From NCBI GenBank assembly GCA_030446715.1, contig JAUJMU010000006.1, positions 62,001 to 126,000 of the forward strand: 64,000 nt of DNA, given 5' to 3'. Every line of letters starts with the position of its first letter. Position 1 is the stretch's first letter. A model generated the notes under the pieces. That model had not been told where the DNA came from, did not search any database, and saw nothing but the letters and a program-made list of their open reading frames with translations. Origin of the DNA: Cytophagales bacterium (lineage in GTDB: Bacteria; Bacteroidota; Bacteroidia; Cytophagales; 172606-1). Shown piece after piece: positions 1-64,000 of the stretch. The position numbers and the translations under genes were made by a program.

Positions 1-1466
1 TTATCTATGCCCGATGCAAAGCAGAGGGTATTTTAGTACTGGCATGTCTGAAAACCTTGCCTAAGTGGCTGGTGGATACCTATCCGCTTGAGCAGCGGGA
101 TCATGAAAATGTCCCGGCCCGGTTCGGCAAGGATCTTAATGACCCCAAGTCATACATAGAGCAGGCGAAGGTTGCGTTTCAATACGCAGCCCGGTATGGA
201 AGCAATAAATCAGTAAATCCTTCCCTTTTAAGTGTGAGCACAACCTTGAGGTGGACAAATGATCAGCCAAACCAGGTTAAGATCGGGCTGGACCTGATCA
301 GGTATTTTGAATGCGAAAACGAAAGGGATAAATGGTGGAAGGGACGGCAGGCCTACCAGACTGGCCGGGAGTATGCCGCTAATTTATCGGCATTCTATGA
401 CGGTCATAAAAATACCATGGGACCCGGTGTAGGAGTTAAAAATGCCGACCCCAATATGGTAGTTGTAATGCAGGGAATGGCCAGTCCAAACCTTGATTAC
501 GTGAAAGGCATGATTGACTGGTGCAAGCAATACCGGGGCTACAAGCCCGATGGGAAGGTAAACCTGTGCTGGGACGTGATTAATTATCATTATTACACCA
601 ATGATCTGAATGCCTCCCAAACGGGAACAAGGACACGGGGAGCTGCGCCCGAGGTGTCAAATGCTGCCGAAATAGCCCGCCGTTTTGTTCGCTTTGCCCA
701 TGAGGAGGCTTACGGCATGCCCGTGTGGAATACTGAAGTGGGTTACGATATCCATCCCGGCAGTCCTCAGAAGGCCATTGCCATCGGCAACAAAAGCGTG
801 CTGGAAACTCAGGCAGACTGGAGTCTGAGAACTTCGCTGCTTTATGCCCGCAATGGGGTTGAGGGTGTTTATTTTTACATGGCACAAGATGTGGTCAACG
901 CCGGAACCCAGTATTCCACATGCGGCCTGCTCAATGGGGACGGCACACGCCGGCCCGCGGCCGATTACCTGTACCAGACCAACAAATTATTTGGTGAATA
1001 CTACTATCGTGAAACCATCAACGCTGACCCTATTGTAGACCGGTACGAACTGAATGGTAAGTCGGCATATGTAATGGTAGTACCGGACGAGAAAGGCCGG
1101 ACCGCTGATTATACGCTGAACCTTGGCAGCGCGGCTGCCGCAAAAATATATACCCCGAAGGCCGGCAGTGACAACATGACTGAACAGGTAGTGAATACTA
1201 CCAATGGCAGCGTTACCATCAGAGTTACGGAAACACCCGTGTTTGTAGTGGCTGTGGAAGCAACTACGGTAACTCCTCCGGCAAACCAGCGGCCTTCAGT
1301 GATCATCACCGCTCCGGTAATGAACACCCGGCTGCCGGCCCCGGCCACTATCAATATCAGAGCAACTGCCACGGATGCGGATGGCTCGGTGGCAAGGGTA
1401 GAGTTTTTTTCCGGAACCACTAAAATCGGCGAAGATACCGACGGCACCAACGGCTGGAGTTATTGA
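1..1466 (+). CDS. Secreted glycoside hydrolase (clan GH-A-like), 5'-truncated by the window edge, ends at a premature stop
   Basis: The reading frame is already open at base 3, so the true start lies outside the window. The TTG at 57 is only an internal codon. The first ~330 residues look like a (beta/alpha)8 hydrolase. An Asn-Glu pair in ECENE (Glu codon near 321) fits the acid/base, and Glu in WNTEVGYD (codon near 735) fits the nucleophile of clan GH-A enzymes. An Ig-like domain follows (NQRPSVIITAPV to DGTNGWSY, about 1285-1464) and breaks off at TGA 1464-1466. The same Ig module recurs intact at 1806-2080, followed by a type IX sorting domain, so this is very probably the front of one larger protein ending at 2458. 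The exact GH family and substrate cannot be read from the sequence. Seen: frame, motifs and stop. Inferred: catalysis and joining to the downstream part. Confidence 0.7.
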   Translation, partial: IYARCKAEGILVLACLKTLPKWLVDTYPLEQRDHENVPARFGKDLNDPKSYIEQAKVAFQYAARYGSNKSVNPSLLSVSTTLRWTNDQPNQVKIGLDLIRYFECENERDKWWKGRQAYQTGREYAANLSAFYDGHKNTMGPGVGVKNADPNMVVVMQGMASPNLDYVKGMIDWCKQYRGYKPDGKVNLCWDVINYHYYTNDLNASQTGTRTRGAAPEVSNAAEIARRFVRFAHEEAYGMPVWNTEVGYDIHPGSPQKAIAIGNKSVLETQADWSLRTSLLYARNGVEGVYFYMAQDVVNAGTQYSTCGLLNGDGTRRPAADYLYQTNKLFGEYYYRETINADPIVDRYELNGKSAYVMVVPDEKGRTADYTLNLGSAAAAKIYTPKAGSDNMTEQVVNTTNGSVTIRVTETPVFVVAVEATTVTPPANQRPSVIITAPVMNTRLPAPATINIRATATDADGSVARVEFFSGTTKIGEDTDGTNGWSY

Positions 1467-1993
1467 CCGTAAAAGCGGAACGGTGTGGCGGTTACTCCGG
1501 CACCTACGAACTGACCGTAAAAGCGACCGATACAGCCGGTGCCAACCTGGCACCTCCGGTTACTGCACCTCCCATCCGCACCACCGGCCGGTGCCGGTTA
1601 CCGTTTTTTTCGGCATCCATCACAGTCCGGCAGCAGTGACTCCAGTTACTCCGGCACCTCCGGTTACCTCCGGCACCTCCGGTTACTCCGGCACCTCCGG
1701 TTACTCCGGCACCTCCAGTTACTCCGGCACCTCCGGTTACTCCGGCACCTCCGGTTACTCCGGCACCTCCGGTTACTCCGGCACCTCCGGTTACTCCGGC
1801 ACCTCCGGCAAACCAGCGGCCTTCAGTGATCATCACCGCTCCGGTAATGAACAGTCAGTTTACCGCTCCGGCTTCAATTTCCATCCGCACCACTGCCACG
1901 GATGCGGATGGCTCGGTGGCAAGGGTAGAGTTTTTTTCCGGAACCACTAAAATCGGCGAAGATACCGACGGCACCAACGGCTGGAGTTATTCC
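1278..1993 (+). repeat. Two direct copies (about 190 bp) encoding the Ig-like module
   Basis: The DNA from 1278 to about 1465 recurs from 1806 to about 1993 with near identity. Both copies encode NQRPSVIITAPVMN, then TATDADGSVARVEFFSGTTK, then GEDTDGTNGWSY. After GGCTGGAGTTAT the copies diverge. The second continues as SWNGVAAGTYELTVKATD. The first runs into rearranged pieces of the same sequence (GACCGTAAAAGCG appears too early) and a stop codon. Confidence 0.85.
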
Positions 1994-2458
1994 TGGAACG
2001 GTGTGGCGGCCGGCACCTACGAACTGACCGTAAAAGCGACCGATAATGCCGGTGCCACCGCTTCGGCATCCATCACAGTAGCAGTGACCCAGCCGGCACC
2101 TCCGCCGGTGGCAACTGTGCCGCCCCCCCCTTCGGAACCGACCTCTCCGCTGCCCTCTGTTCCGGAGGCTCCGGTAATCACTGATGAACCCGAAAGAAAG
2201 GTTTTCCTTGAAGTTCATCCAAATCCCTTCACCAGGAATGCTCAGGTGGAGTTCACCCTGAAAGAGTCCGAAGAAGTCAGTCTGGAATTATATGACATGC
2301 GGGGTACTCTGATCCGCCAGCTATTCAAGGGAGTTACTGAAGGTGGCAAGAAGAATAAGTACAACCTGAAGGCCGATGGGTTGACTCCTCATGTATACAC
2401 AGTGCACCTGATCACCAGAAAAGCCTTTTATGTGCAGAAGGTTGTATTGGTAAACTGA
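1640..2458 (+). CDS. C-terminal part of the split secreted hydrolase: Pro-rich linker, Ig-like domain, type IX sorting domain
   Basis: This segment is open from the TGA at 1637 to the TGA at 2456-2458, in a different frame from the hydrolase upstream. Its first likely independent initiation codon is GTG 1826, which lies inside the Ig domain, so it is unlikely to be a separate gene. It encodes the APPVTP linker, one complete Ig-like domain ending in ASASITVAV, a second Pro-rich stretch, and about 85 residues of the form EVHPNPF...VSLELYDMRGTLIRQL...VVLVN. That last part matches type A C-terminal sorting domains of the type IX secretion system, which direct proteins across the outer membrane. 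The intact second half supports a functional single gene whose repeat region is either mis-assembled or rearranged. Confidence 0.7.
   Translation, partial: LQLLRHLRLPPAPPVTPAPPVTPAPPVTPAPPVTPAPPVTPAPPVTPAPPVTPAPPANQRPSVIITAPVMNSQFTAPASISIRTTATDADGSVARVEFFSGTTKIGEDTDGTNGWSYSWNGVAAGTYELTVKATDNAGATASASITVAVTQPAPPPVATVPPPPSEPTSPLPSVPEAPVITDEPERKVFLEVHPNPFTRNAQVEFTLKESEEVSLELYDMRGTLIRQLFKGVTEGGKKNKYNLKADGLTPHVYTVHLITRKAFYVQKVVLVN
1655..1812 (+). repeat. 18-bp tandem repeat encoding Ala-Pro-Pro-Val-Thr-Pro
   Basis: The unit GCACCTCCGGTTACTCCG starts at 1673, 1691, 1709, 1727, 1745, 1763, 1781 and 1799 (the last is partial). Read in the frame of the downstream Ig/sorting-domain segment it gives APPVTP, a flexible linker typical of secreted modular hydrolases. 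The unit just before 1673 carries an extra C. The region 1466-1650 is a jumble of repeat-derived pieces. Confidence 0.85.
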
Positions 2459-2482
2459 GCTGGTTTCAAGCGTACCAAAAAG

Positions 2483-2522
2483 TCCGGCCTGCAGGGATGA
2501 TCCCTGCAGGCCGGATTGTTTT
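2483..2522 (+). terminator. Rho-independent terminator of the secreted hydrolase
   Basis: A perfect 15-bp stem (TCCGGCCTGCAGGGA, loop TGA, and its complement) spans 2483-2515 and is followed by TTGTTTTATT. It lies 25 bases after the hydrolase stop codon. Confidence 0.8.
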
Positions 2523-2796
2523 ATTCCATTTTAAAATTAAAAATTAATTGCCCGTATGGCAGTAGTGGAAAAGGATATGCATCCTGTCCGGCGGAAGGGC
2601 TGACAGACAAGACGCTGTAAAGGTGGATATTTACGGATCAGCGGACAATGTGAAAAAGCCCGTTACAGACCGGGAAAAACACCCCTCTCCGGCAAGGAAT
2701 CCGGCATCTCTCCCCTCCGGGAACGAGTAAATTATATATTGCCAGTCAGCGTAGCGGAGCATTATTCTACACATTTTCTGCGCTGAATGGAAGCAA

Positions 2797-3260
2797 ATGG
2801 TAAAAACCTTACTTGCAGGTCTGCTGATCTTCCCCGGAATTATCCACTGGACACCTGCCCGGAACACCACCGGATCAGGTGCTGGAAAAGGGAAAACAAA
2901 AAAGAGAGTAAAGAAGTAAGGTCCGGCAATCCGGTTTTCCCGGGCTGGTACGCTGACCCGTAAGGGGCCATCTTCGGCAATACCCGGTGGATCTACCCAA
3001 CCTGGTCGGCTCCTTTTGACAAACAGGTATTCTTTGATGCCTTCTCGTCGCCGGATCTGGTTACCTGGAAAAAACACTCCCGTGTTCTGGATACCAGCCG
3101 GGTCAAAAAAATTGTTTACCACCGCCGGCCCCCGGGCGAAACGGATCCCAGTCACCGGGTTACCTGCATAGACCAGATGGTTTTCGACCGAGAAGGTCTG
3201 ATCAAACCGGTGAAAATTACCAATGAAGGAATAAAGAGGCTGCCGTTGAAATCAGGGAGT
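2797..3260 (+). pseudogene. Remnant of a GH43 family glycoside hydrolase with the middle deleted
   Basis: ATG 2797 opens a signal-peptide-like stretch (MVKTLLAGLLIFPGIIHW) that stops at 2917. In another frame, 2928-3100 encodes NPVFPGWYADP-stop-GAIFG, then WIYPTWSAPFDKQVFFDAF and DLVTWKKHSRVLDTSRVK. This is the recognisable first blade of GH43 enzymes (arabinofuranosidase/xylosidase type), including the catalytic-base Asp of YADP. It then jumps straight to IVYHRRPPGETD, HRVTCIDQMVFD and GLIKPVKIT, which form the C-terminal end of the same family. Roughly 200 central residues, including the general acid, are missing, and an in-frame TAA lies at 2961. The two joined ends of one family show an internal deletion rather than a sequencing slip. 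It is not expected to make an enzyme. Confidence 0.75.
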
Positions 3261-3394
3261 CTGCACCAGAGGTTCCGGAGCACTGTTTTGAAAATAATTT
3301 TGGTGTTTTCAGATAATTATCCACAAGTGTCGTATATAAGGAAAAATAAAGCTACTTTGCAAAAAGTATTACTAAACAACAATAACAGTCAGAC

Positions 3395-3841
3395 ATGAAA
3401 ATTTTTGTAGGAAGCCTTCCCTTTAGCGTTCAGGATGATGATTTAAGGGAGTATTTTGAAGAGTACGGAGAGGTAACCTCCGCTACCGTAATCATGGATA
3501 AAATCTCCGGAAGGAGCAGAGGCTTCGGCTTTGTGGAGATGGCAGATGATGCGGAAGCTCAAAAGGCGATTGAAGAATTAAATGGAGCCGAACTAAGTGG
3601 TCGTACCATTGTAGTAAACAAGGCAGAAGATAAGAGAGATGACCGGCGTGGTGGTGGCGGCTTCAGCGGTGGCGGAGGTGGTGGCTTTAACCGCGGTGGC
3701 GGCGGCGGTGGTGGCTTCAACCGCGGTGGCAGTGGCGGCGGTGGTGGATACGGCGGCGGCGGATACAACAAGGGAGGCAGCGGCGGTGGCGGCGGCTTTA
3801 ACCGCGACGACAAAAGAGGCGGCAATAACAACCGCTACTAA
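3395..3841 (+). CDS. Glycine-rich RNA-binding protein with one RRM domain
   Basis: The 148-residue protein starts at ATG 3395. Residues 1-80 form an RNA recognition motif with RNP2 (IFVGSLPF, residues 3-10) and RNP1 (RGFGFVEM, near residue 43), the aromatic strands that stack on RNA bases. From about residue 85 the chain is Gly/Arg/Asn-rich (GGGGFNRGG repeats), ending in DDKRGGNNNRY. Small RRM-plus-glycine proteins of this kind are common in Bacteroidota and cyanobacteria and are thought to act as post-transcriptional, often cold-responsive, RNA binders. It stands alone with an AT-rich leader and an inverted repeat downstream. The Gly-rich GC-rich repeat should not be mistaken for an open frame on the other strand. 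Confidence 0.92.
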   Translation: MKIFVGSLPFSVQDDDLREYFEEYGEVTSATVIMDKISGRSRGFGFVEMADDAEAQKAIEELNGAELSGRTIVVNKAEDKRDDRRGGGGFSGGGGGGFNRGGGGGGGFNRGGSGGGGGYGGGGYNKGGSGGGGGFNRDDKRGGNNNRY

Positions 3842-3889
3842 CCGGCTTTCCGGCGAACGTATCTGATTTCCCTACTGCTCATTTTATTC

Positions 3890-3955
3890 AATGCAGCCAT
3901 TTGCGTTGCCCGCATACCTGCCCGTCAGGTCGCTTGCGATGCAAATGGCTGCATT
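3890..3955 (+). terminator. Long-looped inverted repeat after the RRM gene, possible terminator
   Basis: AATGCAGCCATTTGC (3890-3904) and its exact complement (3941-3955) enclose a 36-base loop. The right arm is followed by ATATTTTCG. It could end transcription of the RRM gene; the loop is long for a classical terminator. Confidence 0.5.
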
Positions 3956-4431
3956 ATATTTTCGTCTTGTCGTCAGCGGCCCATCTGCTGACTATGACCA
4001 GCGTGCGTGCAACGCAAATCAGCCGGTGGTGAACCGGACCAGGTCTGTGCGGCCTGACCTTTGACTGATATTGCCAATCTACTCCTGCGCCAGCCTTCTC
4101 CGGTTTAGAAATAAACTCTTTTAAGAAAAATCACGGCCGGCAGTAATCTTACTGGTGGAAAGGTCGTAAATACTCTTGTAAGCAACTTCAGCAAACTGTT
4201 TAAAAGGTAACCTGAAGTTGTAAGAGCATTGCAATAAGCCGAAAGGAGGTAACTTTTGAAGGCCGTTGTAATGCTTTTTTTATGCCTGCCGACCTGCCTC
4301 TTCCCAAACGGAAACCAACTTCCCTGCATATTCCTATACCTGTTTATGGTAGCAATCCTTAACTGGGCTGCCACCTCAGATCCTGTGCATGCTGGTTTTG
4401 TGCTGATTAACCGGACTAAATAAACCTGATG
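3956..4431. other. Intergenic stretch without a supported gene
   Basis: The only structure seen is an imperfect inverted repeat near 4158-4227 (CTCTTGTAAGCAACTTCAG against CTGAAGTTGTAAGAG). A strong GGAGG at 4245 precedes a TTG frame of about 55 codons, but nothing supports it as a protein. Confidence 0.5.
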
Positions 4432-5898
4432 TCAGAATTGAAAATAAATAAACTGGTTGCTGCCAAAGTTGCCCAGCAGAATAATCACCAGCACTGCACC
4501 GTAGTAAACCGGCCAGCGTACCCAAACCGGATTTCGGGCCAGTGTTTCGGTTATGCTGCCGTGGCGCTGGAGCAGATGCACGCATTCCATCAGCCAGAGG
4601 GCAGCTATTCCCGTAAAAAAGATGCGGGGCGGGGCGTCCAGAAACAGCACGTGGTGCATATCCGGTCCGAACATTTCTTTCCAGTTGCCGATTCCGGTGA
4701 ACATATGCTCCACCAGATAGAAGGCGTCCTGGACAGAGCTGGCCCGGAAGAAGATCCATGCAAATGCTACCAGCAGGAAGGTGCCTGCCACCTGCCAGAG
4801 TTTGAAAAACTCCGGATAGCGGCTCAGTCCCGTCCTGTGATTCAGCTGCATACGATAGTCTCTGGTGAGCCGGCCAAAGATCTGGTACCCGCCGTGCAGT
4901 GCACCCCAGATAATGAATGTCCAGTTGGCTCCGTGCCAGATGCCCGAGACCATAAATACCAGAAACAGGTTAAAATACTGACGGGGCAGAGCTACCCGGT
5001 TTCCCCCTAAGGGAATGTAGAGGTAATCCTTAAACCAGGTGGAAAGGGAAACATGCCACCTGCGCCAGAACTCACCGATGGATTTGGCGTAGTAGGGGCG
5101 GTTAAAGTTCTCCATGAGCCTGATTCCCATGATCTGGGAGGCACCAATGGCAATATCGGAGTAGCCTGAAAAATCGCAGTAGATCTGGAAGGTAAAAAAC
5201 ACGGTGGCAATCAGCACCGACACGCCTTCGTAGTCCGATGGATTGTTGTATACGTTGTTTACCATCACGGCCAGATTATCGGCAACCACTACTTTCTTGA
5301 ACATTCCCCACACCATGCGCTTCAGTCCGTCCAGCGTCTGAAAATAATCAAATGAATGATTCTCATGGAGCTGGTGCAGCACGTTCTGCGGCCTTTCAAT
5401 CGGGCCGGCTACCAGTTGGGGAAAGTACATCACGTACAGACTGTAGTAGCCAAGGTGCCTTTCCGCCTTCTGGTTGCCCCGGTAAACTTCAATCGTGTAG
5501 CTCATCGCCTGAAAGGTGTGAAAAGACAGCCCGACCGGCAGAATTATGTTCAGGTAAGGAATAGGGTTTTCAAGGGCAAAGCCCGTAAAGAGGAAGTTAA
5601 GGTTGTCATTGAGGAAGTTGTAGTACTTGAACACCGCCAGCACCCCTACGTTGGCAAGTATACTCACCAGAAGCAGCCTTTTGCGGTAAAGGCCCTGAGC
5701 ATTCTCAATGTAGATTCCCGCGTAATAGTCAATGATGATAGTAAAGAACAGGATCAGAATATAAACAGGAATAAAGGCCATGTAGAAGTAGCAGCTGGCT
5801 GCCAGCAGCCACGCCCACCTGTAGCGGAAGGGCAGCCCGAAATACACCAGCACCACTACCGGAAAATAAATCAGGAACTCTATGGAGTTGAAGAGCAT
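4432..5898 (-). CDS. MBOAT family membrane-bound O-acyltransferase (AlgI-like)
   Basis: This 488-residue polytopic membrane protein begins MLFNSIEFLIYFPVVVLVYF, the usual start of AlgI/DltB-type acyltransferases. It contains LPVGLSFHTFQAMSY, YFPQLVAGPIERP, YCDFSGYSDIAIG and NFNRPYYAKSIGEFWRRWH. The active-site region VSGIWHGANWTFIIWGALHG holds the conserved catalytic His. The family moves acyl groups, usually acetyl, across the inner membrane onto polysaccharides or other extracytoplasmic acceptors. Length is normal for the family. The usual partner, an SGNH/AlgX-like periplasmic transferase, is not adjacent, so the acceptor is unknown. The gene stands alone, facing away from the RRM gene. 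Confidence 0.92.
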   Translation of the reverse strand: MLFNSIEFLIYFPVVVLVYFGLPFRYRWAWLLAASCYFYMAFIPVYILILFFTIIIDYYAGIYIENAQGLYRKRLLLVSILANVGVLAVFKYYNFLNDNLNFLFTGFALENPIPYLNIILPVGLSFHTFQAMSYTIEVYRGNQKAERHLGYYSLYVMYFPQLVAGPIERPQNVLHQLHENHSFDYFQTLDGLKRMVWGMFKKVVVADNLAVMVNNVYNNPSDYEGVSVLIATVFFTFQIYCDFSGYSDIAIGASQIMGIRLMENFNRPYYAKSIGEFWRRWHVSLSTWFKDYLYIPLGGNRVALPRQYFNLFLVFMVSGIWHGANWTFIIWGALHGGYQIFGRLTRDYRMQLNHRTGLSRYPEFFKLWQVAGTFLLVAFAWIFFRASSVQDAFYLVEHMFTGIGNWKEMFGPDMHHVLFLDAPPRIFFTGIAALWLMECVHLLQRHGSITETLARNPVWVRWPVYYGAVLVIILLGNFGSNQFIYFQF

Positions 5899-6306
5899 AC
5901 CCGTTTAATCAGAAAAAATGAAAGGTTAAATCAGCAGCAGAAGCCATTACTTCCTTCTGGCAGTTCGGATTACTTCTTAAAAATTGCCTCCCGCTGCGTT
6001 CGAAAACAGCAGCCCCTCCGTCCCCTCAGGTGGTACAATACCCGTCAAAGCGGCCAGACTGTATGCTTCTTCGAACCTTCAATTGCTTCAGGCAGTCCGG
6101 TGATGCTCTTTTTGCTTGGGATCGTTTTTGTTTTTGTTCTTGGCACCGCCTGCACGGGCTTACACAGGCGCATCCGGTCCTGACAGCCTGCATTCCCAGC
6201 CCCGACACCGGTTGCATGGATAGCCGCCAGCTGCCGGAAACGGGGATTCTCCGGAAAGATGAATGCTGCGGATATAGAAGTTGAAATTCCCGGCTCAGCC
6301 TTCCCT
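5899..6306. other. Intergenic stretch between MBOAT and permease genes
   Basis: About 400 bases with no coding frame I can support on either strand, and no clear stem-loop. It must hold the promoter of the minus-strand MBOAT gene next to 5898, but I could not assign its elements. Confidence 0.4.
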
Positions 6307-8082
6307 CTAAATAATCAGCCGCACCCCACCCAGTTCGGATACCCGGTAAGGAAACCGGTCTCCGGGTGAGGCAATGAACATGAAATTTTTAGGAATATTC
6401 CATTCAACGGACAAGCGGTCAATGAGATGGGGGCCAAACTCACCTTTTATCACCACAATGTCGACCTCAAAACCCGGGTAAGCGCGGTCCAGCACTTCGA
6501 TATCCGTGGCAAGATTTCTGGGCACCTGCTCCTCATCCTGCACAACGGTTACCACTTTAATGCGGTGCGTGTTCTCATTTTTGAGAATATAAAGCATAAC
6601 CTTGTTGAGATCAATGATGTTGTGGCCTTTGGTAAAGTAGACAAACTGCTGGGAATTGATCCCGATAATGGCCTTTCGGATCGAGGCGGTTCTCAGCAGC
6701 CGGCGGAAAGGACGCGGGAGTGATTTGATCAGATACAAAGTCAGCTTCAGGATCGGTATCCGGTAAAGCATTATGCTTACTACGGCTACAGCAGGGATAA
6801 AGTACTGCATAAAAACGATAAGGTAGGCCGGATTCATAATGGCATTGCCCAAAAGGGCTGCCACCACGGCAACAATTGCCATCAGTAATGTCCAGCCAGA
6901 GGCCCGCTCGGGGCGTGGCAACCGTGCTCTTTTAAACTTAAGCAGAAGGTTTCCAAGGCCGAAAAGGGCCATTACGGACAAAAATGACAGGGCATATACG
7001 CCCGCAAGTGCGCCCAGTTCCCCTTTTGTAATCAGCAGAATGGAAACGCAGAGTACAAAAAAGGCGATCATGATCCGGTAAGTGGTACCTTTTTTGTTGG
7101 TTTTGAGCAGAAACTGCGGCAGGCAGCGGTCAAGGGTCATCCGGTGCACAAGCCCACCAACGCCCACATAGGAAGTAAGCACTGCACCGCTCAGTACCAG
7201 TACGGCATCCACCGATATGAGCCACGCCAGCCAGTCTCCGCCGGCCAGCTGACCCATGTAGGCAAGCAGGGCCTCCTGATGCTGGCTTACTGCAGCTACG
7301 GGCACCAGTGCCAGAGCCAGAAAAGTAATGAGCGGATTGAATACACTCACCACTATCCACATATTGCGCAGGGTTTTGGGGAAAACACCACGTTTCTGCT
7401 CTTCCACAAAATTTGCCGAACTCTCAAATCCTGAAATACCCAGCATGGCCGCCGCAAAGCCAAAGAAAAGGGCACCCTGTATGCTTCCTTCCACCGGCAA
7501 CCGGTTATTGGCAATAAAGACATCCATGCCATTGCGGAAAAGGAACAATCCGCATACAATGACCAGCACGGTGAGCGTAAGCAGGTGGACAATGAATATA
7601 CCAACGGCCACTGCGGCCGATTCGCCGATCCCGGAGATGGTAAGGGCCATAAACAAAGCCAGCAGTCCGGCAGTGGCAAGTATCACCGGAAGCCCCTCCC
7701 AGAGAATGTGTACGTAATGCATTGCCTCACTGGCCGAGATTACGGCAGTAGCCATGTAGGAGAGCAGCGTAAGACAGGCCGCCAGTGAAGCGGTGGACTT
7801 GCTGGTGGTGTTGAGCAGGGCATTGTAGGCACCACCGTTCAGGGGGAGGGCACCCACCACCTCGCCGTATATTTTCCGGAACAGGAACAGTACGGCGGCT
7901 ACCATCAGCAGGGTAACCCAGGCATACTGTCCGGATGCCAGAATGGCAAGAGCCGAAACATACAGGCAGGAAGAACTGATATCATTGCCGCAGATGGCAG
8001 TGGCCGGCAGTTCACCAAGGGTGGCGTGAGGCTTCTGGTGGAGGGCATTTTTTACGTCTTCCGATATTTCCATCCTGTTCAA
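6307..8082 (-). CDS. APC superfamily amino acid permease
   Basis: The 591-residue protein has about 12 hydrophobic segments in residues 20-450. The APC signature is near the N-terminus (ATAICGNDISSSCLYVSAL, then LPLNGGAYNALLNTTSKS, where the Gly-rich unwound helix binds substrate). The last ~130 residues are soluble (VTVVQDEEQVPRNLATDIEVL, IDLNKVMLYILKNENTHRIK) and resemble a universal-stress-like regulatory tail seen on some large APC permeases. Substrate cannot be deduced, though amino acids are the family norm. The frame is intact, with start ATG 8082; a second Met (MEISEDV) three codons on is possible. It is a single-gene unit. Confidence 0.88.
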   Translation of the reverse strand: MNRMEISEDVKNALHQKPHATLGELPATAICGNDISSSCLYVSALAILASGQYAWVTLLMVAAVLFLFRKIYGEVVGALPLNGGAYNALLNTTSKSTASLAACLTLLSYMATAVISASEAMHYVHILWEGLPVILATAGLLALFMALTISGIGESAAVAVGIFIVHLLTLTVLVIVCGLFLFRNGMDVFIANNRLPVEGSIQGALFFGFAAAMLGISGFESSANFVEEQKRGVFPKTLRNMWIVVSVFNPLITFLALALVPVAAVSQHQEALLAYMGQLAGGDWLAWLISVDAVLVLSGAVLTSYVGVGGLVHRMTLDRCLPQFLLKTNKKGTTYRIMIAFFVLCVSILLITKGELGALAGVYALSFLSVMALFGLGNLLLKFKRARLPRPERASGWTLLMAIVAVVAALLGNAIMNPAYLIVFMQYFIPAVAVVSIMLYRIPILKLTLYLIKSLPRPFRRLLRTASIRKAIIGINSQQFVYFTKGHNIIDLNKVMLYILKNENTHRIKVVTVVQDEEQVPRNLATDIEVLDRAYPGFEVDIVVIKGEFGPHLIDRLSVEWNIPKNFMFIASPGDRFPYRVSELGGVRLII

Positions 8083-8486
8083 GAGGTTATTTAAATAAGT
8101 TTATGCCGGCCGGCAACCGACAGGTATGATTGCTTCACCCGGAAATAAATATCAATGGGTAAAGCAAACCAGCGAATATACGGATGAAAACAAAAAATGT
8201 CACAGGATCCGGCGGTGAATCTGCAGATTCAGCCTTTTTGCTGTCTGGCCGGTCCTTGTGAGAGACCTTACCGGTAAACATCCACCGAATATTTGAAAGA
8301 ATACGGATCAGGTATTCAGCGGACTGCTGAGGGATCTGTGCCTTCCCCGTACCTGCTGTAGGATTTAACCGGTATCCATCACCGGTATATTTCATTGGTT
8401 ACACCTGACCAGCTGCACTTGACTGCCGGCGGGGAAATGTATACCTTGTAAACCACCCCGCTCAGGCTTCCCCGGGGACTCTTGTT
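8083..8486. other. Divergent intergenic region between permease and MFS genes
   Basis: About 400 bases separating two divergently transcribed transporter genes; promoters for both must lie here. No coding frame or strong hairpin was seen. Confidence 0.4.
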
Positions 8487-9764
8487 ATGGAAAATACAGT
8501 GGCCCGGTCACGATGGTACCGTCTCTTACCGGTGGCTTTCATTACCTATAGTCTTGCCTACCTGGACCGGGCTAATTTTGGCTTTGGCGCAGCCAGCGGC
8601 ATGGCCGAAGACCTGCATATTACGCCGGCTATGTCTTCCCTTTTGGGCGCACTTTTTTTTCTCGGCTACTTCTTTTTTCAGGTTCCCGGAGCTCATTACG
8701 CCTCCCACAACAGTGCCAGAAGGCTGATATTCTGGTCGCTTATCCTGTGGGGAGGCCTTGCCACGGCAACCGGACTGGTGAGTAACGTAACACTTCTGAT
8801 TGTGATCCGCTTCATGCTGGGGGTGGTGGAAAGTGCAGTAATGCCTTCTATGCTCATTCTGCTGAGCAACTGGTTTACCCGGGCAGAACGCTCCCGGGCC
8901 AATACCATCCTGATTCTGGGTAATCCGGCAACGGTGCTGTGGATGTCGGTACTTTCGGGCTATCTGATCAGTGCCCTTGGCTGGCGGTGGATGTTTGTGC
9001 TGGAAGGACTGCCGGCGGTGCTGTGGGCCTTCTGCTGGTGGCGGCTGGTAGCAGACAAACCCGCAGAGGCAGACTGGCTGACCCGGGAAGAAAAAACGGC
9101 TCTGGCCGATAAACTGCTGGCCGAGCAGCAGGGCATCCGGCCGGTGAAAAACTATGCCCAGGCCTTCCGTTCCAGATCCGTTATTCTCCTGAGCCTGCAG
9201 TACGCCCTGTGGAGCATCGGGGTGTACGGCTTTGTCATGTGGCTGCCTTCCATCATCCGGTCTGCCCCAAACATGGACATTGTGAAAACAGGCTGGCTCT
9301 CGGCTGTGCCCTACCTGCTGGCCATCATAGCCATGCTGGCTGTATCGTTCTTCTCCGACAAAACCCAGAACCGGAAAGGATTCGTATGGCCCTTTCTGCT
9401 GCTTGCCTCCATTGCCTTCTACGGTTCTTATCTGGCCGGTCCGGACCGCTTCTGGCTGTCATTGGGCCTGCTGGTGGTGGCGGGTGGAGCCATGTACGCA
9501 CCCTACGGTCCCTTTTTTGCCATCATTCCTGAAATCCTGCCCCGCAATGTGGCCGGGGGAGCCATGGCGCTGATCAACAGCATGGGTGCTTTGGGCTCTT
9601 TTGCCGGCGCATACCTTGTGGGCTATCTGAACGACTATACCGGTGGTTTTGGTGCTTCTTATCTTTTTATGGCCGTCTCGCTGCTCTTGTCGGCCATTCT
9701 GACCCTGTTTGCCGTAAGACCTGCTCTCCTGCCGGAAGGAGAACCTGCCAGAAGGATGGCCTGA
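8487..9764 (+). CDS. MFS transporter, anion:cation symporter (ACS)-like
   Basis: This 425-residue protein has about 12 membrane helices. The first helix region LAYLDRANFGFGAAS fits the conserved Y-x-DR-x-N motif of the ACS family (hexuronate, glucarate and phthalate transporters). RFMLGVVESAVMPSMLIL and LSNWFTRAERSRAN match the helix 4-5 stretch that follows. A cytoplasmic loop near residue 200 (WLTREEKTALADKLLAEQ) separates the two six-helix halves. The second half carries FFSDKTQNRKG and a Gly-rich GGAMALINSMGALG helix. Organic acid uptake is the likely role; the specific substrate is not visible. Start ATG 8487 is preceded by a purine-poor leader, but no upstream start fits better. Confidence 0.9.
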   Translation: MENTVARSRWYRLLPVAFITYSLAYLDRANFGFGAASGMAEDLHITPAMSSLLGALFFLGYFFFQVPGAHYASHNSARRLIFWSLILWGGLATATGLVSNVTLLIVIRFMLGVVESAVMPSMLILLSNWFTRAERSRANTILILGNPATVLWMSVLSGYLISALGWRWMFVLEGLPAVLWAFCWWRLVADKPAEADWLTREEKTALADKLLAEQQGIRPVKNYAQAFRSRSVILLSLQYALWSIGVYGFVMWLPSIIRSAPNMDIVKTGWLSAVPYLLAIIAMLAVSFFSDKTQNRKGFVWPFLLLASIAFYGSYLAGPDRFWLSLGLLVVAGGAMYAPYGPFFAIIPEILPRNVAGGAMALINSMGALGSFAGAYLVGYLNDYTGGFGASYLFMAVSLLLSAILTLFAVRPALLPEGEPARRMA

Positions 9765-10131
9765 GCAAAAGGAATACAAACGGATCGGAAGGTAAAAATA
9801 AGGAATCAGGATGTTGACAATCTGCGTGCCTGAGGCTGAGTGCCGGCCGGTACCGCTGCTGCTGTTTATTCTCCGGAGGTACATGTGCTGTCGCAGGCCT
9901 TCTCCTTTAGCTTGTCATGGACCAGGCTTCAGGAAGAGGACCGGCTGATTGCTTTGGTTTAACAGCAAACACCCGCCCGACTCTGCCGGGTGTTTCTTTT
10001 CGCCGGTTACCGGTTTGAAAACCCACCCGGCAGTTACTGACGGGGACATCGGTAAAGACCCGGTATATCTCATCTACACCCTGCCCCAGCGTTAGCTTCG
10101 GAAATCAATAGCTTTTCCGGCACAGGGCAGC
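9765..10131. other. Convergent intergenic region
   Basis: About 370 bases between the ends of the convergent MFS and phosphoesterase genes. Apart from the hairpin at 9967 nothing was recognised. Confidence 0.4.
9967..10000 (+). terminator. Putative terminator about 200 bases after the MFS gene
   Basis: AAACACCCG (9967-9975) pairs with CGGGTGTTT (9987-9995), followed by CTTTTC. Its AT-rich outer pairs and short T-tract make it a moderate candidate. Confidence 0.5.
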
Positions 10132-11196
10132 TTATGTCAGCAGGGAAATCCGGGAGAAGATGTAAGACAAAGGCTCTTGTTGAATCACTGCCCGGCGGTA
10201 GGGCGAGGTGCCCAGGGCAACACCGGGTCCGGCACTTTCTCCGGTCCGGGCCATTTTTACCCGCTCGTCAAAATAATGCACCAGGGTCAACGATTCCTGA
10301 CTTATCTCCAGACAGGTAATGCCACTGTGCCCGATGACGCACCCCGAATTGAACAGGCAGGGAATCAGGATGTCCCTGCTGTAGCGGCTGCTACCCGCTA
10401 AACCAGCCTTCCGGCTGGCGTTCATCTTCAGGAGCTGGTTGCGGAAAGTGACTACTTTTTTTTCCACCGCCCGTGCTTCCCGGCGAGCAAGGCTGGGGTA
10501 CTGTCTGAGCAGCGTCTCGATCTGGAATTTGAGTGAATCAATTTTGGACAGCGATTCGAACAAAGGCCGGTGCGTATGGCCAATCAGCGCAGCAATCTTG
10601 CGGCGGCTGGCGTACTGATACACCCGTTTCTCAATTTTGAATTGTTTACGGCTGTCGTAAGCAACCGAGTAATTGTTTATGCCCAACGGCTGGGCAAGGT
10701 AACGCAGGAAAAACCCGATCAGAGCGTTGTGCCGGGTGTAGTACAAGGAGGCTTGATGGCCGTGAAACAGGAGCAGTTCGTGCAGACCGTAGGTAAGCAC
10801 GAAGGCATTGTGGTGCGGGTAGGGCGACACTTTGCTGCTTTTCAGAATCAGGTCGTAATCATGATTACCCACTATTTTTACCAGCCGCCCCTGCCGGGCA
10901 AAGGCATCAAACAGCGTGTATACGCTTTCCCAACGGCGGGCAATGCGGGGGTAAGCATACCGCTGCAACTCTTCTACGTCTCCGTTGAGCACCAGCCGGT
11001 AGCCTTCCCGTAAGTACTTTTGTTCCAGTACGTAGGTAAACAGAGCGGCATTGGGCAGAAAATCGTCATTGCGGCCGCCATCGCCCATATGAAGATCACT
11101 GAATATTACCCATTTATCGGTCGCAGTAAGCGCCTGGCGGGGTGCTTCCCTGAAAAGGGTATCCAGGTTCTGGGTAATGATTTGACTGGCGGGCAT
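10132..11196 (-). CDS. Calcineurin-like metallophosphoesterase
   Basis: The 354-residue protein carries all metal-binding motifs of the family in order: FSDLHMGD (Asp34, His36), NGDVEEL (Asp73), GNHDYD (Asn111, His112), FHGHQ (His145-147 region) and GHTHRP (His207, His209). These bind a dinuclear metal centre that hydrolyses phosphate esters. The spacing resembles UDP-2,3-diacylglucosamine hydrolase-like and YbbF-type enzymes, but an extra charged region (residues 215-260, RREARAVEKKVVTFRNQLLK) and a longer tail argue against assigning LpxH. No signal peptide is present, so it is cytoplasmic. It is divergent from the PHP phosphatase, with about 350 bases between. Confidence 0.88.
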   Translation of the reverse strand: MPASQIITQNLDTLFREAPRQALTATDKWVIFSDLHMGDGGRNDDFLPNAALFTYVLEQKYLREGYRLVLNGDVEELQRYAYPRIARRWESVYTLFDAFARQGRLVKIVGNHDYDLILKSSKVSPYPHHNAFVLTYGLHELLLFHGHQASLYYTRHNALIGFFLRYLAQPLGINNYSVAYDSRKQFKIEKRVYQYASRRKIAALIGHTHRPLFESLSKIDSLKFQIETLLRQYPSLARREARAVEKKVVTFRNQLLKMNASRKAGLAGSSRYSRDILIPCLFNSGCVIGHSGITCLEISQESLTLVHYFDERVKMARTGESAGPGVALGTSPYRRAVIQQEPLSYIFSRISLLT

Positions 11197-11549
11197 CTGG
11201 CGAAAAAGGATTGTTTTGAGTTAAGCCTGCAAACGCAGGCAGCGCCGAAGGGTTGAGTACCGGATGTCCTCGCCGGGCAATTGATATATGTCCCAATGTG
11301 CCTGGAAGCAGTTGGATGTTAGTGGGCAAGCCCTTCGGGGATAATGAGACAGGCAGGAAAGCTGATTTTAGCAACTTACTCCAACCTTGCTGCGTACGAG
11401 CCAGTGCATCCGGGCAGAAGCAGAACCTGACGCGGGGCGACTGCCCTTGCCCCACCGGGCAGTCGGAGATTATTTGTCTGCCCTTTAACTGCTATTTTAC
11501 CCGCGTCCGGCCGTGCCATACCGCCTGGCCACGCATGTTCTGTTTAGCT

Positions 11550-12422
11550 ATGTCCTGGACCAACTACCACAGCCACACCCATTTCTGCGATGGTAAATTC
11601 GGCCCGGAAGCTTACGCCGCTGAAGCCTTCCGGCAGGGACTATGGGCGTACGGCTTTTCCTCCCACGCGCCCTTGCCCTACGATGTTACCTGGGGCATGC
11701 AACCCGAATCGGTAGCCACTTACCTGGCACAAATTGCCCGGCTACAGGCCCGCTACCGCGGCAAGCTGGAGTTGTACGCGGGGTTGGAAGTGGATTTTGT
11801 GCCCGGCAAGCTGGGGCCGCAGCACCCGGGCATTGGCAAGCTGGGGTTGGACTATTGCATCGGTTCAGTGCATTTCGCAGACACCTTTCCAGACGGAACG
11901 GGCTGGGAAATTGACGGAGCTCACCAGGTGTTTCTGAGCGGCGTGAGGGAAATCTTCGGCGGTAACGTTCGCCGGGCCGTGAGCCGGTACTATGAACTTA
12001 TCCGGCAGATGGTGCAGCAGGAGCCTCCAACAGTGGTGGGGCACCTGGATAAGATTAAGATTCAAAACGAAGGGGGCTGCCTGTTCAGCGAAACTGAGTC
12101 CTGGTACCGGCAGGAAGTTTTAGCCACCTTGCAGGCCATTGCCCAGGCTGGTCTGCTGCTGGAAGTGAATACCAGAGGGATTTACAAGCAGAAAACGCCC
12201 GAGCTTTACCCCAGCCGCTGGGTGCTGGCGGAAGCTTGCCATCTGAAAATTCCCCTGACCCTCAACTCGGACGCCCACCACCCCAGGGAGATTACCGGGC
12301 AGTTTTCCTACGCAGCGAGCGTATTGCGCCAGGAGGGATTTACCCACTTGTACAGCTTATATGAGAACCGCTGGCAGCCATTCGGGTTCACTGAACAGGG
12401 ACTCTTGCCGGATGCCGGGTAA
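11550..12422 (+). CDS. Histidinol-phosphatase-like PHP domain protein
   Basis: From ATG 11550 the protein is 290 residues and begins SWTNYHSHTHFCDG, the metal-binding start of PHP phosphatases of the HisJ/HisK type. The frame is open further upstream to 11253, but the residues before 11550 look non-coding. Further metal ligands occur in FSSHAPLP, GLEVDF, IGSVHF, VVGHLDKIK and LNSDAHHP. HisJ-type enzymes dephosphorylate histidinol phosphate in histidine synthesis. No other his gene is nearby, so another phosphoester substrate is possible. The length is normal for the family and the frame is intact. Confidence 0.85.
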   Translation: MSWTNYHSHTHFCDGKFGPEAYAAEAFRQGLWAYGFSSHAPLPYDVTWGMQPESVATYLAQIARLQARYRGKLELYAGLEVDFVPGKLGPQHPGIGKLGLDYCIGSVHFADTFPDGTGWEIDGAHQVFLSGVREIFGGNVRRAVSRYYELIRQMVQQEPPTVVGHLDKIKIQNEGGCLFSETESWYRQEVLATLQAIAQAGLLLEVNTRGIYKQKTPELYPSRWVLAEACHLKIPLTLNSDAHHPREITGQFSYAASVLRQEGFTHLYSLYENRWQPFGFTEQGLLPDAG

Positions 12423-12508
12423 ACGCAGCCCGGCCACCACCATATTCGTCATCTTCCCAGGAATTGCAGTACCAGAATCTTATAATTCGCAATTATCCTG
12501 ACAACGAA

Positions 12509-12691
12509 ATGAAAGACTCCCTGCTAACCATTTCTGCACGGATTGGAGTATTATTTGATGATTTACAATACGTACTTGTAAAACAGGACCTTGCAACACT
12601 TTTGCAACCAAACGGAAAACCCTTTTACAAGGTGACAGGCCGTACTCTATCCGCTATCGATTTTGTCTTCCTGCTCGCCCTGGCCCGCTAA
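12509..12691 (+). CDS. Small hypothetical protein
   Basis: ATG 12509 opens a 60-codon frame (MKDSLLTISARIGVLFDD...TLSAIDFVFLLALAR). A TTG at 12464 would add 15 residues. The composition is protein-like, with a hydrophobic C-terminus, but no domain is recognised and it may be a fragment. It sits between the PHP gene and the broken kinase, in the same direction. Confidence 0.3.
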   Translation: MKDSLLTISARIGVLFDDLQYVLVKQDLATLLQPNGKPFYKVTGRTLSAIDFVFLLALAR

Positions 12692-12793
12692 TTCCTCCTG
12701 ATTATCCTTAAAATCAATATCCTGGCAAGAAGGGCTTGAAAGGCATACCTATTTTCACCAAATTGACGCTGAACTAATTGATAACTTACCTCT

Positions 12794-13887
12794 TTGCGCA
12801 TCACCCGCACCACCATTCTGATTATTGTCTTTTTTTGGCTACTGATTACTTTTTTCACCCTGGGGCAAGACTACTTGCATAGTCAGATCAGGGAAGAGCG
12901 GTTTTACTTTTGGGAAGCATTGTCCTTTAAAACGGGCTGGTTGCTCTACATTCCTGTTACTTTAGCGGTCTTCCGGCTTGGTAATATACACCCCATGCGA
13001 CCAGGCGCGGTAGCCAAAGCCTTGCCGGTTCACCTGGCAGGTTCGCTGCTGTCAGGGCTGTTGTACACAGTTGGGTTTGCCGCCTTCCTGAGCTTTTTAT
13101 GGAACTGGTTGATCTGCCCGGTTTCATTTGCCCAAATGTGGCAGAAGGCCCTGGCCACTAACCTCCTCTACAGTTTGTTGCTGTACTGGTTGATCCTGGG
13201 GGCACATTCCGCTTTTGCCGCGTACGGGCAAGTGGAGCAACTGCGGCTGGAGCGGGAAAAAGCCTAGAAGTTGCTCCTCTCTACCCCGTTAGAAGCCCTG
13301 AAAATGCAGTTGCAGCCCCATTTTTTGTTTAATGTGCATCATACCATTATCGGCCTGATGCAGCAGGGCCAAATCAGGAAAGCAACTGCCATGCTCCTTA
13401 AAGTAAGCGACCTGTTGCGGATCAGCCTCCGGGAACAGGTAGCGGATTTGGTACCGCTGCATAAGGAATTGCGTCTGGTGCAGCTCTACGCAGATATTCA
13501 ACAAATCCGGTTGGGAGAGCGGCTGCGGGTGGAGTGGGTGGTACCGCCCGGGCTGGAGCAGGCCCTGCTTCCACCCATGCTCCTGCAGCCACTCCTGGAA
13601 AACACGTTTAAACACGGCATTGAACCCTATGCCAAAGCGGGCGTAATTCGCCTGCAAGTGAGCGCACGGAAGATACTTTACAAATTGCCCTTCAGGACAA
13701 CGGTTTGGAAGGCGCCATGCCCTCCTTCTCCTTTGGCATTGGCCTTACCAACACGCTGGAACGGCTACACCACCTTTTCGGGGATTCGTTTGCCCTGTCA
13801 ATGGATAAAAATCCTGATTGTCCCGGCGTGACTGTCCGGATTCAGATGCCGCTCCTTTTCCCCACTCCCGTTCCGTCCACGCTATGA
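12794..13887 (+). pseudogene. LytS/YehU-type sensor histidine kinase, interrupted by a stop and a frameshift
   Basis: Residues 1-150 form a four-helix membrane sensor (TILIIVFFWLLITFFTLG to LLYSLLLYWLILGAHSAF). The signature of His_kinase (LytS-type) proteins follows: LKMQLQPHFLFNVHH with the phosphoacceptor His, then LLQPLLENTFKHG, the N-box of the ATPase domain. An in-frame TAG at 13265-13267 splits the two parts exactly where EREKA-E-KLLL is expected (GAG to TAG). A one-base loss near 13663 shifts the frame, and the ATPase end (LQDNGLEGAMPSF, GIGLTNTLERL) is read in the next frame to 13887. The start codon is a TTG at 12794. No LytTR response regulator follows. The kinase looks inactive unless the changes are consensus errors. 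Confidence 0.75.
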
Positions 13888-14031
13888 ACCTTCCCCACTA
13901 CCGGAGCCGGGTTTCGGCCGAAAGCAGGTTACTGTGTGAAAACGGGGACTGATAGCTGAGCAATGACAGGGCCGGATCATCAAATCTCCAAAGTTGGGTT
14001 TATCCTTTGGAAGCCGAAGAACATAACCAGG

Positions 14032-15141
14032 CTACCGGATGGCAGCAGAGAGAAGTTCCCAGAGCTGATTGTCAAAGGAGGAAAGAGCGGCAACCGGTGT
14101 ACCGGTTTCAGCCCCGTGACGGATCACTACAAGGTCGTGGCTGGGTACAACGTAGATCTTCCTGTCGCCGCTGCCAAGGGCGGTAATCAGGTCCTGAGGG
14201 GCAGCCGGAATGAGGCTGCGGTTATAAACCGGTGAAGTTGTTGCGTTCTCTCCTGAAGGCAGCATAAAAGAACTTTTTCCGTTGAGCCACCAGAGATACC
14301 CGTAGGAAAGATTTAATTGCTGGGAAGCAGTGGTCATGGCTGAAAAGTAAGCCGTATCCTGCAGGATCTTTTCTCCGGCCCACTCCCCCTTGGAGAGAAT
14401 CAGCAAGCCAAAGCGCGCCATATCCCGGCCGCTGCTGATCATCGTATTTATCCCCGCCAGGGAGTCGATCCGCCAGCGGGAATGCTGCATACCGATTCTG
14501 CTCCAGAGCAGTTCGCGGGTGAAGACATCCCGCGGTTTACCTGCCAGTTTATCCATCAGGTAGAGCGACTGGTGATAGGCCGTATTCCCGTAGTACCAGC
14601 GCGTGCCGGCATCGGCTATGTATCGGAGACTGTCATCCAGGCCGCTGCTCATGCTCAGCAGGTGGCAGATCAGGATCAGGTCTTCCTTTTCGGCGGATGC
14701 CTCTGACCAGCCCCTGCCCATGTATTTTGTCACCGGCTCCTCCACCGAAAGAAGCCCCTGCTGCTGCATGATGCCGTACAGGGTAGCGGCTATACTTTTG
14801 GTTGCCGAAGCAATTACTCCTGCCGAAACTGTATTCCAGCCTTTCCAGTAGGTTTCGCTTACGATCCGGCCCTTGTGAAGGATGATGAATGCAGTAGACT
14901 GATTCTGTCCGGCAAACTGCACAGCTTCATTCACCTTTGTCACGTCCCAGCCCAGCGAGGCTGCGTCTGTCCTTTCCCAGTCATCACCGCTGAGTGGCGG
15001 GTAATAATAAGCCTGCTCCCGGCCGGGAGCAGGCTCTTGCGGCCGACAGCTCAGGGTCAGCAACAGAAATGCCGGTAAAAGTAAATACCAGATCCGGCCT
15101 CCTGTGGAGTTAATCTTTTCCATACCAGCCAATATAAGCAC
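14032..15141 (-). CDS. Serine hydrolase of the class C beta-lactamase family, probable lipoprotein
   Basis: Either Met at 15141 or the one at 15123 (MEKINSTGG) can start the protein. A hydrophobic signal (WYLLLPAFLLLTLS) ends in a Cys that could be lipidated. The catalytic SxxK tetrad is SATK (Ser112 counted from 15141), the second motif is Tyr-Gly-Asn in WYYGNTAYH (residues 184-186), and HG in VIRHGAE stands for the third. This is the layout of class C beta-lactamase-like esterases and D-Ala-D-Ala peptidases. A periplasmic or outer-membrane-anchored hydrolase is likely; true beta-lactam hydrolysis cannot be inferred. The gene is complete and points away from the decayed PadR/permease pair. 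Confidence 0.85.
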   Translation of the reverse strand: MLILAGMEKINSTGGRIWYLLLPAFLLLTLSCRPQEPAPGREQAYYYPPLSGDDWERTDAASLGWDVTKVNEAVQFAGQNQSTAFIILHKGRIVSETYWKGWNTVSAGVIASATKSIAATLYGIMQQQGLLSVEEPVTKYMGRGWSEASAEKEDLILICHLLSMSSGLDDSLRYIADAGTRWYYGNTAYHQSLYLMDKLAGKPRDVFTRELLWSRIGMQHSRWRIDSLAGINTMISSGRDMARFGLLILSKGEWAGEKILQDTAYFSAMTTASQQLNLSYGYLWWLNGKSSFMLPSGENATTSPVYNRSLIPAAPQDLITALGSGDRKIYVVPSHDLVVIRHGAETGTPVAALSSFDNQLWELLSAAIR

Positions 15142-15164
15142 CTTACCGGATAAAAAGGTAAAAA

Positions 15165-15404
15165 TTATGCCCCCTGAACCAGTACATGTACTATCGCACC
15201 CTGCCGGGAGGCGGCTGGCGTGCGCAGTGAACCTTTCCGGAAGGCGCGCAGAAGACCGGCCGGCAGTGCCGTGCAGAATTTATCTTCCGGCTCCTGAGCA
15301 GCAGGTTTCCGGCGAAGGAAAAAGTAAATGAGAAGCACAAAACTGCTCCAGCAGCCGGCCCAACGGGGAGGTTTGGATCTTTTATCAGTAGCAGACTTGT
15401 TCAT
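15165..15404 (-). pseudogene. N-terminal remnant of an ABC transporter permease with a permease prefix domain
   Basis: The frame begins MNKSATDKRSKPPRWAG. In the next frame it continues as LLEQFCASHLL. Together these match the start of the prefix domain (PPRWAD-LLE-FCAPHLLEE) on FtsX-type ABC permeases of Cytophagales, which are normally about 800 residues. After some 28 residues the similarity stops, and the rest of the gene is absent. The start lies 13 bases after the end of the PadR remnant on the same strand, the usual regulator-permease order. This assignment rests on a short match. Confidence 0.5.
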
Positions 15405-15416
15405 GGCAAGGCGATT

Positions 15417-15650
15417 TTAAGGTTGGGTAACCGTGGGAATCAGGTCCCACATCCGGTTTCGGAGTTGTCTGATCCCCCACAATGCCTGGCTGCCGGCAGG
15501 GATAAGCGAATAGATGCGTTTTCTTCTGCCGCCTCTTTCCGGGGTTACTCCTCCTATCCGGGTAGTGACGCAGCCTTTCTCCCCGAACCGGTTCAAGGCC
15601 GAGTGCCCGGCACCCAGGTTCACTGAACCCAATTCTCCTAAGATATGTGA
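15417..15650 (-). pseudogene. Remnant of a PadR family transcriptional regulator
   Basis: The segment encodes GSVNLGAGHSALNRFGEKG, then TTRIGGVTPERGGRRKRIYS and QLRNRMWDLIPT. This is the recognition helix, the wing with its GGRRKR signature, and the start of the C-terminal helix of PadR regulators. The first ~40 residues of a PadR winged helix are missing, and the frame upstream is interrupted near 15645. It therefore lacks a full DNA-binding domain. PadR genes are often placed directly before FtsX-like permeases in these bacteria, as the neighbouring remnant suggests. Confidence 0.65.
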
Positions 15651-15900
15651 ACTGGTACGGCACTTGCTCCGGCAAGGGGTTTAAAGGAAGCAAATATGGC
15701 GGACAGATATTCATTTATGAATGGCAAAAGATCTTGTGAATACCCGATGGTACGCGGGGATACCCGCCAATGATTCGTTCATAATTTCGTAACCAGGCAC
15801 CGGGTCCCTGATCTACACCCGGGAATGACCAACCTGGAGCCGGTGATTTTCGGGCGGCATGAATGCTTTAGAATATTATCCGGTACACCCGACGGCCCTT

Positions 15901-16554
15901 TTACGGATTCAGTCCCAGTAACTTCCCGATTTCTTCTTCTTTGCCTTGCTCAAAGATGGGCTGGTGAAACCGGTTGAGCTTGCTCAGCAATTGCAGGAGA
16001 AGGAGTTGTTCTTCGCCCGATAAATCTCCCGTGACCAGTTTACTCATGTTCAGGATACTGTCCCAAACCTGACCGAAAGCTTCACTTCCCTTCGCAGTCA
16101 GTTCAATTACCTTTGAGCGCCGGTCGGCAGGGTGAGCCGTTTCCTGAATGAGTTGCTGCCGGAGCAGACGTTTCAGCACTTCGTTGCCGGAAGATTTTTC
16201 CAGCCGGCAGCGCTTCAGGGTTTCGGTTTTGGTGAGCCGTCCGTTGGGGTGCAGCGAGATTAATACGCCAAAATCATCAAGGGAATAAATTACTGAGTGG
16301 CGGAACACACGCCGGGCGTAAAAAGAGGCATAATGGCCCATAAAGCCCAGCAGCATGGCTATGTATCCGGCTCGCAGCGGTTCCCCGGCCTGTCCTGAAT
16401 GATCATCTCCCTGCTGGGGACCATCTCCCCGCCCGAAGGCTTTTGAGACCAGCCAGGTTGTAAACTTTTGCTGGTCAAAGCCCTTCTCCTCCCCATTTTC
16501 CCGTTCAAAGTCTTCAGCAAGACACAGTAGTTGTCGCAATCCGGCGTAATCCAT
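15901..16554 (-). CDS. MarR family winged-helix transcriptional regulator
   Basis: I chose the Met at 16554 (MDYAGLRQLLCLAEDFE). The frame is open to 16617, but that stretch is AT-rich and promoter-like. From this start the protein has 217 residues. The winged-helix core covers residues ~95-170: YSLDDFGVLISLH, then the recognition helix TETLKRCRLEKSSGNEVLKRLLRQQLI and the wing ETAHPADRRSKVIELTAKG. DRRSK followed by ELTxKG is the diagnostic MarR wing. An extra 90-residue N-terminal part distinguishes it from the minimal ~145-residue MarR proteins. Its targets are not evident; no efflux or oxidase gene is adjacent. Confidence 0.85.
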   Translation of the reverse strand: MDYAGLRQLLCLAEDFERENGEEKGFDQQKFTTWLVSKAFGRGDGPQQGDDHSGQAGEPLRAGYIAMLLGFMGHYASFYARRVFRHSVIYSLDDFGVLISLHPNGRLTKTETLKRCRLEKSSGNEVLKRLLRQQLIQETAHPADRRSKVIELTAKGSEAFGQVWDSILNMSKLVTGDLSGEEQLLLLQLLSKLNRFHQPIFEQGKEEEIGKLLGLNP

Positions 16555-16968
16555 AAAAACAACTGAAAAGTATGATCTGATATAATTTTTTGAAAAATTT
16601 TCTATATCAACCAACAATTGATAACCGTTTTGTTTTGACTAAAAATAGTTTTATATAATTATAATGTCATTTAATCAATCAAATTAAATACCGATTATGG
16701 CATAAGCCTTTGCCACCGCCAGACGCGGGCAAGAAGTAACTCAGTACTGCCATTGCCGATCAGGAAAAGTATCAATACAGGGCTTCTCCGTTATCAGAAT
16801 CTGCATCCTTACCGGTTCCCCTCCTTTGAAGGCTTCGGTTTCAGTTGCACAAATGCATTCATCCCTTCAGCAAAAGACAAATACCGCACCCCGTTCAGGT
16901 AACTCTGCTTGTTTATCCGGTAAAGGCTTTGAAAATCAGTCGGATCAAACAGGAAAATCCCGGCATTG
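16555..16968. other. Intergenic region, AT-rich promoter zone then unassigned DNA
   Basis: Bases 16560-16700 are strongly AT-rich and probably carry the MarR promoter. From 16700 to 16968 no frame with recognisable content was found on either strand. Confidence 0.4.
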
Positions 16969-17280
16969 CTATTCCCTGCTGAACTTCATTGCCACGCCAT
17001 TCATGCAGTAGCGCAGGCCGGTCGGTTCGGGTCCGTCGTCGAACACGTGGCCAAGGTGCGCCTCGCAGCGGGCACACAAAACTTCATCGCGGCTCATGCC
17101 AAAACTCTTGTCACTGGCAACCACTACGTTTTGCGCTTTTACCGGCACCCGGAAGCTCGGCCAGCCGGTACCGGATTCAAATTTGGTTTCGGAAGCAAAC
17201 AGGGGCAGTAAGCAGTCGGCCCACTGGTAAATGCCCTTCTCCCTGATGCCGGGCAGCTTGCTTGAACAATTTTTATTCAT
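16969..17280 (-). CDS. msrB: MsrB-like methionine sulfoxide reductase, N-terminally short and missing a zinc Cys
   Basis: The 103 residues match the second two-thirds of MsrB: KGIYQ, LFASETKFESGTGWPSF, the second zinc pair CARCEAHLGHVFDDGP, and the catalytic Cys in GLRYCMNG. MsrB reduces methionine-R-sulfoxide in proteins. Family members have about 140 residues, and the N-terminal helix is missing here. The first zinc pair, usually GIYxCxxC, reads GIYQWADC, so one of four zinc ligands has become Trp. The ATG overlaps the TGA of the upstream pseudouridine synthase (ATGA), suggesting coupled translation. The truncation plus ligand loss point to decay despite an intact catalytic Cys. Confidence 0.7.
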   Translation of the reverse strand: MNKNCSSKLPGIREKGIYQWADCLLPLFASETKFESGTGWPSFRVPVKAQNVVVASDKSFGMSRDEVLCARCEAHLGHVFDDGPEPTGLRYCMNGVAMKFSRE

Positions 17281-17903
17281 GTCCTTCCCGTGCCGCCTCC
17301 CGATTTCTTTCCGGGGCAGGGCGGAAGTATAATCCGGGAAGTGTTTGGCAGATCAACTTCCGTCACAATCCCTGCCGGTAAATCTGCCAGCAGCACTGGT
17401 CCGACCCGTACCCTGATGAGTCGCAAGGTGGGAAAGCCAACGGCCGCCGTCATTTTCCTGATCTGCCTGAATTTCCCCTCCGTTAAGGTCACCGCAATCC
17501 AGCTGGTAGGGCCATGCCGGTCATCGCGTATTCTCCGGTTCCGGGGACTTATCTCCGGAGGAGATTTCAGGGCAAAAGCGGTACAGGGCTTTGTCTGATA
17601 CTTTCCGTTTCTGAGCCCGATTTCTGTCCCTTCCCGCAGCCTTGCCAGCGCCTGTTCAGTGATCAAACCGTCCACCTGCACAAAATATTCTTTTTCAACG
17701 GCGGCCGTCCGGATATGCTCACTCATTCTGCCGTCAGTGGTGAGCAGCAGCAAGCCCTCACTGTCTTCGTCCAGCCGGCCGATGCACATGGCCTGGGCCG
17801 GAAAGGCGTAAAGCTCATTCAGCAGCTTCTTCTTTTTCACCTCCCCGGCCAGCTGACTCAGGCACCCATCGGGCTTGTGGAAAATAAAATGCCGGTGAAT
17901 CAT
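17277..17903 (-). CDS. rluE: Ribosomal large subunit pseudouridine synthase, RluE-like
   Basis: The 208-residue protein belongs to the RsuA/RluB/E/F family. It opens HFIFHKPDGCLSQ, carries the catalytic-Asp motif GRLDEDSEGLLLLTTDG (residues ~42-58), EKEYFVQVDG, and the family end motif LTEGKFRQIRKMTAAVGFPTLRLIR. Such enzymes isomerise a uridine in 23S rRNA (U2457 for RluE). There is no N-terminal S4 domain, in keeping with RluE rather than RluB/RluF. A Pro/Gly/Lys-rich tail follows LPNTSRIILPP. It is the first gene of a two-gene unit with the MsrB-like gene. Confidence 0.85.
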   Translation of the reverse strand: MIHRHFIFHKPDGCLSQLAGEVKKKKLLNELYAFPAQAMCIGRLDEDSEGLLLLTTDGRMSEHIRTAAVEKEYFVQVDGLITEQALARLREGTEIGLRNGKYQTKPCTAFALKSPPEISPRNRRIRDDRHGPTSWIAVTLTEGKFRQIRKMTAAVGFPTLRLIRVRVGPVLLADLPAGIVTEVDLPNTSRIILPPCPGKKSGGGTGRT

Positions 17904-17990
17904 CGAAGAGTATCTGATCAGGAAAACAATTGGAAACGCCCGGGCAATTTAACAACCGGCTTCGGCATTGAACGGCCGGACACCCGTTAC

Positions 17991-18412
17991 GGTCAGATGA
18001 TTTCTCTGCCAGCGTATTTTCCGGGTACGCGAAAGGACTCCAGTAGCGTTCTGCAAATTGGCCCGGCGCTTTCGGGTCGGGCACGTCGTAGTGCTGTATG
18101 GGCATCTGGTGGGCTTTTTTTCGTCCGGATTACCTGCTCAAGGGAAGCCTTCAGATTGTTGACCGAACTGGCCTGAGGGGTATAGAGGTTATCGGGAAAT
18201 ACATCGAAAACATACCGGCTGACAATCTTTTCGCGTTCGCTGAGGGTAGCTTCAAGGTAAGCATCACTTACCCCGCGGATCATCAGCTCAGGGGAAAGAA
18301 TCAGTGCCAGATGCGGCAGAGATTCGAAAATTCTCTCAAACGGTACGGGTACCGGGGCTGATTCTCCCCGGGAAGCAGCGGATAAATTACGCAGGTCTTT
18401 CCTGCCATTCAC
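17991..18412 (-). pseudogene. Frameshifted fragment of a PAS domain sensor protein
   Basis: One frame gives FERIFESLPHLALILSPEL, VSDAYLEATLSEREKIV and DVFPDN, then ASLEQVIRTKK. The next frame takes over with MPIQHYDVPDPKAPGQF and ERYWSPFAYPE. Joined, they are a complete N-terminal PAS domain of the kind found at the front of Bacteroidota hybrid histidine kinases. After about 115 residues the similarity ends, with no further PAS or kinase domain. The remnant ends just upstream of the pseudouridine synthase start. Confidence 0.6.
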
Positions 18413-18452
18413 GCCCTTAAGATAACACACCTTTAAGATGAAGGGATGAAGT

Positions 18453-18671
18453 ATACTACGGTACATTCCGGCAAAGGACCTCACCCCCCGGCCCCCTCTC
18501 CTCAGGAGAGGGGGGCCACAGCGGCGTTTTTCTCCCCTTTCACTGGAAGCTGCGATCAGGACACATCTTTTAATCTGCTGTAAAGCAGTCACGTGTAGCT
18601 CCCCTCTCCCAGGAAGAGGGGCTGGGGGTGAGGTTCCTGGAGAGCAGCAACTGGTACATGTACCGTAGTAT
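18453..18671. repeat. 219-bp nested palindromic element
   Basis: Outer arms ATACTACGGTACAT (18453-18466) and its exact complement (18658-18671) enclose a second pair, CCTCACCCCCCGGCCCC... (18479-18514) against ...GGGGCTGGGGGTGAGG (18601-18633). The centre of about 85 bases has no coding frame. The layout suggests a mobile or structured intergenic repeat. Confidence 0.7.
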
Positions 18672-18873
18672 GGGGATAAAGATAATACGTCAACGGTAAT
18701 ACCCGGGCCGGAGGCCCTTCAGATAGTGGTCGCCCGGCCGGAGCCGGGCGACTGCGGTAAGGCTGTCAGAATCCCCTCCTTTTGAAGGCTACGATCAGGA
18801 TACATTTCACAACTGACCCGGGAAGTCCGGACAACCAACAAAAAGCAGCCGGGCCCGAAGGTACTTTTTCCCT

Positions 18874-19923
18874 TCAACTGGCCGCCGTGGCCCCTCCGCA
18901 ACTGGAACCGGCCCCGGCCGTGCAGCCGTAGCAGTGCTGGCGGAGCACGATTTCGCGGTCATTGAGCTCACCGGCGTTGTAGCCGGAGATGTGCTGCGCA
19001 GCAGCCTGCACGGGCAGTTCGAGCATCTGGTTGAAATCGCAGTCGTAGAGCATACCATCCCAGCCTACGGAAATGGTGTTGCGGCACATCACCCCGGCGG
19101 CGGCCGTGGGGTTGAAGGCACTGACCAGCTTTTCCATGTACGACTCATAATTGCCTGAGCGCAGCAGAAACTCAAGGTAACGGCTCACGGGCATGTTGGT
19201 GATGGCAAACAGGCTGTTGAACTCAATACCAAATTCTTCGGAGAGCACCTTGCGGAATTGCCCCTCCAGCGTCTGCTGCGGAGCCGGCAGAAAAGCCCCG
19301 GCCGGATTGTAGACAAGGTTGAGCACCAGTCCGCTCCCCTGCTGCCCGTAGCCCACGGCATTGAGCATTTTGAGGGCCTTCATTGAACCGACAAACACAC
19401 CCTCTCCCCGCTGGCGGTCGGTGCGGTCAGCGTTGTAAAACGGCAGCGAACTGACCACCTCCACCTGATGGTCGCGGTAAAACTCCGGCAGGTCGTAATA
19501 TTTAGGGTTGGCAATGATGATGGTGAGGTTACAGCGGACCATTACCTTAGCACCCAGCCTGGTACACTCCTCCACAAACCAGCGGAAGTCAGGGTTCATT
19601 TCCGGTGCCCCGCCGGTCAGGTCCACGGTTGCCGCCGGAAACCGCCGCAGCGCCTCCAGACACTGCTGCATGGTTTCCCGCGTCATGATTTCCTTCCGGT
19701 CCGGACCCGCGTCCACGTGGCAGTGCCCGCACGTCTGGTTGCACATCTTGCCCAGATTGGCCTGAAATATCTCAATGCCCGTCGGCCGGAGGGGAAACAG
19801 GCCGAACGTGGCCAGCTTGTCTTCAAAAGGAGTGAAACTCTTTCCGTCGCGTAATCCCCCCAGCACTTCCAGCTGACTGGCCGCCGAGGCCAGCCGGTGC
19901 TGCGTCGCTTTTAAACTTTTCAT
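18874..19923 (-). CDS. arsS: Arsenosugar biosynthesis radical SAM protein ArsS
   Basis: The start is Met at 19923 (MKSLKATQHRLASAASQLEVLG). The frame is open to 19974, but that part is a palindrome. The radical SAM cluster motif CNQTCGHCHVD puts Cys61, Cys65 and Cys68 in place, followed by DLTGGAPEMNP. A Cys-rich C-terminal domain (MCRNTISVGWDGMLYDCDFNQM, then CYGCTAGAGSSC) matches the extra-cluster domain of ArsS proteins. ArsS is assigned to the SAM-dependent chemistry that builds the dimethylarsenoriboside (arsenosugar) skeleton. The carboxymuconolactone-decarboxylase-like gene directly upstream is its usual neighbour. An ArsM arsenite methyltransferase, also expected, is not in the window. 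Confidence 0.9.
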   Translation of the reverse strand: MKSLKATQHRLASAASQLEVLGGLRDGKSFTPFEDKLATFGLFPLRPTGIEIFQANLGKMCNQTCGHCHVDAGPDRKEIMTRETMQQCLEALRRFPAATVDLTGGAPEMNPDFRWFVEECTRLGAKVMVRCNLTIIIANPKYYDLPEFYRDHQVEVVSSLPFYNADRTDRQRGEGVFVGSMKALKMLNAVGYGQQGSGLVLNLVYNPAGAFLPAPQQTLEGQFRKVLSEEFGIEFNSLFAITNMPVSRYLEFLLRSGNYESYMEKLVSAFNPTAAAGVMCRNTISVGWDGMLYDCDFNQMLELPVQAAAQHISGYNAGELNDREIVLRQHCYGCTAGAGSSCGGATAAS

Positions 19924-19935
19924 ACAAACAGTGGC

Positions 19936-19982
19936 AAGTGATAAGTGGTAAGTGAAAGTCCGGAAACTTATCACTTATCACT
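19936..19982. repeat. Palindrome between arsS and its partner gene
   Basis: AGTGATAAGT...AAGTG (19937-19954) pairs with ACTTATCACTTATCACT (19966-19982). It could form a hairpin in the intercistronic mRNA of the minus-strand pair. Confidence 0.6.
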
Positions 19983-19985
19983 AAT

Positions 19986-20321
19986 TTACATAGATACTTC
20001 CTTCACTTTGTTCATCATCTGTACGCCGTGGACCAGCGTGGCTCCTCCCCGGATGGCGGCCGCTACGTGCACGGCTTCCATCATCTGTCCTTCGGTGTAG
20101 CCTTTTTCGAGGGCGTCGGTAGAGTAGGCGTCAATGCAGTACGGGCACTGCACGGCGTGGGCAACGGCAAGGGCGATGAGGGATTTTTCGCGGGCAGAAA
20201 GTTCGCCTTCGGCAAATACCTGACCGTAGTAGCTGAAAAACTGGTCAGCCAGCGGTTTGCTGAATTCGCCGATGCCGCCGAATTTTTTGAGATCCTCCGG
20301 GTTGTAGTAGGTCTGGGACAT
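19986..20321 (-). CDS. Arsenosugar biosynthesis-associated peroxidase-like protein (carboxymuconolactone decarboxylase family)
   Basis: The 111-residue AhpD-like protein has the redox motif in VQCPYCIDAYSTDAL, with CxxC followed by a distal acidic/His region typical of the fold (EAVHVAAAIRGGATLVHG). It begins MSQTYYNPEDLKKFGGIGEF, a start characteristic of the subfamily found beside arsS. AhpD-like proteins act as trimeric thiol peroxidases; the role in arsenosugar formation is unproven. It is transcribed ahead of arsS on the same strand with 62 bases between them, so the two probably form one unit. Confidence 0.88.
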   Translation of the reverse strand: MSQTYYNPEDLKKFGGIGEFSKPLADQFFSYYGQVFAEGELSAREKSLIALAVAHAVQCPYCIDAYSTDALEKGYTEGQMMEAVHVAAAIRGGATLVHGVQMMNKVKEVSM

Positions 20322-20480
20322 GAATGGAAATGATTTTTGTAATTGTATTAACTCGGCAGGAGGTAAAACTGTTTGGCTATATAAGGCCAGAATTGCAGAT
20401 TAGGTTCCGGAAAATCCGGCAGGCCTGTTTTTTGGTATGCTTCTATTTTAGTTATATTCCGCCGCAAACCAAAATAAGAC

Positions 20481-21299
20481 ATGCTTCAACAGTTGAACGA
20501 AACCGTTTCCTTTCTGCAGGAAAACGGCATCCGGAATCCGGAAACCGGCATTGTGCTGGGTACCGGTCTGGGGAAAATGGTCCGTAAAATCCAGATCATC
20601 CGGCAAATTCCCTATTCCGAAATTCCTCACTTTCCGGTGGCAACGGTTGAGTTTCACAAAGGAAACCTGATTTACGGCGAAGTGTCCGGGCGGAAAGTGC
20701 TGGCCATGCAGGGCCGTTTTCATTACTATGAGGGCTATTCCATGCAGCAGGTTACCTTTCCGATACGGGTCATGAAGCGGCTGGGCGTGAAAAACCTGCT
20801 GCTTTCCAATGCCTCGGGCAGCATGAATCCCCGGTTTAAAAAGGGGGCGCTGGTGTTGCTGGACGATCACATCAACCTGCAGCCGGAAAATCCGCTGGTG
20901 GGCAAAAATTACGATGAACTCGGCTCCCGCTTTCCGGATATGAGCCGGCCCTACTCGGCTACCCTCAACCAGAAGTTACTGGACATTGCCAGCCGGCTGG
21001 GCATGCCGCTACAGGAAGGCGTTTACGCTGCCGTAACCGGACCCAATCTGGAAACCCGGGCCGAGTACCGCTACCTGCGCATCATCGGTGCCGATCTGGT
21101 GGGCATGTCTACCGTACCCGAGGTGATTGTTGCCAACCACATGAGTCTTCCCTGCGCAGCCGTGTCGGTGGTTACCGACGAATGTGATCCGGACAACCTC
21201 CAGCCCATCAGCATTGAAGAAATCATTCAGATCGCATCGGAGGCCGACGGCAAACTCTCCGGGTTGTTTGAAGCCCTGATTACGGAAATGGCAGGCTAG
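20481..21299 (+). CDS. Purine-nucleoside phosphorylase (trimeric PNP family)
   Basis: The 272-residue protein shows the PNP/MTAP family layout: GIVLGTGLGKMV (phosphate-binding loop, residues ~23-34), the GRFHYYEGY motif with phosphate-binding Arg and His, LLLSNASGSMNPRFKKG, GVYAAVTGPNLETRAEYRYL with the purine-site Glu, and ADLVGMSTVPEVIVANH. VVTDECDP closes the base site; Asn at this place is common in PNPs specific for guanine and hypoxanthine nucleosides. The enzyme splits (deoxy)inosine and guanosine with phosphate in purine salvage. It is intact, stands alone and is divergent from the ars pair. Confidence 0.93.
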   Translation: MLQQLNETVSFLQENGIRNPETGIVLGTGLGKMVRKIQIIRQIPYSEIPHFPVATVEFHKGNLIYGEVSGRKVLAMQGRFHYYEGYSMQQVTFPIRVMKRLGVKNLLLSNASGSMNPRFKKGALVLLDDHINLQPENPLVGKNYDELGSRFPDMSRPYSATLNQKLLDIASRLGMPLQEGVYAAVTGPNLETRAEYRYLRIIGADLVGMSTVPEVIVANHMSLPCAAVSVVTDECDPDNLQPISIEEIIQIASEADGKLSGLFEALITEMAG

Positions 21300-21414
21300 A
21301 CGGCTAGATGGCTGAATTGTTTGGTTCTGAAGCATCATGCCGGTCAGACAGCCATACAACCATATGCCCACACAAATTGAAAGGTTTTCACGTTGCCATT
21401 GAGTAAGGCTTACT

Positions 21415-21956
21415 ATGCGGATTGCTGGTTGTTTATCGTTGTTGCTGATCCTTGCAGTTGTCGGGGGCTGTTGGCTTACCGTTGGTACCGGCAGTTTGAC
21501 GGAAATCCGGCCGCTGCCTTTTCAGAGCCGAAAGTTGAACTGTACAGTTTTTTTATCAAAAGTTTCGACCTCAATCAGACCACCGCTGACGTTCAGCTGC
21601 TTATTGACAATACGGCCCCGCTGGGGCTGACCGCCGATAGTTTGCAGTACACCGTCTACATTGAAAGCACCGAAGTGACCAGCGGCAGTTACACGCAGCC
21701 AATCCGGGTAAAAGCCGGCGATACTACTTTGATTACCATTCCCGTCACCGTCGATAACCACAAACTGCTCAGTACCCTGCGCAATCTTGAGGGAAAGCGC
21801 GACAGTGCCGATTATACGCTCAATGCGGAGGTGTTCACGGATATGCCCTTCCTGAAGGGTCGGCCCCTGCAGATCAGGATCACCCGCCGGATGCCCGTTT
21901 ACATCGTTCCCGAAATGAAGTTTCTGCAGGAAAACCTTCTGAAGCCTGGCCTCTGA
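21415..21956 (+). CDS. LEA type 2 (WHy-like) protein, single domain, signal segment in a different frame
   Basis: ATG 21415 opens MRIAGCLSLLLILAVVGGCW, a lipoprotein-type signal. The following sequence (YRWYRQFDGNPAAAF to MPVYIVPEMKF) is read one frame over, open from 21393. Adding one G at 21473 joins them. The body (ADVQLLIDNTAPLGLTADSL, SGSYTQPIRV, TTLITIPVTV, EVFTDMPFLKGRPL) is clearly homologous to the first domain of the LEA-like protein at 25934. The second domain is absent, and the product ends LLKPGL. LEA type 2 domains are Ig-like folds found on envelope proteins; the function is unknown. The two paralogues flank the large beta-propeller gene. Confidence 0.6.
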
Positions 21957-22082
21957 CCCCTCCGGAGCAGAAAAACGGGTTGGCCTTTTTTGGCTAAAAC
22001 CCTGCTCACCGGACCTGTTTGCCCGCTTACAAAAACCTGATTTGAAATCAGCTGAAAAAACTTTTGCCAAAGTCATGCTCTG

Positions 22083-25000
22083 CTACCTGAGCAGCGTCAC
22101 CCATCCTTTGAATTCCCTGCCTGCCACTTTTATGCGGTAGTAATATACACCACTGGAGCAACCGTTGCCGTCCCAACCATTGATTCCGTCGTATATGGTG
22201 GCCAGAGACTTTCCCCAACGGTTGAAAATGTACATCTCAAACTTTTCTTTGCCCCGGTAATCAATGGTGAATCTTTCGTTCCGTTTATCTCCATTGGGAG
22301 TAAATACATTCGGAGGCGAATTAACCGGGGCAATCACCTCTACTTCCCGTTCACAGTAGGTCTGGCAGCCCCTGGCGTCAGTTACCTTTACCCCGATCCG
22401 GTACGTACCCTCCGAAGAATAGGTGTAATGGATTGAGTCATCGGGCACGGACTGGCTTTGCCCGTTTCCAAAATCCCAGTCGAACCGAAAGGGAGGTCTG
22501 CCGTTCCGGACCGAAACTTCAAATAACGATTCCTCACTGATGGTCACGCGTTCCGGCAGGCGGCAAAGAATCCGGGGAAGGGGATGAAGGACTACATCAG
22601 CCCGGGCTGTCACCGGAGGAGTACAATAATCCGCGGGTATCATTTGGACGCTGACCTGCACGGCAGAGTCTTTTTCCAGCGATGAAAGCCCTGTGAGGTT
22701 CACCTCAGGTCCGCTGCCAGGAGGGCCATAATTCTTTCCGTTTATCTTCCATTGAAAAAGGGCATTTGTTCCGGCACCCGCACACAGCGCCTTCAGGACA
22801 AGGGTCCCACCGGAACATTCCATTGACCGGTCCACTTCAATGGCAAGCGCTGGACTTTCTCCGACGGCGACGACAAGGTCTGCCGGATTGGAATAGACAC
22901 CTGCAGAAGAAACTACCCGGACGCTATAAGTTCCCGCTCCCAGTTGGGCCGGAAGCTGGCCCTGCAGAGGGCTTGAAAGGCTGATGCCGGGGATCACGAC
23001 CACCGGCACCAGGGGTTGACCGTTCAGGGCGGATACCTCAGCCGTGTACCTCTCTCCGGCCGGAAGGCAGGAAGGCGTAAAGTTTAACGTAAAAGCAGAA
23101 CTGGGGCAGTAGGGATTGGCTGGCTGCTGCAGGGCGATGGCCGGAGATTTATCTACCCGGATGGTTTGCTGACCGGAAACCGGAACTGTGCAGGGCAGGC
23201 TTGACGTCATGGTAACCCCCACGACGAGATCATACGCGGAGCCTGAACCTGGCAAGGGTACCTGAATGGCATCAGCAGTGGTAATGCCCTGGCTCACTCC
23301 GTTGATCGTCCATTCGTACCGGGGCGTGGTGCCGCCGTTCTGCGGAGTAGCGGAAAAGGTCAGGGCACTACCCCCGCATGCATCAACATTACCGGCCGAG
23401 AGCGTGACGGCAGAAGCGGTGGGTTGTACCGTCAGTAATTCCGCATTGGAAACAACTGCACCTCCGGATACAACCCTTACGCGGTAATTGCCCGGTACGA
23501 GCTGGGCAGGCAGGGCAATGCTGAGGGGCGAAGTGCTGCCCGACCCGATTACCCGGGGGGTAACAGGAAACTGACCGGAATTGGGGTCCGACAACTGAAC
23601 CGTATAGGTCTCCCCGGCCGGCACCGCGCAACTGACCGAGAAGGAAACCGTGCCCGTACTTCCGGAACACAAAGGAGCTAAACCGGCAAGGGCAATTGAA
23701 GCAGGCACAGAAAAAATTTTAGCAACAAAAATGTCCCGGTCCCCTTTGCTTGTGAGGGTCTGTAGTCCAAAATTGACCGGGCCACTGATCTGTCCGGTGA
23801 TATAGGCATTTCCTGATCCGTCTATTCCCAAACCAAATGCAGCATCATTGCTGGTACTGCCGGCACTTTTTGTCCACAAAACAGAACCGGCCGGGTCATA
23901 CTTTGCTACGTAAATGTCAGTCAAGCCATTGTTGACCATACTGCTGCACCCGAAAGAAGCGGCTGCACTGCTGTAAAAACCGGAAACAAAGCTGTTGCCG
24001 GCCGGGTCCAGTGCAATGCTGTATCCATATTCGCTGCCCGTCCCACCCGCTTTCCTCAGCCAGGTGAGCTGGCCGGATGAATTATATCTGGCCATGTAAA
24101 TATCCGTACTGCCGCCACTGACCAGCGCAGTACCATCAAAAATGGCGCTGTTTTCAAAGCCTCCCGTACAGTAGATATTGCCCCCGGCGTCAAGGGCTAT
24201 ACTCCGCCCGATGTCCTCTCCGCTCCCACCGGCCCGTTTCGCCCAGACCAGTTGCCCGTCTGAGCTGTATTTTGCCAGAAATACATCATACCCTCCTGCA
24301 CCCGGCAGGAGCGTGCCCTCAAAATTTGCCGTATTCTGAAATGCACCGGTGAGGTAACTGTTTCCCTGAGCGTCAACGACAATACCGCGGGCATAATCAA
24401 TGCCGGTGCCTCCGGCTCCTCTGGCCCATTTTATATTTCCGGCGTGGTCAAATTTTGCAATAAAACTATCCAGCCCCCCTTTGCTAATCACTTGCACGGT
24501 GCCAAGGGTAGCGTTGTCCTTGGTTTGCCCGGCAATATAACTTTCCCCGGCGTCGTCCACGAAAATCCCGTACCCGCCCTGGTCATCGGCCCCCGTTGCG
24601 GCGTTCTTTACCCAAACAAAATTGCCGTCAGTATCCAGTTTGAGCAGCAACATATCGGCAGCTCCGTTGGCGGTGATTGTGGTAGTGCCAAAAGTAGCGC
24701 TTCCGCGAAAACTGCCCGTGACGTAACAGTTGCCCTGCTTGTCGATGGTCATTCCCCGGGCATCGTCATCACCGGTCCCGCCGCCCTGAGTTGCCCAAAC
24801 CAGATTGCCTTCCGGGTCGTATTTGGCAACAAAGATGTCGTTGCCACCCTTGCTGACCAGCGTAGTAGCAACCCCGGTAGAATTATTCACAAAGGACGCT
24901 GTTCCCCGTATCTGCCCGGCCACGTAGCTGTAGCCAGCCTGATCGACGGCCATTCCTATTGCGTAGTCAATGTCTGTACCTCCCGCCGAACGTGCCCAGA

Positions 25001-25088
25001 GAAAATCCTGAGCCTTCAGGCAGGTTCCTTTTAAAAGCAAAAGGCAAAAACAAAGCAGGAAGGGAATGCGAAAAGCCTGTGACTGCAT
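22083..25088 (-). CDS. Large secreted SBBP beta-propeller protein with Ig-like and PKD domains and a gliding-type C-terminal domain
   Basis: The 1001-residue protein has a signal peptide (IPFLLCFCLLLLKGTCLKA). Seven SBBP repeats follow (each W-x-AGG-x-D-x-GI-x-D-x-GN-x-Y-x-TG-x, residues ~28-470), enough for one seven-bladed propeller. About three Ig-like repeats come next (from ASIALAGLAPLCSG), then a PKD domain (FRFDWDFGNGQSQ, YTYSSEGTYRIGVKVTD). The end is the gliding motility-associated C-terminal domain NVFTPNGDKRNERF, FNRWGKSL, GWDG, SGVYYYRIKV, exported by the type IX system. Such proteins are surface-anchored or released and usually bind polymers or surfaces; no catalytic motif is seen. 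The frame is intact, unlike many neighbours. Confidence 0.9.
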   Translation of the reverse strand: MQSQAFRIPFLLCFCLLLLKGTCLKAQDFLWARSAGGTDIDYAIGMAVDQAGYSYVAGQIRGTASFVNNSTGVATTLVSKGGNDIFVAKYDPEGNLVWATQGGGTGDDDARGMTIDKQGNCYVTGSFRGSATFGTTTITANGAADMLLLKLDTDGNFVWVKNAATGADDQGGYGIFVDDAGESYIAGQTKDNATLGTVQVISKGGLDSFIAKFDHAGNIKWARGAGGTGIDYARGIVVDAQGNSYLTGAFQNTANFEGTLLPGAGGYDVFLAKYSSDGQLVWAKRAGGSGEDIGRSIALDAGGNIYCTGGFENSAIFDGTALVSGGSTDIYMARYNSSGQLTWLRKAGGTGSEYGYSIALDPAGNSFVSGFYSSAAASFGCSSMVNNGLTDIYVAKYDPAGSVLWTKSAGSTSNDAAFGLGIDGSGNAYITGQISGPVNFGLQTLTSKGDRDIFVAKIFSVPASIALAGLAPLCSGSTGTVSFSVSCAVPAGETYTVQLSDPNSGQFPVTPRVIGSGSTSPLSIALPAQLVPGNYRVRVVSGGAVVSNAELLTVQPTASAVTLSAGNVDACGGSALTFSATPQNGGTTPRYEWTINGVSQGITTADAIQVPLPGSGSAYDLVVGVTMTSSLPCTVPVSGQQTIRVDKSPAIALQQPANPYCPSSAFTLNFTPSCLPAGERYTAEVSALNGQPLVPVVVIPGISLSSPLQGQLPAQLGAGTYSVRVVSSAGVYSNPADLVVAVGESPALAIEVDRSMECSGGTLVLKALCAGAGTNALFQWKINGKNYGPPGSGPEVNLTGLSSLEKDSAVQVSVQMIPADYCTPPVTARADVVLHPLPRILCRLPERVTISEESLFEVSVRNGRPPFRFDWDFGNGQSQSVPDDSIHYTYSSEGTYRIGVKVTDARGCQTYCEREVEVIAPVNSPPNVFTPNGDKRNERFTIDYRGKEKFEMYIFNRWGKSLATIYDGINGWDGNGCSSGVYYYRIKVAGREFKGWVTLLR

Positions 25089-25933
25089 GGTGACCGGGAA
25101 TAAAATGTCCGTTGCTGAAACTGTGAAGCTACCGGTTAAAGCAATGTCATTTAATATATTTTACATTTCTACCTTACCTGAATGCGCCCCTTGAAATTTA
25201 TATGTCAACACTGACGCGCCTTACCAGATGCCCAAAGCTATCAGGCAGAAAGAGACCTGGTCTGCATTTTATATTCTTAATATCCGTTGAGTCTGTCAGC
25301 CATTGCCTTAGCAGTATAGCATACCGCCCAGAATCCAGTAAGTAGCGGTGGTTATTGCAGAAAGATCCTGGACACACGCCGCTGTGAAAAGGAGGTTCTG
25401 CATTTCCGGAGGAGTAAATAAAGCCATTGTAGTCTGCTTCAACCAGAGCAAAAAGTCATTTTGCGCCTGAATCTTACTCTTGGGAAACTGGGGACAGGCT
25501 TTCGCGGGAGTTACTTTTGAGTCGCCGGAAGGCCTTGCATCCAATCTGAAGTCACAAGGAATGCCTGTCAGAGAGACAATGGCTGAATGACCAGGCCGGT
25601 TCCTCTGTTCAGGTTACTTTCTCGGCCCTGCACCTCATCAGAGCCTGTTTTTTCTCCAAAGCCTTTCTTTATCTGCATCATTAAATGAAATCACAGGACC
25701 AGTTCCGTCGGATTAAGTAACCATGCAAAAATAATCCGGTATTGGTCTTTTTGTAATCATTTGATTATAAGACGTTTATTTGTCTATCAACGAGTAACTA
25801 ATAACCAATAATTACTTATTATGATTTTAACCCTGAAAACAAATCCACAGCTGAGGCTGACCACTTATTTAATACAATTTTAAACCCTCTGCGCTGTCAT
25901 GCGTTTTACACTGGGTAATAAAGCTGTTGGGTT
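25089..25933. other. Long intergenic region
   Basis: About 845 bases. A 78-codon minus-strand frame at 25308-25544 has no recognisable content and I do not count it as a gene. Bases 25730-25910 are strongly AT-rich and probably contain the promoter of the LEA-like gene at 25934. Confidence 0.5.
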
Positions 25934-26851
25934 ATGAAAAAATTGGGTTGGCTTGTGTTGGCCTTGGTATTGGCGGGAGCAGGTTATTTCGTATTCAAGT
26001 GGTACAGCCGGTCAAAGGATGATCCTTATGCCACATTTATCAAGCCCCGCATCGAAATGGGCGCTTTTCAGATCAAAAACATCAGCGAGGAAAAAACCAC
26101 CGCGGACATGACGGTGCTGATTGACAACGCGGCTCCGGTCGGGTTCAAAGCCGACAGCCTGAGTTATCAGATCCTCATTGCCGGCACCGAGGTGATGAAA
26201 AGCACCTACCCGAAGCCGGTAAGCCTCGGGGCCAACGACAGCAGCACCATTACCCTGCCGGTCACGATCAGGAACCAGCAGCTGATGAGCAAGCTGAAGG
26301 AACTTGACAACAGCGGCCGCGACAGCGTGGAATATACCATGAAAGCGCAGGTGTATACCCAACTTCCCTTCCTGAAGGACAAACCGCTGAATCTGGAATT
26401 TTCCAAAGAATTGCCGCTCTACCGCATTCCGAAGGTAAAGCTACTGGACACGGACCTGAATAAACTCGGGCTTAAAGAGACCCGTATTCTGTGCACCGTG
26501 GAAGTGACCAATCCCAATGTATTTGCGTACCGGTTCCGCGAAACTACTTACCGGGTAACTCTTGACGGAAAAGAATTTGCCGAAGGTAGCATTGATTCCA
26601 CCGTAAATATTCCCGCCAACGGAAAATCTGTGCTGAAACTGCCCATGGAAGTGACGCTGAAAGAGGGCCTGAAAGCCGGATTCAATATGGTTACCAAGCC
26701 TGATGAAGTAGACTACGGCTTTACCTTCCGGACAAAGCTGGTTGACAAGAACAAAAACAACACGCTCCACAACAGCCGCATGGTCATGACCAGTAAGGGC
26801 AAACTCCAGGACATTATCGAGGCTGGTAAGGCGATGGGGAATAAGAAATAA
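25934..26851 (+). CDS. LEA type 2 family envelope protein with two domains
   Basis: The 305-residue protein begins MKKLGWLVLALVLAGAGYFVF, an N-terminal membrane anchor, followed by two Ig-like LEA type 2 (WHy) domains. Domain 1 covers about residues 36-165 (TTADMTVLIDNAAPVGFKAD, STITLPVTI, LPFLKDKPLNLEF). Domain 2 covers about 166-290 (ILCTVEVTNPNVFAYRFRET, NGKSVLKLPMEVTL). The repeated NP-x-x-F-x-x and N-G-x-S-x-L-x-x-P patterns are diagnostic of WHy domains, known from plant desiccation proteins and bacterial envelope proteins. The role here is unknown. It has an intact frame and a shorter paralogue at 21415. Confidence 0.85.
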   Translation: MKKLGWLVLALVLAGAGYFVFKWYSRSKDDPYATFIKPRIEMGAFQIKNISEEKTTADMTVLIDNAAPVGFKADSLSYQILIAGTEVMKSTYPKPVSLGANDSSTITLPVTIRNQQLMSKLKELDNSGRDSVEYTMKAQVYTQLPFLKDKPLNLEFSKELPLYRIPKVKLLDTDLNKLGLKETRILCTVEVTNPNVFAYRFRETTYRVTLDGKEFAEGSIDSTVNIPANGKSVLKLPMEVTLKEGLKAGFNMVTKPDEVDYGFTFRTKLVDKNKNNTLHNSRMVMTSKGKLQDIIEAGKAMGNKK

Positions 26852-26900
26852 GCCCACCGGGCTGGTTATCTGCTGTTTGTTATCTGTTATCTGTTTTCCG

Positions 26901-27185
26901 ATGCCGCTTCTCCAGAAACCCTGCGACCACTTTGCTGCCCTTACTCCGGTTGCTCCCTCGGTGAGGGTCTGTCAGAAATGCCTCGACCTCGGCGACCGGT
27001 GGGTCCACCTGCGTGTCTGCCAAACCTGCGGCGAGGTAAACTGCTGCGACTCTTCCCCCAACCGCCATGCGACTGCTCATTTTCGTGAAACTGCTCACCC
27101 CGTGGTCGCCTCCGCTGAACCGGCCGAGGTTTGGGTCTACTGCTATGCCGACGAGGTTTTTCTTCCGAAGTTTCCGGGGAAATAA
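26901..27185 (+). CDS. UBP-type zinc finger protein
   Basis: From ATG 26901 the protein is 94 residues and is almost entirely one UBP-type (BUZ) zinc finger: CDH, CQKCLDLGDRWVHLRVCQTCGEVNCCDSS, then NRHATAHFRETAHPVVAS and VWVYCYADEVF. The Cys and His residues give the three-zinc arrangement of the ubiquitin-C-terminus-binding domain. In bacteria, which lack ubiquitin, the ligand is unknown. Small stand-alone versions are common in Bacteroidota and Actinobacteria. It follows the LEA gene by about 50 bases and could be cotranscribed. Confidence 0.88.
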   Translation: MPLLQKPCDHFAALTPVAPSVRVCQKCLDLGDRWVHLRVCQTCGEVNCCDSSPNRHATAHFRETAHPVVASAEPAEVWVYCYADEVFLPKFPGK

Positions 27186-27274
27186 ACAAGTAATCCTTGT
27201 GCAGCTGTTAACTATTCACCAGAAAAGGCTTTGGAACGGCAATGTAAAGTGAAGGATAGTGCGTGAGAGGAGCA

Positions 27275-27305
27275 GCAAAAAAAGGGCAGCCCGTAAGCTG
27301 CCCTT
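27275..27305. terminator. Stem-loop terminator after the zinc finger gene
   Basis: AAGGGCAGC (27282-27290), loop CCGTAA, and GCTGCCCTT (27297-27305). The run of A before the stem makes it terminator-like for minus-strand transcripts. On the plus strand only the stem is present. Confidence 0.6.
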
Positions 27306-27713
27306 CCACCTGTACTCATTCATCACTCATTTTCACTCATTACCGGTAAGTTTGATCTGTTGACCCGATTGTCCGGGCCGAAAACCATGTATACACCCTG
27401 CTCTTTTTGCCGCAAATCACGGTTAGTAAGAAGAATCGGAACGTGCAGGCTTTTATCTGACTTTCCTGAACAATCTGCCGTAAATTTCCACCGGAAGTCC
27501 GGCTGAGCCCCTTTTCTGTGCTCCGGCGGGGTTCTGTAAACATATAAAAAATCGGGTTGGCCCCGGTGCTGGTTCGCCTGTCAAAGTCTTACCGCTTTTA
27601 CAGGGTAAGGTTTCCGGCTGAATTCTCGCCGGCAGAAGCTTTTCGGGAGGTTACCTCCTGATGCACACGGGTTGATATGCAAAATATGGCAGGCTTTTCT
27701 GATCCTTACGAAA
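27306..27713. other. Intergenic stretch before the ABC exporter genes
   Basis: About 400 bases with no supported gene. It includes a C/G-rich stretch and must hold the promoter of the ABC pair, whose elements I could not assign. Confidence 0.35.
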
Positions 27714-28634
27714 TTGATTGAGATAGATCAGGTTACCAAATCCTTTAAGGACCACGTAGCCGTCAACAACCTTACTTTGCGGATACCCGAAAACGAGTAC
27801 GTTGCCCTGCTCGGACCCAACGGCGCCGGCAAAACCACGCTGGTCGAAATGATCGAAGGGTTGCAGGCACCCGACCGGGGCACGATCCGGATAGATGGCA
27901 AAACCTGGACAACGCACCAGCGGACGCTGCGGAAGATCATTGGTCTTTCGCTGCAGGAAACGCGTTTTGTCGACAAGCTGACGGTGCTGGAAACGCTCGA
28001 TTTGTTTGGCAGCTTCTTCGCCCTGCCCAGATCGCGGTCCATGCAGGTGCTGCAGATGATCAATCTGGAGGAAAAGAAAAGCAGCTACACCGTGAACCTG
28101 TCGGGCGGGCAGCGGCAGAAACTTGCCCTTGGCATTGCTCTCCTCAATGAGCCGCGCCTGCTGCTGCTCGACGAACCCACAACCGGCCTTGATCCCAATG
28201 CCCGGCGCGAGATATGGGACATTCTGACCGGACTGAAGCAAAAAGGTGAAACCACGCTGATTCTTACCACCCACTACATGGAGGAGGCACAGTACCTCTG
28301 CGACCGGGTCGTGGTGCTGGACCAGGGCAAGATACTTGCCGACGGCACTCTTGGCGAACTCCTGAACACTTTCTCGGCCGGTGAACTGATCGAATTTCAG
28401 ACCCTGCGCCGCGTACCCGAAACCCTGCCGGAAGGCCTGCCCGGTTTTATGGAACTGCACTGGACCGTGCCCGGAACCAGCGGCACCGTTACCGTACAAA
28501 GCATTACTGATGCCCTGCCAGTCTTGCTGTCGGAGCTGAGCCGGCACGGCAACGAGGTGCTTTCCCTTCAGTGCCGGAAAAAGACGCTGGAGGACTTATT
28601 CGTAGCCATGACCGGAAGGAGGTTAAATGAATAA
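27714..28634 (+). CDS. ABC transporter ATP-binding protein
   Basis: The best start is TTG 27714 (LIEIDQVTKSFKDHVAVNNL); the frame is open to 27672. All nucleotide-binding motifs are present: Walker A GPNGAGKTT, Q-loop LSLQETRFVD, signature LSGGQRQK, Walker B LLLLDEPTTGLD and switch His in LTTHYMEEA. The C-terminal 80 residues (LIEFQTLRRVP, SLQCRKKTLEDLFVAMTGR) are those of ABC-2 (DrrA/NatA/CcmA-type) exporters. Its stop overlaps the start of the permease gene by 8 bases. Together they form an exporter of unknown substrate, perhaps drugs or lipids. Confidence 0.93.
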   Translation: MIEIDQVTKSFKDHVAVNNLTLRIPENEYVALLGPNGAGKTTLVEMIEGLQAPDRGTIRIDGKTWTTHQRTLRKIIGLSLQETRFVDKLTVLETLDLFGSFFALPRSRSMQVLQMINLEEKKSSYTVNLSGGQRQKLALGIALLNEPRLLLLDEPTTGLDPNARREIWDILTGLKQKGETTLILTTHYMEEAQYLCDRVVVLDQGKILADGTLGELLNTFSAGELIEFQTLRRVPETLPEGLPGFMELHWTVPGTSGTVTVQSITDALPVLLSELSRHGNEVLSLQCRKKTLEDLFVAMTGRRLNE

Positions 28635-29670
28635 CTCGTTTCTGAACCTGGTAGCCATTCAGTTCCGGGAGTTTGTGCGGGAGCCGGCATCTTTATTCTG
28701 GGCACTGGTATTTCCCATCGGCCTGTCGGGGGTGCTGGGTCTTGCCTTTGCCGAAAAGGAGACGGTTACCTCGCGGGTGGCCGTGGAGCAGAACCAATAC
28801 CTGCCTCAGCTTCAGCCAGGACTTCAGGCTCTGGGGCCGGATACCCTGTTGCTCAATCAGTTTGCGTTCCGTTATACCTCCCGGGAGGTTGCCATGCTCA
28901 GTCTCAAGCGCGGGGAAATTGCCCTGATCCTGGAGCCCAGGCCCGGGGGCCGGATCACCTATCACTTCGACCCCCGCAATGATGCCGCCCGTACGCAGTA
29001 CCTGCTGCTGGAAAAAGAACTCCGGGAAGCATCTGCCGGCCGGAGTGAGGTAAGGCCGGTCAGTACGCAGGGGAGCCGGTACATTGATTTTCTCATTCCC
29101 GGTATGATCGCCCTTGGCATCATGAATTCGTGCATCTGGGGCATCGGATGGGGCGTAATCGAGTGGCGGATCAAAAAACTGCTGCGGCAGATGGTGGCTA
29201 CCCCGATGCGAAAAACAGAATTCCTGCTGGCCCATTTCGCTACCCGGCTGGTACTGACTTTGATTGAGGCTGGTTTCCTTGTGCTGTTCGGCTGGACGCT
29301 GTTCGGGCTCAGCGTACTGGGCTCTCCCCTGGCGTTTGCGGTTGTATTTGCATCCGGAGTAGCCGCTTTCGGTGGCATTGCCATACTGGTGGCTTCCCGG
29401 CCGCAGAAAACTTACGTTGGCAGCGGCATGATTAATTTTGTGACCCTTTCTTTTACCATCGTGTCGGGAATTTTCTTCAGCTACACCAACTTTCCGGGCT
29501 GGGCAGCTGGCATTATCGAATACCTGCCCCTCACCATACTGGCCGACCTGCTCAGGAAGGTGTTCAATGAAGGTGCCGGACTGGCTCAGATAGCCGGAAA
29601 ATCAGTAGTATTGCTGGGCTACGGCACGGTTTGCTTCTTCGCCGGAATGCGGGTTTTCAAATGGTACTGA
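28627..29670 (+). CDS. ABC-2 type transporter permease
   Basis: The 347-residue membrane protein has an N-terminal helix (PASLFWALVFPIGLSGVLGLAF), an extracytoplasmic domain of about 120 residues (ALGPDTLLLNQFAFRYTSRE, ITYHFDPRNDAARTQYLLLE), and five further helices from IDFLIPGMIALGIMNSC to the C-terminus. The motif RQMVATPMRKTEFLLA between helices is the ABC-2 coupling region. It is translated with the ATPase gene (8-base overlap) and makes the transmembrane half of the exporter. A palindromic repeat lies directly after the stop. Confidence 0.9.
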   Translation: MNNSFLNLVAIQFREFVREPASLFWALVFPIGLSGVLGLAFAEKETVTSRVAVEQNQYLPQLQPGLQALGPDTLLLNQFAFRYTSREVAMLSLKRGEIALILEPRPGGRITYHFDPRNDAARTQYLLLEKELREASAGRSEVRPVSTQGSRYIDFLIPGMIALGIMNSCIWGIGWGVIEWRIKKLLRQMVATPMRKTEFLLAHFATRLVLTLIEAGFLVLFGWTLFGLSVLGSPLAFAVVFASGVAAFGGIAILVASRPQKTYVGSGMINFVTLSFTIVSGIFFSYTNFPGWAAGIIEYLPLTILADLLRKVFNEGAGLAQIAGKSVVLLGYGTVCFFAGMRVFKWY

Positions 29671-29673
29671 CTG

Positions 29674-29830
29674 GATGGTTGAATTGCTGAATGGTTATAA
29701 TGGTTATATGGCTGAATGGCTGCATTGCCCAATTGTTGTCGGGCTGAACGGTCATTTCCCGGGCCTCTAACAATTCAACAGTTAAACAATTTAACAATTC
29801 AACCATACAGCCATATAACCATACGACCAT
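29674..29830. repeat. Dispersed palindromic repeat, copy A
   Basis: The stretch combines GGTTATATGGCTGAATGG on the left with CCATACAGCCATATAACC on the right, around GGTCATTTCCCGGGCCTCTAACAATTCAAC. The core CTGAACGGTCATTTCCCGGGCC and AACAGTTAAACAATT recur, inverted, at 35268-35345, and shorter relatives occur near 21300-21365. Confidence 0.7.
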
Positions 29831-29845
29831 CCCCCTCTTCCCCTT

Positions 29846-30370
29846 ATGACCCGAAACATTTATCTGCGGATTGCCCTCTTGTTTGGTCTGCTGGGCGCAA
29901 CGCTGATACTCACTTATTTCCTTGCACTTTACGCAACGGGCACCAACCCGCTGGCCGAGATGAACCGGCTTGATCTGCTGATCATCCTGCTCTGCGTGCT
30001 GTTTGCCATGGGTTACTTCCGCGACCGGCTCAACCGGGGTGTACTCCATTTCTGGCAGGGCCTGGTGCTTGGCCTGCCGGTGGTGCTGCTGTCGGCGCTG
30101 GTCTCCAGCCTCGTGATCTACGGCCTCACCCGCTGGATTCCGGATTTGTTTTCTGAATACCTCAACCACATGGGAAAGTTGATTGAGGCAGACTACCAGT
30201 CAGGACGCATCAAAGACGCCCGGTACTACCGCAACCTGCTGAAGAGCCTTCCGGGCGTCACCCCTTTTTCAAAAGCACTGGATATTTTCCTCAAGAACTT
30301 TTTCATTTGTTTCTTTGCAACCGGCCTCATCGCCATGATCATGCGCAGACACCCGCGGCCGGACCGGTAG
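29846..30370 (+). CDS. DUF4199 membrane protein (first of a tandem pair)
   Basis: The 174-residue protein has two N-terminal helices (IYLRIALLFGLLGATLILTY, LLIILLCVLFAMGYF), the pattern FRDRLNRGVLHFWQGLVLGLPVVLLSALV that marks DUF4199 proteins, a hydrophilic loop with YLNHMGKLIEADYQSGRIKDAR, and a last helix (FFICFFATGLIAMIMRR). The DUF4199 family is Bacteroidota-typical and uncharacterised. It is followed by a second DUF4199 gene 95 bases on and precedes a GT2 gene. Start ATG 29846 directly follows the repeat. Confidence 0.85.
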   Translation: MTRNIYLRIALLFGLLGATLILTYFLALYATGTNPLAEMNRLDLLIILLCVLFAMGYFRDRLNRGVLHFWQGLVLGLPVVLLSALVSSLVIYGLTRWIPDLFSEYLNHMGKLIEADYQSGRIKDARYYRNLLKSLPGVTPFSKALDIFLKNFFICFFATGLIAMIMRRHPRPDR

Positions 30371-30465
30371 CAGAAAAGGATTTTCTGCCGGGTTACTTCA
30401 CCGGCAACCGGCCATAAAGCCCGGACTCAGAAATGATTTTCAACCTCAATCCACCTTTAACCCGA

Positions 30466-30990
30466 ATGGAAACCACCACCACCACTCCTTCCACTGCGAA
30501 GATCGCCCTGAAGTATGGTGCCCTCTCCGGCTTGTGCCTCATGATCTACCAGATCATTCTATACACGGGCCAGCTGGATACGGTCACAGCCCTTACGCTG
30601 CTCACGTTCATTATCCCCATTGTTGGCATTGTACTGGCCATCAAAAACTTCCGGGAGCAGAATGGCAATCAGATCCGCTACGGACAAGGCCTCGGACTAG
30701 GCACTCTCACTGCAGCGGTGGCGGGGGTCCTGATTGCCTTTTTTGAAACAATTTATCTGTTTTATATTGATACATCCGTGCTCAGGCGCCGGATCGATTA
30801 TATGGTCGAACGGCTTGAACGCAGCAACGTCTCGGGCGAAATGATTGATAAAATCGTGGAGGGAGCCAGTCAAACCGGTCCCGGCCAGACCTTTATCAGC
30901 AACGTTTTTTCCTACCTGATTTTCGGCTTCATCGTTTCGCTGATCGTAGCCGCCGTGATGAAAAAAGAAAAAGGCATTTTTGAGGAGTAG
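30466..30990 (+). CDS. DUF4199 membrane protein (second of a tandem pair)
   Basis: From ATG 30466 (METTTTTPSTAKIALKYGAL) the protein has 174 residues. It shares the helix plan of its neighbour: LKYGALSGLCLMIYQIILYT, LLTFIIPIVGIVLAIKNFRE, then NGNQIRYGQGLGLGTLTAAVAGVL, where the GQG-LG segment corresponds to the DUF4199 core. A charged loop (RRRIDYMVERLERSNVSGEM) and a last helix follow. A Met 11 codons upstream is also possible. The pair may form a hetero-oligomer, but this is inference. The following GT2 gene starts 43 bases later. Confidence 0.85.
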   Translation: METTTTTPSTAKIALKYGALSGLCLMIYQIILYTGQLDTVTALTLLTFIIPIVGIVLAIKNFREQNGNQIRYGQGLGLGTLTAAVAGVLIAFFETIYLFYIDTSVLRRRIDYMVERLERSNVSGEMIDKIVEGASQTGPGQTFISNVFSYLIFGFIVSLIVAAVMKKEKGIFEE

Positions 30991-31033
30991 TCAACGATTT
31001 TCAATCATGGCCGGGATATTTTAACTTCGCCGC

Positions 31034-32008
31034 ATGACAATTGAAAAACCCACCATTTCGGTAGTGATTCCGGCCAAAGACGAAGCCGAGTCACTGCCGG
31101 AATTGTGTGACTGGATTGCCCGGGTGATGGATGAAAACCAGTTTACCTACGAAGTAATCATCATTGACGACGGCAGCCGCGACGGTACCTGGGAAGTACT
31201 GACGGATATTGCCGGCCGGAACCCAAGCGTAAAGGGAATTCAATTTAACCGGAATTACGGCAAATCGGCGGCGCTGCACGTTGGCTTTAAAGCCAGCAGG
31301 GGCGGCGTGGTCATCACCATGGACGCCGACCTGCAGGACAGCCCCGACGAAATACCCGGACTGTACCAGATGATCCGCGAGGAAAAGTTTGATCTGGTTT
31401 CAGGCTGGAAGAAGGAGCGTTACGACCCGCCCGGCAAAACCATTCCCACCAAACTGTTCAACGGCGTCACCCGCCGTATCTCCGGCATCCGGTTGCACGA
31501 CTTCAACTGCGGCCTGAAGGCCTACAACAGCCGGGTCGTGAAAAGCATTGAAGTTTACGGTGAAATGCACCGGTATATTCCGCTGATTGCCAAGTGGAAT
31601 GGTTTTACCCGCATCGGCGAAAAAGTTGTACAGCACCGGCCCCGGAAGTACGGCTACACCAAGTTCGGGCTGGAGCGTTTCGTATATGGCTTTCTCGATC
31701 TGCTCTCAATCACCTTCGTAACCCGTTTCCGCAAGCGTCCCATGCACTTCTTCGGGACGATGGGTACGTTCTGCTTCCTGTTCGGGTTTCTGATTACGCT
31801 TGCTCTCATTGCCAATAAAGCCTACCATAACCTGTATCTCCAAAAAACCGTCCGCAGCATCACCGATCAGCCGCTGTTTTTTCTGGCACTGGTGGCGGTC
31901 ATTGTGGGTGTTCAGCTTTTTCTGGCTGGGTTTCTGGGCGAGATGGTCACGACCAGTAATCCGACCAAAAACAATGAGTACCTTATTTCGGAGAAAATCG
32001 GCCTTTGA
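31034..32008 (+). CDS. Family 2 glycosyltransferase, polyprenyl-phosphate sugar synthase type
   Basis: The 324-residue protein has a GT2 domain (residues 1-225): SVVIPAKDEAESLPEL, VIIIDDGSRDGTWE, FNRNYGKSAALHVGF, the metal-binding DxD in MDADLQDSPDEI, and LVSGWKKERYDPPGK. Two C-terminal helices follow (FFGTMGTFCFLFGFLITLAL, FFLALVAVIVGVQLFLAGFL), as in GtrB/DPMS-type enzymes that charge undecaprenyl phosphate with a sugar at the inner membrane. The next gene encodes a GT-C-like membrane protein, the kind of enzyme that would use such a lipid donor. The GtrA-type flippase is absent. Confidence 0.92.
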   Translation: MTIEKPTISVVIPAKDEAESLPELCDWIARVMDENQFTYEVIIIDDGSRDGTWEVLTDIAGRNPSVKGIQFNRNYGKSAALHVGFKASRGGVVITMDADLQDSPDEIPGLYQMIREEKFDLVSGWKKERYDPPGKTIPTKLFNGVTRRISGIRLHDFNCGLKAYNSRVVKSIEVYGEMHRYIPLIAKWNGFTRIGEKVVQHRPRKYGYTKFGLERFVYGFLDLLSITFVTRFRKRPMHFFGTMGTFCFLFGFLITLALIANKAYHNLYLQKTVRSITDQPLFFLALVAVIVGVQLFLAGFLGEMVTTSNPTKNNEYLISEKIGL

Positions 32009-32023
32009 TATTTGAATTTATCT

Positions 32024-33416
32024 ATGATCATGTCAGCAGTAAAATCCCTGATTGAGGATACTTTTTTAATGGTCAGTCTGGTCCTTTCAGGACTGATTTA
32101 CACAGTGCTTTATCTGAACGGTATTTATGTAATTGATATTGACTGGCACTGGCAGTTTATTGACAAAACGCATCTCTATTCTGAATTCTGGCCAAGCGTA
32201 TGGTACTTCCACGCCAACCCTCCCGGGTTAAGTATATTCCATTACGTTGCTGACAAGGTATCCTTAGGTCATAAATATACTTTCTTCGAGATACTCTTCC
32301 CCTTCCTCCACTTTATATCATTATTTTTATTTTACCGGGTTCTGCAATTCATAAATATTAAGTATTGTAAAATAGTAACGTTCGTTCTGTTTTTTAACCC
32401 ATTAATTTTTATATACTTTAAATACCCCTTTAATTCTACAATAATTTTCGTTACAAGCTGCCTGCTGTTATTTGTACTATTTTCACCTTCCATATCGAAA
32501 AACCGGAAATTGATCTATGTAACCCTTATTCTTTCCTTCAATTCATTCACCCGCGCTTCCTGGCATGTCTTCGTCATTGCATTATTTTTAATTCCGTTTT
32601 GGTATAGCGCTGCCAGAAAGTACGTTGTAGTAAGCCTTCTCTTATTTGCAGTTCCACTGGGAGTATATTTGAAAAACTATTTCCTGTTTGGAAAATTTAC
32701 ATCCTCCTCCTGGTCTGGATTTAATTTTGCGCGTATTCACATTCCTGAAAAAGCTCCCCATAAGACAATTTCAAAAATACATGTGTTCACTTATGGGTCG
32801 TCGGTAGCACCTTTGAGGCAGTACGTTGATCCAGACAACCCGCTTTTAAAAGTATTCTTCGGTAAGGATCCTCAATCAGGATGATCTGAATAACATCACC
32901 GTGATCCCGCTTTCAGATCTTTACATGCGGGATGTTGTGAGAAATTTCCAACTGAAGAATTCCTTAAGGGAAGTGTTTAAAGGTTTTTTTCAATTTATGG
33001 ATAGTCCGGGTGATTATTTTGCTCTTCATGGCAGCGGACTTGTCAAGCCTGATGGCGAAGGCTACCTTTTCTGGTTTGCCCATGACATTTTTGATCTGCC
33101 CGGAGTGTTTGAAATAAATTTTCTGGGCAAAACTTTAGAATTGAAATTGTCGCTCTACATGGTTGTTTATCCCTTAACCTTCCTCTTGCTGTTGCTCTCC
33201 TTCCGACAACTCACCTCTGAGCACTGGTTCGTTTTGGTTATTGCTGTTTTTTTCTCCACTCTTTATTTTTCACTTGATCCTCTTGAATCAAATCGCATGA
33301 GATTTGAAATTGAGCCTTTTCTTTATTTTTTAACTGTACTGAGTCTGAAGTTTATTTCACAGGTTAAGTTCAAACCAACCACTGGCCTGATGCAGTTTAA
33401 TAATCATCCCAAATGA
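32024..33416 (+). CDS. Integral membrane GT-C-like glycosyltransferase, frameshifted
   Basis: Two frames, 32012-32884 and 32901-33416, form one protein of about 463 residues if one extra base near 32868 is removed (reading GKILNQDDLNNITVIPLSDLY). The first periplasmic loop has IDIDWHWQFID and WYFHANPPGLSIFHY, like the first loop of GT-C transferases that use lipid-linked sugars. About ten hydrophobic helices follow. The gene is clearly AT-richer than its neighbours. It starts 15 bases after the GT2 gene, which probably makes its donor. Starts at ATG 32024 and 32030 are both possible. Exact specificity is unknown. Confidence 0.65.
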
Positions 33417-33439
33417 CAGGATACCGGCAGCATGGGTGC

Positions 33440-33801
33440 TGATTGCAAGAGCCCTCGGTTTGCTGATTGTGGTCAGGGAAGGTACCAAAGAGATCGGCAT
33501 CCGCAAGGCTCCCGGCGCAACGCTCTTAGCCAATCATCAGCCTGATTTTACAGGAATCCATTGTGATCACCAGTGCGGCCGGCTACTTCGGTCTGATGGC
33601 GGGTACCGGCCTGATTGCAGACGTGGATTACCTGCTCAAGAAGTTCAAGGCCGAAGGCGAGTTCTTTGCCAATCCGGAGGTAAACCTGCCCATCGCCGTC
33701 ACGCAGTGGTGCTGCTGGTGGTGATGGGTGCTCTGGCCGGACTGATCCCCGCCGCTAAAGCCGCTCAGGTGAATCTGGTCGTAGCCCTGAAAGACGAGTA
33801 A
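33440..33801 (+). pseudogene. C-terminal remnant of a MacB-type ABC permease
   Basis: Three frames together encode VREGTKEIGIRKAPGAT, then LILQESIVITSAAGYFGLMAG, DYLLKKFKAEGEFFANPEVN and LLVVMGALAGLIPAAKAAQ, ending VNLVVALKDE. This is the C-terminal FtsX-like domain of MacB/YknZ permeases, where KERTKEIGIRKALGA and GLIPA-KAA are the signature segments. The first ~290 residues are missing, and at least two frameshifts interrupt the rest. It lies immediately after the GT-C gene. Confidence 0.8.
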
Positions 33802-33832
33802 CAAATTGATAATTGACAATTAAAGGGGCAGT

Positions 33833-34111
33833 ATGGAACCCAAAGAAAACCCGGTAAAGGATAAAAACGCCGACATTCTGCTCGACCGCAAGGAAGGCGT
33901 GCTGGCCATCAAGGAAAGTATGCTGCAGTTCAGGAAGGACAGCACATTTGTGGAAGTCGAAAAATCCCCCGGCAGTTTGAAAAGAGATTGGTTAAAAACG
34001 GGAATTTCCGACGGAATCAACATTGAAATCCTGTCGGGGGTTAAGCGGGCTGATAAGATCAAAACAAAGGAAAGTCCCGGAACTGACAAAGAGGAGCCCA
34101 GGGGCAGCTAG
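33833..34111 (+). pseudogene. C-terminal remnant of a MacA/HlyD-type periplasmic adaptor
   Basis: The 92-codon frame contains DILLDRKEGVLAIKESMLQF, TFVEVEKSPGSL and KTGISDGINIEILSGVKRADKIK. This matches the beta-barrel and membrane-proximal end of RND/ABC periplasmic adaptor proteins, which normally have ~400 residues with a lipoyl and coiled-coil region before this point. Only the end remains, now with its own ATG. With the MacB remnant upstream it marks a lost MacAB-type efflux operon. Whether the short frame is translated is unknown. Confidence 0.7.
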
Positions 34112-34236
34112 TGCCTGGTAGCCTTGAGTGCTGGATTTTAAATGCTGGATTTTACAGGCGTTACGCAACATAATTAATCTGACATTCAAAATTTAACCTG
34201 CCGGCAGGAATCCACAATTTAAAATTGCGCAGCTAC
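34112..34236. repeat. Intergenic repeat, copy B, shared with 63.5 kb
   Basis: The end of this stretch, CACAATTTAAAATTGCGCAG (continuing CT), is the exact complement of 22 bases at 63505-63526. Further related pieces (TGCTGGATTTTAAATGCTGG, GGATTCC) surround it. The motif AGCTGC-CAATT also opens the copy at 35268. Confidence 0.65.
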
Positions 34237-34291
34237 TTGATTGGTATTCCACGGCAAATGCCTGAAACCAACTGCAAGACAATGGCGTTAC

Positions 34292-34322
34292 TTGCATAAA
34301 TGCCAGGTGGCAGTTATATTAG
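34292..34322 (+). promoter_or_regulatory. Putative Bacteroidota-type promoter of the toxin-antitoxin pair
   Basis: TTG at 34292-34294, a 20-base spacer and TATATTAG at 34315-34322 resemble the TTTG/TAnnTTTG promoter with one mismatch in the -7 box. The antitoxin ATG follows at 34340. Confidence 0.35.
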
Positions 34323-34339
34323 TGACAATTTGCAATCCT

Positions 34340-34744
34340 ATGGAATTACTCTTTGAAAACAATCTGGCGGGCGACGACTTTGCCCTCATCAAGCAGGCCC
34401 GGGCCGGAGTGGAACGCGGGAAAGCCGATGAACTGGCCCAGCAGGCCGGACTCACCGATAAGGACATGGCCCGCATTCTCTCTCTTTCGGAACGGACGCT
34501 GCACCGGCTCCGGCCGGAGGTGCTGCTGGACAACAACGCCTCTGAGCGACTCTTACTGCTGGAGGGACTGATTCGCCACGGACTGGAGGTCTTCGATGGA
34601 CGGGCCCAGGTGCTGGGCCGTTGGCTGCGGGTGCCCTTGCCCGAGCTTCGCCGGCAAGCCCCACTGGCTTTACTCGATACGGTTACCGGCTTCAGCATGG
34701 TTCATGCCGTGCTTGGACGCATAGAACACGGCGTCTATGCCTGA
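34340..34744 (+). CDS. Antitoxin of the Xre/ParS (Xre-MbcA-ParS toxin-binding) type
   Basis: From ATG 34340 the protein has 134 residues. Residues ~15-55 form a helix-turn-helix (ADELAQQAGLTDKDMARILS, LSERTLHRL). The C-terminal half (RLLLLEGLIRHGLEVFDGR, LGRWLRVPLPELRRQAPLALL, DTVTGFSMVHAVLGRIEHG) is the domain that binds and blocks RES toxins: W-L-x-x-P-x-x-x-L-x-x-x-x-P is diagnostic. The HTH half usually autorepresses the operon. The RES toxin gene follows within 24 bases. An open frame extends to 34241, but the predicted promoter lies within it. Confidence 0.9.
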   Translation: MELLFENNLAGDDFALIKQARAGVERGKADELAQQAGLTDKDMARILSLSERTLHRLRPEVLLDNNASERLLLLEGLIRHGLEVFDGRAQVLGRWLRVPLPELRRQAPLALLDTVTGFSMVHAVLGRIEHGVYA

Positions 34745-34767
34745 GGGTGGCCTGCCGGTACAACCCG

Positions 34768-35246
34768 ATGGACGGGGTGGTGTACAGATTGATAAAGGAG
34801 CGGTTTCTGGACACACCCTTATCGGCTGAAGGAGCACGTCGCTACGGAGGACGCTGGAATCCTCCGGGGGTGGGTATTCTCTACACATCGGCCAGCCCGG
34901 AACTGGCCCTGCTCGAACAACTGGTCCACCTGCCGGAATTGCCCTACGGGGACCTGCCCAGGTTGTTTTTACTCACGCTCACTTTGCCCGATCCGCCCGA
35001 ACAGTTGAGCCAACTGCCTGCCGGCTGGCGCGCGAGGAGGCCGGTTACCAGACCTGTCACCGGCTGCTGGCCGATTGGCTCGGGCATCCTCATGTGCTGG
35101 CAATAGGTGTTCCTTCGGCAGTAGTGCCGGAGTCAATCAACTACCTGCTGCATCCGCTGCATGATTCTTATGCTCAGATCCGGATCCTGCGCAGTGCTCC
35201 CTTTGAGATTGATCCCCGGCTGTGGCACAGGCACTCCTCTGAGTAA
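34768..35246 (+). CDS. RES domain toxin, frameshifted near its middle
   Basis: ATG 34768 starts MDGVVYRLIKERFLDTPLS, then GARRYGGRWNPPGVGILYTS and LALLEQLVHLPELP. These are the RES domain with its conserved Arg (GGRWN), Tyr (LYTS) and Glu (LLEQLVH), which in characterised members degrade NAD+. The frame shifts at 35027 (one G short: LPAGWAREEAGYQTCHRL is expected). The end HRLLADWLGHPHVLAIGVPS...RLWHRHSSE is read one frame over to TAA 35244-35246, with the Ser/Asn-containing PSAVVPESINYLLHP in place. With the base restored the protein has normal length, about 159 residues. Alternative start: GTG 34747. Confidence 0.75.
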
Positions 35247-35267
35247 AAAAAGTAGTCTTAAATAGCT

Positions 35268-35345
35268 GCACAATTGTTTAACTGCTGGATTGTTCAACTG
35301 TTGAAGGCCCGGTAAATGACCATTCAGCCATATAACAATTCAACT
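35268..35345. repeat. Dispersed palindromic repeat, copy C (inverted relative to 29.7 kb)
   Basis: AACTGTTGAAGGCCCGGTAA followed by ATGACCATTCAGCCATATAA is, in complement, the core of the 29674-29830 repeat. The left edge AATAGCTGCACAATT resembles the 63.5-kb copy. Confidence 0.65.
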
Positions 35346-35378
35346 TGGCTTCCCCTTTCTTCATCACCTGCCTGAGCC

Positions 35379-35425
35379 GGACAAAAACAAAAACCCTGTC
35401 GCAAACCGGTTTGCGACAGGGTTCA
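35379..35425 (-). terminator. Rho-independent terminator of rpmB
   Basis: A perfect 14-bp stem (AACCCTGTCGCAAA, loop CCGG) at 35392-35423 is followed, on the minus strand, by TTTTGTTTTTGT. It lies 23 bases after the rpmB stop. Confidence 0.88.
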
Positions 35426-35445
35426 ATAAGTTTTGCGGGATATTC

Positions 35446-35684
35446 TCAGGCCAGCTTGAGCCCTTCTATCTGGGCTTTTTTCAGTACTGCCTCAATTCCG
35501 TTTTTGGAAATGGTGCGGATAGCGGTGGTAGATAGCTTCAGCGTAATCCACTCCCCTTTGAGGGAACAAAAAAGCGCTTGGTCTGAAGGTTAGGATAAAA
35601 CTTACGCTTGGTTCTATTGTTGGCGTGGGAAACATTGTTTCCGACACGTGTTCTTTTTCCGGTTATTTGACAGACTCTTGCCAT
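35446..35684 (-). CDS. rpmB: 50S ribosomal protein L28, with an apparent one-base deletion
   Basis: ATG 35684 begins [20 protein letters not shown], then [20 protein letters not shown], unmistakable L28. After SKG the frame runs into a stop. One frame over, the rest is perfect L28: [35 protein letters not shown], ending at TGA 35446-35448. Adding one G to the run of four (forward strand CCCC at 35553-35556) restores a 79-residue protein. L28 is a ribosomal protein expected to be intact in a living cell, so the break is most simply a consensus error. The gene stands alone here; rpmG, often adjacent, is not seen. Confidence 0.93.
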
Positions 35685-35717
35685 GACAATGAGGGTTAGC
35701 TTCTTAAAATCAGGTTG

Positions 35718-35749
35718 CAAATATCTTCTTTTTGCGGCTGATATACAAA
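35718..35749 (-). promoter_or_regulatory. Putative promoter of rpmB
   Basis: On the minus strand TTTG (35749-35746), a 20-base spacer and GATATTTG (35725-35718) match the Bacteroidota -33/-7 pattern with one mismatch. The rpmB ATG follows 33 bases on. Confidence 0.45.
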
Positions 35750-35777
35750 TTATGACCTTAAATTATCGCTACCTTCA

Positions 35778-36005
35778 TCACTCGGTCAGCCCCATAGCAG
35801 TGGGCGGAGCATCAGAAGCCTTATCCGGCGGGTCGGTTTTTTCGTTTTTGGTACCGTAGGGGCAATGACGGCACCGGCTCCGGCAGCAGTAACCGCGCTT
35901 GAGGTGATAACAGCCCGTAAACACCAGCAGGCCGTGCTCGTCAAAGTAATAATCTTCCGGCATTAACCCCTTGTTCTTCAGGAACAGCCTCTCCCGCTCA
36001 TCCAT
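35778..36005 (-). CDS. Small Cys-rich DUF5522 protein
   Basis: From ATG 36005 the protein has 75 residues: MDERERLFLKNKGLMPEDYY, DEHGLLVFTGCYHLKRGYCC, then RSRCRHCPYG and a Pro/Asp-rich tail. The Y-H-L-x-R-G-Y-C-C-x-x-x-C-x-H-C-P-Y-G pattern is the DUF5522 signature; its Cys/His set suggests metal binding. Function is unknown. A start at 36065 (MQTFLAKPWFSIYKNN) would add 20 residues and lies next to the divergent aminotransferase start. The very long frame that continues upstream to 36836 is an antisense shadow of that aminotransferase gene. Confidence 0.8.
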   Translation of the reverse strand: MDERERLFLKNKGLMPEDYYFDEHGLLVFTGCYHLKRGYCCRSRCRHCPYGTKNEKTDPPDKASDAPPTAMGLTE

Positions 36006-36080
36006 TGGAATCCCCTGGTTATTTTTGTAGATTGAAAACCATGGCTTGGCCAGGAATGTTTGCATTTTAAAAAATAACCT

Positions 36081-37340
36081 ATGATACCTGCCATTGATGA
36101 TTCGCTGCGGATAATTGAACTTGAACAAAACTATGTTGCCCATAACTATCACCCGCTGCCGGTAGTTCTTGCCCGGGGAGAAGGCGTATACCTCTGGGAC
36201 GTAAACGGAAAACGATACTTTGATTTTTTGTCGGCCTACAGCGCCGTCAACCAGGGACATTGCCATCCCCGCATTATTGAGGCCCTGGTGCGGCAGGCGC
36301 AGACGCTTACCCTGACTTCCCGCGCCTTTTACAGCGACCAGCTCGGTGAATGCGCCCGTTTTGTGTGCGATTATTTCGGGTATGACCGGGTTCTGCTGAT
36401 GAACACCGGAGCCGAGGCCAATGAAACTGCCCTGAAGCTGGTCCGCAAGTGGGGCTATCAGGTGAAGGGCATCCCGCCTAACGAAGCCATTATCGTAGCG
36501 GTGCAGCGGAATTTCCACGGCCGTACGCTTGCCGTTATTTCTGCCTCTACGGACCCCGTGGCCACGGCCAATTTTGGCCCGTTCATGCCGGGCTACGAAG
36601 TTATACCCTACAACGACCTGAAGGCGCTTGGGGAGGCTTTGAAAAACCCGAATGTCTGCGGCTTCTGGGTTGAGCCCATTCAGGGAGAAGCCGGGGTATT
36701 TGTACCCGAAGACGGCTACCTTGCCCGGGCACAGGAACTTTGCGACCAGTACGGCGTGCTGCTGATGATGGATGAAGTACAGACGGGCATCGGCCGGACC
36801 GGCAAACTGCTGGCCTCGGACCACGAGAATGTGCATCCGGATATACTGATCCTGGGTAAGGCGCTTTCAGGGGGCGTATATCCGGTTTCGGCCGTGCTGG
36901 CAAGCGACGAGATCATGCTCACCATTGGGCCGGGCGAACACGGCTCCACGTTCGGTGGCAATCCGCTGGCCTGCACCGTGACTATGGCGGCCCTGAAAGT
37001 AATCGAAGAAGAGAAGCTGATCGAAAATGCGGCCCGGATGGGAGAAATTTTCCGTCAGCGGATGAACGCCATCCGGTCCAAAACGGACGTACTGAAAGCT
37101 GTCCGGGGCAAGGGATTGCTCAACGCCATCGACATCCGCGAAACGGAAGACGGCCGCACGGCGTGGGATCTTTGCCTCGCCCTGCGCGACAATGGCCTGC
37201 TGGCCAAACCCACCCACGGCGACAAGATCCGGTTTGCTCCACCGCTGGTGATCACCGAAGAGCAGATGCACGAATGCTGTGCGATTATCGAAAATACAAT
37301 CATCGCATTCGGCGAAGGAAGCAACTGGCCGAAGAAATGA
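36081..37340 (+). CDS. rocD: Ornithine--oxo-acid aminotransferase
   Basis: The 419-residue class III PLP enzyme shows [74 protein letters not shown] (Asp231 holds the PLP ring nitrogen) and [15 protein letters not shown] (Lys260 forms the Schiff base). [10 protein letters not shown] with the NFHGRT context is characteristic of ornithine delta-aminotransferase rather than acetylornithine or GABA aminotransferases. The enzyme converts ornithine and 2-oxoglutarate to glutamate semialdehyde and glutamate. Length is normal and a terminator follows. Confidence 0.93.
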
Positions 37341-37365
37341 CGGACGGAAGGGGTGAAAAATAAAA

Positions 37366-37416
37366 CAGAATGCAAGAAAACTTAACCTGATTTCCCTGCA
37401 TTCTGAACTTTTCTTT
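37366..37416 (+). terminator. Terminator of rocD
   Basis: CAGAATGCAAGAAA pairs with TTTCCCTGCATTCTG (ending 37405), followed by AACTTTTCTTT. Confidence 0.65.
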
Positions 37417-37548
37417 ATCTTGGCTGTTAATTATAGCAAAGCAGCTTTCAAGCAAAGGTGTGAGTGTGTTATTAAACAGTCCTATCAGGCCCCCCGCCAG
37501 ATAGGATTGTTTCTTTTATGGCATTCCTCAGCTGCATGGGTTGAAGCG

Positions 37549-37830
37549 CTAAACGGTCTTTTTCTGACATTTTGCCGCCCAAGCGGTGCTGCAAACCGGA
37601 TTTTCGGCTTTTCCTGCCGGCTTTATAACCTCCCCGGAAGTTAATTTGGGTGTTGGCAGCTGCATACCCCGCGAACAGCCCAGGGAAGCCGTACGCATGT
37701 AGGTGGTACCAGACTTCTTTCCGGAACTCTGATCTTTTCCCTTTCCTTCCTCTTCCAGATTCGGAAAACCCATGCTCATGCAGATCAGGCAAAGGGCAGT
37801 GGCAACAGTAGAAAGTTTCAGCGTTTTCAT
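37549..37830 (-). CDS. Small exported hypothetical protein
   Basis: ATG 37830 opens a 93-residue frame with a signal-peptide-like start (MKTLKLSTVATALCLICMSM), then a Lys/Gly/Ser-rich hydrophilic stretch, and three further Cys residues (LGCSRG, VCSTAWAAKCQ). No family is recognised. The leader upstream is AT-rich. It faces rocD convergently. An overlapping frame (37472-37792) lacks a signal sequence and is less likely. Confidence 0.45.
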   Translation of the reverse strand: MKTLKLSTVATALCLICMSMGFPNLEEEGKGKDQSSGKKSGTTYMRTASLGCSRGMQLPTPKLTSGEVIKPAGKAENPVCSTAWAAKCQKKTV

Positions 37831-38470
37831 AATGAGTGTGTTTTACTACTATGTTATGGCAAATATAGTCTTATAAACAATACCTTGCAATACAAAGTAC
37901 CTTATTTTCTTTCCGGTTTTGCCCGATTTACTTAACCAATCCCTATGCCAAACCTGAAAATGTTTTTTTACCGCAGGTAAGCCCCTTTTTTCCTGAATAT
38001 GTGTCCGTTTACGATTGGAAATATCCGATTCCGGACACCCTTGCTCCTGGGACAATCAAATGTAAATGTACCTGATGCGTTCAGCCACCCGTTTATTGCT
38101 GTTTTCCCGTTACGCGGCGAATACCTCCTTTTTTCCTGATGAGGTAATTATGGCTATAAGATTCACATTCTGCTCAGGAAGTTGCACCCGAATCAAAATT
38201 TTTAATTATTACAACCTTGGTTTACATTCTCCGGAAAAGTAACCCGCTTTTTGTGCAGATTTTCAAATTCAGATGCTTTAGCTGCGCAAATGCCCGGTTA
38301 ATTAAAGTTGAACTTTGTTAAATTCTGGCTTCCGGCACCCTGCCGCCGGGAAAACCAAAAGAAGGGACATCCGTAACAATCCATTTTTCAGGTAAAGCGA
38401 ACCACTGATTATTTCTTTACGGAGTCGCCCAGACGGTAACCGGCAGCAAGCATCTGGTGCGGATAAACAA
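37831..38470. other. AT-rich intergenic region
   Basis: About 640 bases with no supported coding frame. The first part probably holds the promoter of the small exported protein. No trace of the missing 5' part of the downstream metallo-hydrolase was recognised. Confidence 0.45.
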
Positions 38471-39341
38471 TGGGAAGCGGATTCTGCTCGTTTTCGGGCG
38501 ACATCGGCCGGTTTACCAACCGGATTCAGAAAGCGCCCCAGCCTGTTCCGCAGGCAGATGTAATCATCTGTGAGTCTGCGTACGGCAATGCATTCCATTC
38601 GGGGATTGAAAATACAGAGACCAGACTGGAAGCGCTGGTCATGGAAACGTGCGGTGAAAAGGCGGCAAGCTGCTCATTCCGGCTTTCAGCGTGGGCCGCA
38701 CGCAGGAACCGATCTACTCCCTCAACCGGCTGGCGGAAGAGGGGCGATTGGGCGATTTCAAGGTTTTCGTAGACAGTCCGATGTCGGTTTACGCCACGGA
38801 AATTGTCAGAAGTCATCCGGAATGTTTCAACGAAGAAATGCTCGGATACATCCGCACCGATGACCCGGACCCGTTTCATTTTACCCACCTGCACTACATT
38901 ACTGAGGCTGAGGATTCTAAACTGATTCAACTGGTGGATGAACCCTGCATCATTATTTCTTCTTCCGGAATGATGGAAGCCGGCCGGATCAGGCACCACC
39001 TGAAAGCAAACATCTCCGATACCCGGAACACGATTCTGATCACCGGGTACTGCGAACCCTCCACGCTGGGTGGCAAGCTTATGGCCGGTGCCGACACCGT
39101 AAATATTATGGGAGAAGCGTACGAAGTCAAAGCTTCCGTTGAGGTGATGAAGGAATACAGTGCCCACGGGGACTTCGGTGACATAGCTAAGTTTCTGATC
39201 AGCCAGGACAAGGAAAGAATAAAGCAGCTTTTTCTGGTACACGGGGAGCCCGATGCCATGCAGAAGCTGAAGGATGACCTTGGAGATATGGACTACGCCA
39301 GTATTGTGATGCCAAAATACCGGTCGTCGTACGAGTTTTAG
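38471..39341 (+). pseudogene. 5'-truncated metallo-beta-lactamase/beta-CASP RNA hydrolase
   Basis: The recognisable protein starts in mid-domain with FSGDIGRFTNRI, APQPVPQADVIICESAYGN and ENTETRLEALVMETCG. One base is missing at 38657-38660 (GEKGGKLLIPAFSVGRTQEP expected), and the frame continues from 38691 with RTQEPIYSLNRLAEEG, FVDSPMSVYATEI, CIIISSSGMMEAGRIRHHL, VEVMKEYSAHGDFGDI and LVHGEPDAM. These are the beta-CASP and RMMBL parts of KH-less CPSF73-like hydrolases. The first ~190 residues, with the HxHxDH zinc motif, are absent, so no active enzyme can result. Only the 3' half is left in the genome here. Confidence 0.8.
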
Positions 39342-39405
39342 ACAAATTTGAATGGGGATACAGAAGGCATCCCTCCTTTGTATCATCCCAAAAAGTTACT
39401 TTTTT

Positions 39406-39450
39406 AAGCACAGGCGTGCCACGGTCTGGAACCGTGGCACGCCTGTGCTT
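39406..39450. repeat. Perfect 20-bp inverted repeat
   Basis: AAGCACAGGCGTGCCACGGT (39406-39425), a 5-base loop and its exact complement (39431-39450). There is no T-run after it on the plus strand, so a simple terminator is not evident. It lies about 65 bases after the metallo-hydrolase remnant. Confidence 0.75.
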
Positions 39451-39556
39451 ACAGTAAAAGAGGCAAAACAAAGTTTTGCCAAGGAAAAGGTGTAGGCAGA
39501 GACTACCCTCAGCCGCAGGGGGGCAAAGCCGGAATATTCTCACTGGCGCCAGAATA

Positions 39557-39767
39557 AGATTTGAGCCGGGAGACGTAAGACCGGAGAGGTCAGATGGAGA
39601 GACTGCGTTCAGTTATAGAAAGCGTCTTAACTTGTCGGAAAAGAAAAGTGTCGGTAAATCTTTCGGATTTATGAAATCCGAAAGATTTTTCCGAAAGGAT
39701 ACGACCTGGTCTATATCTCCTGCTCCCAATCTCCCATCTTACGTCGCCCGTCGCCCGGCTCAAATCT
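39557..39767. repeat. Inverted copy of the serS 3' end, enclosing a hairpin
   Basis: AGATTTGAGCCGGGAGACGT (39557-39576) recurs inverted at 39737-39767, where it overlaps the serS stop codon; the second copy has a 7-base tandem addition. Between them AAATCTTTCGGATTT (39656-39670) pairs perfectly with 39674-39688 and is followed by TTCCG. Confidence 0.6.
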
Positions 39768-41031
39768 GATCGAAGCCGGTGTAGGGACGCAGCACTTCGG
39801 GAATGGTGATGCCGTTTTCGGACTGGTTGTTTTCGAGTAGAGCTGCCAGAATCCGGGGCAGAGCAAGTGCACTGCCGTTCAGCGTGTGCAGCAGACTGGT
39901 TTTTTTGTTTTCGTCGCGGTAGCGTAGCTTGAGCCGGCTGGCCTGGAAAAATTCAAAATTACTGACTGAACTCACTTCCAGCCAGCGGCCCTGAGCGGCG
40001 GAGTACACCTCCATGTCATAGGTAAGGGCGGAAGCAAAGCCCATGTCGCCGCCGCAGAGGCGCAACACGCGGTATGGCAGACCAAGTTTCTGCAACAGGC
40101 CCTGCACGTGCCCGCTCATTTCTTCGAGGGCGGCGTAGGAATTCTCGGGCAGTTCTACCCGCACAATTTCCACCTTATCGAACTGGTGCAGGCGGTTCAG
40201 GCCGCGTACGTGTGCTCCCCAGGCACCGGCTTCGCGGCGGAAACAGGGCGTGTAACCTACGTTCTTTACGGGTAAATCTTTCGGCTCCAGAATCACGTCG
40301 CGGTACAGGTTGGTAATGGGCACCTCGGCCGTGGGGATCAGATAAAGCCCGTCTTCGGGAGCAAAGTACATCTGGCCTTCCTTATCGGGCAGCTGGCCGG
40401 TGCCGAAGCCGGAAGCCTCATTGACCAAAACAGGTGGCTGGATTTCGGTGTATCCTGCGTTCAGGGCTTCATCAAGGAAGAAATTGATCATGGCCCGCTG
40501 CAGCCTTGCGCCTTTGCCCTTGTAGACCGGAAAACCGCTGCCGGCAATTTTTACGCCCAGTTCAAAATCAATGATGTCGTATTTTTTAATCAGGTCCCAG
40601 TGCGGTACGGCCCCGGCGTAGAGCTGCGGAATGTCGCCGTGCTGAAGCACTACCTCATTGTCTCCGGCGGTGCGGCCCTCCGGTACGCTGCTGTGGGGTA
40701 CATTTGGCAGGGTCACCAGCAGGCGTTGCAACTCTTCCTCTGCGTTACGCATGGCCTCGTCGAGTTCTTTCGCCTGCGTTTTGAGCGAAGCAGTCTGGTC
40801 TTTAGCCGCTTCCGCTTCTTCCTTTTTACCGGCTTTCATCAACGCGCCAATTTCCCTTGCCAGATTGTTGGACTGGGCAAGGGTATTGTCTAACTGGGTT
40901 TGCGCGTCACGCCGCCGCTGATCAAGGGACAATACGCCTTCCACGGCTTCAGCGGCATTGGCAAAATGTTTCTTCCGGAGTCCTTTGATGACGGCTTCCC
41001 GGTTATCGCGCAGGTAAGGAATGGGCAGCAT
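39760..41031 (-). CDS. serS: Seryl-tRNA synthetase
   Basis: Met 41031 (MLPIPYLRDNREAVIKGLRK) is the family start, giving 423 residues. The frame is open to 41169, but those codons overlap ribH. Residues 1-110 are the tRNA-binding coiled coil (LDQRRRDAQTQLDNTLAQSN, LDEAMRNAEEELQRLL). Class II motifs follow: motif 2 region CFRREAGAWGAHVRGLNRLHQF, and motif 3 LHTLNGSALALPRILAALLE. TAEVPITN is the serine-site TxE loop. The enzyme charges tRNA-Ser with serine. It lies 55 bases downstream of ribH on the same strand. The frame is intact. Confidence 0.96.
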   Translation of the reverse strand: MLPIPYLRDNREAVIKGLRKKHFANAAEAVEGVLSLDQRRRDAQTQLDNTLAQSNNLAREIGALMKAGKKEEAEAAKDQTASLKTQAKELDEAMRNAEEELQRLLVTLPNVPHSSVPEGRTAGDNEVVLQHGDIPQLYAGAVPHWDLIKKYDIIDFELGVKIAGSGFPVYKGKGARLQRAMINFFLDEALNAGYTEIQPPVLVNEASGFGTGQLPDKEGQMYFAPEDGLYLIPTAEVPITNLYRDVILEPKDLPVKNVGYTPCFRREAGAWGAHVRGLNRLHQFDKVEIVRVELPENSYAALEEMSGHVQGLLQKLGLPYRVLRLCGGDMGFASALTYDMEVYSAAQGRWLEVSSVSNFEFFQASRLKLRYRDENKKTSLLHTLNGSALALPRILAALLENNQSENGITIPEVLRPYTGFDQI

Positions 41032-41086
41032 AGGGAGAATGGGATTGATAAGGGATTTGGGAACCGGAAAATTAATGAAATGCCCT

Positions 41087-41569
41087 TTAATTCTGGAAGC
41101 CCAGCATTTTGATGGCTGTAATGGCTGCCTCGTCGCCTTTGTTGCCGTGTTTTCCACCGGCCCGGTCAAGTGCCTGCTCTAGGGTATCGGGGGTAAGCAC
41201 GCCAAAGATCACGGGTTTGTCGAACTTCAGCCCTACATCCGTCAACCCATGGGCAACGGCATTGCAGATAAAATCAAAGTGGCGCGTTTCGCCCTGAATC
41301 ACGCAGCCCAGGCAGATCACGGCGTCAATATCGCTCCGGGAGGCAGTCCACTGGGCACCGAGGGTGAGTTCGAAGCTGCCCGGAACGCTTTTCCGGATGA
41401 TGTTTTCGGCCTGCGCGCCTTCTTTCAGCAGGGTCTGGTACGCCCCTTTGTAGAGGGCCTCCGTTACCTGCGCATTCCACTCAGCTACGACAATGGCAAA
41501 GCGTTTACCGGAAATGTCGGCAATATTCTGGTCCGAGTATTCACTCAGATTTTTCAGGGTTGAAGCCAT
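41087..41569 (-). CDS. ribH: 6,7-dimethyl-8-ribityllumazine synthase
   Basis: The 160-residue protein has the family features AIVVAEWNAQVTEALYKGA (ring-stacking aromatic Trp), VPGSFELTLGAQ, VICLGCVIQGETRHFDFICN (with the catalytic His) and VIFGVLTPDTLEQALDRAGG plus NKGDEAAITAIKM. It joins 5-amino-6-ribitylaminouracil with dihydroxybutanone phosphate in the penultimate step of riboflavin synthesis. It follows the TPR membrane protein gene on the same strand, an order common in this group; no other rib gene is near. The frame is intact, and short repeats (TTCGATGTTCGTTA) lie just upstream. Confidence 0.95.
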   Translation of the reverse strand: MASTLKNLSEYSDQNIADISGKRFAIVVAEWNAQVTEALYKGAYQTLLKEGAQAENIIRKSVPGSFELTLGAQWTASRSDIDAVICLGCVIQGETRHFDFICNAVAHGLTDVGLKFDKPVIFGVLTPDTLEQALDRAGGKHGNKGDEAAITAIKMLGFQN

Positions 41570-41608
41570 GTTCGATGTTCGTTATTCGATGTTCGTTATT
41601 CCATAAAA

Positions 41609-41640
41609 AGAAAAAGGATAAAGCATGGGCTCTATCCTTT
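41609..41640 (-). terminator. Terminator of the TPR membrane protein gene
   Basis: On the minus strand AAAGGATAGAGC pairs with GCTTTATCCTTT, followed by TTCTTTTTAT. It lies about 25 bases after the stop codon at 41665. Confidence 0.75.
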
Positions 41641-41664
41641 CGTATGTTCAGCGCGGCACAGGAG

Positions 41665-42366
41665 TTACTGGCCCACCGAAGCTTGTAATTTGGATCTGTA
41701 TTTTCTGGCGTTCACTGCTTCCGCAGCGTTTGGATACCGGGTCACGATCTGATCATAGGTATCAATGGCCGCCTGGTTGTCCTTATTCAGTTCCTGAGCC
41801 AGCCCCAGCTTCATCAGGTAAGCAGGCGTAAAGAATTCATTCGGCTTGTAATCAGCCGCTTTCCTGTAAAACCGGGCCGCTTCGGCGGTGTTATTTTTCT
41901 CCATGTATGCATCGCCGGTAAGGGCGTAGGCGCGGCCCTGCACCAGCAGATCATCGGAACTGAAATCTTCAAGGTATTCAATGGCTTCGTCAAACTTGCC
42001 TTGTTTGAGGTAGGCAGCTCCCGCGTAGAATCTGGCCAGGTTACCGGCCCTGGTCATGCCGTAGTCTTCCGCAATGGCAATCAGTCCTTCGTTGGCTCCG
42101 TCACCGTTGAGGGCCTTCTGCAACGAATCTGCCTCGAAGTAGTACACGGCCGGGTACATCAGGCTCTGCGCCTCTTCATTCTTCATGTTGCGGTAGTAAC
42201 TCCAGGCGATCAGGCCGCCGACGATCAGTGCCGCGGCCACCACGGCACCAATCAGCAGGTTACGGTTCTTGTGCAGAAAATCCTCACCGGCAGCTAATTT
42301 GTCAGCCACCGGATCATTTTTCTGGACTGGTTGTGAAACAGCCGCCACGTTGTCTTTCTTAGCCAT
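41665..42366 (-). CDS. Membrane-anchored tetratricopeptide repeat protein (YfgM-like)
   Basis: The 233-residue protein has one transmembrane helix (LLIGAVVAAALIVGGLIAW, residues ~37-55) after a charged N-terminus, and a periplasm-facing TPR array: ARFYAGAAYLKQGKFDEAIE, RAYALTGDAYMEKNNTAEAA, AYLMKLGLAQELNKDNQAAI, each near 34 residues. This matches YfgM-type proteins, proposed to work with the SecYEG translocon and periplasmic chaperones, and the tol-pal-associated TPR proteins of Bacteroidota. Its position before ribH is frequently seen. It is intact, with its own terminator, so probably monocistronic. Confidence 0.85.
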   Translation of the reverse strand: MAKKDNVAAVSQPVQKNDPVADKLAAGEDFLHKNRNLLIGAVVAAALIVGGLIAWSYYRNMKNEEAQSLMYPAVYYFEADSLQKALNGDGANEGLIAIAEDYGMTRAGNLARFYAGAAYLKQGKFDEAIEYLEDFSSDDLLVQGRAYALTGDAYMEKNNTAEAARFYRKAADYKPNEFFTPAYLMKLGLAQELNKDNQAAIDTYDQIVTRYPNAAEAVNARKYRSKLQASVGQ

Positions 42367-42454
42367 TTAATAAGTAAAAAACGGATTGTAGAGTATTTAG
42401 AACCGCAAAGGTAACAAAACATTTCGGCTCACGCCAAACAAAGGAAACAGTTCT

Positions 42455-44620
42455 TCATGCAAGTTCCGGGGCCGGAGAAGCTATTGAACGGATGCCCACT
42501 TTCTGGCCGGTCGTGAACGCTTTTACCACGGCAAAGGTAGCCTGAGTGGTATTGAGAATCTGCTCAAAAGGAATGGGAGGTGCCCCACCCTTCCGCAGAA
42601 ACGCAATATAGGCCGCAAACTGATCCCGGTGGCCTTTGTCCTGGCGGCCACTCATGGCAACGGCACTGCCCCGGAAACCGTACCCTTCCAGTTTGCGGAA
42701 ATTATCCACCACCAGTACCCGGCCGGCGGAGTAGACTTCAATCCGTTCTTTGGGGTAAGATTTATGGCCATTCGCGAAGTAATTTACGACCCCCTGAGAG
42801 CCGTTTGCGCATTTGAGAATCACCGATACATTGTCAGAATCTCCCTGCGGGTGGGGACCCAGCGCCGAGGCCATTACCTCCGTGACGGGGCTGCCGGAGA
42901 GGTGCGTCACCAGATCAATAAAGTGGCAGGCCTCCCCGATGATTCTTCCACCGCCTACTGCCATCTGCTGGGTCCAGTGGCCGGACGGAATGGCACCGGC
43001 GTTGGCCGTAATGACAAGGTTCATGGGCTCCGTCACGGTCCCGAGCAGCACCTTTGCCTTGCTGATAAACGGGGAAAACCGGCGGTTAAAACCAACCATT
43101 ACGGAAGTGTTGCCCGCCTGGTAAGCCTCCACCACCTCCGCCAGTTCGCTTTCCGTAATCACCAGCGGCTTTTCCACAAATACGTGCTTGCCGGCACGGA
43201 GCGCCTGCACCGTCATGGCCGCGTGCAGATTATGCTGCGTCGTGATGATTACCGCATCCACCTGCGGGTCCTGCAGCACATCTTCGTAAGCAGTGGAACT
43301 GTAGGCAACGCCGTGTTTTTTTGCCAGATGGGTGCCGCTCACCCCCGATGCACTGACAATGTAGCGGACATTGGCCTTCAGGGCAGACAAGGCCGGGAGC
43401 AGGGTCATCTTGGTGAAGTTACCCGCACCGACAACCGCCATACCGGCACCGGAGGCTGCCCTTGCCTTAAGCAGAAGGGAAGCTCCGGTCTTCACGAAGG
43501 TGGCACCCGGGGAGTCGGTTTTATATGTAAGGATGGAAGCAATGGACGCTTTATTGCCGATATTGCCGTAAATGCGTTGGTAATCAGCCAGGTCTACCTC
43601 TTCGGTTATCAACCGCTTCACGTCCAGCCGGCCGGCCGAAATAGCAGCCAGCACCGTCTGGAAGTTGCGGTTTTCGGTCCAGCGGACGAAGGGCAGGGGG
43701 TAGTCCTGTCCCCGCTTCTCGTAATCATCATCGTAGCGGCCCGGTCCGTAGGAGCAGGAAACCTGAAAACTCAGCTCTTTTTCGTAGAAATCCGCCCGGT
43801 TCAGGTGCAGCCCGACCACCCCGACCAGTACAATCCGCCCCCGCTTGCGGCTCATTTTCGCACACTGCGCAATCAGTTCATCGCCTTTTGCGGAGGCCGT
43901 AATGATTACCGCATCGGCACCAACGCCGCCGGAAAGGCTCATGACAGCTTTCACCGGATCTGCTCCCTCCGTCAGGTCGAAGGCCTCGATGCCTTTTTCC
44001 CTGGCAAGGGCTACCTTATGGGCATCAAAATCAAACCCGATCACACGGCAGCCGTTGGCAATCAGCAGTTCGGCGGTAATCAGTCCGATCAGCCCCAGCC
44101 CCGACACCACTACCGTCTCTCCCAGGGTTGGGTTCACCAGCCGGATACCCTGCAGACCGATGGCCCCGATCACGGTAAAAGCAGCCTCCCCGTACGTCAC
44201 ATTTTCCGGAATGCGGACCACCAGATTCCGGGGAATGCACACAAACTCGGCGTGCGGACCGTTGGACGCCACGCGGTCACCCGGCTTGAAATCAGTCACC
44301 CCCTCTCCCACTTCAATCACTTCCCCCGCATTGCAGTAGCCCAGCGGCAAGGGCTCGCCCAGCTTCGTAAAAACGGCTTCCAGCGTCGGCAACAGACCGT
44401 CGGTTTTCACTTTGTCCATCACCATTTTTATCTTGTCAGGCTGCTGGCGGGCTTTTTCGATCAGGTTAGACTTGCCAAACTCCACCAGCATGCGTTCCGT
44501 CCCCAGCGACACCAGCGTCCGGTGCGTCCGGATCAGCACGTAGCCCTTCCGCACCTGGGGCCGGGGCACTTCTTCGAGGATGGTTTCGCCGTTCTGGAGG
44601 GATTGAATGAGTTGTTTCAT
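42455..44620 (-). CDS. Fused zinc-type alcohol dehydrogenase / Gfo-Idh-MocA oxidoreductase
   Basis: From Met 44620 (MKQLIQSLQNGETILEEVPR) the protein has 721 residues. The first ~370 are a medium-chain dehydrogenase: PLGYCNAGEVIEVGEGV, FKPGDRVASNGPHAEF, VVVSGLGLIGLITAELL with the NAD(P) Gly motif. From about 400 a Gfo/Idh/MocA domain follows: MAVVGAGNFTKMTLLPAL, DAVIITTQHNLHAAMTVQAL, GKHVFVEKPLVIT (Lys-Pro at the active site) and GGRIIGEACHFIDLVTHLSG. Such bi-domain oxidoreductases are typical of surface polysaccharide clusters, often next to heparinase-like genes, and are thought to modify a nucleotide sugar. The gene is the downstream end of the polysaccharide locus. Confidence 0.88.
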   Translation of the reverse strand: MKQLIQSLQNGETILEEVPRPQVRKGYVLIRTHRTLVSLGTERMLVEFGKSNLIEKARQQPDKIKMVMDKVKTDGLLPTLEAVFTKLGEPLPLGYCNAGEVIEVGEGVTDFKPGDRVASNGPHAEFVCIPRNLVVRIPENVTYGEAAFTVIGAIGLQGIRLVNPTLGETVVVSGLGLIGLITAELLIANGCRVIGFDFDAHKVALAREKGIEAFDLTEGADPVKAVMSLSGGVGADAVIITASAKGDELIAQCAKMSRKRGRIVLVGVVGLHLNRADFYEKELSFQVSCSYGPGRYDDDYEKRGQDYPLPFVRWTENRNFQTVLAAISAGRLDVKRLITEEVDLADYQRIYGNIGNKASIASILTYKTDSPGATFVKTGASLLLKARAASGAGMAVVGAGNFTKMTLLPALSALKANVRYIVSASGVSGTHLAKKHGVAYSSTAYEDVLQDPQVDAVIITTQHNLHAAMTVQALRAGKHVFVEKPLVITESELAEVVEAYQAGNTSVMVGFNRRFSPFISKAKVLLGTVTEPMNLVITANAGAIPSGHWTQQMAVGGGRIIGEACHFIDLVTHLSGSPVTEVMASALGPHPQGDSDNVSVILKCANGSQGVVNYFANGHKSYPKERIEVYSAGRVLVVDNFRKLEGYGFRGSAVAMSGRQDKGHRDQFAAYIAFLRKGGAPPIPFEQILNTTQATFAVVKAFTTGQKVGIRSIASPAPELA

Positions 44621-44657
44621 GGGTTTACAGCAACTGCCTGCAAACCTAGCCAAATAT

Positions 44658-45968
44658 TTACTTCACCGGCAGGGATTGAGGCCGGACTTGCACTGGCAAT
44701 GCCGGCATCCGATGGGGGGCCAACCTCTGGTCAGTGGCGGGAGTACGGGGAATGGGTATCTGCCGGGAGCCCGAATGCACGTAGTAAAACATAAACGTCA
44801 TCCAGGGGAAAAACAAAAACTGGCCGGCGTTGAGATTGGATTCAAAGAAAGGAATGATCATGAACGTGGGCAGGAATATATAGCGCCGGATGTCGTAAAG
44901 GACGTATTTTACTACCGCGTTCAGCACCACAAACACCATAAAGAAGGTAAAGGAGAACAGGCCGGTGGTGATGAAGAGTTCGAGGTAGGAGTTGTGGGTG
45001 GGCAGTTTAAAGGTGATGCCGGTATATCTGGCGATGCCTTCTATAGAGTTATCAAATCCAAACCCTGTCAGCAGAAGTTCCGGATTTTCGAGCATGGTGT
45101 CCAGGGCAACGTCGGCCATTTTAAAACGGTACTCTCCTTCTTCAAGTTGTTTCTCTGATTTCTCAATACGTTTATTCAAAGCCGAATCCGGAACCCCGAG
45201 CTGATAGGTTGTAGCAGCGGTTATCAGGATGGCTGTGATTATTTTGGCAATCAGACTCATTTTCCTGCTGTTGACCACCAGAATGACCAGTGACAAGGCA
45301 AGACACAGGTAGCTGCTGCGGGAACCAGTGGATGACAGCGCCAAAACGGCAAAGAAAACTGCGGCAATCAGGAATCGCCTGAGCCAGAGGCCCGGCTTCC
45401 CATTCAGCAGCAGGTCAACAGCAGTAACGAAAAAGGCAATGGATGCCCAGCCTAATACATTCGCTTTGAAGCCGCCAATGTCGTAACCATACAGGTTACG
45501 GTTTACCACCGGATTTCCGTAAAAGAACATGATGGCCAGCGGATAAAGGTAAGAGAAGCAAAAGAGGGTGACCAGTATAATTTTTACCCTGACAGGTTCA
45601 TACCTCCGGAACAAATAGACTACAAAATAATTTATGTAAAAAAGGAAGGGAAGCCAGGTGAGAATACGGGTCAGGCTATTGATGAAATTTACGCTGAATG
45701 CCAGCAGCATTAAATTAAAAAACACAAAAAGACCAAAAACCCAGTTCTTGTTTCCGTTGAACACAAACCGGTAATGTTTTTTAGCAAAGGTAAATAAACC
45801 AACAAGAGACAGGACCAATAGAACGACACGGCCAACCTTTATCAGTTGGAAACCTGCTCCCCGCTGGCTGTAACCCAAAATTACCAGAAAGGTATTCAGA
45901 AAAAAAAGAATCACATGCCAGTCGTACCTGCCGGTCTCCCTGTCTTTGAACGGTGCCAGTAACCACAT
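44658..45968 (-). CDS. O-antigen ligase/polymerase-like membrane protein (Wzy_C)
   Basis: From Met 45968 (MWLLAPFKDRETGRYDWHVI) the protein has 436 residues and about ten helices. The large periplasmic loop and Wzy_C signature are visible: LALSSTGSRSSYLCLALSLV, then a loop rich in charge (RIEKSEKQLEEGEYRFKMAD), NPELLLTGFGFDNSIEGI and the conserved LPTHNSYLELFITTGLFSF, where the HNSYLE motif is diagnostic of O-antigen ligases and polymerases. It would polymerise glycan repeats or transfer them to lipid A core; ligase and polymerase cannot be told apart here. Its start overlaps the preceding GT4 gene by 58 bases. Confidence 0.85.
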   Translation of the reverse strand: MWLLAPFKDRETGRYDWHVILFFLNTFLVILGYSQRGAGFQLIKVGRVVLLVLSLVGLFTFAKKHYRFVFNGNKNWVFGLFVFFNLMLLAFSVNFINSLTRILTWLPFLFYINYFVVYLFRRYEPVRVKIILVTLFCFSYLYPLAIMFFYGNPVVNRNLYGYDIGGFKANVLGWASIAFFVTAVDLLLNGKPGLWLRRFLIAAVFFAVLALSSTGSRSSYLCLALSLVILVVNSRKMSLIAKIITAILITAATTYQLGVPDSALNKRIEKSEKQLEEGEYRFKMADVALDTMLENPELLLTGFGFDNSIEGIARYTGITFKLPTHNSYLELFITTGLFSFTFFMVFVVLNAVVKYVLYDIRRYIFLPTFMIIPFFESNLNAGQFLFFPWMTFMFYYVHSGSRQIPIPRTPATDQRLAPHRMPALPVQVRPQSLPVK

Positions 45969-47089
45969 AGTTCTTCCATTATTTCCAAAAACGACCGGAC
46001 CATCTTTTCTTTGGAAAATCTGGTCACAAATTCCTTTCCCTGCATTGCTTTTTCCAGCCGTTTTTGCGGGGAATTGATACACTCTTCAATGGCATTTGCC
46101 AGATCAGACGGATCTCCGGGTTCAGCCAGCCAGCCGTTGCGGCCATTGTCCAGTACTTCCGGAATCCCGCCGGTGCGGGTGCTGATCACAGAAATACCGC
46201 TTGCAAGGGCTTCAATATTGGCTACGCCCAGGGCCTCAGTATCCGAAGGCACACAAAACATATCGTGACTTTGAAGGTGCTCGTATACAACCCTCTGGGA
46301 CTGAGGCCCAAGGCAATTGAGTTGTACATTCTCCGCTCCCTGATTCATTCTGATTATTTTGTCTTCATACTGCTTGCCCGGCCCGATAACAGTCAGCAGA
46401 AAACGATACCCTGGCAAATTTCCAAGCGCCTGAATCAATACATCCAGCCTGCCTGTCCGGAAATCAGCTTTTACGAACAGAACCCTGATCCGGTCACCGA
46501 ATGGCCTTCCCTGCCGGAATGGAATGACTGAAAGATCAATAGCCTTGTAAAGCCGTTTAACCCTTTCCTCCGGCACCTGATAAGCACTGATTACTCTTCT
46601 TCGCAGAAAGTTTGAATTGGTGATGATCCCGCTGTGTCGCCGGGCGGCAGCCTGCTCCGGAACACGGAAAATGAACTGCCTGATCCACTGCCGGTCGGGC
46701 CGGAAACCCTTCAGGGAAGTCATTATATTCTTCTCGTCATTGATCATGCCTACGGTAGGCTTGCGGGAATCAAACGCAGCCCACAAGCCGATGAAGGCGT
46801 TGTTGAAAACCAGTACATCATACGGATACTCTTTCGCTATCCGTCTGGCTTTGCTGTAGTAGTGAAACATCCTGATCACCTGACTTGCCGGCCTGAGAAG
46901 GAACGGCAAACGGAGTTTCAGTCTGTAAATCTGCGGCTGGCTTTCCGGATGATCCCCGTGCGTATCCTCCGTGAGTATTCTGACCTCGTGGGCGGGATGC
47001 AACCGGTTGATTTCCAGAAGGAGATTGGCAAATTTGGCCGGTCCGTGGTGAATGTGCTCGAACGTATTACTGCAAAGGAGAATTTTCAT
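45911..47089 (-). CDS. Family 4 glycosyltransferase
   Basis: From Met 47089 (MKILLCSNTFEHIHHGPAKF) the protein has 392 residues with a GT-B fold. The N-terminal Rossmann part has HGPAKFANLLLEINR (the usual G-rich acceptor loop). The C-terminal donor domain has IRVLFVKADFRTGRLDVLIQ, FLLTVIGPGKQYED and CVPSDTEALGVANIEALASG with the E-x7-E motif, then ISTRTGGIPEVL. Retaining GT4 enzymes add sugars from nucleotide donors on the cytoplasmic side. The 3' end overlaps the O-antigen ligase gene, and the 5' end overlaps the FkbM gene by 23 bases. Confidence 0.9.
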   Translation of the reverse strand: MKILLCSNTFEHIHHGPAKFANLLLEINRLHPAHEVRILTEDTHGDHPESQPQIYRLKLRLPFLLRPASQVIRMFHYYSKARRIAKEYPYDVLVFNNAFIGLWAAFDSRKPTVGMINDEKNIMTSLKGFRPDRQWIRQFIFRVPEQAAARRHSGIITNSNFLRRRVISAYQVPEERVKRLYKAIDLSVIPFRQGRPFGDRIRVLFVKADFRTGRLDVLIQALGNLPGYRFLLTVIGPGKQYEDKIIRMNQGAENVQLNCLGPQSQRVVYEHLQSHDMFCVPSDTEALGVANIEALASGISVISTRTGGIPEVLDNGRNGWLAEPGDPSDLANAIEECINSPQKRLEKAMQGKEFVTRFSKEKMVRSFLEIMEELCGYWHRSKTGRPAGTTGM

Positions 47090-47852
47090 AGTCAACTGTC
47101 AGGTTTACCGGCAATTCTCTTTCCCTGGGTACAAACAAAACATCGCCTTTATTCCGGTAAGTGGTCTGGGTTACCGGTTTGACTGAAAGATTGCTTTCAA
47201 TAATAAATGAATTATATCCTTTTCCTGAAAAGTGTTCAAAAACATCTTCCGGACTGTACTGATAGCGGGAGGTCCAGCGCTGGTCAAGTTCACAAAACAC
47301 AACCGGACGATGCCGGTCAATCAGATGATCCGAACCTTTGAGCACTTTCATCTCAGCTCCTTCCACGTCTATTTTTATGAACCCGACATTCCTTTTCCCC
47401 GTACTTTGCATGAATGTATCAAGCCGGATACCTTCAACCTCAAGCAGATGTTCAGACGCTTCAGCCTCCCCCCGGATGTGCGTTTTTCCGGTAAGGCGGT
47501 TTCCGTTGCCGTCTCTCCAGACAAGAGTGACTTTTTCTTCCGAATCTCCTACCGCTTTGTTGAAAACCTGAATGTTCCGGCAGCCGAGCAGGCGGAAAGT
47601 GACGCTTAAAATGTCTGCATAATAGGGTAAAGCTTCAAAACTGTAAACCTGCCCGTTTTTTACGATTCCGGCCAGTGGCTTTGACCAGGACCCGCCGTGT
47701 GCACCTATATCAAAGCAAGTATCAGTCTTCTTTAGAAACTGGCTGATTACGCTGATCTCCGGAACCGGCAGCTCATGCATCAGGTGTCTTTTGACGGTTA
47801 TAATCACATGTGCATACTTCCTTAAAGACATCCGGTTCACCATGAAGGGCAT
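47067..47852 (-). CDS. FkbM family methyltransferase
   Basis: From Met 47852 (MPFMVNRMSLRKYAHVI) the protein has 261 residues; a start at 47891 would overlap the preceding gene. The SAM-binding motif is CFDIGAHGGSWSKPL, with YSFEALPYYADIL as motif II. VGFIKIDVEGAEMKVLKG is the diagnostic FkbM segment, followed by PVVFCELDQRW. FkbM-type enzymes O-methylate sugars or other hydroxyls. Within the polysaccharide locus a sugar O-methylation is likely. It ends inside the next gene start, so translation is probably coupled. Confidence 0.88.
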   Translation of the reverse strand: MPFMVNRMSLRKYAHVIITVKRHLMHELPVPEISVISQFLKKTDTCFDIGAHGGSWSKPLAGIVKNGQVYSFEALPYYADILSVTFRLLGCRNIQVFNKAVGDSEEKVTLVWRDGNGNRLTGKTHIRGEAEASEHLLEVEGIRLDTFMQSTGKRNVGFIKIDVEGAEMKVLKGSDHLIDRHRPVVFCELDQRWTSRYQYSPEDVFEHFSGKGYNSFIIESNLSVKPVTQTTYRNKGDVLFVPRERELPVNLTVDYENSPLQ

Positions 47853-47856
47853 TTTA

Positions 47857-48882
47857 TCATTGACGACCACAAAAGTAAACAGAAATTGCATCTGCCCATT
47901 CGTCTATATCCCGGATCAGTATGGAACTGCTTTCGCTGATTTTGTATCCTTCTACTCCATAAGGAGTAGAAATAAAAGGAATGCCATTTTTCAGCCACGC
48001 GTCAATTTTCAGTTTGATTCCGCCCCCAAGCAGATCCGGGTTGATAAACAATGCCTTTCCCCCGAAAGGAAAACCTTCACCGGAATAGTAGCCGTGGCCC
48101 GAAATGCCTGCCAACGGCCGGTTAAAACGCTCTGAGCCACTGCCGAACACGTGCAGCTGGAGTGAAGGCATCTGCAGTTTCAAAGGGGTATAAACCTTTG
48201 CAATGAAGTACTCCAGTGCATACTTCTTGTGGTGGGACAGACTGCCGAACCACACCAGCCTCTGGCTGTCCGGCACAATACTGACAACCAGTTTGCTGAC
48301 CGCAGCAGCTTCCACCACGGGCCATACCAAGGCAGCTCTTCCGGGATAGAGCATGTGAAAAAAATTACATTCCTCTTCAGTAATAAAGACCGGAAGCACT
48401 TTCCGGTCCCGGAGTATCTCTTTTTCAAGCCGGACCAGCAGGGTGATATTCAGGCGTGCCATCAGCGGCAGTTGGTACCCGAGCACCCGGTTACGGGTCT
48501 GGCTGACCATAAAAAGATTATGAAACCGGACCAGTATTTTTTCTCCGGGGAATAACTGCCGCAAGGCACGGTAGAAGATCACTTCACCACAAATGATTTC
48601 ATCCCATACCTTTCCGGTGGCAAAACCGGCTATCCAGGACGCGGATAGTTCACTGCTTACCTTGCCCGACAACAGATTGACTGCGCGGCTGGGGGTAAAG
48701 GCGGATGGCCGGGGCAACAGAACGAACCGGGTTCCGGTATCTTTCTGACAGTCCTGACTGGTTGCGTAACAGATAACGGTATCCGCGGAAGTGGGGCAAA
48801 TTCTTTCCAGATCAGCAGCAACTGCCTTTTGATAACCGGATCCTGTGCCGGGTCTTTCGGGCAGTAAAATCAAGCGTCTCAT
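47857..48882 (-). CDS. GT-B type glycosyltransferase
   Basis: The 341-residue protein begins MRRLILLPERPGTGSGYQKA, where the Gly-rich loop after the first strand is typical of GT4-like enzymes. The donor half shows RLVWFGSLSHHKKYALEYFI, LQLHVFGSGSERFNRP, FINPDLLGGGIKLKIDAWLK and GIPFISTPYGVEGY. The pattern GGGIKLKI-x-x-x-L-x-x-G-x-P is common to many polysaccharide glycosyltransferases of this group. Sugar specificity is unknown. It is the first gene of the block that continues through FkbM and GT4 to the bi-domain oxidoreductase; the region upstream (48883-49593) holds its promoter. Confidence 0.8.
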   Translation of the reverse strand: MRRLILLPERPGTGSGYQKAVAADLERICPTSADTVICYATSQDCQKDTGTRFVLLPRPSAFTPSRAVNLLSGKVSSELSASWIAGFATGKVWDEIICGEVIFYRALRQLFPGEKILVRFHNLFMVSQTRNRVLGYQLPLMARLNITLLVRLEKEILRDRKVLPVFITEEECNFFHMLYPGRAALVWPVVEAAAVSKLVVSIVPDSQRLVWFGSLSHHKKYALEYFIAKVYTPLKLQMPSLQLHVFGSGSERFNRPLAGISGHGYYSGEGFPFGGKALFINPDLLGGGIKLKIDAWLKNGIPFISTPYGVEGYKISESSSILIRDIDEWADAISVYFCGRQ

Positions 48883-49593
48883 TATTTAAAATTAATCACC
48901 GATTACGATGGAACAATAACACAAAAAATTACTCCTTGTCCCAAAGTTTAATTTATGCCTGTAAGACAACATAACAAACCGAGTATTATGTCTGCTAATG
49001 GATAACAATACCGTTTCCAGTGGTACAATATTGTCGGCAAGTACTTCTTTCAGACCTGCTACGTAAAGTCTGCAGGCACCATGTGACAGGTGATCAACCG
49101 GGAGGCAGGTACATTGTTAGTCCCTGCGGGAATGGCAGCTGAGGATTTACACTCTGCAGGCCCCCTTCCCCCAGCCAGCCGGAATGCCAGTGAAATAAGC
49201 ACGAGGGGGACTGCCGGTTCCGGCCGGTAATGCAGTGCCTGAGGTGAAGAACTTGTCTTCTGTAAATCAACGCGGTAATTCAGCCTTCTTGATGTATTCA
49301 GGCTAAGTACCAAAAACAGTTAACACCTTTGATTCCATCCAATCATCGTGCATTAGCAAAACGAAATTTGGCAGGAGGTTAAATAAGGAATAAATTTGAA
49401 TTAGAACTGGACTTATGTAGAAAAAGATCAGAAAACCGTTTTGAGATACAATCGGCGGTCGTCGGCCTGACTGGTGATCGCCGGGGTGCAGGGGACGAAG
49501 TGCGGACACAGGTCAGTGTTTTCACCGATATATACTGAGATGAAAGAGGTTTTGGGTTAAACTCAAGATAGGCAAAAAGGGTATAAGTTAGGG
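48883..49593. other. Intergenic region between the glycosyltransferase block and the IS630 element
   Basis: About 710 bases without a supported gene. Inverted ends of the IS630 element were sought at 49480-49590 and 50600-50700, but no convincing pair was found. The first 120 bases are AT-rich and probably promoter DNA. Confidence 0.4.
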
Positions 49594-50631
49594 ATGCGAC
49601 TGGACAAAGAAGAACGGGTAAAGATTGAGCAGCTACGGCGTCAGACGCGGGACAAGAAGCAGCATGTTCGTTTGTCGGTGCTGGTCATGCTCGATGAGGG
49701 ATATACCCATGAAGTGATCGCAGTAAGCCAGGGAATTGATTCCGATACAGTGGGCAACTACAAGCGAAAGTATCTTCAGCAAGGACTCGATGGGTACCTA
49801 AAGGACAATTACGTGGCTTACCAGGGAGAACTCAGCTTGGAGCAACTCCAGGCGGTGGACCAAAAAGTGCAGGAAGGCTTGTATGCAACGGCAAGAGTGG
49901 TGGAGACTGGATATGTGGAGAATTTAAGGTAGACTACTCAGACTCGGCAGTAAGAGCAATTCTAACCAAACTCGACTTTGTCCACAAGCAAGTGGAATAT
50001 TCGTGCCAGCTAAAGCTGATGAGCAAAGCAGCTCGGGTTTGTAGCCCAGTTTGAGCAGGTGATTAAAGAGTTGCCGCAAGACACGGTGGTCTATTTCACC
50101 GACGCTACCCATCCTACTCACAATACCCAAAAGAGCAAAGCCTGGATCAAAAAAGGACAGGAAAAGCATATTGCGGCCAACTCAGGCAGGAAAAGGGTCA
50201 ATCTCAACGGGGCCGTTAATGCGTTAGATCCTTGTGAGGCAGTAGTAGTGGAAGCTCAAACGGTCAATGCCCAAAGCACTATTACCCTCTATGAAAAACT
50301 GCTGGAGAACAACCCGGGCAAAAAGCTGGTATTGATTTGTGATAATGCGCGCTACTACCGCAGCCAACTCCTACAGCAGTGGCTGGAAGGGCAGCCTTTG
50401 ATTCAGCAGTGGTTTCTGCCCACTTACTCACCCAACCTCAATATCATCGAAAGGCTGTGGCGGTTCATGAAAAAACAGGCCATCGGCCTTTCATTCCATC
50501 CCACTTACCAAGCATTTAAATCGAGTATCCTCCACTTCTTCGAGCATCTGGACCAGTACGAGTATGAACTCAAACGTCTACTCACCCTCAAGTTTCAAAT
50601 CCTTGATTCCCCTCTCTCTAATTCTACTTGA
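49594..50631 (+). mobile_element. IS630 family transposase, broken by frameshifts
   Basis: The first frame (49594-49932) has the helix-turn-helix of IS630 proteins (LVMLDEGYTHEVIAVSQGID, DTVGNYKRKYLQQGLDGY). The second (50059-50631) carries the DDE catalytic core: VYFTDATHPTHNTQ, LVLICDNARYYRSQ and LPTYSPNLNIIERLWRFMKK with the last Glu. Between them (49933-50058) the bridging protein is spread over all three frames (FKVDYSDSAVRAILTKLDF, VPAKADEQ, FVAQFEQ), so at least three frameshifts are needed. No terminal inverted repeats were identified, so the element edges are uncertain. It lies within the polysaccharide locus, opposite to the flanking genes. Confidence 0.8.
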
Positions 50632-50742
50632 AAGAGGGCCGTTCTGTGTACCTATAAAATCCGGAAAACCACTCTGAGAAGAGTATATTATGCGTATGTC
50701 CTTCAGAAATTCACCTTCTTACATTTAATCAGTGCTACTAAT

Positions 50743-52363
50743 ATGGAACATCATTCCAACCACTATCTGAACTGGGGTTTTTTTGCGCTCATTGCCAAAC
50801 TTTTTTGTTTATATTTTTCGCTTATCAGTTTCAAATTAATTACCCCCTGAAAACCAGTCTGTTATTCGTCCCGAATGGGGATACGGAAGGCTACTTCAGA
50901 CCAATCGAAGCTTTTGTTGATGGTCACGGGTACAGCTCCATAACTTCACAAGTCGGCGAATCCCAAAATTACAAACCCTACACCGACAGGATGCCCGGCC
51001 TACTGCCAGTTTATGCTCTCTTTACTTCTTTTTGGGTAAGGTATACGCCCGGTCCGCGTTCATACTTTTTCAGTTTGCTGTTAGCTGTATTTCGGTTCTT
51101 GCTCTCGGTTGGATGGTTTATTTGCTGTTCAGGTCAAGAACATTACAGATTATTGTGACAGTATTATATGCTTTCAGTACGTTTAATTCCCTTTTGGACC
51201 ATTACGGACTCTCTGACAGTTTATCTATTTCATTTTTTATCATTGCTTTATACTTTTTTGTGAGATTTTATGTCTCTCTTACACAAAACAATTTTGCAAG
51301 TTCTGACATTCATGAAACGCCGGCTTCCTCTCGTAAACCCAATCTTTTCCTGTTGATCAGCGGCTTTTTTTTCACTTGGTCTATTTTTATCAGGCCAGCG
51401 GCTGGCGTATTTTTTGCATGGTTGCTGCTTATTCTCTGTTGGATAACATTCTCTGCAAACAGGTCAGCAGTTTTGAAGCTGATACAGCATCTGTTTTTAT
51501 TCTCTCTGCCACTTACCATTGCCTTATCCTTGTGGACCTACCGGAACTATATACAAACAAGTAAGTTTATTCCTTTTCAAACGCCTTATCAGGAGATATA
51601 TGAGGAGCATACACTGCTGCTTAACAGCAAAGTTATTCCTATGACCGGCGGCGATTTTCAGCCTTGGGTGCAAGGATCGGAAGGAGAATTTATTGCCAGA
51701 GGAAAAACAGAAGAAAATATATCATTGAAAGGAAACACGTCAAGAATCCCTTTTTCAGAGAATGACTTTACTCCGGATTTTACAGTTGATTCCCTGCTCA
51801 AGCTACGTATCTATTACCAAAAAACCTTCAACAGTGAACTTTCTGAACAAGAGCACAATCATTATAAAGCCCTTACGCTTGATTATTGTTACCGCTATAT
51901 TGAGACATTTAAAATGCATCACCCTTGGCGTTTTTATTTCTTTTCCTACGTTGAAATGACTGTAAAGTTTCTTTTTGTGAAACACTTAGGTCTTTTTCCC
52001 TTTCCACCGCGTATTGAGATGACTTTTTTGCAATTTTTCATCAAAGGCATCTACATCATATTCTACAATGTTATTGTATTACTGGGAATCATAGGCTTTA
52101 TTCAACTGGCTGGTTGTAAAAACCGTTTTCCCTTTTTACTAGGCACAATTGTTATTCCTTATATATTACTAATCACTGTTCACTACTTTTGCCGGGAGCA
52201 CCGCTATTTTACAATGTTATATCCGTTATTTGTTGTTTTCGCTGGATATACCCTGTATAGTGCAAAGCCGTTCCTGATCAGACTATTCGCCGGATTAAGT
52301 TTAAAAAGGGGAAAAAGTAATATGAGTTTGACCCGTTCATATTTTAACAAGCGGCACGTTTGA
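50743..52363 (+). CDS. Integral membrane GT-C-like glycosyltransferase, two apparent one-base deletions
   Basis: ATG 50743 begins MEHHSNHYLNWGFFALIAKL. The frame changes at a run of six T (50801-50806) into LFIFFAYQFQINYPLKTSL, and again at a run of five T (51029-51033) into LGKVYARSAFILFQFAV. Adding one T at each place joins everything into about 540 residues. The first loop (GDTEGYFRPIEAFVDGHGYS, PYTDRMPGLLPVYALF) with its acidic residue and RMPG-x-LP is typical of ArnT/PMT-like GT-C enzymes using lipid-linked sugars. About ten helices and a C-terminal hydrophobic tail follow. The gene is AT-rich and opposite to the rest of the locus, which suggests insertion together with the IS630 element. 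Confidence 0.7.
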
Positions 52364-52764
52364 ATTAGATTTTCCTTATACCGCGGAGGTTGAAAAAGGC
52401 CGGACAACAACGCCTCGCCGGCAGGTTTTTACCGCTGATTCTCCCTACGCCGACCAGCATATTACTCGTCAAATGCTTTGTGCCTCTCCCTCTAAATCCT
52501 TTCTCTCCGTAGTCCTGCTGTTCCATTTTTCCAAGCGAGGAATACATTTGCCTGTAAACCCTGAAATATGGTCCATTATAGTTATTTTTTGTTCTGCCAA
52601 GCCAGTTGAACTGCTTCTTATTTGAATCCCTTGGTGCAGATATAATCACTTGCCTAAAGTGAACTGATCCGAAACATATATGGTAGTGGTAAAAATCAAA
52701 TTGATTTGGAAAGATTGTAACGGACAATGAAAAGCCAGATGACAAGTTCATGAAAGAAGTCAGA
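52364..52764. other. Unassigned stretch after the GT-C gene
   Basis: About 400 bases. A minus-strand frame of 128 codons (52365-52751) has a protein-like middle (NWLGRTKNNYNGPYFRVYRQ) but no family is recognised. It could be a degenerate gene fragment. Confidence 0.3.
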
Positions 52765-52956
52765 GGGTGCGTTTCAAAATTACACGGTCAAAAATTTACC
52801 CCAAATTATCTTCGGCTTGATAAGGTGAAACGGACGGATAATGCATGAATCTGATTCAACTCTACGGCTGATCTTGCCCAAAGCGGGTTCAGCCCTTATC
52901 GGGTGCAGAATAATATTCTTAGATTTTTACAAGGGGCGGGATTTTGAAACGCACTC
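52765..52956. mobile_element. 192-bp MITE-like element with 16-bp terminal inverted repeats
   Basis: GGGTGCGTTTCAAAAT (52765-52780) and ATTTTGAAACGCACTC (52941-52956) are inverted with one mismatch. The interior has no open frame of note. No clear target duplication was seen at the edges. Confidence 0.65.
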
Positions 52957-52984
52957 GAACCAATGAAGCAGGAAGCCGGGTCAG

Positions 52985-54020
52985 CTACAAACAAAACAAC
53001 CTGACGAAGTCTTTGTAATTGGAAGCTTCGGCTGTTTGCAGATTAAGCGACCCGATCTCCTGAAGATTATAATCCTTTACTTTTACCATCAGCTCGGGCA
53101 ATTGGCTCACCTGATCAAACAACAGGTATGACTGGTGTTTCAGCAAGGCCTGCATGAATGGGGTGTTAATCGTAATGACTGGTTTTGCAAAAGACAGTGC
53201 CAGATCAACCGAGCCGGAATGCTCAACGTTCCGAAACGGAAACACCATTACATCAGCAGCCCGGCAGAAATACTGAACCTTTCGCATGTCAATGAACTGA
53301 TTGGGAAAAAGGATGTTCGGGTGTTGTCTGGCTAAGGCATCAATCCTACGTCCGTATGCTTTCATGTCACTGGTTCCGGCAATCAACAGGTAATCTTCCG
53401 GACCGGCAATCTGTAGAAAAGCGGAAATCAGTTCTTCGATACCTTTATAAGGCTTAACCATTCCAAAGAAAAGATATACAAAAGCCGAGGCTGGCAGGTT
53501 CAGGTATTGCCGCCCTTCTTCCCTGGTTGCTTCACCGGGGTAGTAACGATGAAAAGGCACATCATGAATGACATAAACCTTGCCCGGATTGATCCGGTAG
53601 AGCCTTACAATTTTCCGCTTGGTGGTTTCTGAATATACTCTTATCCGGTCACAGCGGCGCAAAAACCACCAAGTCATCCATCTCTCCACTTTTACCCAAC
53701 GACCGGCATGATTCTGCATATTGTGCAGGGTATGAATGACCGGGAGCCTTTTTGAAATGTTTCAGGTAACTGATTTCCAGTACAAAGGTAAAGCACTTGA
53801 TCAGCGTTACCAGCAAGGTTTTTCCGAGAATGAAACTTTGAATCCAGTCAAAATATAATACATGAGGCCTTGCTTGCCGGACTGCCGCAGATGTAGCAAA
53901 AAAATGACGTGACCGGGCTCTGGCCACGTTAAATCCATTCTGTTTCAGAAGTTCAATTAACTGATACTGAAAAGGATTTGCTGATCCGGCATCGGGCAGA
54001 AAAAGAATTATTTTGGGCAA
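52985..54020 (-). CDS. Family 4-like glycosyltransferase, one frameshift
   Basis: The N-terminal frame (54020 down to about 53730) begins MPKIILFLPDAGSANPFQYQ and ends in HFKKAP. The remainder (from about 53735 to 52985) continues VIHTLHNMQNHAGRWVKVER. One surplus base near 53745 separates them. The protein then shows RIRVYSETTKRKIVRLY, LFFGMVKPYKGIEELISAFL, DYLLIAGTSDMKAYGRRID and VMVFPFRNVEHSGSVDLALS with the donor-binding acidic/Gly region, and AKPVITINTP. It is a GT-B enzyme of about 345 residues. It is the last gene of the right-hand minus-strand block before the MITE. Confidence 0.75.
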
Positions 54021-54026
54021 CTTTAA

Positions 54027-54961
54027 TTATTTTACTGATTTTGCGAAGTTTTTCCATCGGTTCATGAACTGACAACTACCAGTCAGATAGGTCAGCCCCT
54101 CAAGTTCAAATTTGGTTCTGATCTTGCCCACATAATGCTTACAGGTGGCATTGATTATAGCTTTCTTCAGATCTACATCATATGCAGAGGAAAGATGTTT
54201 TACTCCACCAGAAGAATCTGAAGCCAGCATTGCAAACAATGTCTGCTCAATGCGATGCATTATAAAAGGTTGGTCCATAGGGAGTCGGGATAACCACTGT
54301 TCTACTTTTTCATAATTTAATGCATATCTGTCAATAACAAACAAACCTGAATTCAACCGTTCGGATACAGAAACACCTGTGTATTCTTTTATCATCTCTC
54401 TTGGAAAAATATAGGCATCATCAGGATCACGGTTAAAAACTGCTGGTCCGTCCTCCTGATAACAGTGAAACATCAGCTCTTCGGTTGTTTGAAGAAAAGA
54501 ACATCGGTGTCTACAAATAGTATTCTGTTTCCCCTTGAATAATGACCAATGTCCAGCAGCTTCAGCATTAGTCGCTTTTTTTGTCTGTACGCTTGTATTT
54601 TCGGGTAAGCTTTGAACCGGACGAGGGCATCTTTTTCTGATTGATGAAAAGGAATGATTGAACACCCGGGAAATTGAAAAGTCAGTAGTTCTATGTCTTT
54701 CTCACCTAAACTTCCATCGTCATGAAACACCCAAGGGAAGGCTTTTTCACAAGCCAGATTCAAAGACTTAGCTGAGCAGATTCCCATCAATAGGTCGCGC
54801 TTACATATCAGAGTATGTAATGAAAACGGGATTGAGGTATCTACCTCGGGGGAAGGAGAAGTGAAAGCTACCTGTCTGGAGATCCTGACGCGTTTTATGT
54901 TCTGGTAAAAAGTCCGGTAAAGCTTTCTGAAAATTTTTTTTATAATCTGCAAATTAGACAA
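54027..54961 (-). CDS. Glycosyltransferase with a DxD motif (GT8-like), one apparent deletion
   Basis: The N-terminal frame from Met 54961 (MSNLQIIKKIFRKLYRTFYQ) runs to FVDTDVLFFKQP, where D-x-D is the nucleotide-sugar metal site of GT-A enzymes such as GT8. It then stops. One frame over, EELMFHCYQEDGPAVFNRD, LNSGLFVIDRYALNYE and HRIEQTLFAMLASD continue to the TAA near 54027. LNSG-x-F-x-I is a GT8-type acceptor-side motif. One G restored near 54482 (CAACCGGAAGAG) gives about 311 residues. It would add a sugar to the glycan on the cytoplasmic side. It begins 20 bases after the stop of the upstream membrane transferase. Confidence 0.75.
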
Positions 54962-54981
54962 GGTTGATTGACTTTTTTGTT

Positions 54982-56667
54982 TTAATGAAGCCTATCTTCA
55001 TAAATCGTAAAATCATATTTATACACCGCTACTTGTATTCCTTGATAATGCCACCTCAACTTACCCATACTATTCAAAATTTTAGAAATTACTTCGTGTT
55101 CAGTCTTTTCGTTCATTTCTGAAAGAGTTGTTTTTTTCTCATAAACAGAGTTAATTACATTACCAGTATTGATAAGAAGCCACACATTCTTTTCACCTAT
55201 GAACGGATCGAACTCCGATTTATAATCTGATAGGTATTCGGTTATATTGGAAGCAGAATTGCTAGGGGAGCCACCCGGAACAAGTTTTCCCTTTATTGGG
55301 TAAAGATTTTTATAATAGCGAAAGAAAGGCTCACTTCCCCAATGCAAATATACATATTCACCCTCCTGTGCTTTTTCCGATATCACTCTTATACCTTCTT
55401 TAAATTGGCTTGACTTATAAAACTTTTCCGGATTGTTGAGGATGTATAAAGTGTTGACCAGAGGAACAGCTAAAAAAATTACCAACAACAGCCATCCTTT
55501 TTTAGAAAAATTACCAATGGAATGCAGCATTATTTCCATTCCGATTCCGATAGCCAACAGCAGAGGAGGCATTAGAAAAACCAGCAGTCTCTCATTAAAT
55601 GGATATAGTCTTAGTCCGGATGCGATTAGAGTTACCAGAACCGGACCTATAATTAAAATGAATATTAAAGGTTGTTTTCTGGCTAGGAATACAAGGCCAA
55701 TAAATAAAGTGACAAATCCAGCATAAGAAAATTGCAAAATTGGTGACTTTACCAGAAGTAAGTTGAGACCTAAAGGGTAGCGGAACAAGTCATAAGTGGT
55801 CTTAAAAAACCAGACCGTATCATTTACATTGCGTGGAGGAAAGGGCATAAAAAACTTACGGACATTCCACCAAGAAATAAGCCATTCAGTTTGAACTCCA
55901 CTCCGGATGAACAAAAAGTAGTTTGTCAGAAAGCTTATACCCCATATAACGCAAACCAATAAAAACAGGAATATCAATGTTTTATCGCCTTGCCGGACTT
56001 TTTGATTGATCAAAAATAAAAATCCAATTCCAGTACCAGATATTATAAAAATTATAGGGTAAGACAACCACATCAGTACTGCTCCCGTACCAGCTAATAT
56101 CAAGGCATTCTTAATAATAGGACGGTTGATGAATATAGTTAAAACATAGTAGTAAACCACAGTAGCCATCAATTCAGTAGAATACTGCTTTGCTTCGACC
56201 GCATGATGGATAACGGGATAGGAAAATGCTAACAATGCCGTAGAAACGATCACCCCGACAGCTCCCATATAAAACCGAGATAACCGAGTTATAAGTACCA
56301 GGGAGACAATACCACATAAGAAAGGAAAAAGTCTCAAAGGTATTTCTTGAATTCCCAGTAAGTTTACAACGGTTTTCTGCACGACCAGAAAACCGAAGGG
56401 TGCTTTCTGATCATACTCCAACTGGTTCATCAAACCCGAAATATTTCTTTCTATTACACTTACGCAAAGAAATGCTTCATCCAACCACAATGAGCGGTTT
56501 TGCAGCAGCAACCAAACCCTTAGCATAACTCCCAAAAGAATGATGGCAATCAGAATAGAGCCGGACTGATTACCGGGTAAATAAACAGATGGCTGTGCAC
56601 TAGTAATCCATTTTTCATTTTTGTAGTCGGTCACATGCTTTTTGGGCTGAAAATAATCTTGAAACAT
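54982..56667 (-). CDS. Integral membrane GT-C glycosyltransferase (GT39/ArnT-like)
   Basis: The 561-residue protein has about eleven helices. After helix 1 the first periplasmic loop reads NRSLWLDEAFLCVSVIERN and QLEYDQKAPFGFLVVQ. Asp-Glu in LDEA is the metal/catalytic site of GT39, ArnT and related lipid-phosphate-sugar transferases. The C-terminal 130 residues (EGIRVISEKAQEGEYVYLHW, FFRYYKNLYPIKGKLVPGG) form a soluble periplasmic domain. The gene is AT-rich and its frame is intact. It would transfer a sugar from a polyprenyl carrier to the glycan outside the inner membrane. Confidence 0.85.
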   Translation of the reverse strand: MFQDYFQPKKHVTDYKNEKWITSAQPSVYLPGNQSGSILIAIILLGVMLRVWLLLQNRSLWLDEAFLCVSVIERNISGLMNQLEYDQKAPFGFLVVQKTVVNLLGIQEIPLRLFPFLCGIVSLVLITRLSRFYMGAVGVIVSTALLAFSYPVIHHAVEAKQYSTELMATVVYYYVLTIFINRPIIKNALILAGTGAVLMWLSYPIIFIISGTGIGFLFLINQKVRQGDKTLIFLFLLVCVIWGISFLTNYFLFIRSGVQTEWLISWWNVRKFFMPFPPRNVNDTVWFFKTTYDLFRYPLGLNLLLVKSPILQFSYAGFVTLFIGLVFLARKQPLIFILIIGPVLVTLIASGLRLYPFNERLLVFLMPPLLLAIGIGMEIMLHSIGNFSKKGWLLLVIFLAVPLVNTLYILNNPEKFYKSSQFKEGIRVISEKAQEGEYVYLHWGSEPFFRYYKNLYPIKGKLVPGGSPSNSASNITEYLSDYKSEFDPFIGEKNVWLLINTGNVINSVYEKKTTLSEMNEKTEHEVISKILNSMGKLRWHYQGIQVAVYKYDFTIYEDRLH

Positions 56668-56784
56668 AAAAAATCAACAAAAGAAAGAATAAAAAGTCCA
56701 CAAAATGTTGCTAAATTTTCGCAGAAGAATACTATAGATTGGAAAACCGCTGCCAATTATAAACCTACTCAATTGTTCATCCTG

Positions 56785-57579
56785 TTACTTTCGCTTCTGC
56801 CCGATAACAAACAAATTGTTGGCAAAGTATTGCGGGAAAGTTCTTTTAAGAAAACTATATGCCCAATTTTTTAGTCTTTGCCGGACCGAAAAAATCGCTG
56901 TGGGTTTCCCCAACAGGCTATGGTATTGCATAAGGCTTTCTAAACTAGGCTGCGTATCTTCAACTTTATAGGATAGTGACTTAAACCCAAAATACCTTAA
57001 TGTGTAATTTAATTCCTCCATCGTAAATTCCCGCTGGTGATTCGAATAGTTATTATCTGAACGAACAAATGTTTCAATGGGCTGTGGATGCCCCGTCTGG
57101 CGAAAAACGAACTGAAGCCACATTTCAATCCGCATCACGTTTGGTGTAGATACGATCAGATAACCATCAGAGGCTGTTCTTGCTGCCACATCTGTCATGG
57201 TTTGCTTAATCACCGAAAGGTGCTCAATTACGTCAATCAGAAAAACGTACCCAAATTGCTCCCCCGCAGGAATCCTTGTCGTATATAACCTCTCCATCTG
57301 AAGGCAACTGGCAATCTCCAGCTCTGCTTCTGAAGCAAACGGTTCGTAACTGCATACCTGGTAACCCAATAAAAGAAGTAACTTGGATACGAAGGGAAAT
57401 CCGCTGCCATAGTCCAGAATTGTTCTGGAGGGGTCAATTGAAATATTTTTTGTTGCATATCTGACTACGGCTGAGTACCGGTTCCAGTTTTTTTCAAACA
57501 TAGCCGCAGCTATTGGCTTGTGCCTGATCGCATCGGCAATGATTTTCTTCTCCCGGTCAAATGCCTCCACAATAGTCAT
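56785..57579 (-). CDS. Class I SAM-dependent methyltransferase
   Basis: The 264-residue protein has motif I in ILDYGSGFPFVSKLLLLLGY (residues ~54-73), VCSYEPFASEAELE with the acidic residue contacting the ribose, motif IV FLIDVIEHLSVIKQTM, and GYLIVSTPNVMRIEMWLQFV, the pattern of Methyltransf_11/23 enzymes. It probably acts on a sugar or a lipid-linked intermediate. Its start overlaps the end of the gene upstream by 23 bases, so they are cotranscribed. Confidence 0.88.
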   Translation of the reverse strand: MTIVEAFDREKKIIADAIRHKPIAAAMFEKNWNRYSAVVRYATKNISIDPSRTILDYGSGFPFVSKLLLLLGYQVCSYEPFASEAELEIASCLQMERLYTTRIPAGEQFGYVFLIDVIEHLSVIKQTMTDVAARTASDGYLIVSTPNVMRIEMWLQFVFRQTGHPQPIETFVRSDNNYSNHQREFTMEELNYTLRYFGFKSLSYKVEDTQPSLESLMQYHSLLGKPTAIFSVRQRLKNWAYSFLKRTFPQYFANNLFVIGQKRK

Positions 57580-58867
57580 TGTTAATAATGTCCGACAAAT
57601 CGTTACAAATTTCTTGAAAATCCTTTAACCTGGTTCTACCCGCCACCTGCCTGTTGTATGTCAGAAATGGTTCAGGAGCTTTCCATAAGCTGGTAAGCTT
57701 TTCCATAAAATCCGATTTATCGGAAAGCACATTCGGATATCCTTCCGGCATAAGGTATTTGTCATTCTGGTACTGGTGTATAAAACCCTGAAGGCTCAGG
57801 GGGCCTTTGTCGGGCGTTTCAAAATTAACCATCAGCACGGGGGTATCAAAGTAGGTAGCTTCGAACCCCATCGTTGTTCCAATATGCACAAATGCCCTTG
57901 CAAATTTAATTTTTGCAAATTTGTTGAAGATTTGCTCCCTGCTGAGTGCGGATGCGGTATCCTTTTCCCGGTAGTCTTCATCATAATAAATATTTTTCTT
58001 TTCACGCAAATCCGCATACAAATCCCATGAACTTAAGAAGGGATAGGGCCTCACCACAAGTTTCAGTTGCGGAAAATGATCAGCCATAACATCGGCCAAC
58101 TGCATAATAATCTTTACCTCCTGCCGCACCAGTTGGGGGGTGCCGGTAGCACAACCAAAATACACGTATTCAAATGCGTAAGGATTCTGGTGTTCATCTT
58201 CAACTTGTCTGAATTCTTTAATATAGGCTAATTGCGATGATCCGATTACCCTCACGCTAAAGGCATCTATTCCCTGCAGGTCTGTCATATCTTCTTTAAG
58301 GCCCTCGTTCCAGACCAGGTATTGATGTACCCGCCTGGAGAAGCGAACCATTTTACACGGATGGTCCCAACTGTAGACGTACACGAATAACTTTTTCCGG
58401 GCATCCACCAGGTGTCGGAAAAAAAAATCATCATAAATTTCAGTAAAGCACAGAACGGACTCAACGTCATCTACCAAGGTCATCGGTGAATAGCTTAGCC
58501 AGTCAATGTACTGATCGTAACTTATCCACCGGGGTGTAAAACGACTAAGGAACAGGAGCAACTTTTTTTCGAGCCTTAAGAGCAGATAGGTTCTGGTATT
58601 TGCAATTTTAAACTGCTCCACAATGAAATAATTCTGCCGGCTGCGGGGAATTTTTCCGAACAGGTAAAAAAGCCGGCTCAGCAATTCATTTTTCAGGGTA
58701 CGTCGGCGGGCCATAATCTGCCTTACTTCTACCCCATCCGGCGCCGTATGCAGGTCTTCTTTCCGGAGAAAAAGCACCACCTGATGCACAGCAGCCAGCC
58801 GCTGAATAATTTCTCTGATGTCGTTGCGGGTAGTCAGGTACTGGGCTACGATTCCAATTTTAGGCAT
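57557..58867 (-). CDS. Unassigned protein with a GT-B-like layout
   Basis: I do not recognise a named family for this 436-residue protein. It begins MPKIGIVAQYLTTRNDIREI, a strand-Gly-helix start like GT-B enzymes. The C-terminal half has YVYFGCATGTPQLVRQEVKI, LKLVVRPYPFLSSWDLYADL, FARAFVHIGTTMGFEATYFD and TPVLMVNFETPDKG, resembling the donor domain of CDP-glycerol/capsule transferases (H-x-G-T-T-x-x-x-E-A). A glycosyltransferase role is therefore likely. It is flanked by two methyltransferase genes with a 4-base gap and a 23-base overlap. A decayed relative with the same start (VGFVVHFFDFRNDVRRVIEE) lies at 59982-60266. Confidence 0.65.
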   Translation of the reverse strand: MPKIGIVAQYLTTRNDIREIIQRLAAVHQVVLFLRKEDLHTAPDGVEVRQIMARRRTLKNELLSRLFYLFGKIPRSRQNYFIVEQFKIANTRTYLLLRLEKKLLLFLSRFTPRWISYDQYIDWLSYSPMTLVDDVESVLCFTEIYDDFFFRHLVDARKKLFVYVYSWDHPCKMVRFSRRVHQYLVWNEGLKEDMTDLQGIDAFSVRVIGSSQLAYIKEFRQVEDEHQNPYAFEYVYFGCATGTPQLVRQEVKIIMQLADVMADHFPQLKLVVRPYPFLSSWDLYADLREKKNIYYDEDYREKDTASALSREQIFNKFAKIKFARAFVHIGTTMGFEATYFDTPVLMVNFETPDKGPLSLQGFIHQYQNDKYLMPEGYPNVLSDKSDFMEKLTSLWKAPEPFLTYNRQVAGRTRLKDFQEICNDLSDIINNDYCGGI

Positions 58868-58871
58868 ACAT

Positions 58872-59669
58872 TCAAAGCTTGGTGGCAGTGCTCAAAGCAA
58901 ATCCACCTTCATCAAAAGTGACCTGATTAACGTGAACCGCCCGGGTTTCCAAAAAATGAATAAGTTTCTCAAATTCCTGGTAATAGGCGGCTCCTCCCCA
59001 GTTATTATGCCTGACCAGACGAACAATGGGAATGTTGAAGAAGTTTTTTTTCAGATAAATCAGCAGGCTTTTTTCTTCAAAATTGATTCTTCTCAAGAAC
59101 TGGTACCTATGGTTGAAATAAGGGGCGACCACCGGCACCTGAACTTTTAACATGCCACCTTTCCGGGTAACCCTGATCATCTCGCTAAAGGCAAAATGAA
59201 GATCAGATGTTCTCAGAATGTGCTGAAGTACGGCGAATGAATACACAAAGTCGATGCTGTTATCAGGCACATCTATGGCATTCTGGGTGTAAACTGGTGT
59301 AAACCGTGCATTTTCATGACCGGGCATGTATTTTTTTGCCAAAGCCAGTTGGGTGGTACTTATATCCACGCCAATGCAGGCAGCACCTGAAGAGGCTGGC
59401 ACGTGCAGTACCCGGCCCATACCACAACCGTACTCCAGCACTTTAACCGAGACAGGATCAGAATATTGCGAGAAAACGTCAGCGAAGTACCTGTTCCAGA
59501 TTTTTTTTCCTTTGTGATAAAATAAATTTAATTGTTCAGGAGTAGGTTCTGCTTCCGCCGTCTGAAAAATCTCTTCCGACATTACGGCGTACAGCGGGTT
59601 GATTTTCGCTTTTTCTTCCCATGATATTTCCTCCTCAAAACGCTTTAAGGAACTGTTTCTCTTAGTCAT
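58872..59669 (-). CDS. Class I SAM-dependent methyltransferase
   Basis: The 265-residue protein has motif I VLEYGCGMGRVLHVPASSGA, the ribose-binding acid in CIGVDISTTQLALAKKY, motif II/III FTPVYTQNAIDVPDNSIDFV, and YSFAVLQHILRTSDLHFAFS, as in Methyltransf_11/25 enzymes. A linker of ~75 residues precedes motif I. The C-terminal part (YYQEFEKLIHFLETRAV) is unassigned. It stands at the head of the minus-strand run 59669 to 54027, four bases from the next gene. The substrate is probably a sugar in the locus glycan. Confidence 0.87.
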   Translation of the reverse strand: MTKRNSSLKRFEEEISWEEKAKINPLYAVMSEEIFQTAEAEPTPEQLNLFYHKGKKIWNRYFADVFSQYSDPVSVKVLEYGCGMGRVLHVPASSGAACIGVDISTTQLALAKKYMPGHENARFTPVYTQNAIDVPDNSIDFVYSFAVLQHILRTSDLHFAFSEMIRVTRKGGMLKVQVPVVAPYFNHRYQFLRRINFEEKSLLIYLKKNFFNIPIVRLVRHNNWGGAAYYQEFEKLIHFLETRAVHVNQVTFDEGGFALSTATKL

Positions 59670-59981
59670 GATAATACTACACCTAGGCCTTAAATGATTG
59701 GCTCAAAACAACCTCAGTTTTTTATTTCAGCAAGCTGCCCTTCCATGGTAAACTTAACCTAAAAGCGCCTGCGGCCCTTTTCAGCAATGCTGAAGTGATC
59801 TGTTTCTCTGCTGATCACCCGGTCAATTTCCCAAGGGGTCCTCTGGTGCCCCTGCAAGAATACTATTTTTCTGGTTTTCCAGCCCGATAGTACCGCTACT
59901 GTCCTGCCAGGTGCTTATCAATACCAACCGTCAGTTAAGCCGCACTGAAATGATGAGGTGGGGGTGCCGGTGTTGAATTCA
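59670..59981. other. Intergenic stretch
   Basis: About 310 bases that should hold the promoter of the methyltransferase at 59669. No coding frame is recognised, though it may include the lost end of the neighbouring pseudogene. Confidence 0.35.
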
Positions 59982-60266
59982 TCAGGGATAACCAAAAATA
60001 TCATAGGGCAGCAATAAGGCTGACAGATCAGGTACGAAACCCGGACATCTGGTGTTTGGCTGCTGCAACAGTGCATTCATACTTTCCGGCAGTGAAGAAT
60101 CTAAATTTTCGATCAGGATACATGAAAGGTCCGGAAAACCAGAATGCAGGACCGCTCAGCAAATGGACAGGAATCGTTCCGGATCAATCTGGCTGGAAAC
60201 TTCCTCAATCACCCGCCGGACATCATTCCGGAAATCAAAAAAGTGAACAACAAATCCTACTTTCAT
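59982..60266 (-). pseudogene. N-terminal remnant of a protein related to the GT-B-like gene at 57.6 kb
   Basis: ATG 60266 opens MKVGFVVHFFDFRNDVRRVI, similar to the start of the 436-residue neighbour (KIGIVAQYLTTRNDIREII). After 36 codons an in-frame TGA (60158-60156) occurs, and the same frame then continues with protein-like sequence (DLSCILIENLDSSLPESMNA, LLQQPN) to 59982. The ATG overlaps the TGA of the upstream glycosyltransferase (ATGA), the coupling used elsewhere in this operon. The rest of the gene is missing. Confidence 0.5.
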
Positions 60267-61501
60267 TGTCCAAAAATAGCGGATAAAAAAGATTTCATCC
60301 GGGGCAGCTGTCCTTCAACGGTAAAGGCTTGGTCAAAAAGCAGCCTGCCGCGGTCAGCGATAGGCTTGTAATCCGTTTTCCCGGCCAGCACCTCCGTGAT
60401 CAGACTGGTCATTTCTTCCAGGGAACCGGCCAGCAGGCAATTTTCCATGTGCCGGAGTCCATCAATCCCCCGGCAGGCGTTCCTGTGGGCAACTAAAAGT
60501 TGATTGTAATTGAGGGCCAGCGACAGACGCGTGCGGGTTCCGGTATCAAACTCGTAGGGAATCACGTGGATATCGTAGGGTTTGAGTACAGCCTCCAGGT
60601 CTGCCACAAACCCGAGGCTGCTGACGCCCTCCTGCTGCAACAGGGGCTTAAGTTGGCTCAAGCTGTCTGCCTCCATTGAGCCGATCACTACCAGCTGCGC
60701 TTCGGGCCAGCTTTTCTTCAACGGGGTCCAGCATACGGTAAGAAAACGCATCAATCCGACCCGGTTAGCAGTCGCTTTCAGGGTTCCGAGGTGAATCACT
60801 GCCGGAGTTAGATTTTCCGGATGGGATAATTTCTCAACCGGAGCGTAAGCAGTAGGCAGGTAGGCAGCAATTACTCCCGGATTTATTTTGCCCGCTTCTT
60901 CCAGTTCACTCCGGGAGCCACTCACGATGTACTGGTTCTGGCGAATCAAGTCGGTTTCAGCATACCTGAACAACCGGGTCATCAGTTTTTTTCCGGCTCC
61001 CATATCCTGTTGACGCAGCTTTCTGATTTTCCAGATGAAATCCGTCTGGCTGTACACAACCGGGATTCCGGTTTTTGTTTTTTGGACAAGAAAGTTTTCA
61101 AACAACTGCTCCGTCCAGATCAGATCAGGCTTTTCATCCCCGATCATTTTTCCAAGCAAAAAAATATTCTGCCTGCTGGCCAGCGGGAAAAAAAAGGAGA
61201 GCCGGTGAAAGGAAGAAGAGATCAGATTCTTTCTTCTCCGGAAGGCAGACGCCGGATGCTTTGTCAGGTCCAGGCTGATTCTTTTGAACCGGCGGCCGGG
61301 GTAATATTTCTCCAGTTCATCCGCACCGGCCGGGTCTTTGCCAGCCGCAGGGCTGGCCGCCCGGCTGATCAGGCTCAGGAGTGTAAAATCCGCACCGGGC
61401 AGGCTCTCAAGGAGCAGTTGCAGATGAGAGAATTTATAAGAAGCCGCTCCATTGCAGTTACCCGACATGGGAGCATCGTCGCTGACAAACAAGACCTTCA
61501 T
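60263..61501 (-). CDS. GT-B type glycosyltransferase (family 4-like)
   Basis: The 412-residue protein begins MKVLFVSDDAPMSGNCNGAA, an acceptor-domain start. The middle holds PDLIWTEQLFENFLVQKTKT, and the donor domain has AVIHLGTLKATANRVGLMRF, AQLVVIGSMEADSLSQLKPL and YDIHVIPYEFDTGTRTRLSL, with LAGSLEEMTSLITEVLAGKT near the end. It is read from an ATG that overlaps the stop of the preceding glycosyltransferase gene (ATGA at 61498-61501), and its own stop overlaps the start of the decayed gene. Sugar specificity is unknown; the frame is intact. Confidence 0.82.
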   Translation of the reverse strand: MKVLFVSDDAPMSGNCNGAASYKFSHLQLLLESLPGADFTLLSLISRAASPAAGKDPAGADELEKYYPGRRFKRISLDLTKHPASAFRRRKNLISSSFHRLSFFFPLASRQNIFLLGKMIGDEKPDLIWTEQLFENFLVQKTKTGIPVVYSQTDFIWKIRKLRQQDMGAGKKLMTRLFRYAETDLIRQNQYIVSGSRSELEEAGKINPGVIAAYLPTAYAPVEKLSHPENLTPAVIHLGTLKATANRVGLMRFLTVCWTPLKKSWPEAQLVVIGSMEADSLSQLKPLLQQEGVSSLGFVADLEAVLKPYDIHVIPYEFDTGTRTRLSLALNYNQLLVAHRNACRGIDGLRHMENCLLAGSLEEMTSLITEVLAGKTDYKPIADRGRLLFDQAFTVEGQLPRMKSFLSAIFGQ

Positions 61502-62721
61502 TCCGAGAGGCTATTTAATTCCTGATTCAATTCCTCGTAGGCTCCTTTGTTGTACTGCTCCGCAAAAGCATAGGCACTGGCACTGACTGAGCGGTAAAGG
61601 TTCTGATCGGAGAAAAGCAGGCAGATGCATCGGGCAAATTCAGCCGGGGTATCTGCTGCCAGAAACGCTTTGCCGATACCGGCTTCCAGACCTTCGGCAC
61701 CTACTGTGGTGGTCACCAAAGGCATTGCATACCCAAGCGCCTCTATGTTTTTGATTTTCAGACCTCGCCCGGCCTGAATCGGATTGATGGCAACATCGGC
61801 TTGTTCATACAAGCTGGCTATATCTTCCACCTGACCTAGTTTTGTACAGTTGGCATATTTACCGATTTTCTCACAAACTCTTCCTGCAATGATCAGCCGG
61901 GTATCCGGAAATTCATCCGACACCAATGGGAACACCTCATTGACAAAATACTCCATTGCCATTACGTTGCTTTCGTAAGCAGAACCAATAAAAACCAACC
62001 TGCGTCGGATATTCTGGTACAGACTTTTTGGTCTGAGCGTAACCGGATGCCCCAGCAATATTACTTTCCGCCTTGTGAGCGTCTGGAAATAGCTTTTTTC
62101 GCGGGACTGAATGGCCATCACAATATCGGCCCGGTTCAGTGCCTTCGCTTCCTGCCGGGGTGAAGTGTGGAAAACGTTCTGCAGAAACCTCCTGTCACGG
62201 ATAGACTGAGCGTCAATGGTATCAATAATTTTCAGCGTGCGGTGATCAAAGCTTTCCAGTATTCTGGAGTAGAAAATGTAAGCACAGATTACAATACCGA
62301 ACGACTTATCCTGAAGAATCTGCTCCACTTGCTTTTGGACAAAAGGCGTATATTTTTCATCCACCCCCATATGACCACCGTACACCAGCTGTCTCCTGAC
62401 CTGATTCACCCTCAGGACCTTTTTTAACAGATTTTTTCCCCGCCGCCAGAGGGAATAATGCTGTGGGTTTGAAAGGACAAAAAAGAGCTTTTGCCCCCAG
62501 TATTCCTGCATGGAGGGCAGGTCGCGTTCAGTACCACTGATATAGAGAAAGTACACATCAAGACCTCTGCTCTGTAACCATAGAATTAAAGCATAAAGTC
62601 GGGCTCTGTCACCGGCATTTTGCGGATGAGTGGGAGACGGGGAAACAATCAGTACTTTTTTTACACACCGGTAATAAAATGCGCAGGTTAAAAAGCCGGA
62701 TAAAATTTTGTGGTTTTGCAC
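61498..62721 (-). CDS. GT-B type glycosyltransferase (family 4-like)
   Basis: The 407-residue protein may start at 62721 or at a later Val/Leu near KKVLIVSPSPTHPQNAGDRA, where the family homology begins. The donor half shows RLVFIGSAYESNVMAMEYFV, EFPDTRLIIAGRVCEKIGKY, DIASLYEQADVAINPIQAGR and GLKIKNIEALGYAMPLVTTT, a pattern of GT4 enzymes with a glycan-binding Gly-x-K-x-K segment. TTVGAEGLEAGIGKAFLAAD follows. The stop overlaps the next gene by four bases, so both are translated together. It lies five bases after the methyltransferase gene upstream. Confidence 0.85.
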   Translation of the reverse strand: MQNHKILSGFLTCAFYYRCVKKVLIVSPSPTHPQNAGDRARLYALILWLQSRGLDVYFLYISGTERDLPSMQEYWGQKLFFVLSNPQHYSLWRRGKNLLKKVLRVNQVRRQLVYGGHMGVDEKYTPFVQKQVEQILQDKSFGIVICAYIFYSRILESFDHRTLKIIDTIDAQSIRDRRFLQNVFHTSPRQEAKALNRADIVMAIQSREKSYFQTLTRRKVILLGHPVTLRPKSLYQNIRRRLVFIGSAYESNVMAMEYFVNEVFPLVSDEFPDTRLIIAGRVCEKIGKYANCTKLGQVEDIASLYEQADVAINPIQAGRGLKIKNIEALGYAMPLVTTTVGAEGLEAGIGKAFLAADTPAEFARCICLLFSDQNLYRSVSASAYAFAEQYNKGAYEELNQELNSLSE

Positions 62722-62725
62722 TTCC

Positions 62726-63494
62726 CTACCTGGTCTTAAACCCGGCGGCGGCCATCAGCATGCCCAGTTTGACGCTGATTTTTTTGCCAGAGAAGCTTTC
62801 TTTTTTAGCCCGTTGCATTGCATTGTAGTGATCAGCCAGGAAAGGCTGCATATGCCAGGCAACATTTCTGACATCATCTGTCGTCTTGCGGAATATTTCC
62901 GTTCTGCCGTCCAGAATCTCCAGAAACTCCCAGTTGGGGTCTTTTTTCATAAAGTCGCACAGTATTTTTCCGGAAAGCAGATGAGTATCATCCACCATGA
63001 GAATTCCGTTTTTCCGGAGGTGAACCACCGAGTAAAACCAATCAATAAATGGCCACGGAAAGGCATGCTTGCCATCAATCAGAATAAAATTCAGGGGATT
63101 ATTCAACAGAAGCTTTGGCAATGCCTCCTCGGAAAGTTCATTGATAAACCTGTGGTGCAATAAACTGATTTTTTTCTCCGCCGCATATTTCCTGATCACA
63201 CTGATTTCCCGCTCGCCGGTGTGATACAAATATGATGACTCCCCTTGCTGCCAAACACCAGCGTCGAAATGCCCGAACCTATTTCGAGGGTATAATCTCC
63301 TGCATTTACATGATTGTATATGTACTCAAGCGCCGACTCCCCAAGCCCCAGCAGGCAGTGGCATTTGCGGCCAGACTCTCCTGCTGATGATCAGAAAAAA
63401 CGCTGAGAGGTGTTACCGCATAACCACCCGGCATTTCAGTCTCTCCCTGGTGGACAGGAGGAGCATCTCTGATGATTTCCTTTATGTGTAGCAT
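62726..63494 (-). CDS. SAM-dependent methyltransferase (Methyltransf_24-like), two apparent one-base deletions
   Basis: Three frames make one protein of about 257 residues. MLHIKEIIRDAPPVHQGETE to ACWGLG comes first. ESALEYIYNHVNAGDYTLEI with GSGISTLVFGSKGSHHICIT (motif I) follows after one G restored at 63339-63342. EREISVIRKYAAEKKISLLH, NFILIDGKHAFPWPFIDWFY and GILMVDDTHLLSGKILCDFM come after one G restored near 63214. The order is that of small-molecule or glycan methyltransferases with the D-G-x-H motif. It lies five bases before the GT4 gene and probably belongs to the same transcript. Confidence 0.72.
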
Positions 63495-63499
63495 GTATT

Positions 63500-63545
63500 T
63501 AAATAGCTGCGCAATTTTAAATTGTGAATGCTGAATTTTAGATTA
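63500..63545. repeat. Intergenic repeat, copy D
   Basis: AGCTGCGCAATTTTAAATTG (63505-63524, continuing TG) is the exact complement of the end of the repeat at 34112-34236. The palindromic AATTTTAAATT core and TGCTGAATTTTAGATT follow. Confidence 0.65.
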
Positions 63546-63681
63546 GTATCTAACCTGTTGACTTTAAATGAGTTGATGTCACGGTTTGAATTTTTCTAAT
63601 ACCAAATTACTTCTACCCGGGTATTTAACTAATGGTGTAGGGATCCGGACAGAGAATCTTACTATTTTATATTGCCTGCCA

Positions 63682-64000
63682 CTATGATCGGTATCCGGAA
63701 CTTTCCCTCTGGCCCACAGATTGGGTTGAACGCAAATTTGCGGCAAGTTGGCCAATCCCGGCGGATATTCTGTCCAACTCTTTATTGAAACTCATTATTG
63801 CTTTCAGGGAATGCCATTCGAACAGGGCTTTTAAAACTTCCGCGTTTCCCTCCTGACCGGGGGCAGACAGAAGCCATCTCCATCTTTTGTAACTGATTCC
63901 CGAATAAACGTGCCTGAGCAGCAATTTCACCCACGAACCGGTACGGATTGCTGCCGGGGAAGGATTATTCAGGTGCCGCCGGTACTGACTCAGAATCAAC
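63682..64000 (-). CDS. C-terminal part of an unidentified protein, cut by the right edge
   Basis: The frame is open through the right edge, so the start lies outside. The 105 visible residues include SQYRRHLNNPSPAAIRTGSW, KLLLRHVYSGISYKRWRWLL and FEWHSLKAIMSFNKELDRIS. The mix of basic and aromatic residues is compatible with the tail of a family 2 glycosyltransferase, as the locus would suggest, but no motif proves it. It would be the next upstream gene of the polysaccharide locus. Confidence 0.45.
   Translation of the reverse strand, partial: LILSQYRRHLNNPSPAAIRTGSWVKLLLRHVYSGISYKRWRWLLSAPGQEGNAEVLKALFEWHSLKAIMSFNKELDRISAGIGQLAANLRSTQSVGQRESSGYRS

Follow-up and report, generated by a model that had tools for sequence, protein, structure and literature searches.

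Broken genes and relics in the window

The window analysed here is a 64,000-nucleotide stretch of the Cytophagales draft genome GCA_030446715.1 (6.43 Mb in 25 contigs, 98.15% complete), referred to below as the studied genome; comparison genomes are labelled G001, G002, G004 and G006. The following broken genes, relics and junctions were considered:

12794..14011, forward strand: LytS-type sensor kinase gene, interrupted in frame by a stop at 13265-13267 and shifted in frame at about 13657-13663
16975..17912, reverse strand: pseudouridine synthase and SelR (MsrB) domain, joined at about 17.34 kb
17993..18592, reverse strand: relic of a PAS-domain protein, matching about 122 of the 642 residues of a G001 open reading frame (ORF), with a frame change at about 18116
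21393..21956, forward strand: LEA_2-domain lipoprotein-like gene, its lipoprotein-like start and LEA_2 domain in separate frames
33430..33801, forward strand: relic of a MacB-type permease, of which only residues 319-450 of 450 are matched, the frame alternating
33866..34111, forward strand: relic of a HlyD-type membrane fusion protein, matched over residues 230-309 of 309 only, adjoining rpmB
34621..35246, forward strand: RES-domain gene, the toxin type of bacterial toxin-antitoxin pairs, with a frame change at about 35026
35446..35684, reverse strand: rpmB, ribosomal protein L28, the sole copy found in the genome, in two frames split at about 35553-35559
38340..39341, forward strand: beta-CASP metallo-hydrolase gene, with a 428-base gap at 38490/38491 and a frame change at about 38657-38664
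50723..52363 (approximate bounds), forward strand: putative GT-C-like membrane protein, with proposed frame changes at 50801 and 51029
52985..54020, reverse strand: glycosyltransferase group 1 gene, with a frame change of the extra-base type (or a two-base loss) at about 53747
54027..54961, reverse strand: putative GT8-like gene (a name given by the first-pass annotation), with a proposed frame change at about 54482
62726..63500 (approximate bounds), reverse strand: putative methyltransferase, with two proposed frame changes

The first-pass annotation had described ten one-base losses, breaking nine genes, at which restoring a base would rejoin a split gene. Broken frames are indeed present, but the list names eight genes and is incomplete, lacking the shift at 53747, the MacB relic, the PAS relic (near 18116), the LytS stop and the beta-CASP gap. 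The listed lesions were all described as losses, but the window has other kinds as well: the shift at 53747 is of the extra-base type, the MacB shifts go both ways, 428 bases are missing from one gene, the MacB, HlyD and PAS genes are truncated, and LytS carries a stop within its frame.

Rejoining is supported by relatives for rpmB and the beta-CASP gene, and by domains or frames for the LytS, RES, LEA and methyltransferase genes. The 428 bases absent from the beta-CASP gene are present in its G001 homolog, and the shift (about 38657) was seen with five relatives' ORFs, those listed being from G001, G002 and G006, and was of the loss type in 5/5. In the LytS gene the His_kinase domain lies in one frame (E 5e-21) and the downstream part in another, and a loss at 13657 was called by an ab initio HMM. 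The same type of call was made at 35026 in the RES gene, whose first frame covers positions 2-99 of the 157-position domain. Half a Methyltransf_24 domain was found in the 167-aa methyltransferase piece tested (E 7e-6); the relative of the LEA gene is only 40% identical. For the GT-C-like gene (two sites) and the GT8-like gene the open frames are the evidence, since neither has a relative among the fetched sequences or a Pfam family for the pieces tested.

Among the lesions absent from the first list, four relatives, with one ORF apiece, show the shift at 53747, and that near 18116 is supported by two ORFs. The MacB relic (132/450 residues) is shifted in both directions, near 33535 and near 33706, the latter marked by the HMM filter as a possible gene overlap. 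The HlyD relic retains 80/309 residues, and its neighbourhood with rpmB is also present in G002. The join between pseudouridine synthase and SelR is a possible deletion junction: the G001 SelR ORF, taken from stop to stop, has 172 extra N-terminal residues. It may also be normal gene order; the G001 matches sit on different contigs. A tblastn event at 35998 proved false, being a shadow ORF antisense to an aminotransferase; as shadow ORFs gave such false events, queries were filtered by coding score.

Genes with at least two lesions account for six of the ten listed sites, if the double sites proposed in the GT-C-like and methyltransferase genes are counted. The sites had been placed mostly in short runs of one base. 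Five of the ten are in runs of at least four, vs 51% of random 31-base zones, and thus show no excess.

The break in rpmB

The Pfam L28 model hits two overlapping frames at one locus (E 4e-18 and 0.01). A second, intact rpmB elsewhere in the genome, raised by the first-pass annotation, was looked for with the same model and not found, the next-best matches having E 0.18 or worse. Exactly one L28 match without inner stops is present in 37/39 relatives; the other two, with completeness of 72% and 84%, have none. When rpmB DNA was aligned with that of relatives (alignment A1, disregarding the G006 row, which was on the wrong strand), the studied genome was shorter by one base. Because no other L28 was found, the net change is one lost base and the two halves are in other respects conserved, a leftover single-base consensus error of the draft is the likeliest cause, and the break is probably of this kind, as had been proposed. 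The gene-scale losses elsewhere are shown, whereas an error at rpmB is what we infer. It is hardly credible that the few percent of sequence missing from the draft contain an intact second copy; a draft that is 98.15% complete in 25 contigs leaves room for one, but the 37 relatives with a match each hold a single copy.

Programmed minus-one ribosomal frameshifting takes place on slippery heptamers of the form X XXY YYZ. The zero frame at the rpmB break reads A AAG GGG, which has this form, and a minus-one shift there leads into the frame in which the conserved second half is read. The heptamer type, its position at the break and the direction of the shift resemble known minus-one systems. The difference is that rpmB has no strong downstream structure and that each of the 37 relatives in which L28 was matched reads it in a single frame. 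Structure 3' of the break is modest (z -1.8; 12/200 shuffles fold equally well), and over a longer stretch z is -1.1. Neither a stimulatory structure nor conservation across relatives was found when minus-one frameshifting in rpmB was tested on these two points. Slippage was set aside as weak on these structure values; the matches are unbroken in 37/39 relatives, the other two having none.

That all of the lesions are real, rpmB included, so that the cell lives on a truncated L28 or produces L28 via slippage, is improbable. The single copy, the break in the assembly, the heptamer with its correctly directed shift and the modest structure would fit such a cell, but the single-frame matches of relatives and the weak structure signal argue against it, and the motif can arise simply when such a stretch loses one base. 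It is very improbable, taken as a claim about this gene, that the single rpmB is truly broken in the living cell, with full-length L28 made by minus-one slippage on A AAG GGG or a ribosome carrying truncated L28. If true, the broken rpmB would be a ribosomal protein gene mid-decay within an eroding genome. In the available portions of the literature, including PMC4014445 and PMC10931766, no usable statement on the dispensability of L28 was found.

Break counts in essential genes and in relatives

Broken conserved genes in the studied genome are distributed unevenly: 0/44 (28.7 kb) in the ribosomal/rpoBC region, vs 10/79 (67.6 kb) elsewhere in the sample (Fisher p 0.014). Without three multi-copy rows the contrast is 0/44 vs 7/76 (p 0.046); the essential-gene sample is small. 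The rpoB, dnaE, valS, ileS, leuS, gyrA, GyrA/ParC-like and MetG-like genes have open frames over their full length, and seven of these long core genes lie beyond the ribosomal/rpoBC region. At the window's listed rate, 7.7 breaks would be expected in 49.4 kb of such core genes (P of none 4e-4). Consensus errors should break essential and dispensable genes alike, and this was not found, rpmB being the exception. Single losses in otherwise sound genes do occur elsewhere: L143, a LuxR-type regulator, has one, and so does L156, which is cystathionine beta-synthase-like and 80% identical to G004. In-frame stops also lie within aligned stretches elsewhere in the genome, e.g. L069, L158 and L173.

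Relatives provided a second comparison. With duplicates removed, 10/123 conserved genes are broken in the studied genome vs 0/81 in G004 and 0/67 in G006 (p 3e-4). The first counts, which included duplicate loci, gave one broken row each for G004 (1/85) and G006 (1/76); both rows were dropped, being matches of ORFs from the studied genome judged antisense to ribosomal genes. With these antisense rows retained the comparison is 10/123 vs 2/161 (p 0.006). The corresponding counts are 11/71 for G002 and 1/24 for G001, a genome of 8.8 Mb in the same family with 7% contamination, its one case being a match of the broken beta-CASP piece. When clean relatives served as queries (duplicates removed), 13/74 genes were broken or truncated in the studied genome, some of them short partial matches, and 0/28 in G006, 0/30 in G004 and 0/8 in G001. 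With ORFs of the studied genome as queries, 2/38 genes in G006 and 4/52 in G004 looked broken or truncated, so the controls are not spotless.

An HMM frameshift detector was applied in its final version, the first having taken overlapping genes for shifts. Of planted deletions and insertions it found 20/47 and 22/58 in the studied genome, 7/38 and 13/47 in G006, and 22/47 and 6/51 in G004, so its shift counts are lower bounds and, since sensitivity differs, its rates are not strictly comparable across genomes. Consensus error should yield more losses than gains. Robust shifts numbered 28 losses and 19 gains in the studied genome vs 9 losses and no gains in G002 (Fisher p 0.02). The robust filter recovered 34 losses and 39 gains of 108 planted shifts in the former and 29 losses and 16 gains of 92 in the latter; in G002, though not in the studied genome, gains escape the detector more readily than losses. 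The contig carrying the window has 25 HMM shifts in 464 kb vs 22 in 858 kb on the other sampled contigs (p 0.014), and lower coverage could be an alternative cause of this about doubled density. Coding fractions by HMM were 77% in the studied genome, 82% in G004 and 86% in G006.

Probable recent gene decay and consensus error

Relative to other genomes of the group, genes of the studied genome have suffered gene-scale losses; the types of lesion are mixed, and the essential genes examined are free of lesions. We consider it probable (about 0.62) that most of the broken genes are real, recent pseudogenes of a gene-losing bacterium and that a few consensus errors, rpmB most likely among them, have been added. 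In such a bacterium dispensable genes would accumulate small indels, nonsense mutations and deletions hundreds of bases long, while selection would keep essential genes intact; a low rate of residual single-base draft errors would be superimposed, the rpmB break most likely being one. The small lesions in dispensable genes would then be real. Decay is favoured over base-calling error because the 428-base beta-CASP gap and the MacB, HlyD and PAS relics are lesions that base-calling does not make. As expected of reductive decay, truncations on the scale of genes and nonsense changes stand beside frameshifts, damaged genes are in excess over relatives, and the genome is smaller than theirs: the five genomes of the same family with completeness of 99% or more have 8.8-9.8 Mb vs 6.43 Mb. 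Genome size by itself is no proof of reduction. The broken rpmB, with no other L28 found, and the single losses in L156 and L143 are counter to decay.

It is less probable, and on balance we doubt, that consensus errors in a long-read assembly account for nearly all of the one-base losses, the genes being whole in the cell. PMC11017572 attributes many supposed pseudogenes to assembly error, and PMC12007338 reports that gene fragmentation can come from long-read errors. The single-base breaks described here, in otherwise conserved genes, one of them ribosomal, resemble these cases. The break in the sole L28 gene found would be explained, and same-genus G002, with 5/21 genes of its ribosomal region broken, demonstrates that such drafts exist. 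However, the lesions of the studied genome spare the essential genes tested (0/44 in the ribosomal/rpoBC region, and seven more long core genes open throughout) and include nonsense changes, losses of hundreds of bases and common gains (19 vs 28 losses). Run-length ratios are similar to those of G004 and G006, so long runs are not clearly depleted; this test is weak, as the suspect G002 is not distinct either. Homopolymer under-calling, to which the first-pass annotation had attributed the pattern, is therefore a misfit for the window as a whole: gene-scale gaps affect several genes, gains accompany losses, long runs show no clear shortage and the core genes examined are intact. The warning that a pseudogene count would be inflated keeps some force, since errors likely add to it, but most breaks read as real decay.

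Relaxed selection in the dead genes was sought by the ratio of codon positions 1+2 to 3 and was not found: ratios were 0.27-0.47 in relics and broken genes of the window (without rpmB) vs a median of 0.36 in other genes. The decay may be too recent to see, or there may be none; errors and very recent decay would both be in line with this result.

Biological and technical breaks, which are mixed in pseudogene counts, can be told apart. Small frame breaks look mainly biological in the studied genome, because the essential genes examined were spared and gene-scale losses occur alongside, and mainly technical in G002, which looks like an error-prone draft. A cheap check is suggested for other drafts, namely the break rate of ribosomal and rpoBC genes against that of the remaining genes. 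If the decay is real, a family of large genomes includes a lineage at an early stage of erosion, open to comparison with its 9-Mb relatives. The early genome erosion of Sodalis glossinidius, as described in the available parts of PMC7067036 and PMC3091646, differs in that the pseudogene load of the studied bacterium comes from sampled genes and one of its ribosomal genes is apparently broken. The likeness lies in the many recently broken genes, the truncated relics, the lower HMM coding fraction, a genome smaller than those of relatives and the transposase-like copies, which occur in the studied genome as well (e.g. L147).

Lesions in the window

The draft genome, assembled in 25 contigs, totals 6,425,628 bases (98.15% complete, 1.33% contamination), and the window corresponds to bases 62001-126000 of its contig 10. 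The relatives compared included two genomes of the same genus (G001 and G002) and a further five of the same family (G003-G007); the five genus or family genomes with completeness of at least 99% measure 8.8-9.8 Mb. A type IX secretion domain was among the domain matches; together with relatives that are mostly Bacteroidota, it points to this phylum.

The frame breaks listed in the first-pass annotation were partly confirmed. Comparison with relatives supports those in rpmB (ribosomal protein L28) and in the beta-CASP gene, where the shift near 38657 was seen with five ORFs of relatives and was of loss type in every case; the breaks in the LytS, RES, LEA-like and methyltransferase genes are consistent with domain matches and open frames. 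For the GT-C and GT8-like genes, no relative was found among the sequences compared, nor did the tested pieces match any Pfam family. The ten sites had been assigned to nine genes, of which eight are named. The listed sites, all described as one-base losses, are accompanied in the window by other lesions:

53747: extra-base-type shift in a glycosyltransferase gene, detected with four relatives, one ORF apiece
13265-13267: in-frame stop in LytS
38490/38491: gap in the beta-CASP gene, with 428 bases absent relative to G001
MacB-type permease relic (truncated remnant), matching residues 319-450 of 450 only, in alternating frames
HlyD-type relic adjoining the MacB relic, matching residues 230-309 of 309 only
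PAS-domain relic, matching about 122 of 642 residues and carrying a shift

At the beta-CASP gap, window 38408-38490 aligns to 4820-4901 of G001 contig 262, and 38491 onwards aligns to 4391 downwards. The absent part encodes G001 residues 93-232, ahead of the Beta-Casp domain; in an intact paralog elsewhere in the genome (L075), metallo-beta-lactamase matches span approximately residues 14-184 and Beta-Casp begins at 270. A gene of the same HlyD type adjoins rpmB in G002 too. Upstream of the broken GT-C-like gene, a fragment at 50344-50628 has one relative in G002 (68% identity) and, judged from its peptide, looks like a transposase end.

The rpmB break

The L28 Pfam matches in the genome consist of two halves at one locus that lie in different frames (E 4e-18 and 0.01); a genome search found no second L28 (next-best matches E 0.18 or worse). 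A single L28 match without inner stops was present in 37 of 39 relatives, the two lacking a match being 72% and 84% complete. In DNA alignment, the gene is one base shorter than in relatives near 35553-35559. The claim that rpmB is broken in the assembly was upheld. It is very unlikely that the gene is truly broken in the cell, with slippage or tolerance. The zero frame at the break reads A AAG GGG, a heptamer of the X XXY YYZ form, from which a minus-one shift would lead into the conserved second half; however, folding downstream is weak (z -1.8 and -1.1), and a one-base loss in such a stretch could create the heptamer by itself. The break is probably best placed among low-rate consensus errors.

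Consensus error and gene decay

An ab initio frameshift detector, after removal of likely gene overlaps, gave 47 robust shifts (28 losses, 19 gains) in 1322 kb of the genome including the window, three in 460 kb of G004, one in 260 kb of G006 and nine, all losses, in 333 kb of G002; these counts are rough, as sensitivity is low and unequal between genomes and shift types. Shift density on contig 10 was about twice that on the other contigs sampled (25 in 464 kb vs. 22 in 858 kb, p 0.014), possibly owing to lower coverage of this contig. Among conserved genes, defined by an identity of at least 55% and counted without duplicate loci, 10/123 were broken here, 0/81 in G004, 0/67 in G006, 11/71 in G002 and 1/24 in G001, the last being the match to the broken beta-CASP piece. 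With clean relatives as queries, broken or truncated genes numbered 13/74 here (a few being short partial matches that possibly reflect domain sharing only), 0/28 in G006, 0/30 in G004, 0/8 in G001 and 8/26 in G002. With the genome's own ORFs as queries, damaged-looking genes numbered 2/38 in G006 and 4/52 in G004.

Were the breaks random consensus errors, they would be expected in essential genes too. None of the 44 conserved genes of the ribosomal/rpoBC region (28.7 kb) was broken, vs. 10/79 elsewhere (p 0.014; p 0.046 with three multi-copy rows dropped). Full-length open frames were found for rpoB, dnaE, valS, ileS, leuS, gyrA, a GyrA/ParC-like gene and a MetG-like gene (ileS and leuS are ValS-related; we assigned the names ileS, leuS, parC and metG from the pattern of matches). 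At the rate listed for the window, 49.4 kb of such core genes should hold 7.7 breaks (P of none 4e-4). G002 served as a positive control for error-type breakage: 5/21 genes of its ribosomal/rpoBC region are broken (L262, L255; G002 contig 87), against 0/44 here (p 0.002), so its pseudogene count is not to be trusted. Three further loci of the present genome (L069, L158, L173) carry in-frame stops within aligned stretches, a type of lesion not produced by a single indel error. Codon-position patterns of the broken genes resemble those of other genes, a result compatible with both errors and very recent decay that does not discriminate between the two.

Five of the ten listed sites lie inside runs of at least four identical bases; random 31-base zones, by our estimate roughly the precision of locating a shift by eye, overlap a run of this length in 51% of cases. 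Run-length ratios (1322 kb) resembled those in G004 and G006, with G002 not standing out either, and no under-calling was visible in this weak test. Under-called homopolymers, proposed in the first-pass annotation as the cause, do not explain the window, although its suspicion of rpmB was justified and its warning on pseudogene counts sound. One clean loss each was found in three conserved genes: rpmB, L156 (cystathionine beta-synthase-like) and L143 (a regulator of LuxR type). Three clean losses in 96.3 kb predict 1.5 in the essential genes (P of none 0.21); since this rate is compatible with clean essential genes, a low rate of error suffices to account for the three. The favoured reading is that dispensable genes are decaying, really and recently, with some consensus errors on top, rpmB probably included.

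Repeats

Window 34210-34242 and 63497-63628 share a stretch of about 30 bases belonging to a dispersed element, which the two queries placed at 19 and 21 positions, in both orientations, in 1.3 Mb of the genome and at three to four in the G002 loci sampled. A repeat at 52680-52960 is common to G002 and several places in the genome (L075, L146, L149), two of which (L146, L149) also hold multi-copy broken ORFs. Short stretches of 39455-39720 match about two dozen G001 contigs, in several of which they form plus/minus pairs separated by about 170 bases; this is a palindromic interspersed repeat, of which only a few copies occur in the sample of the present genome.
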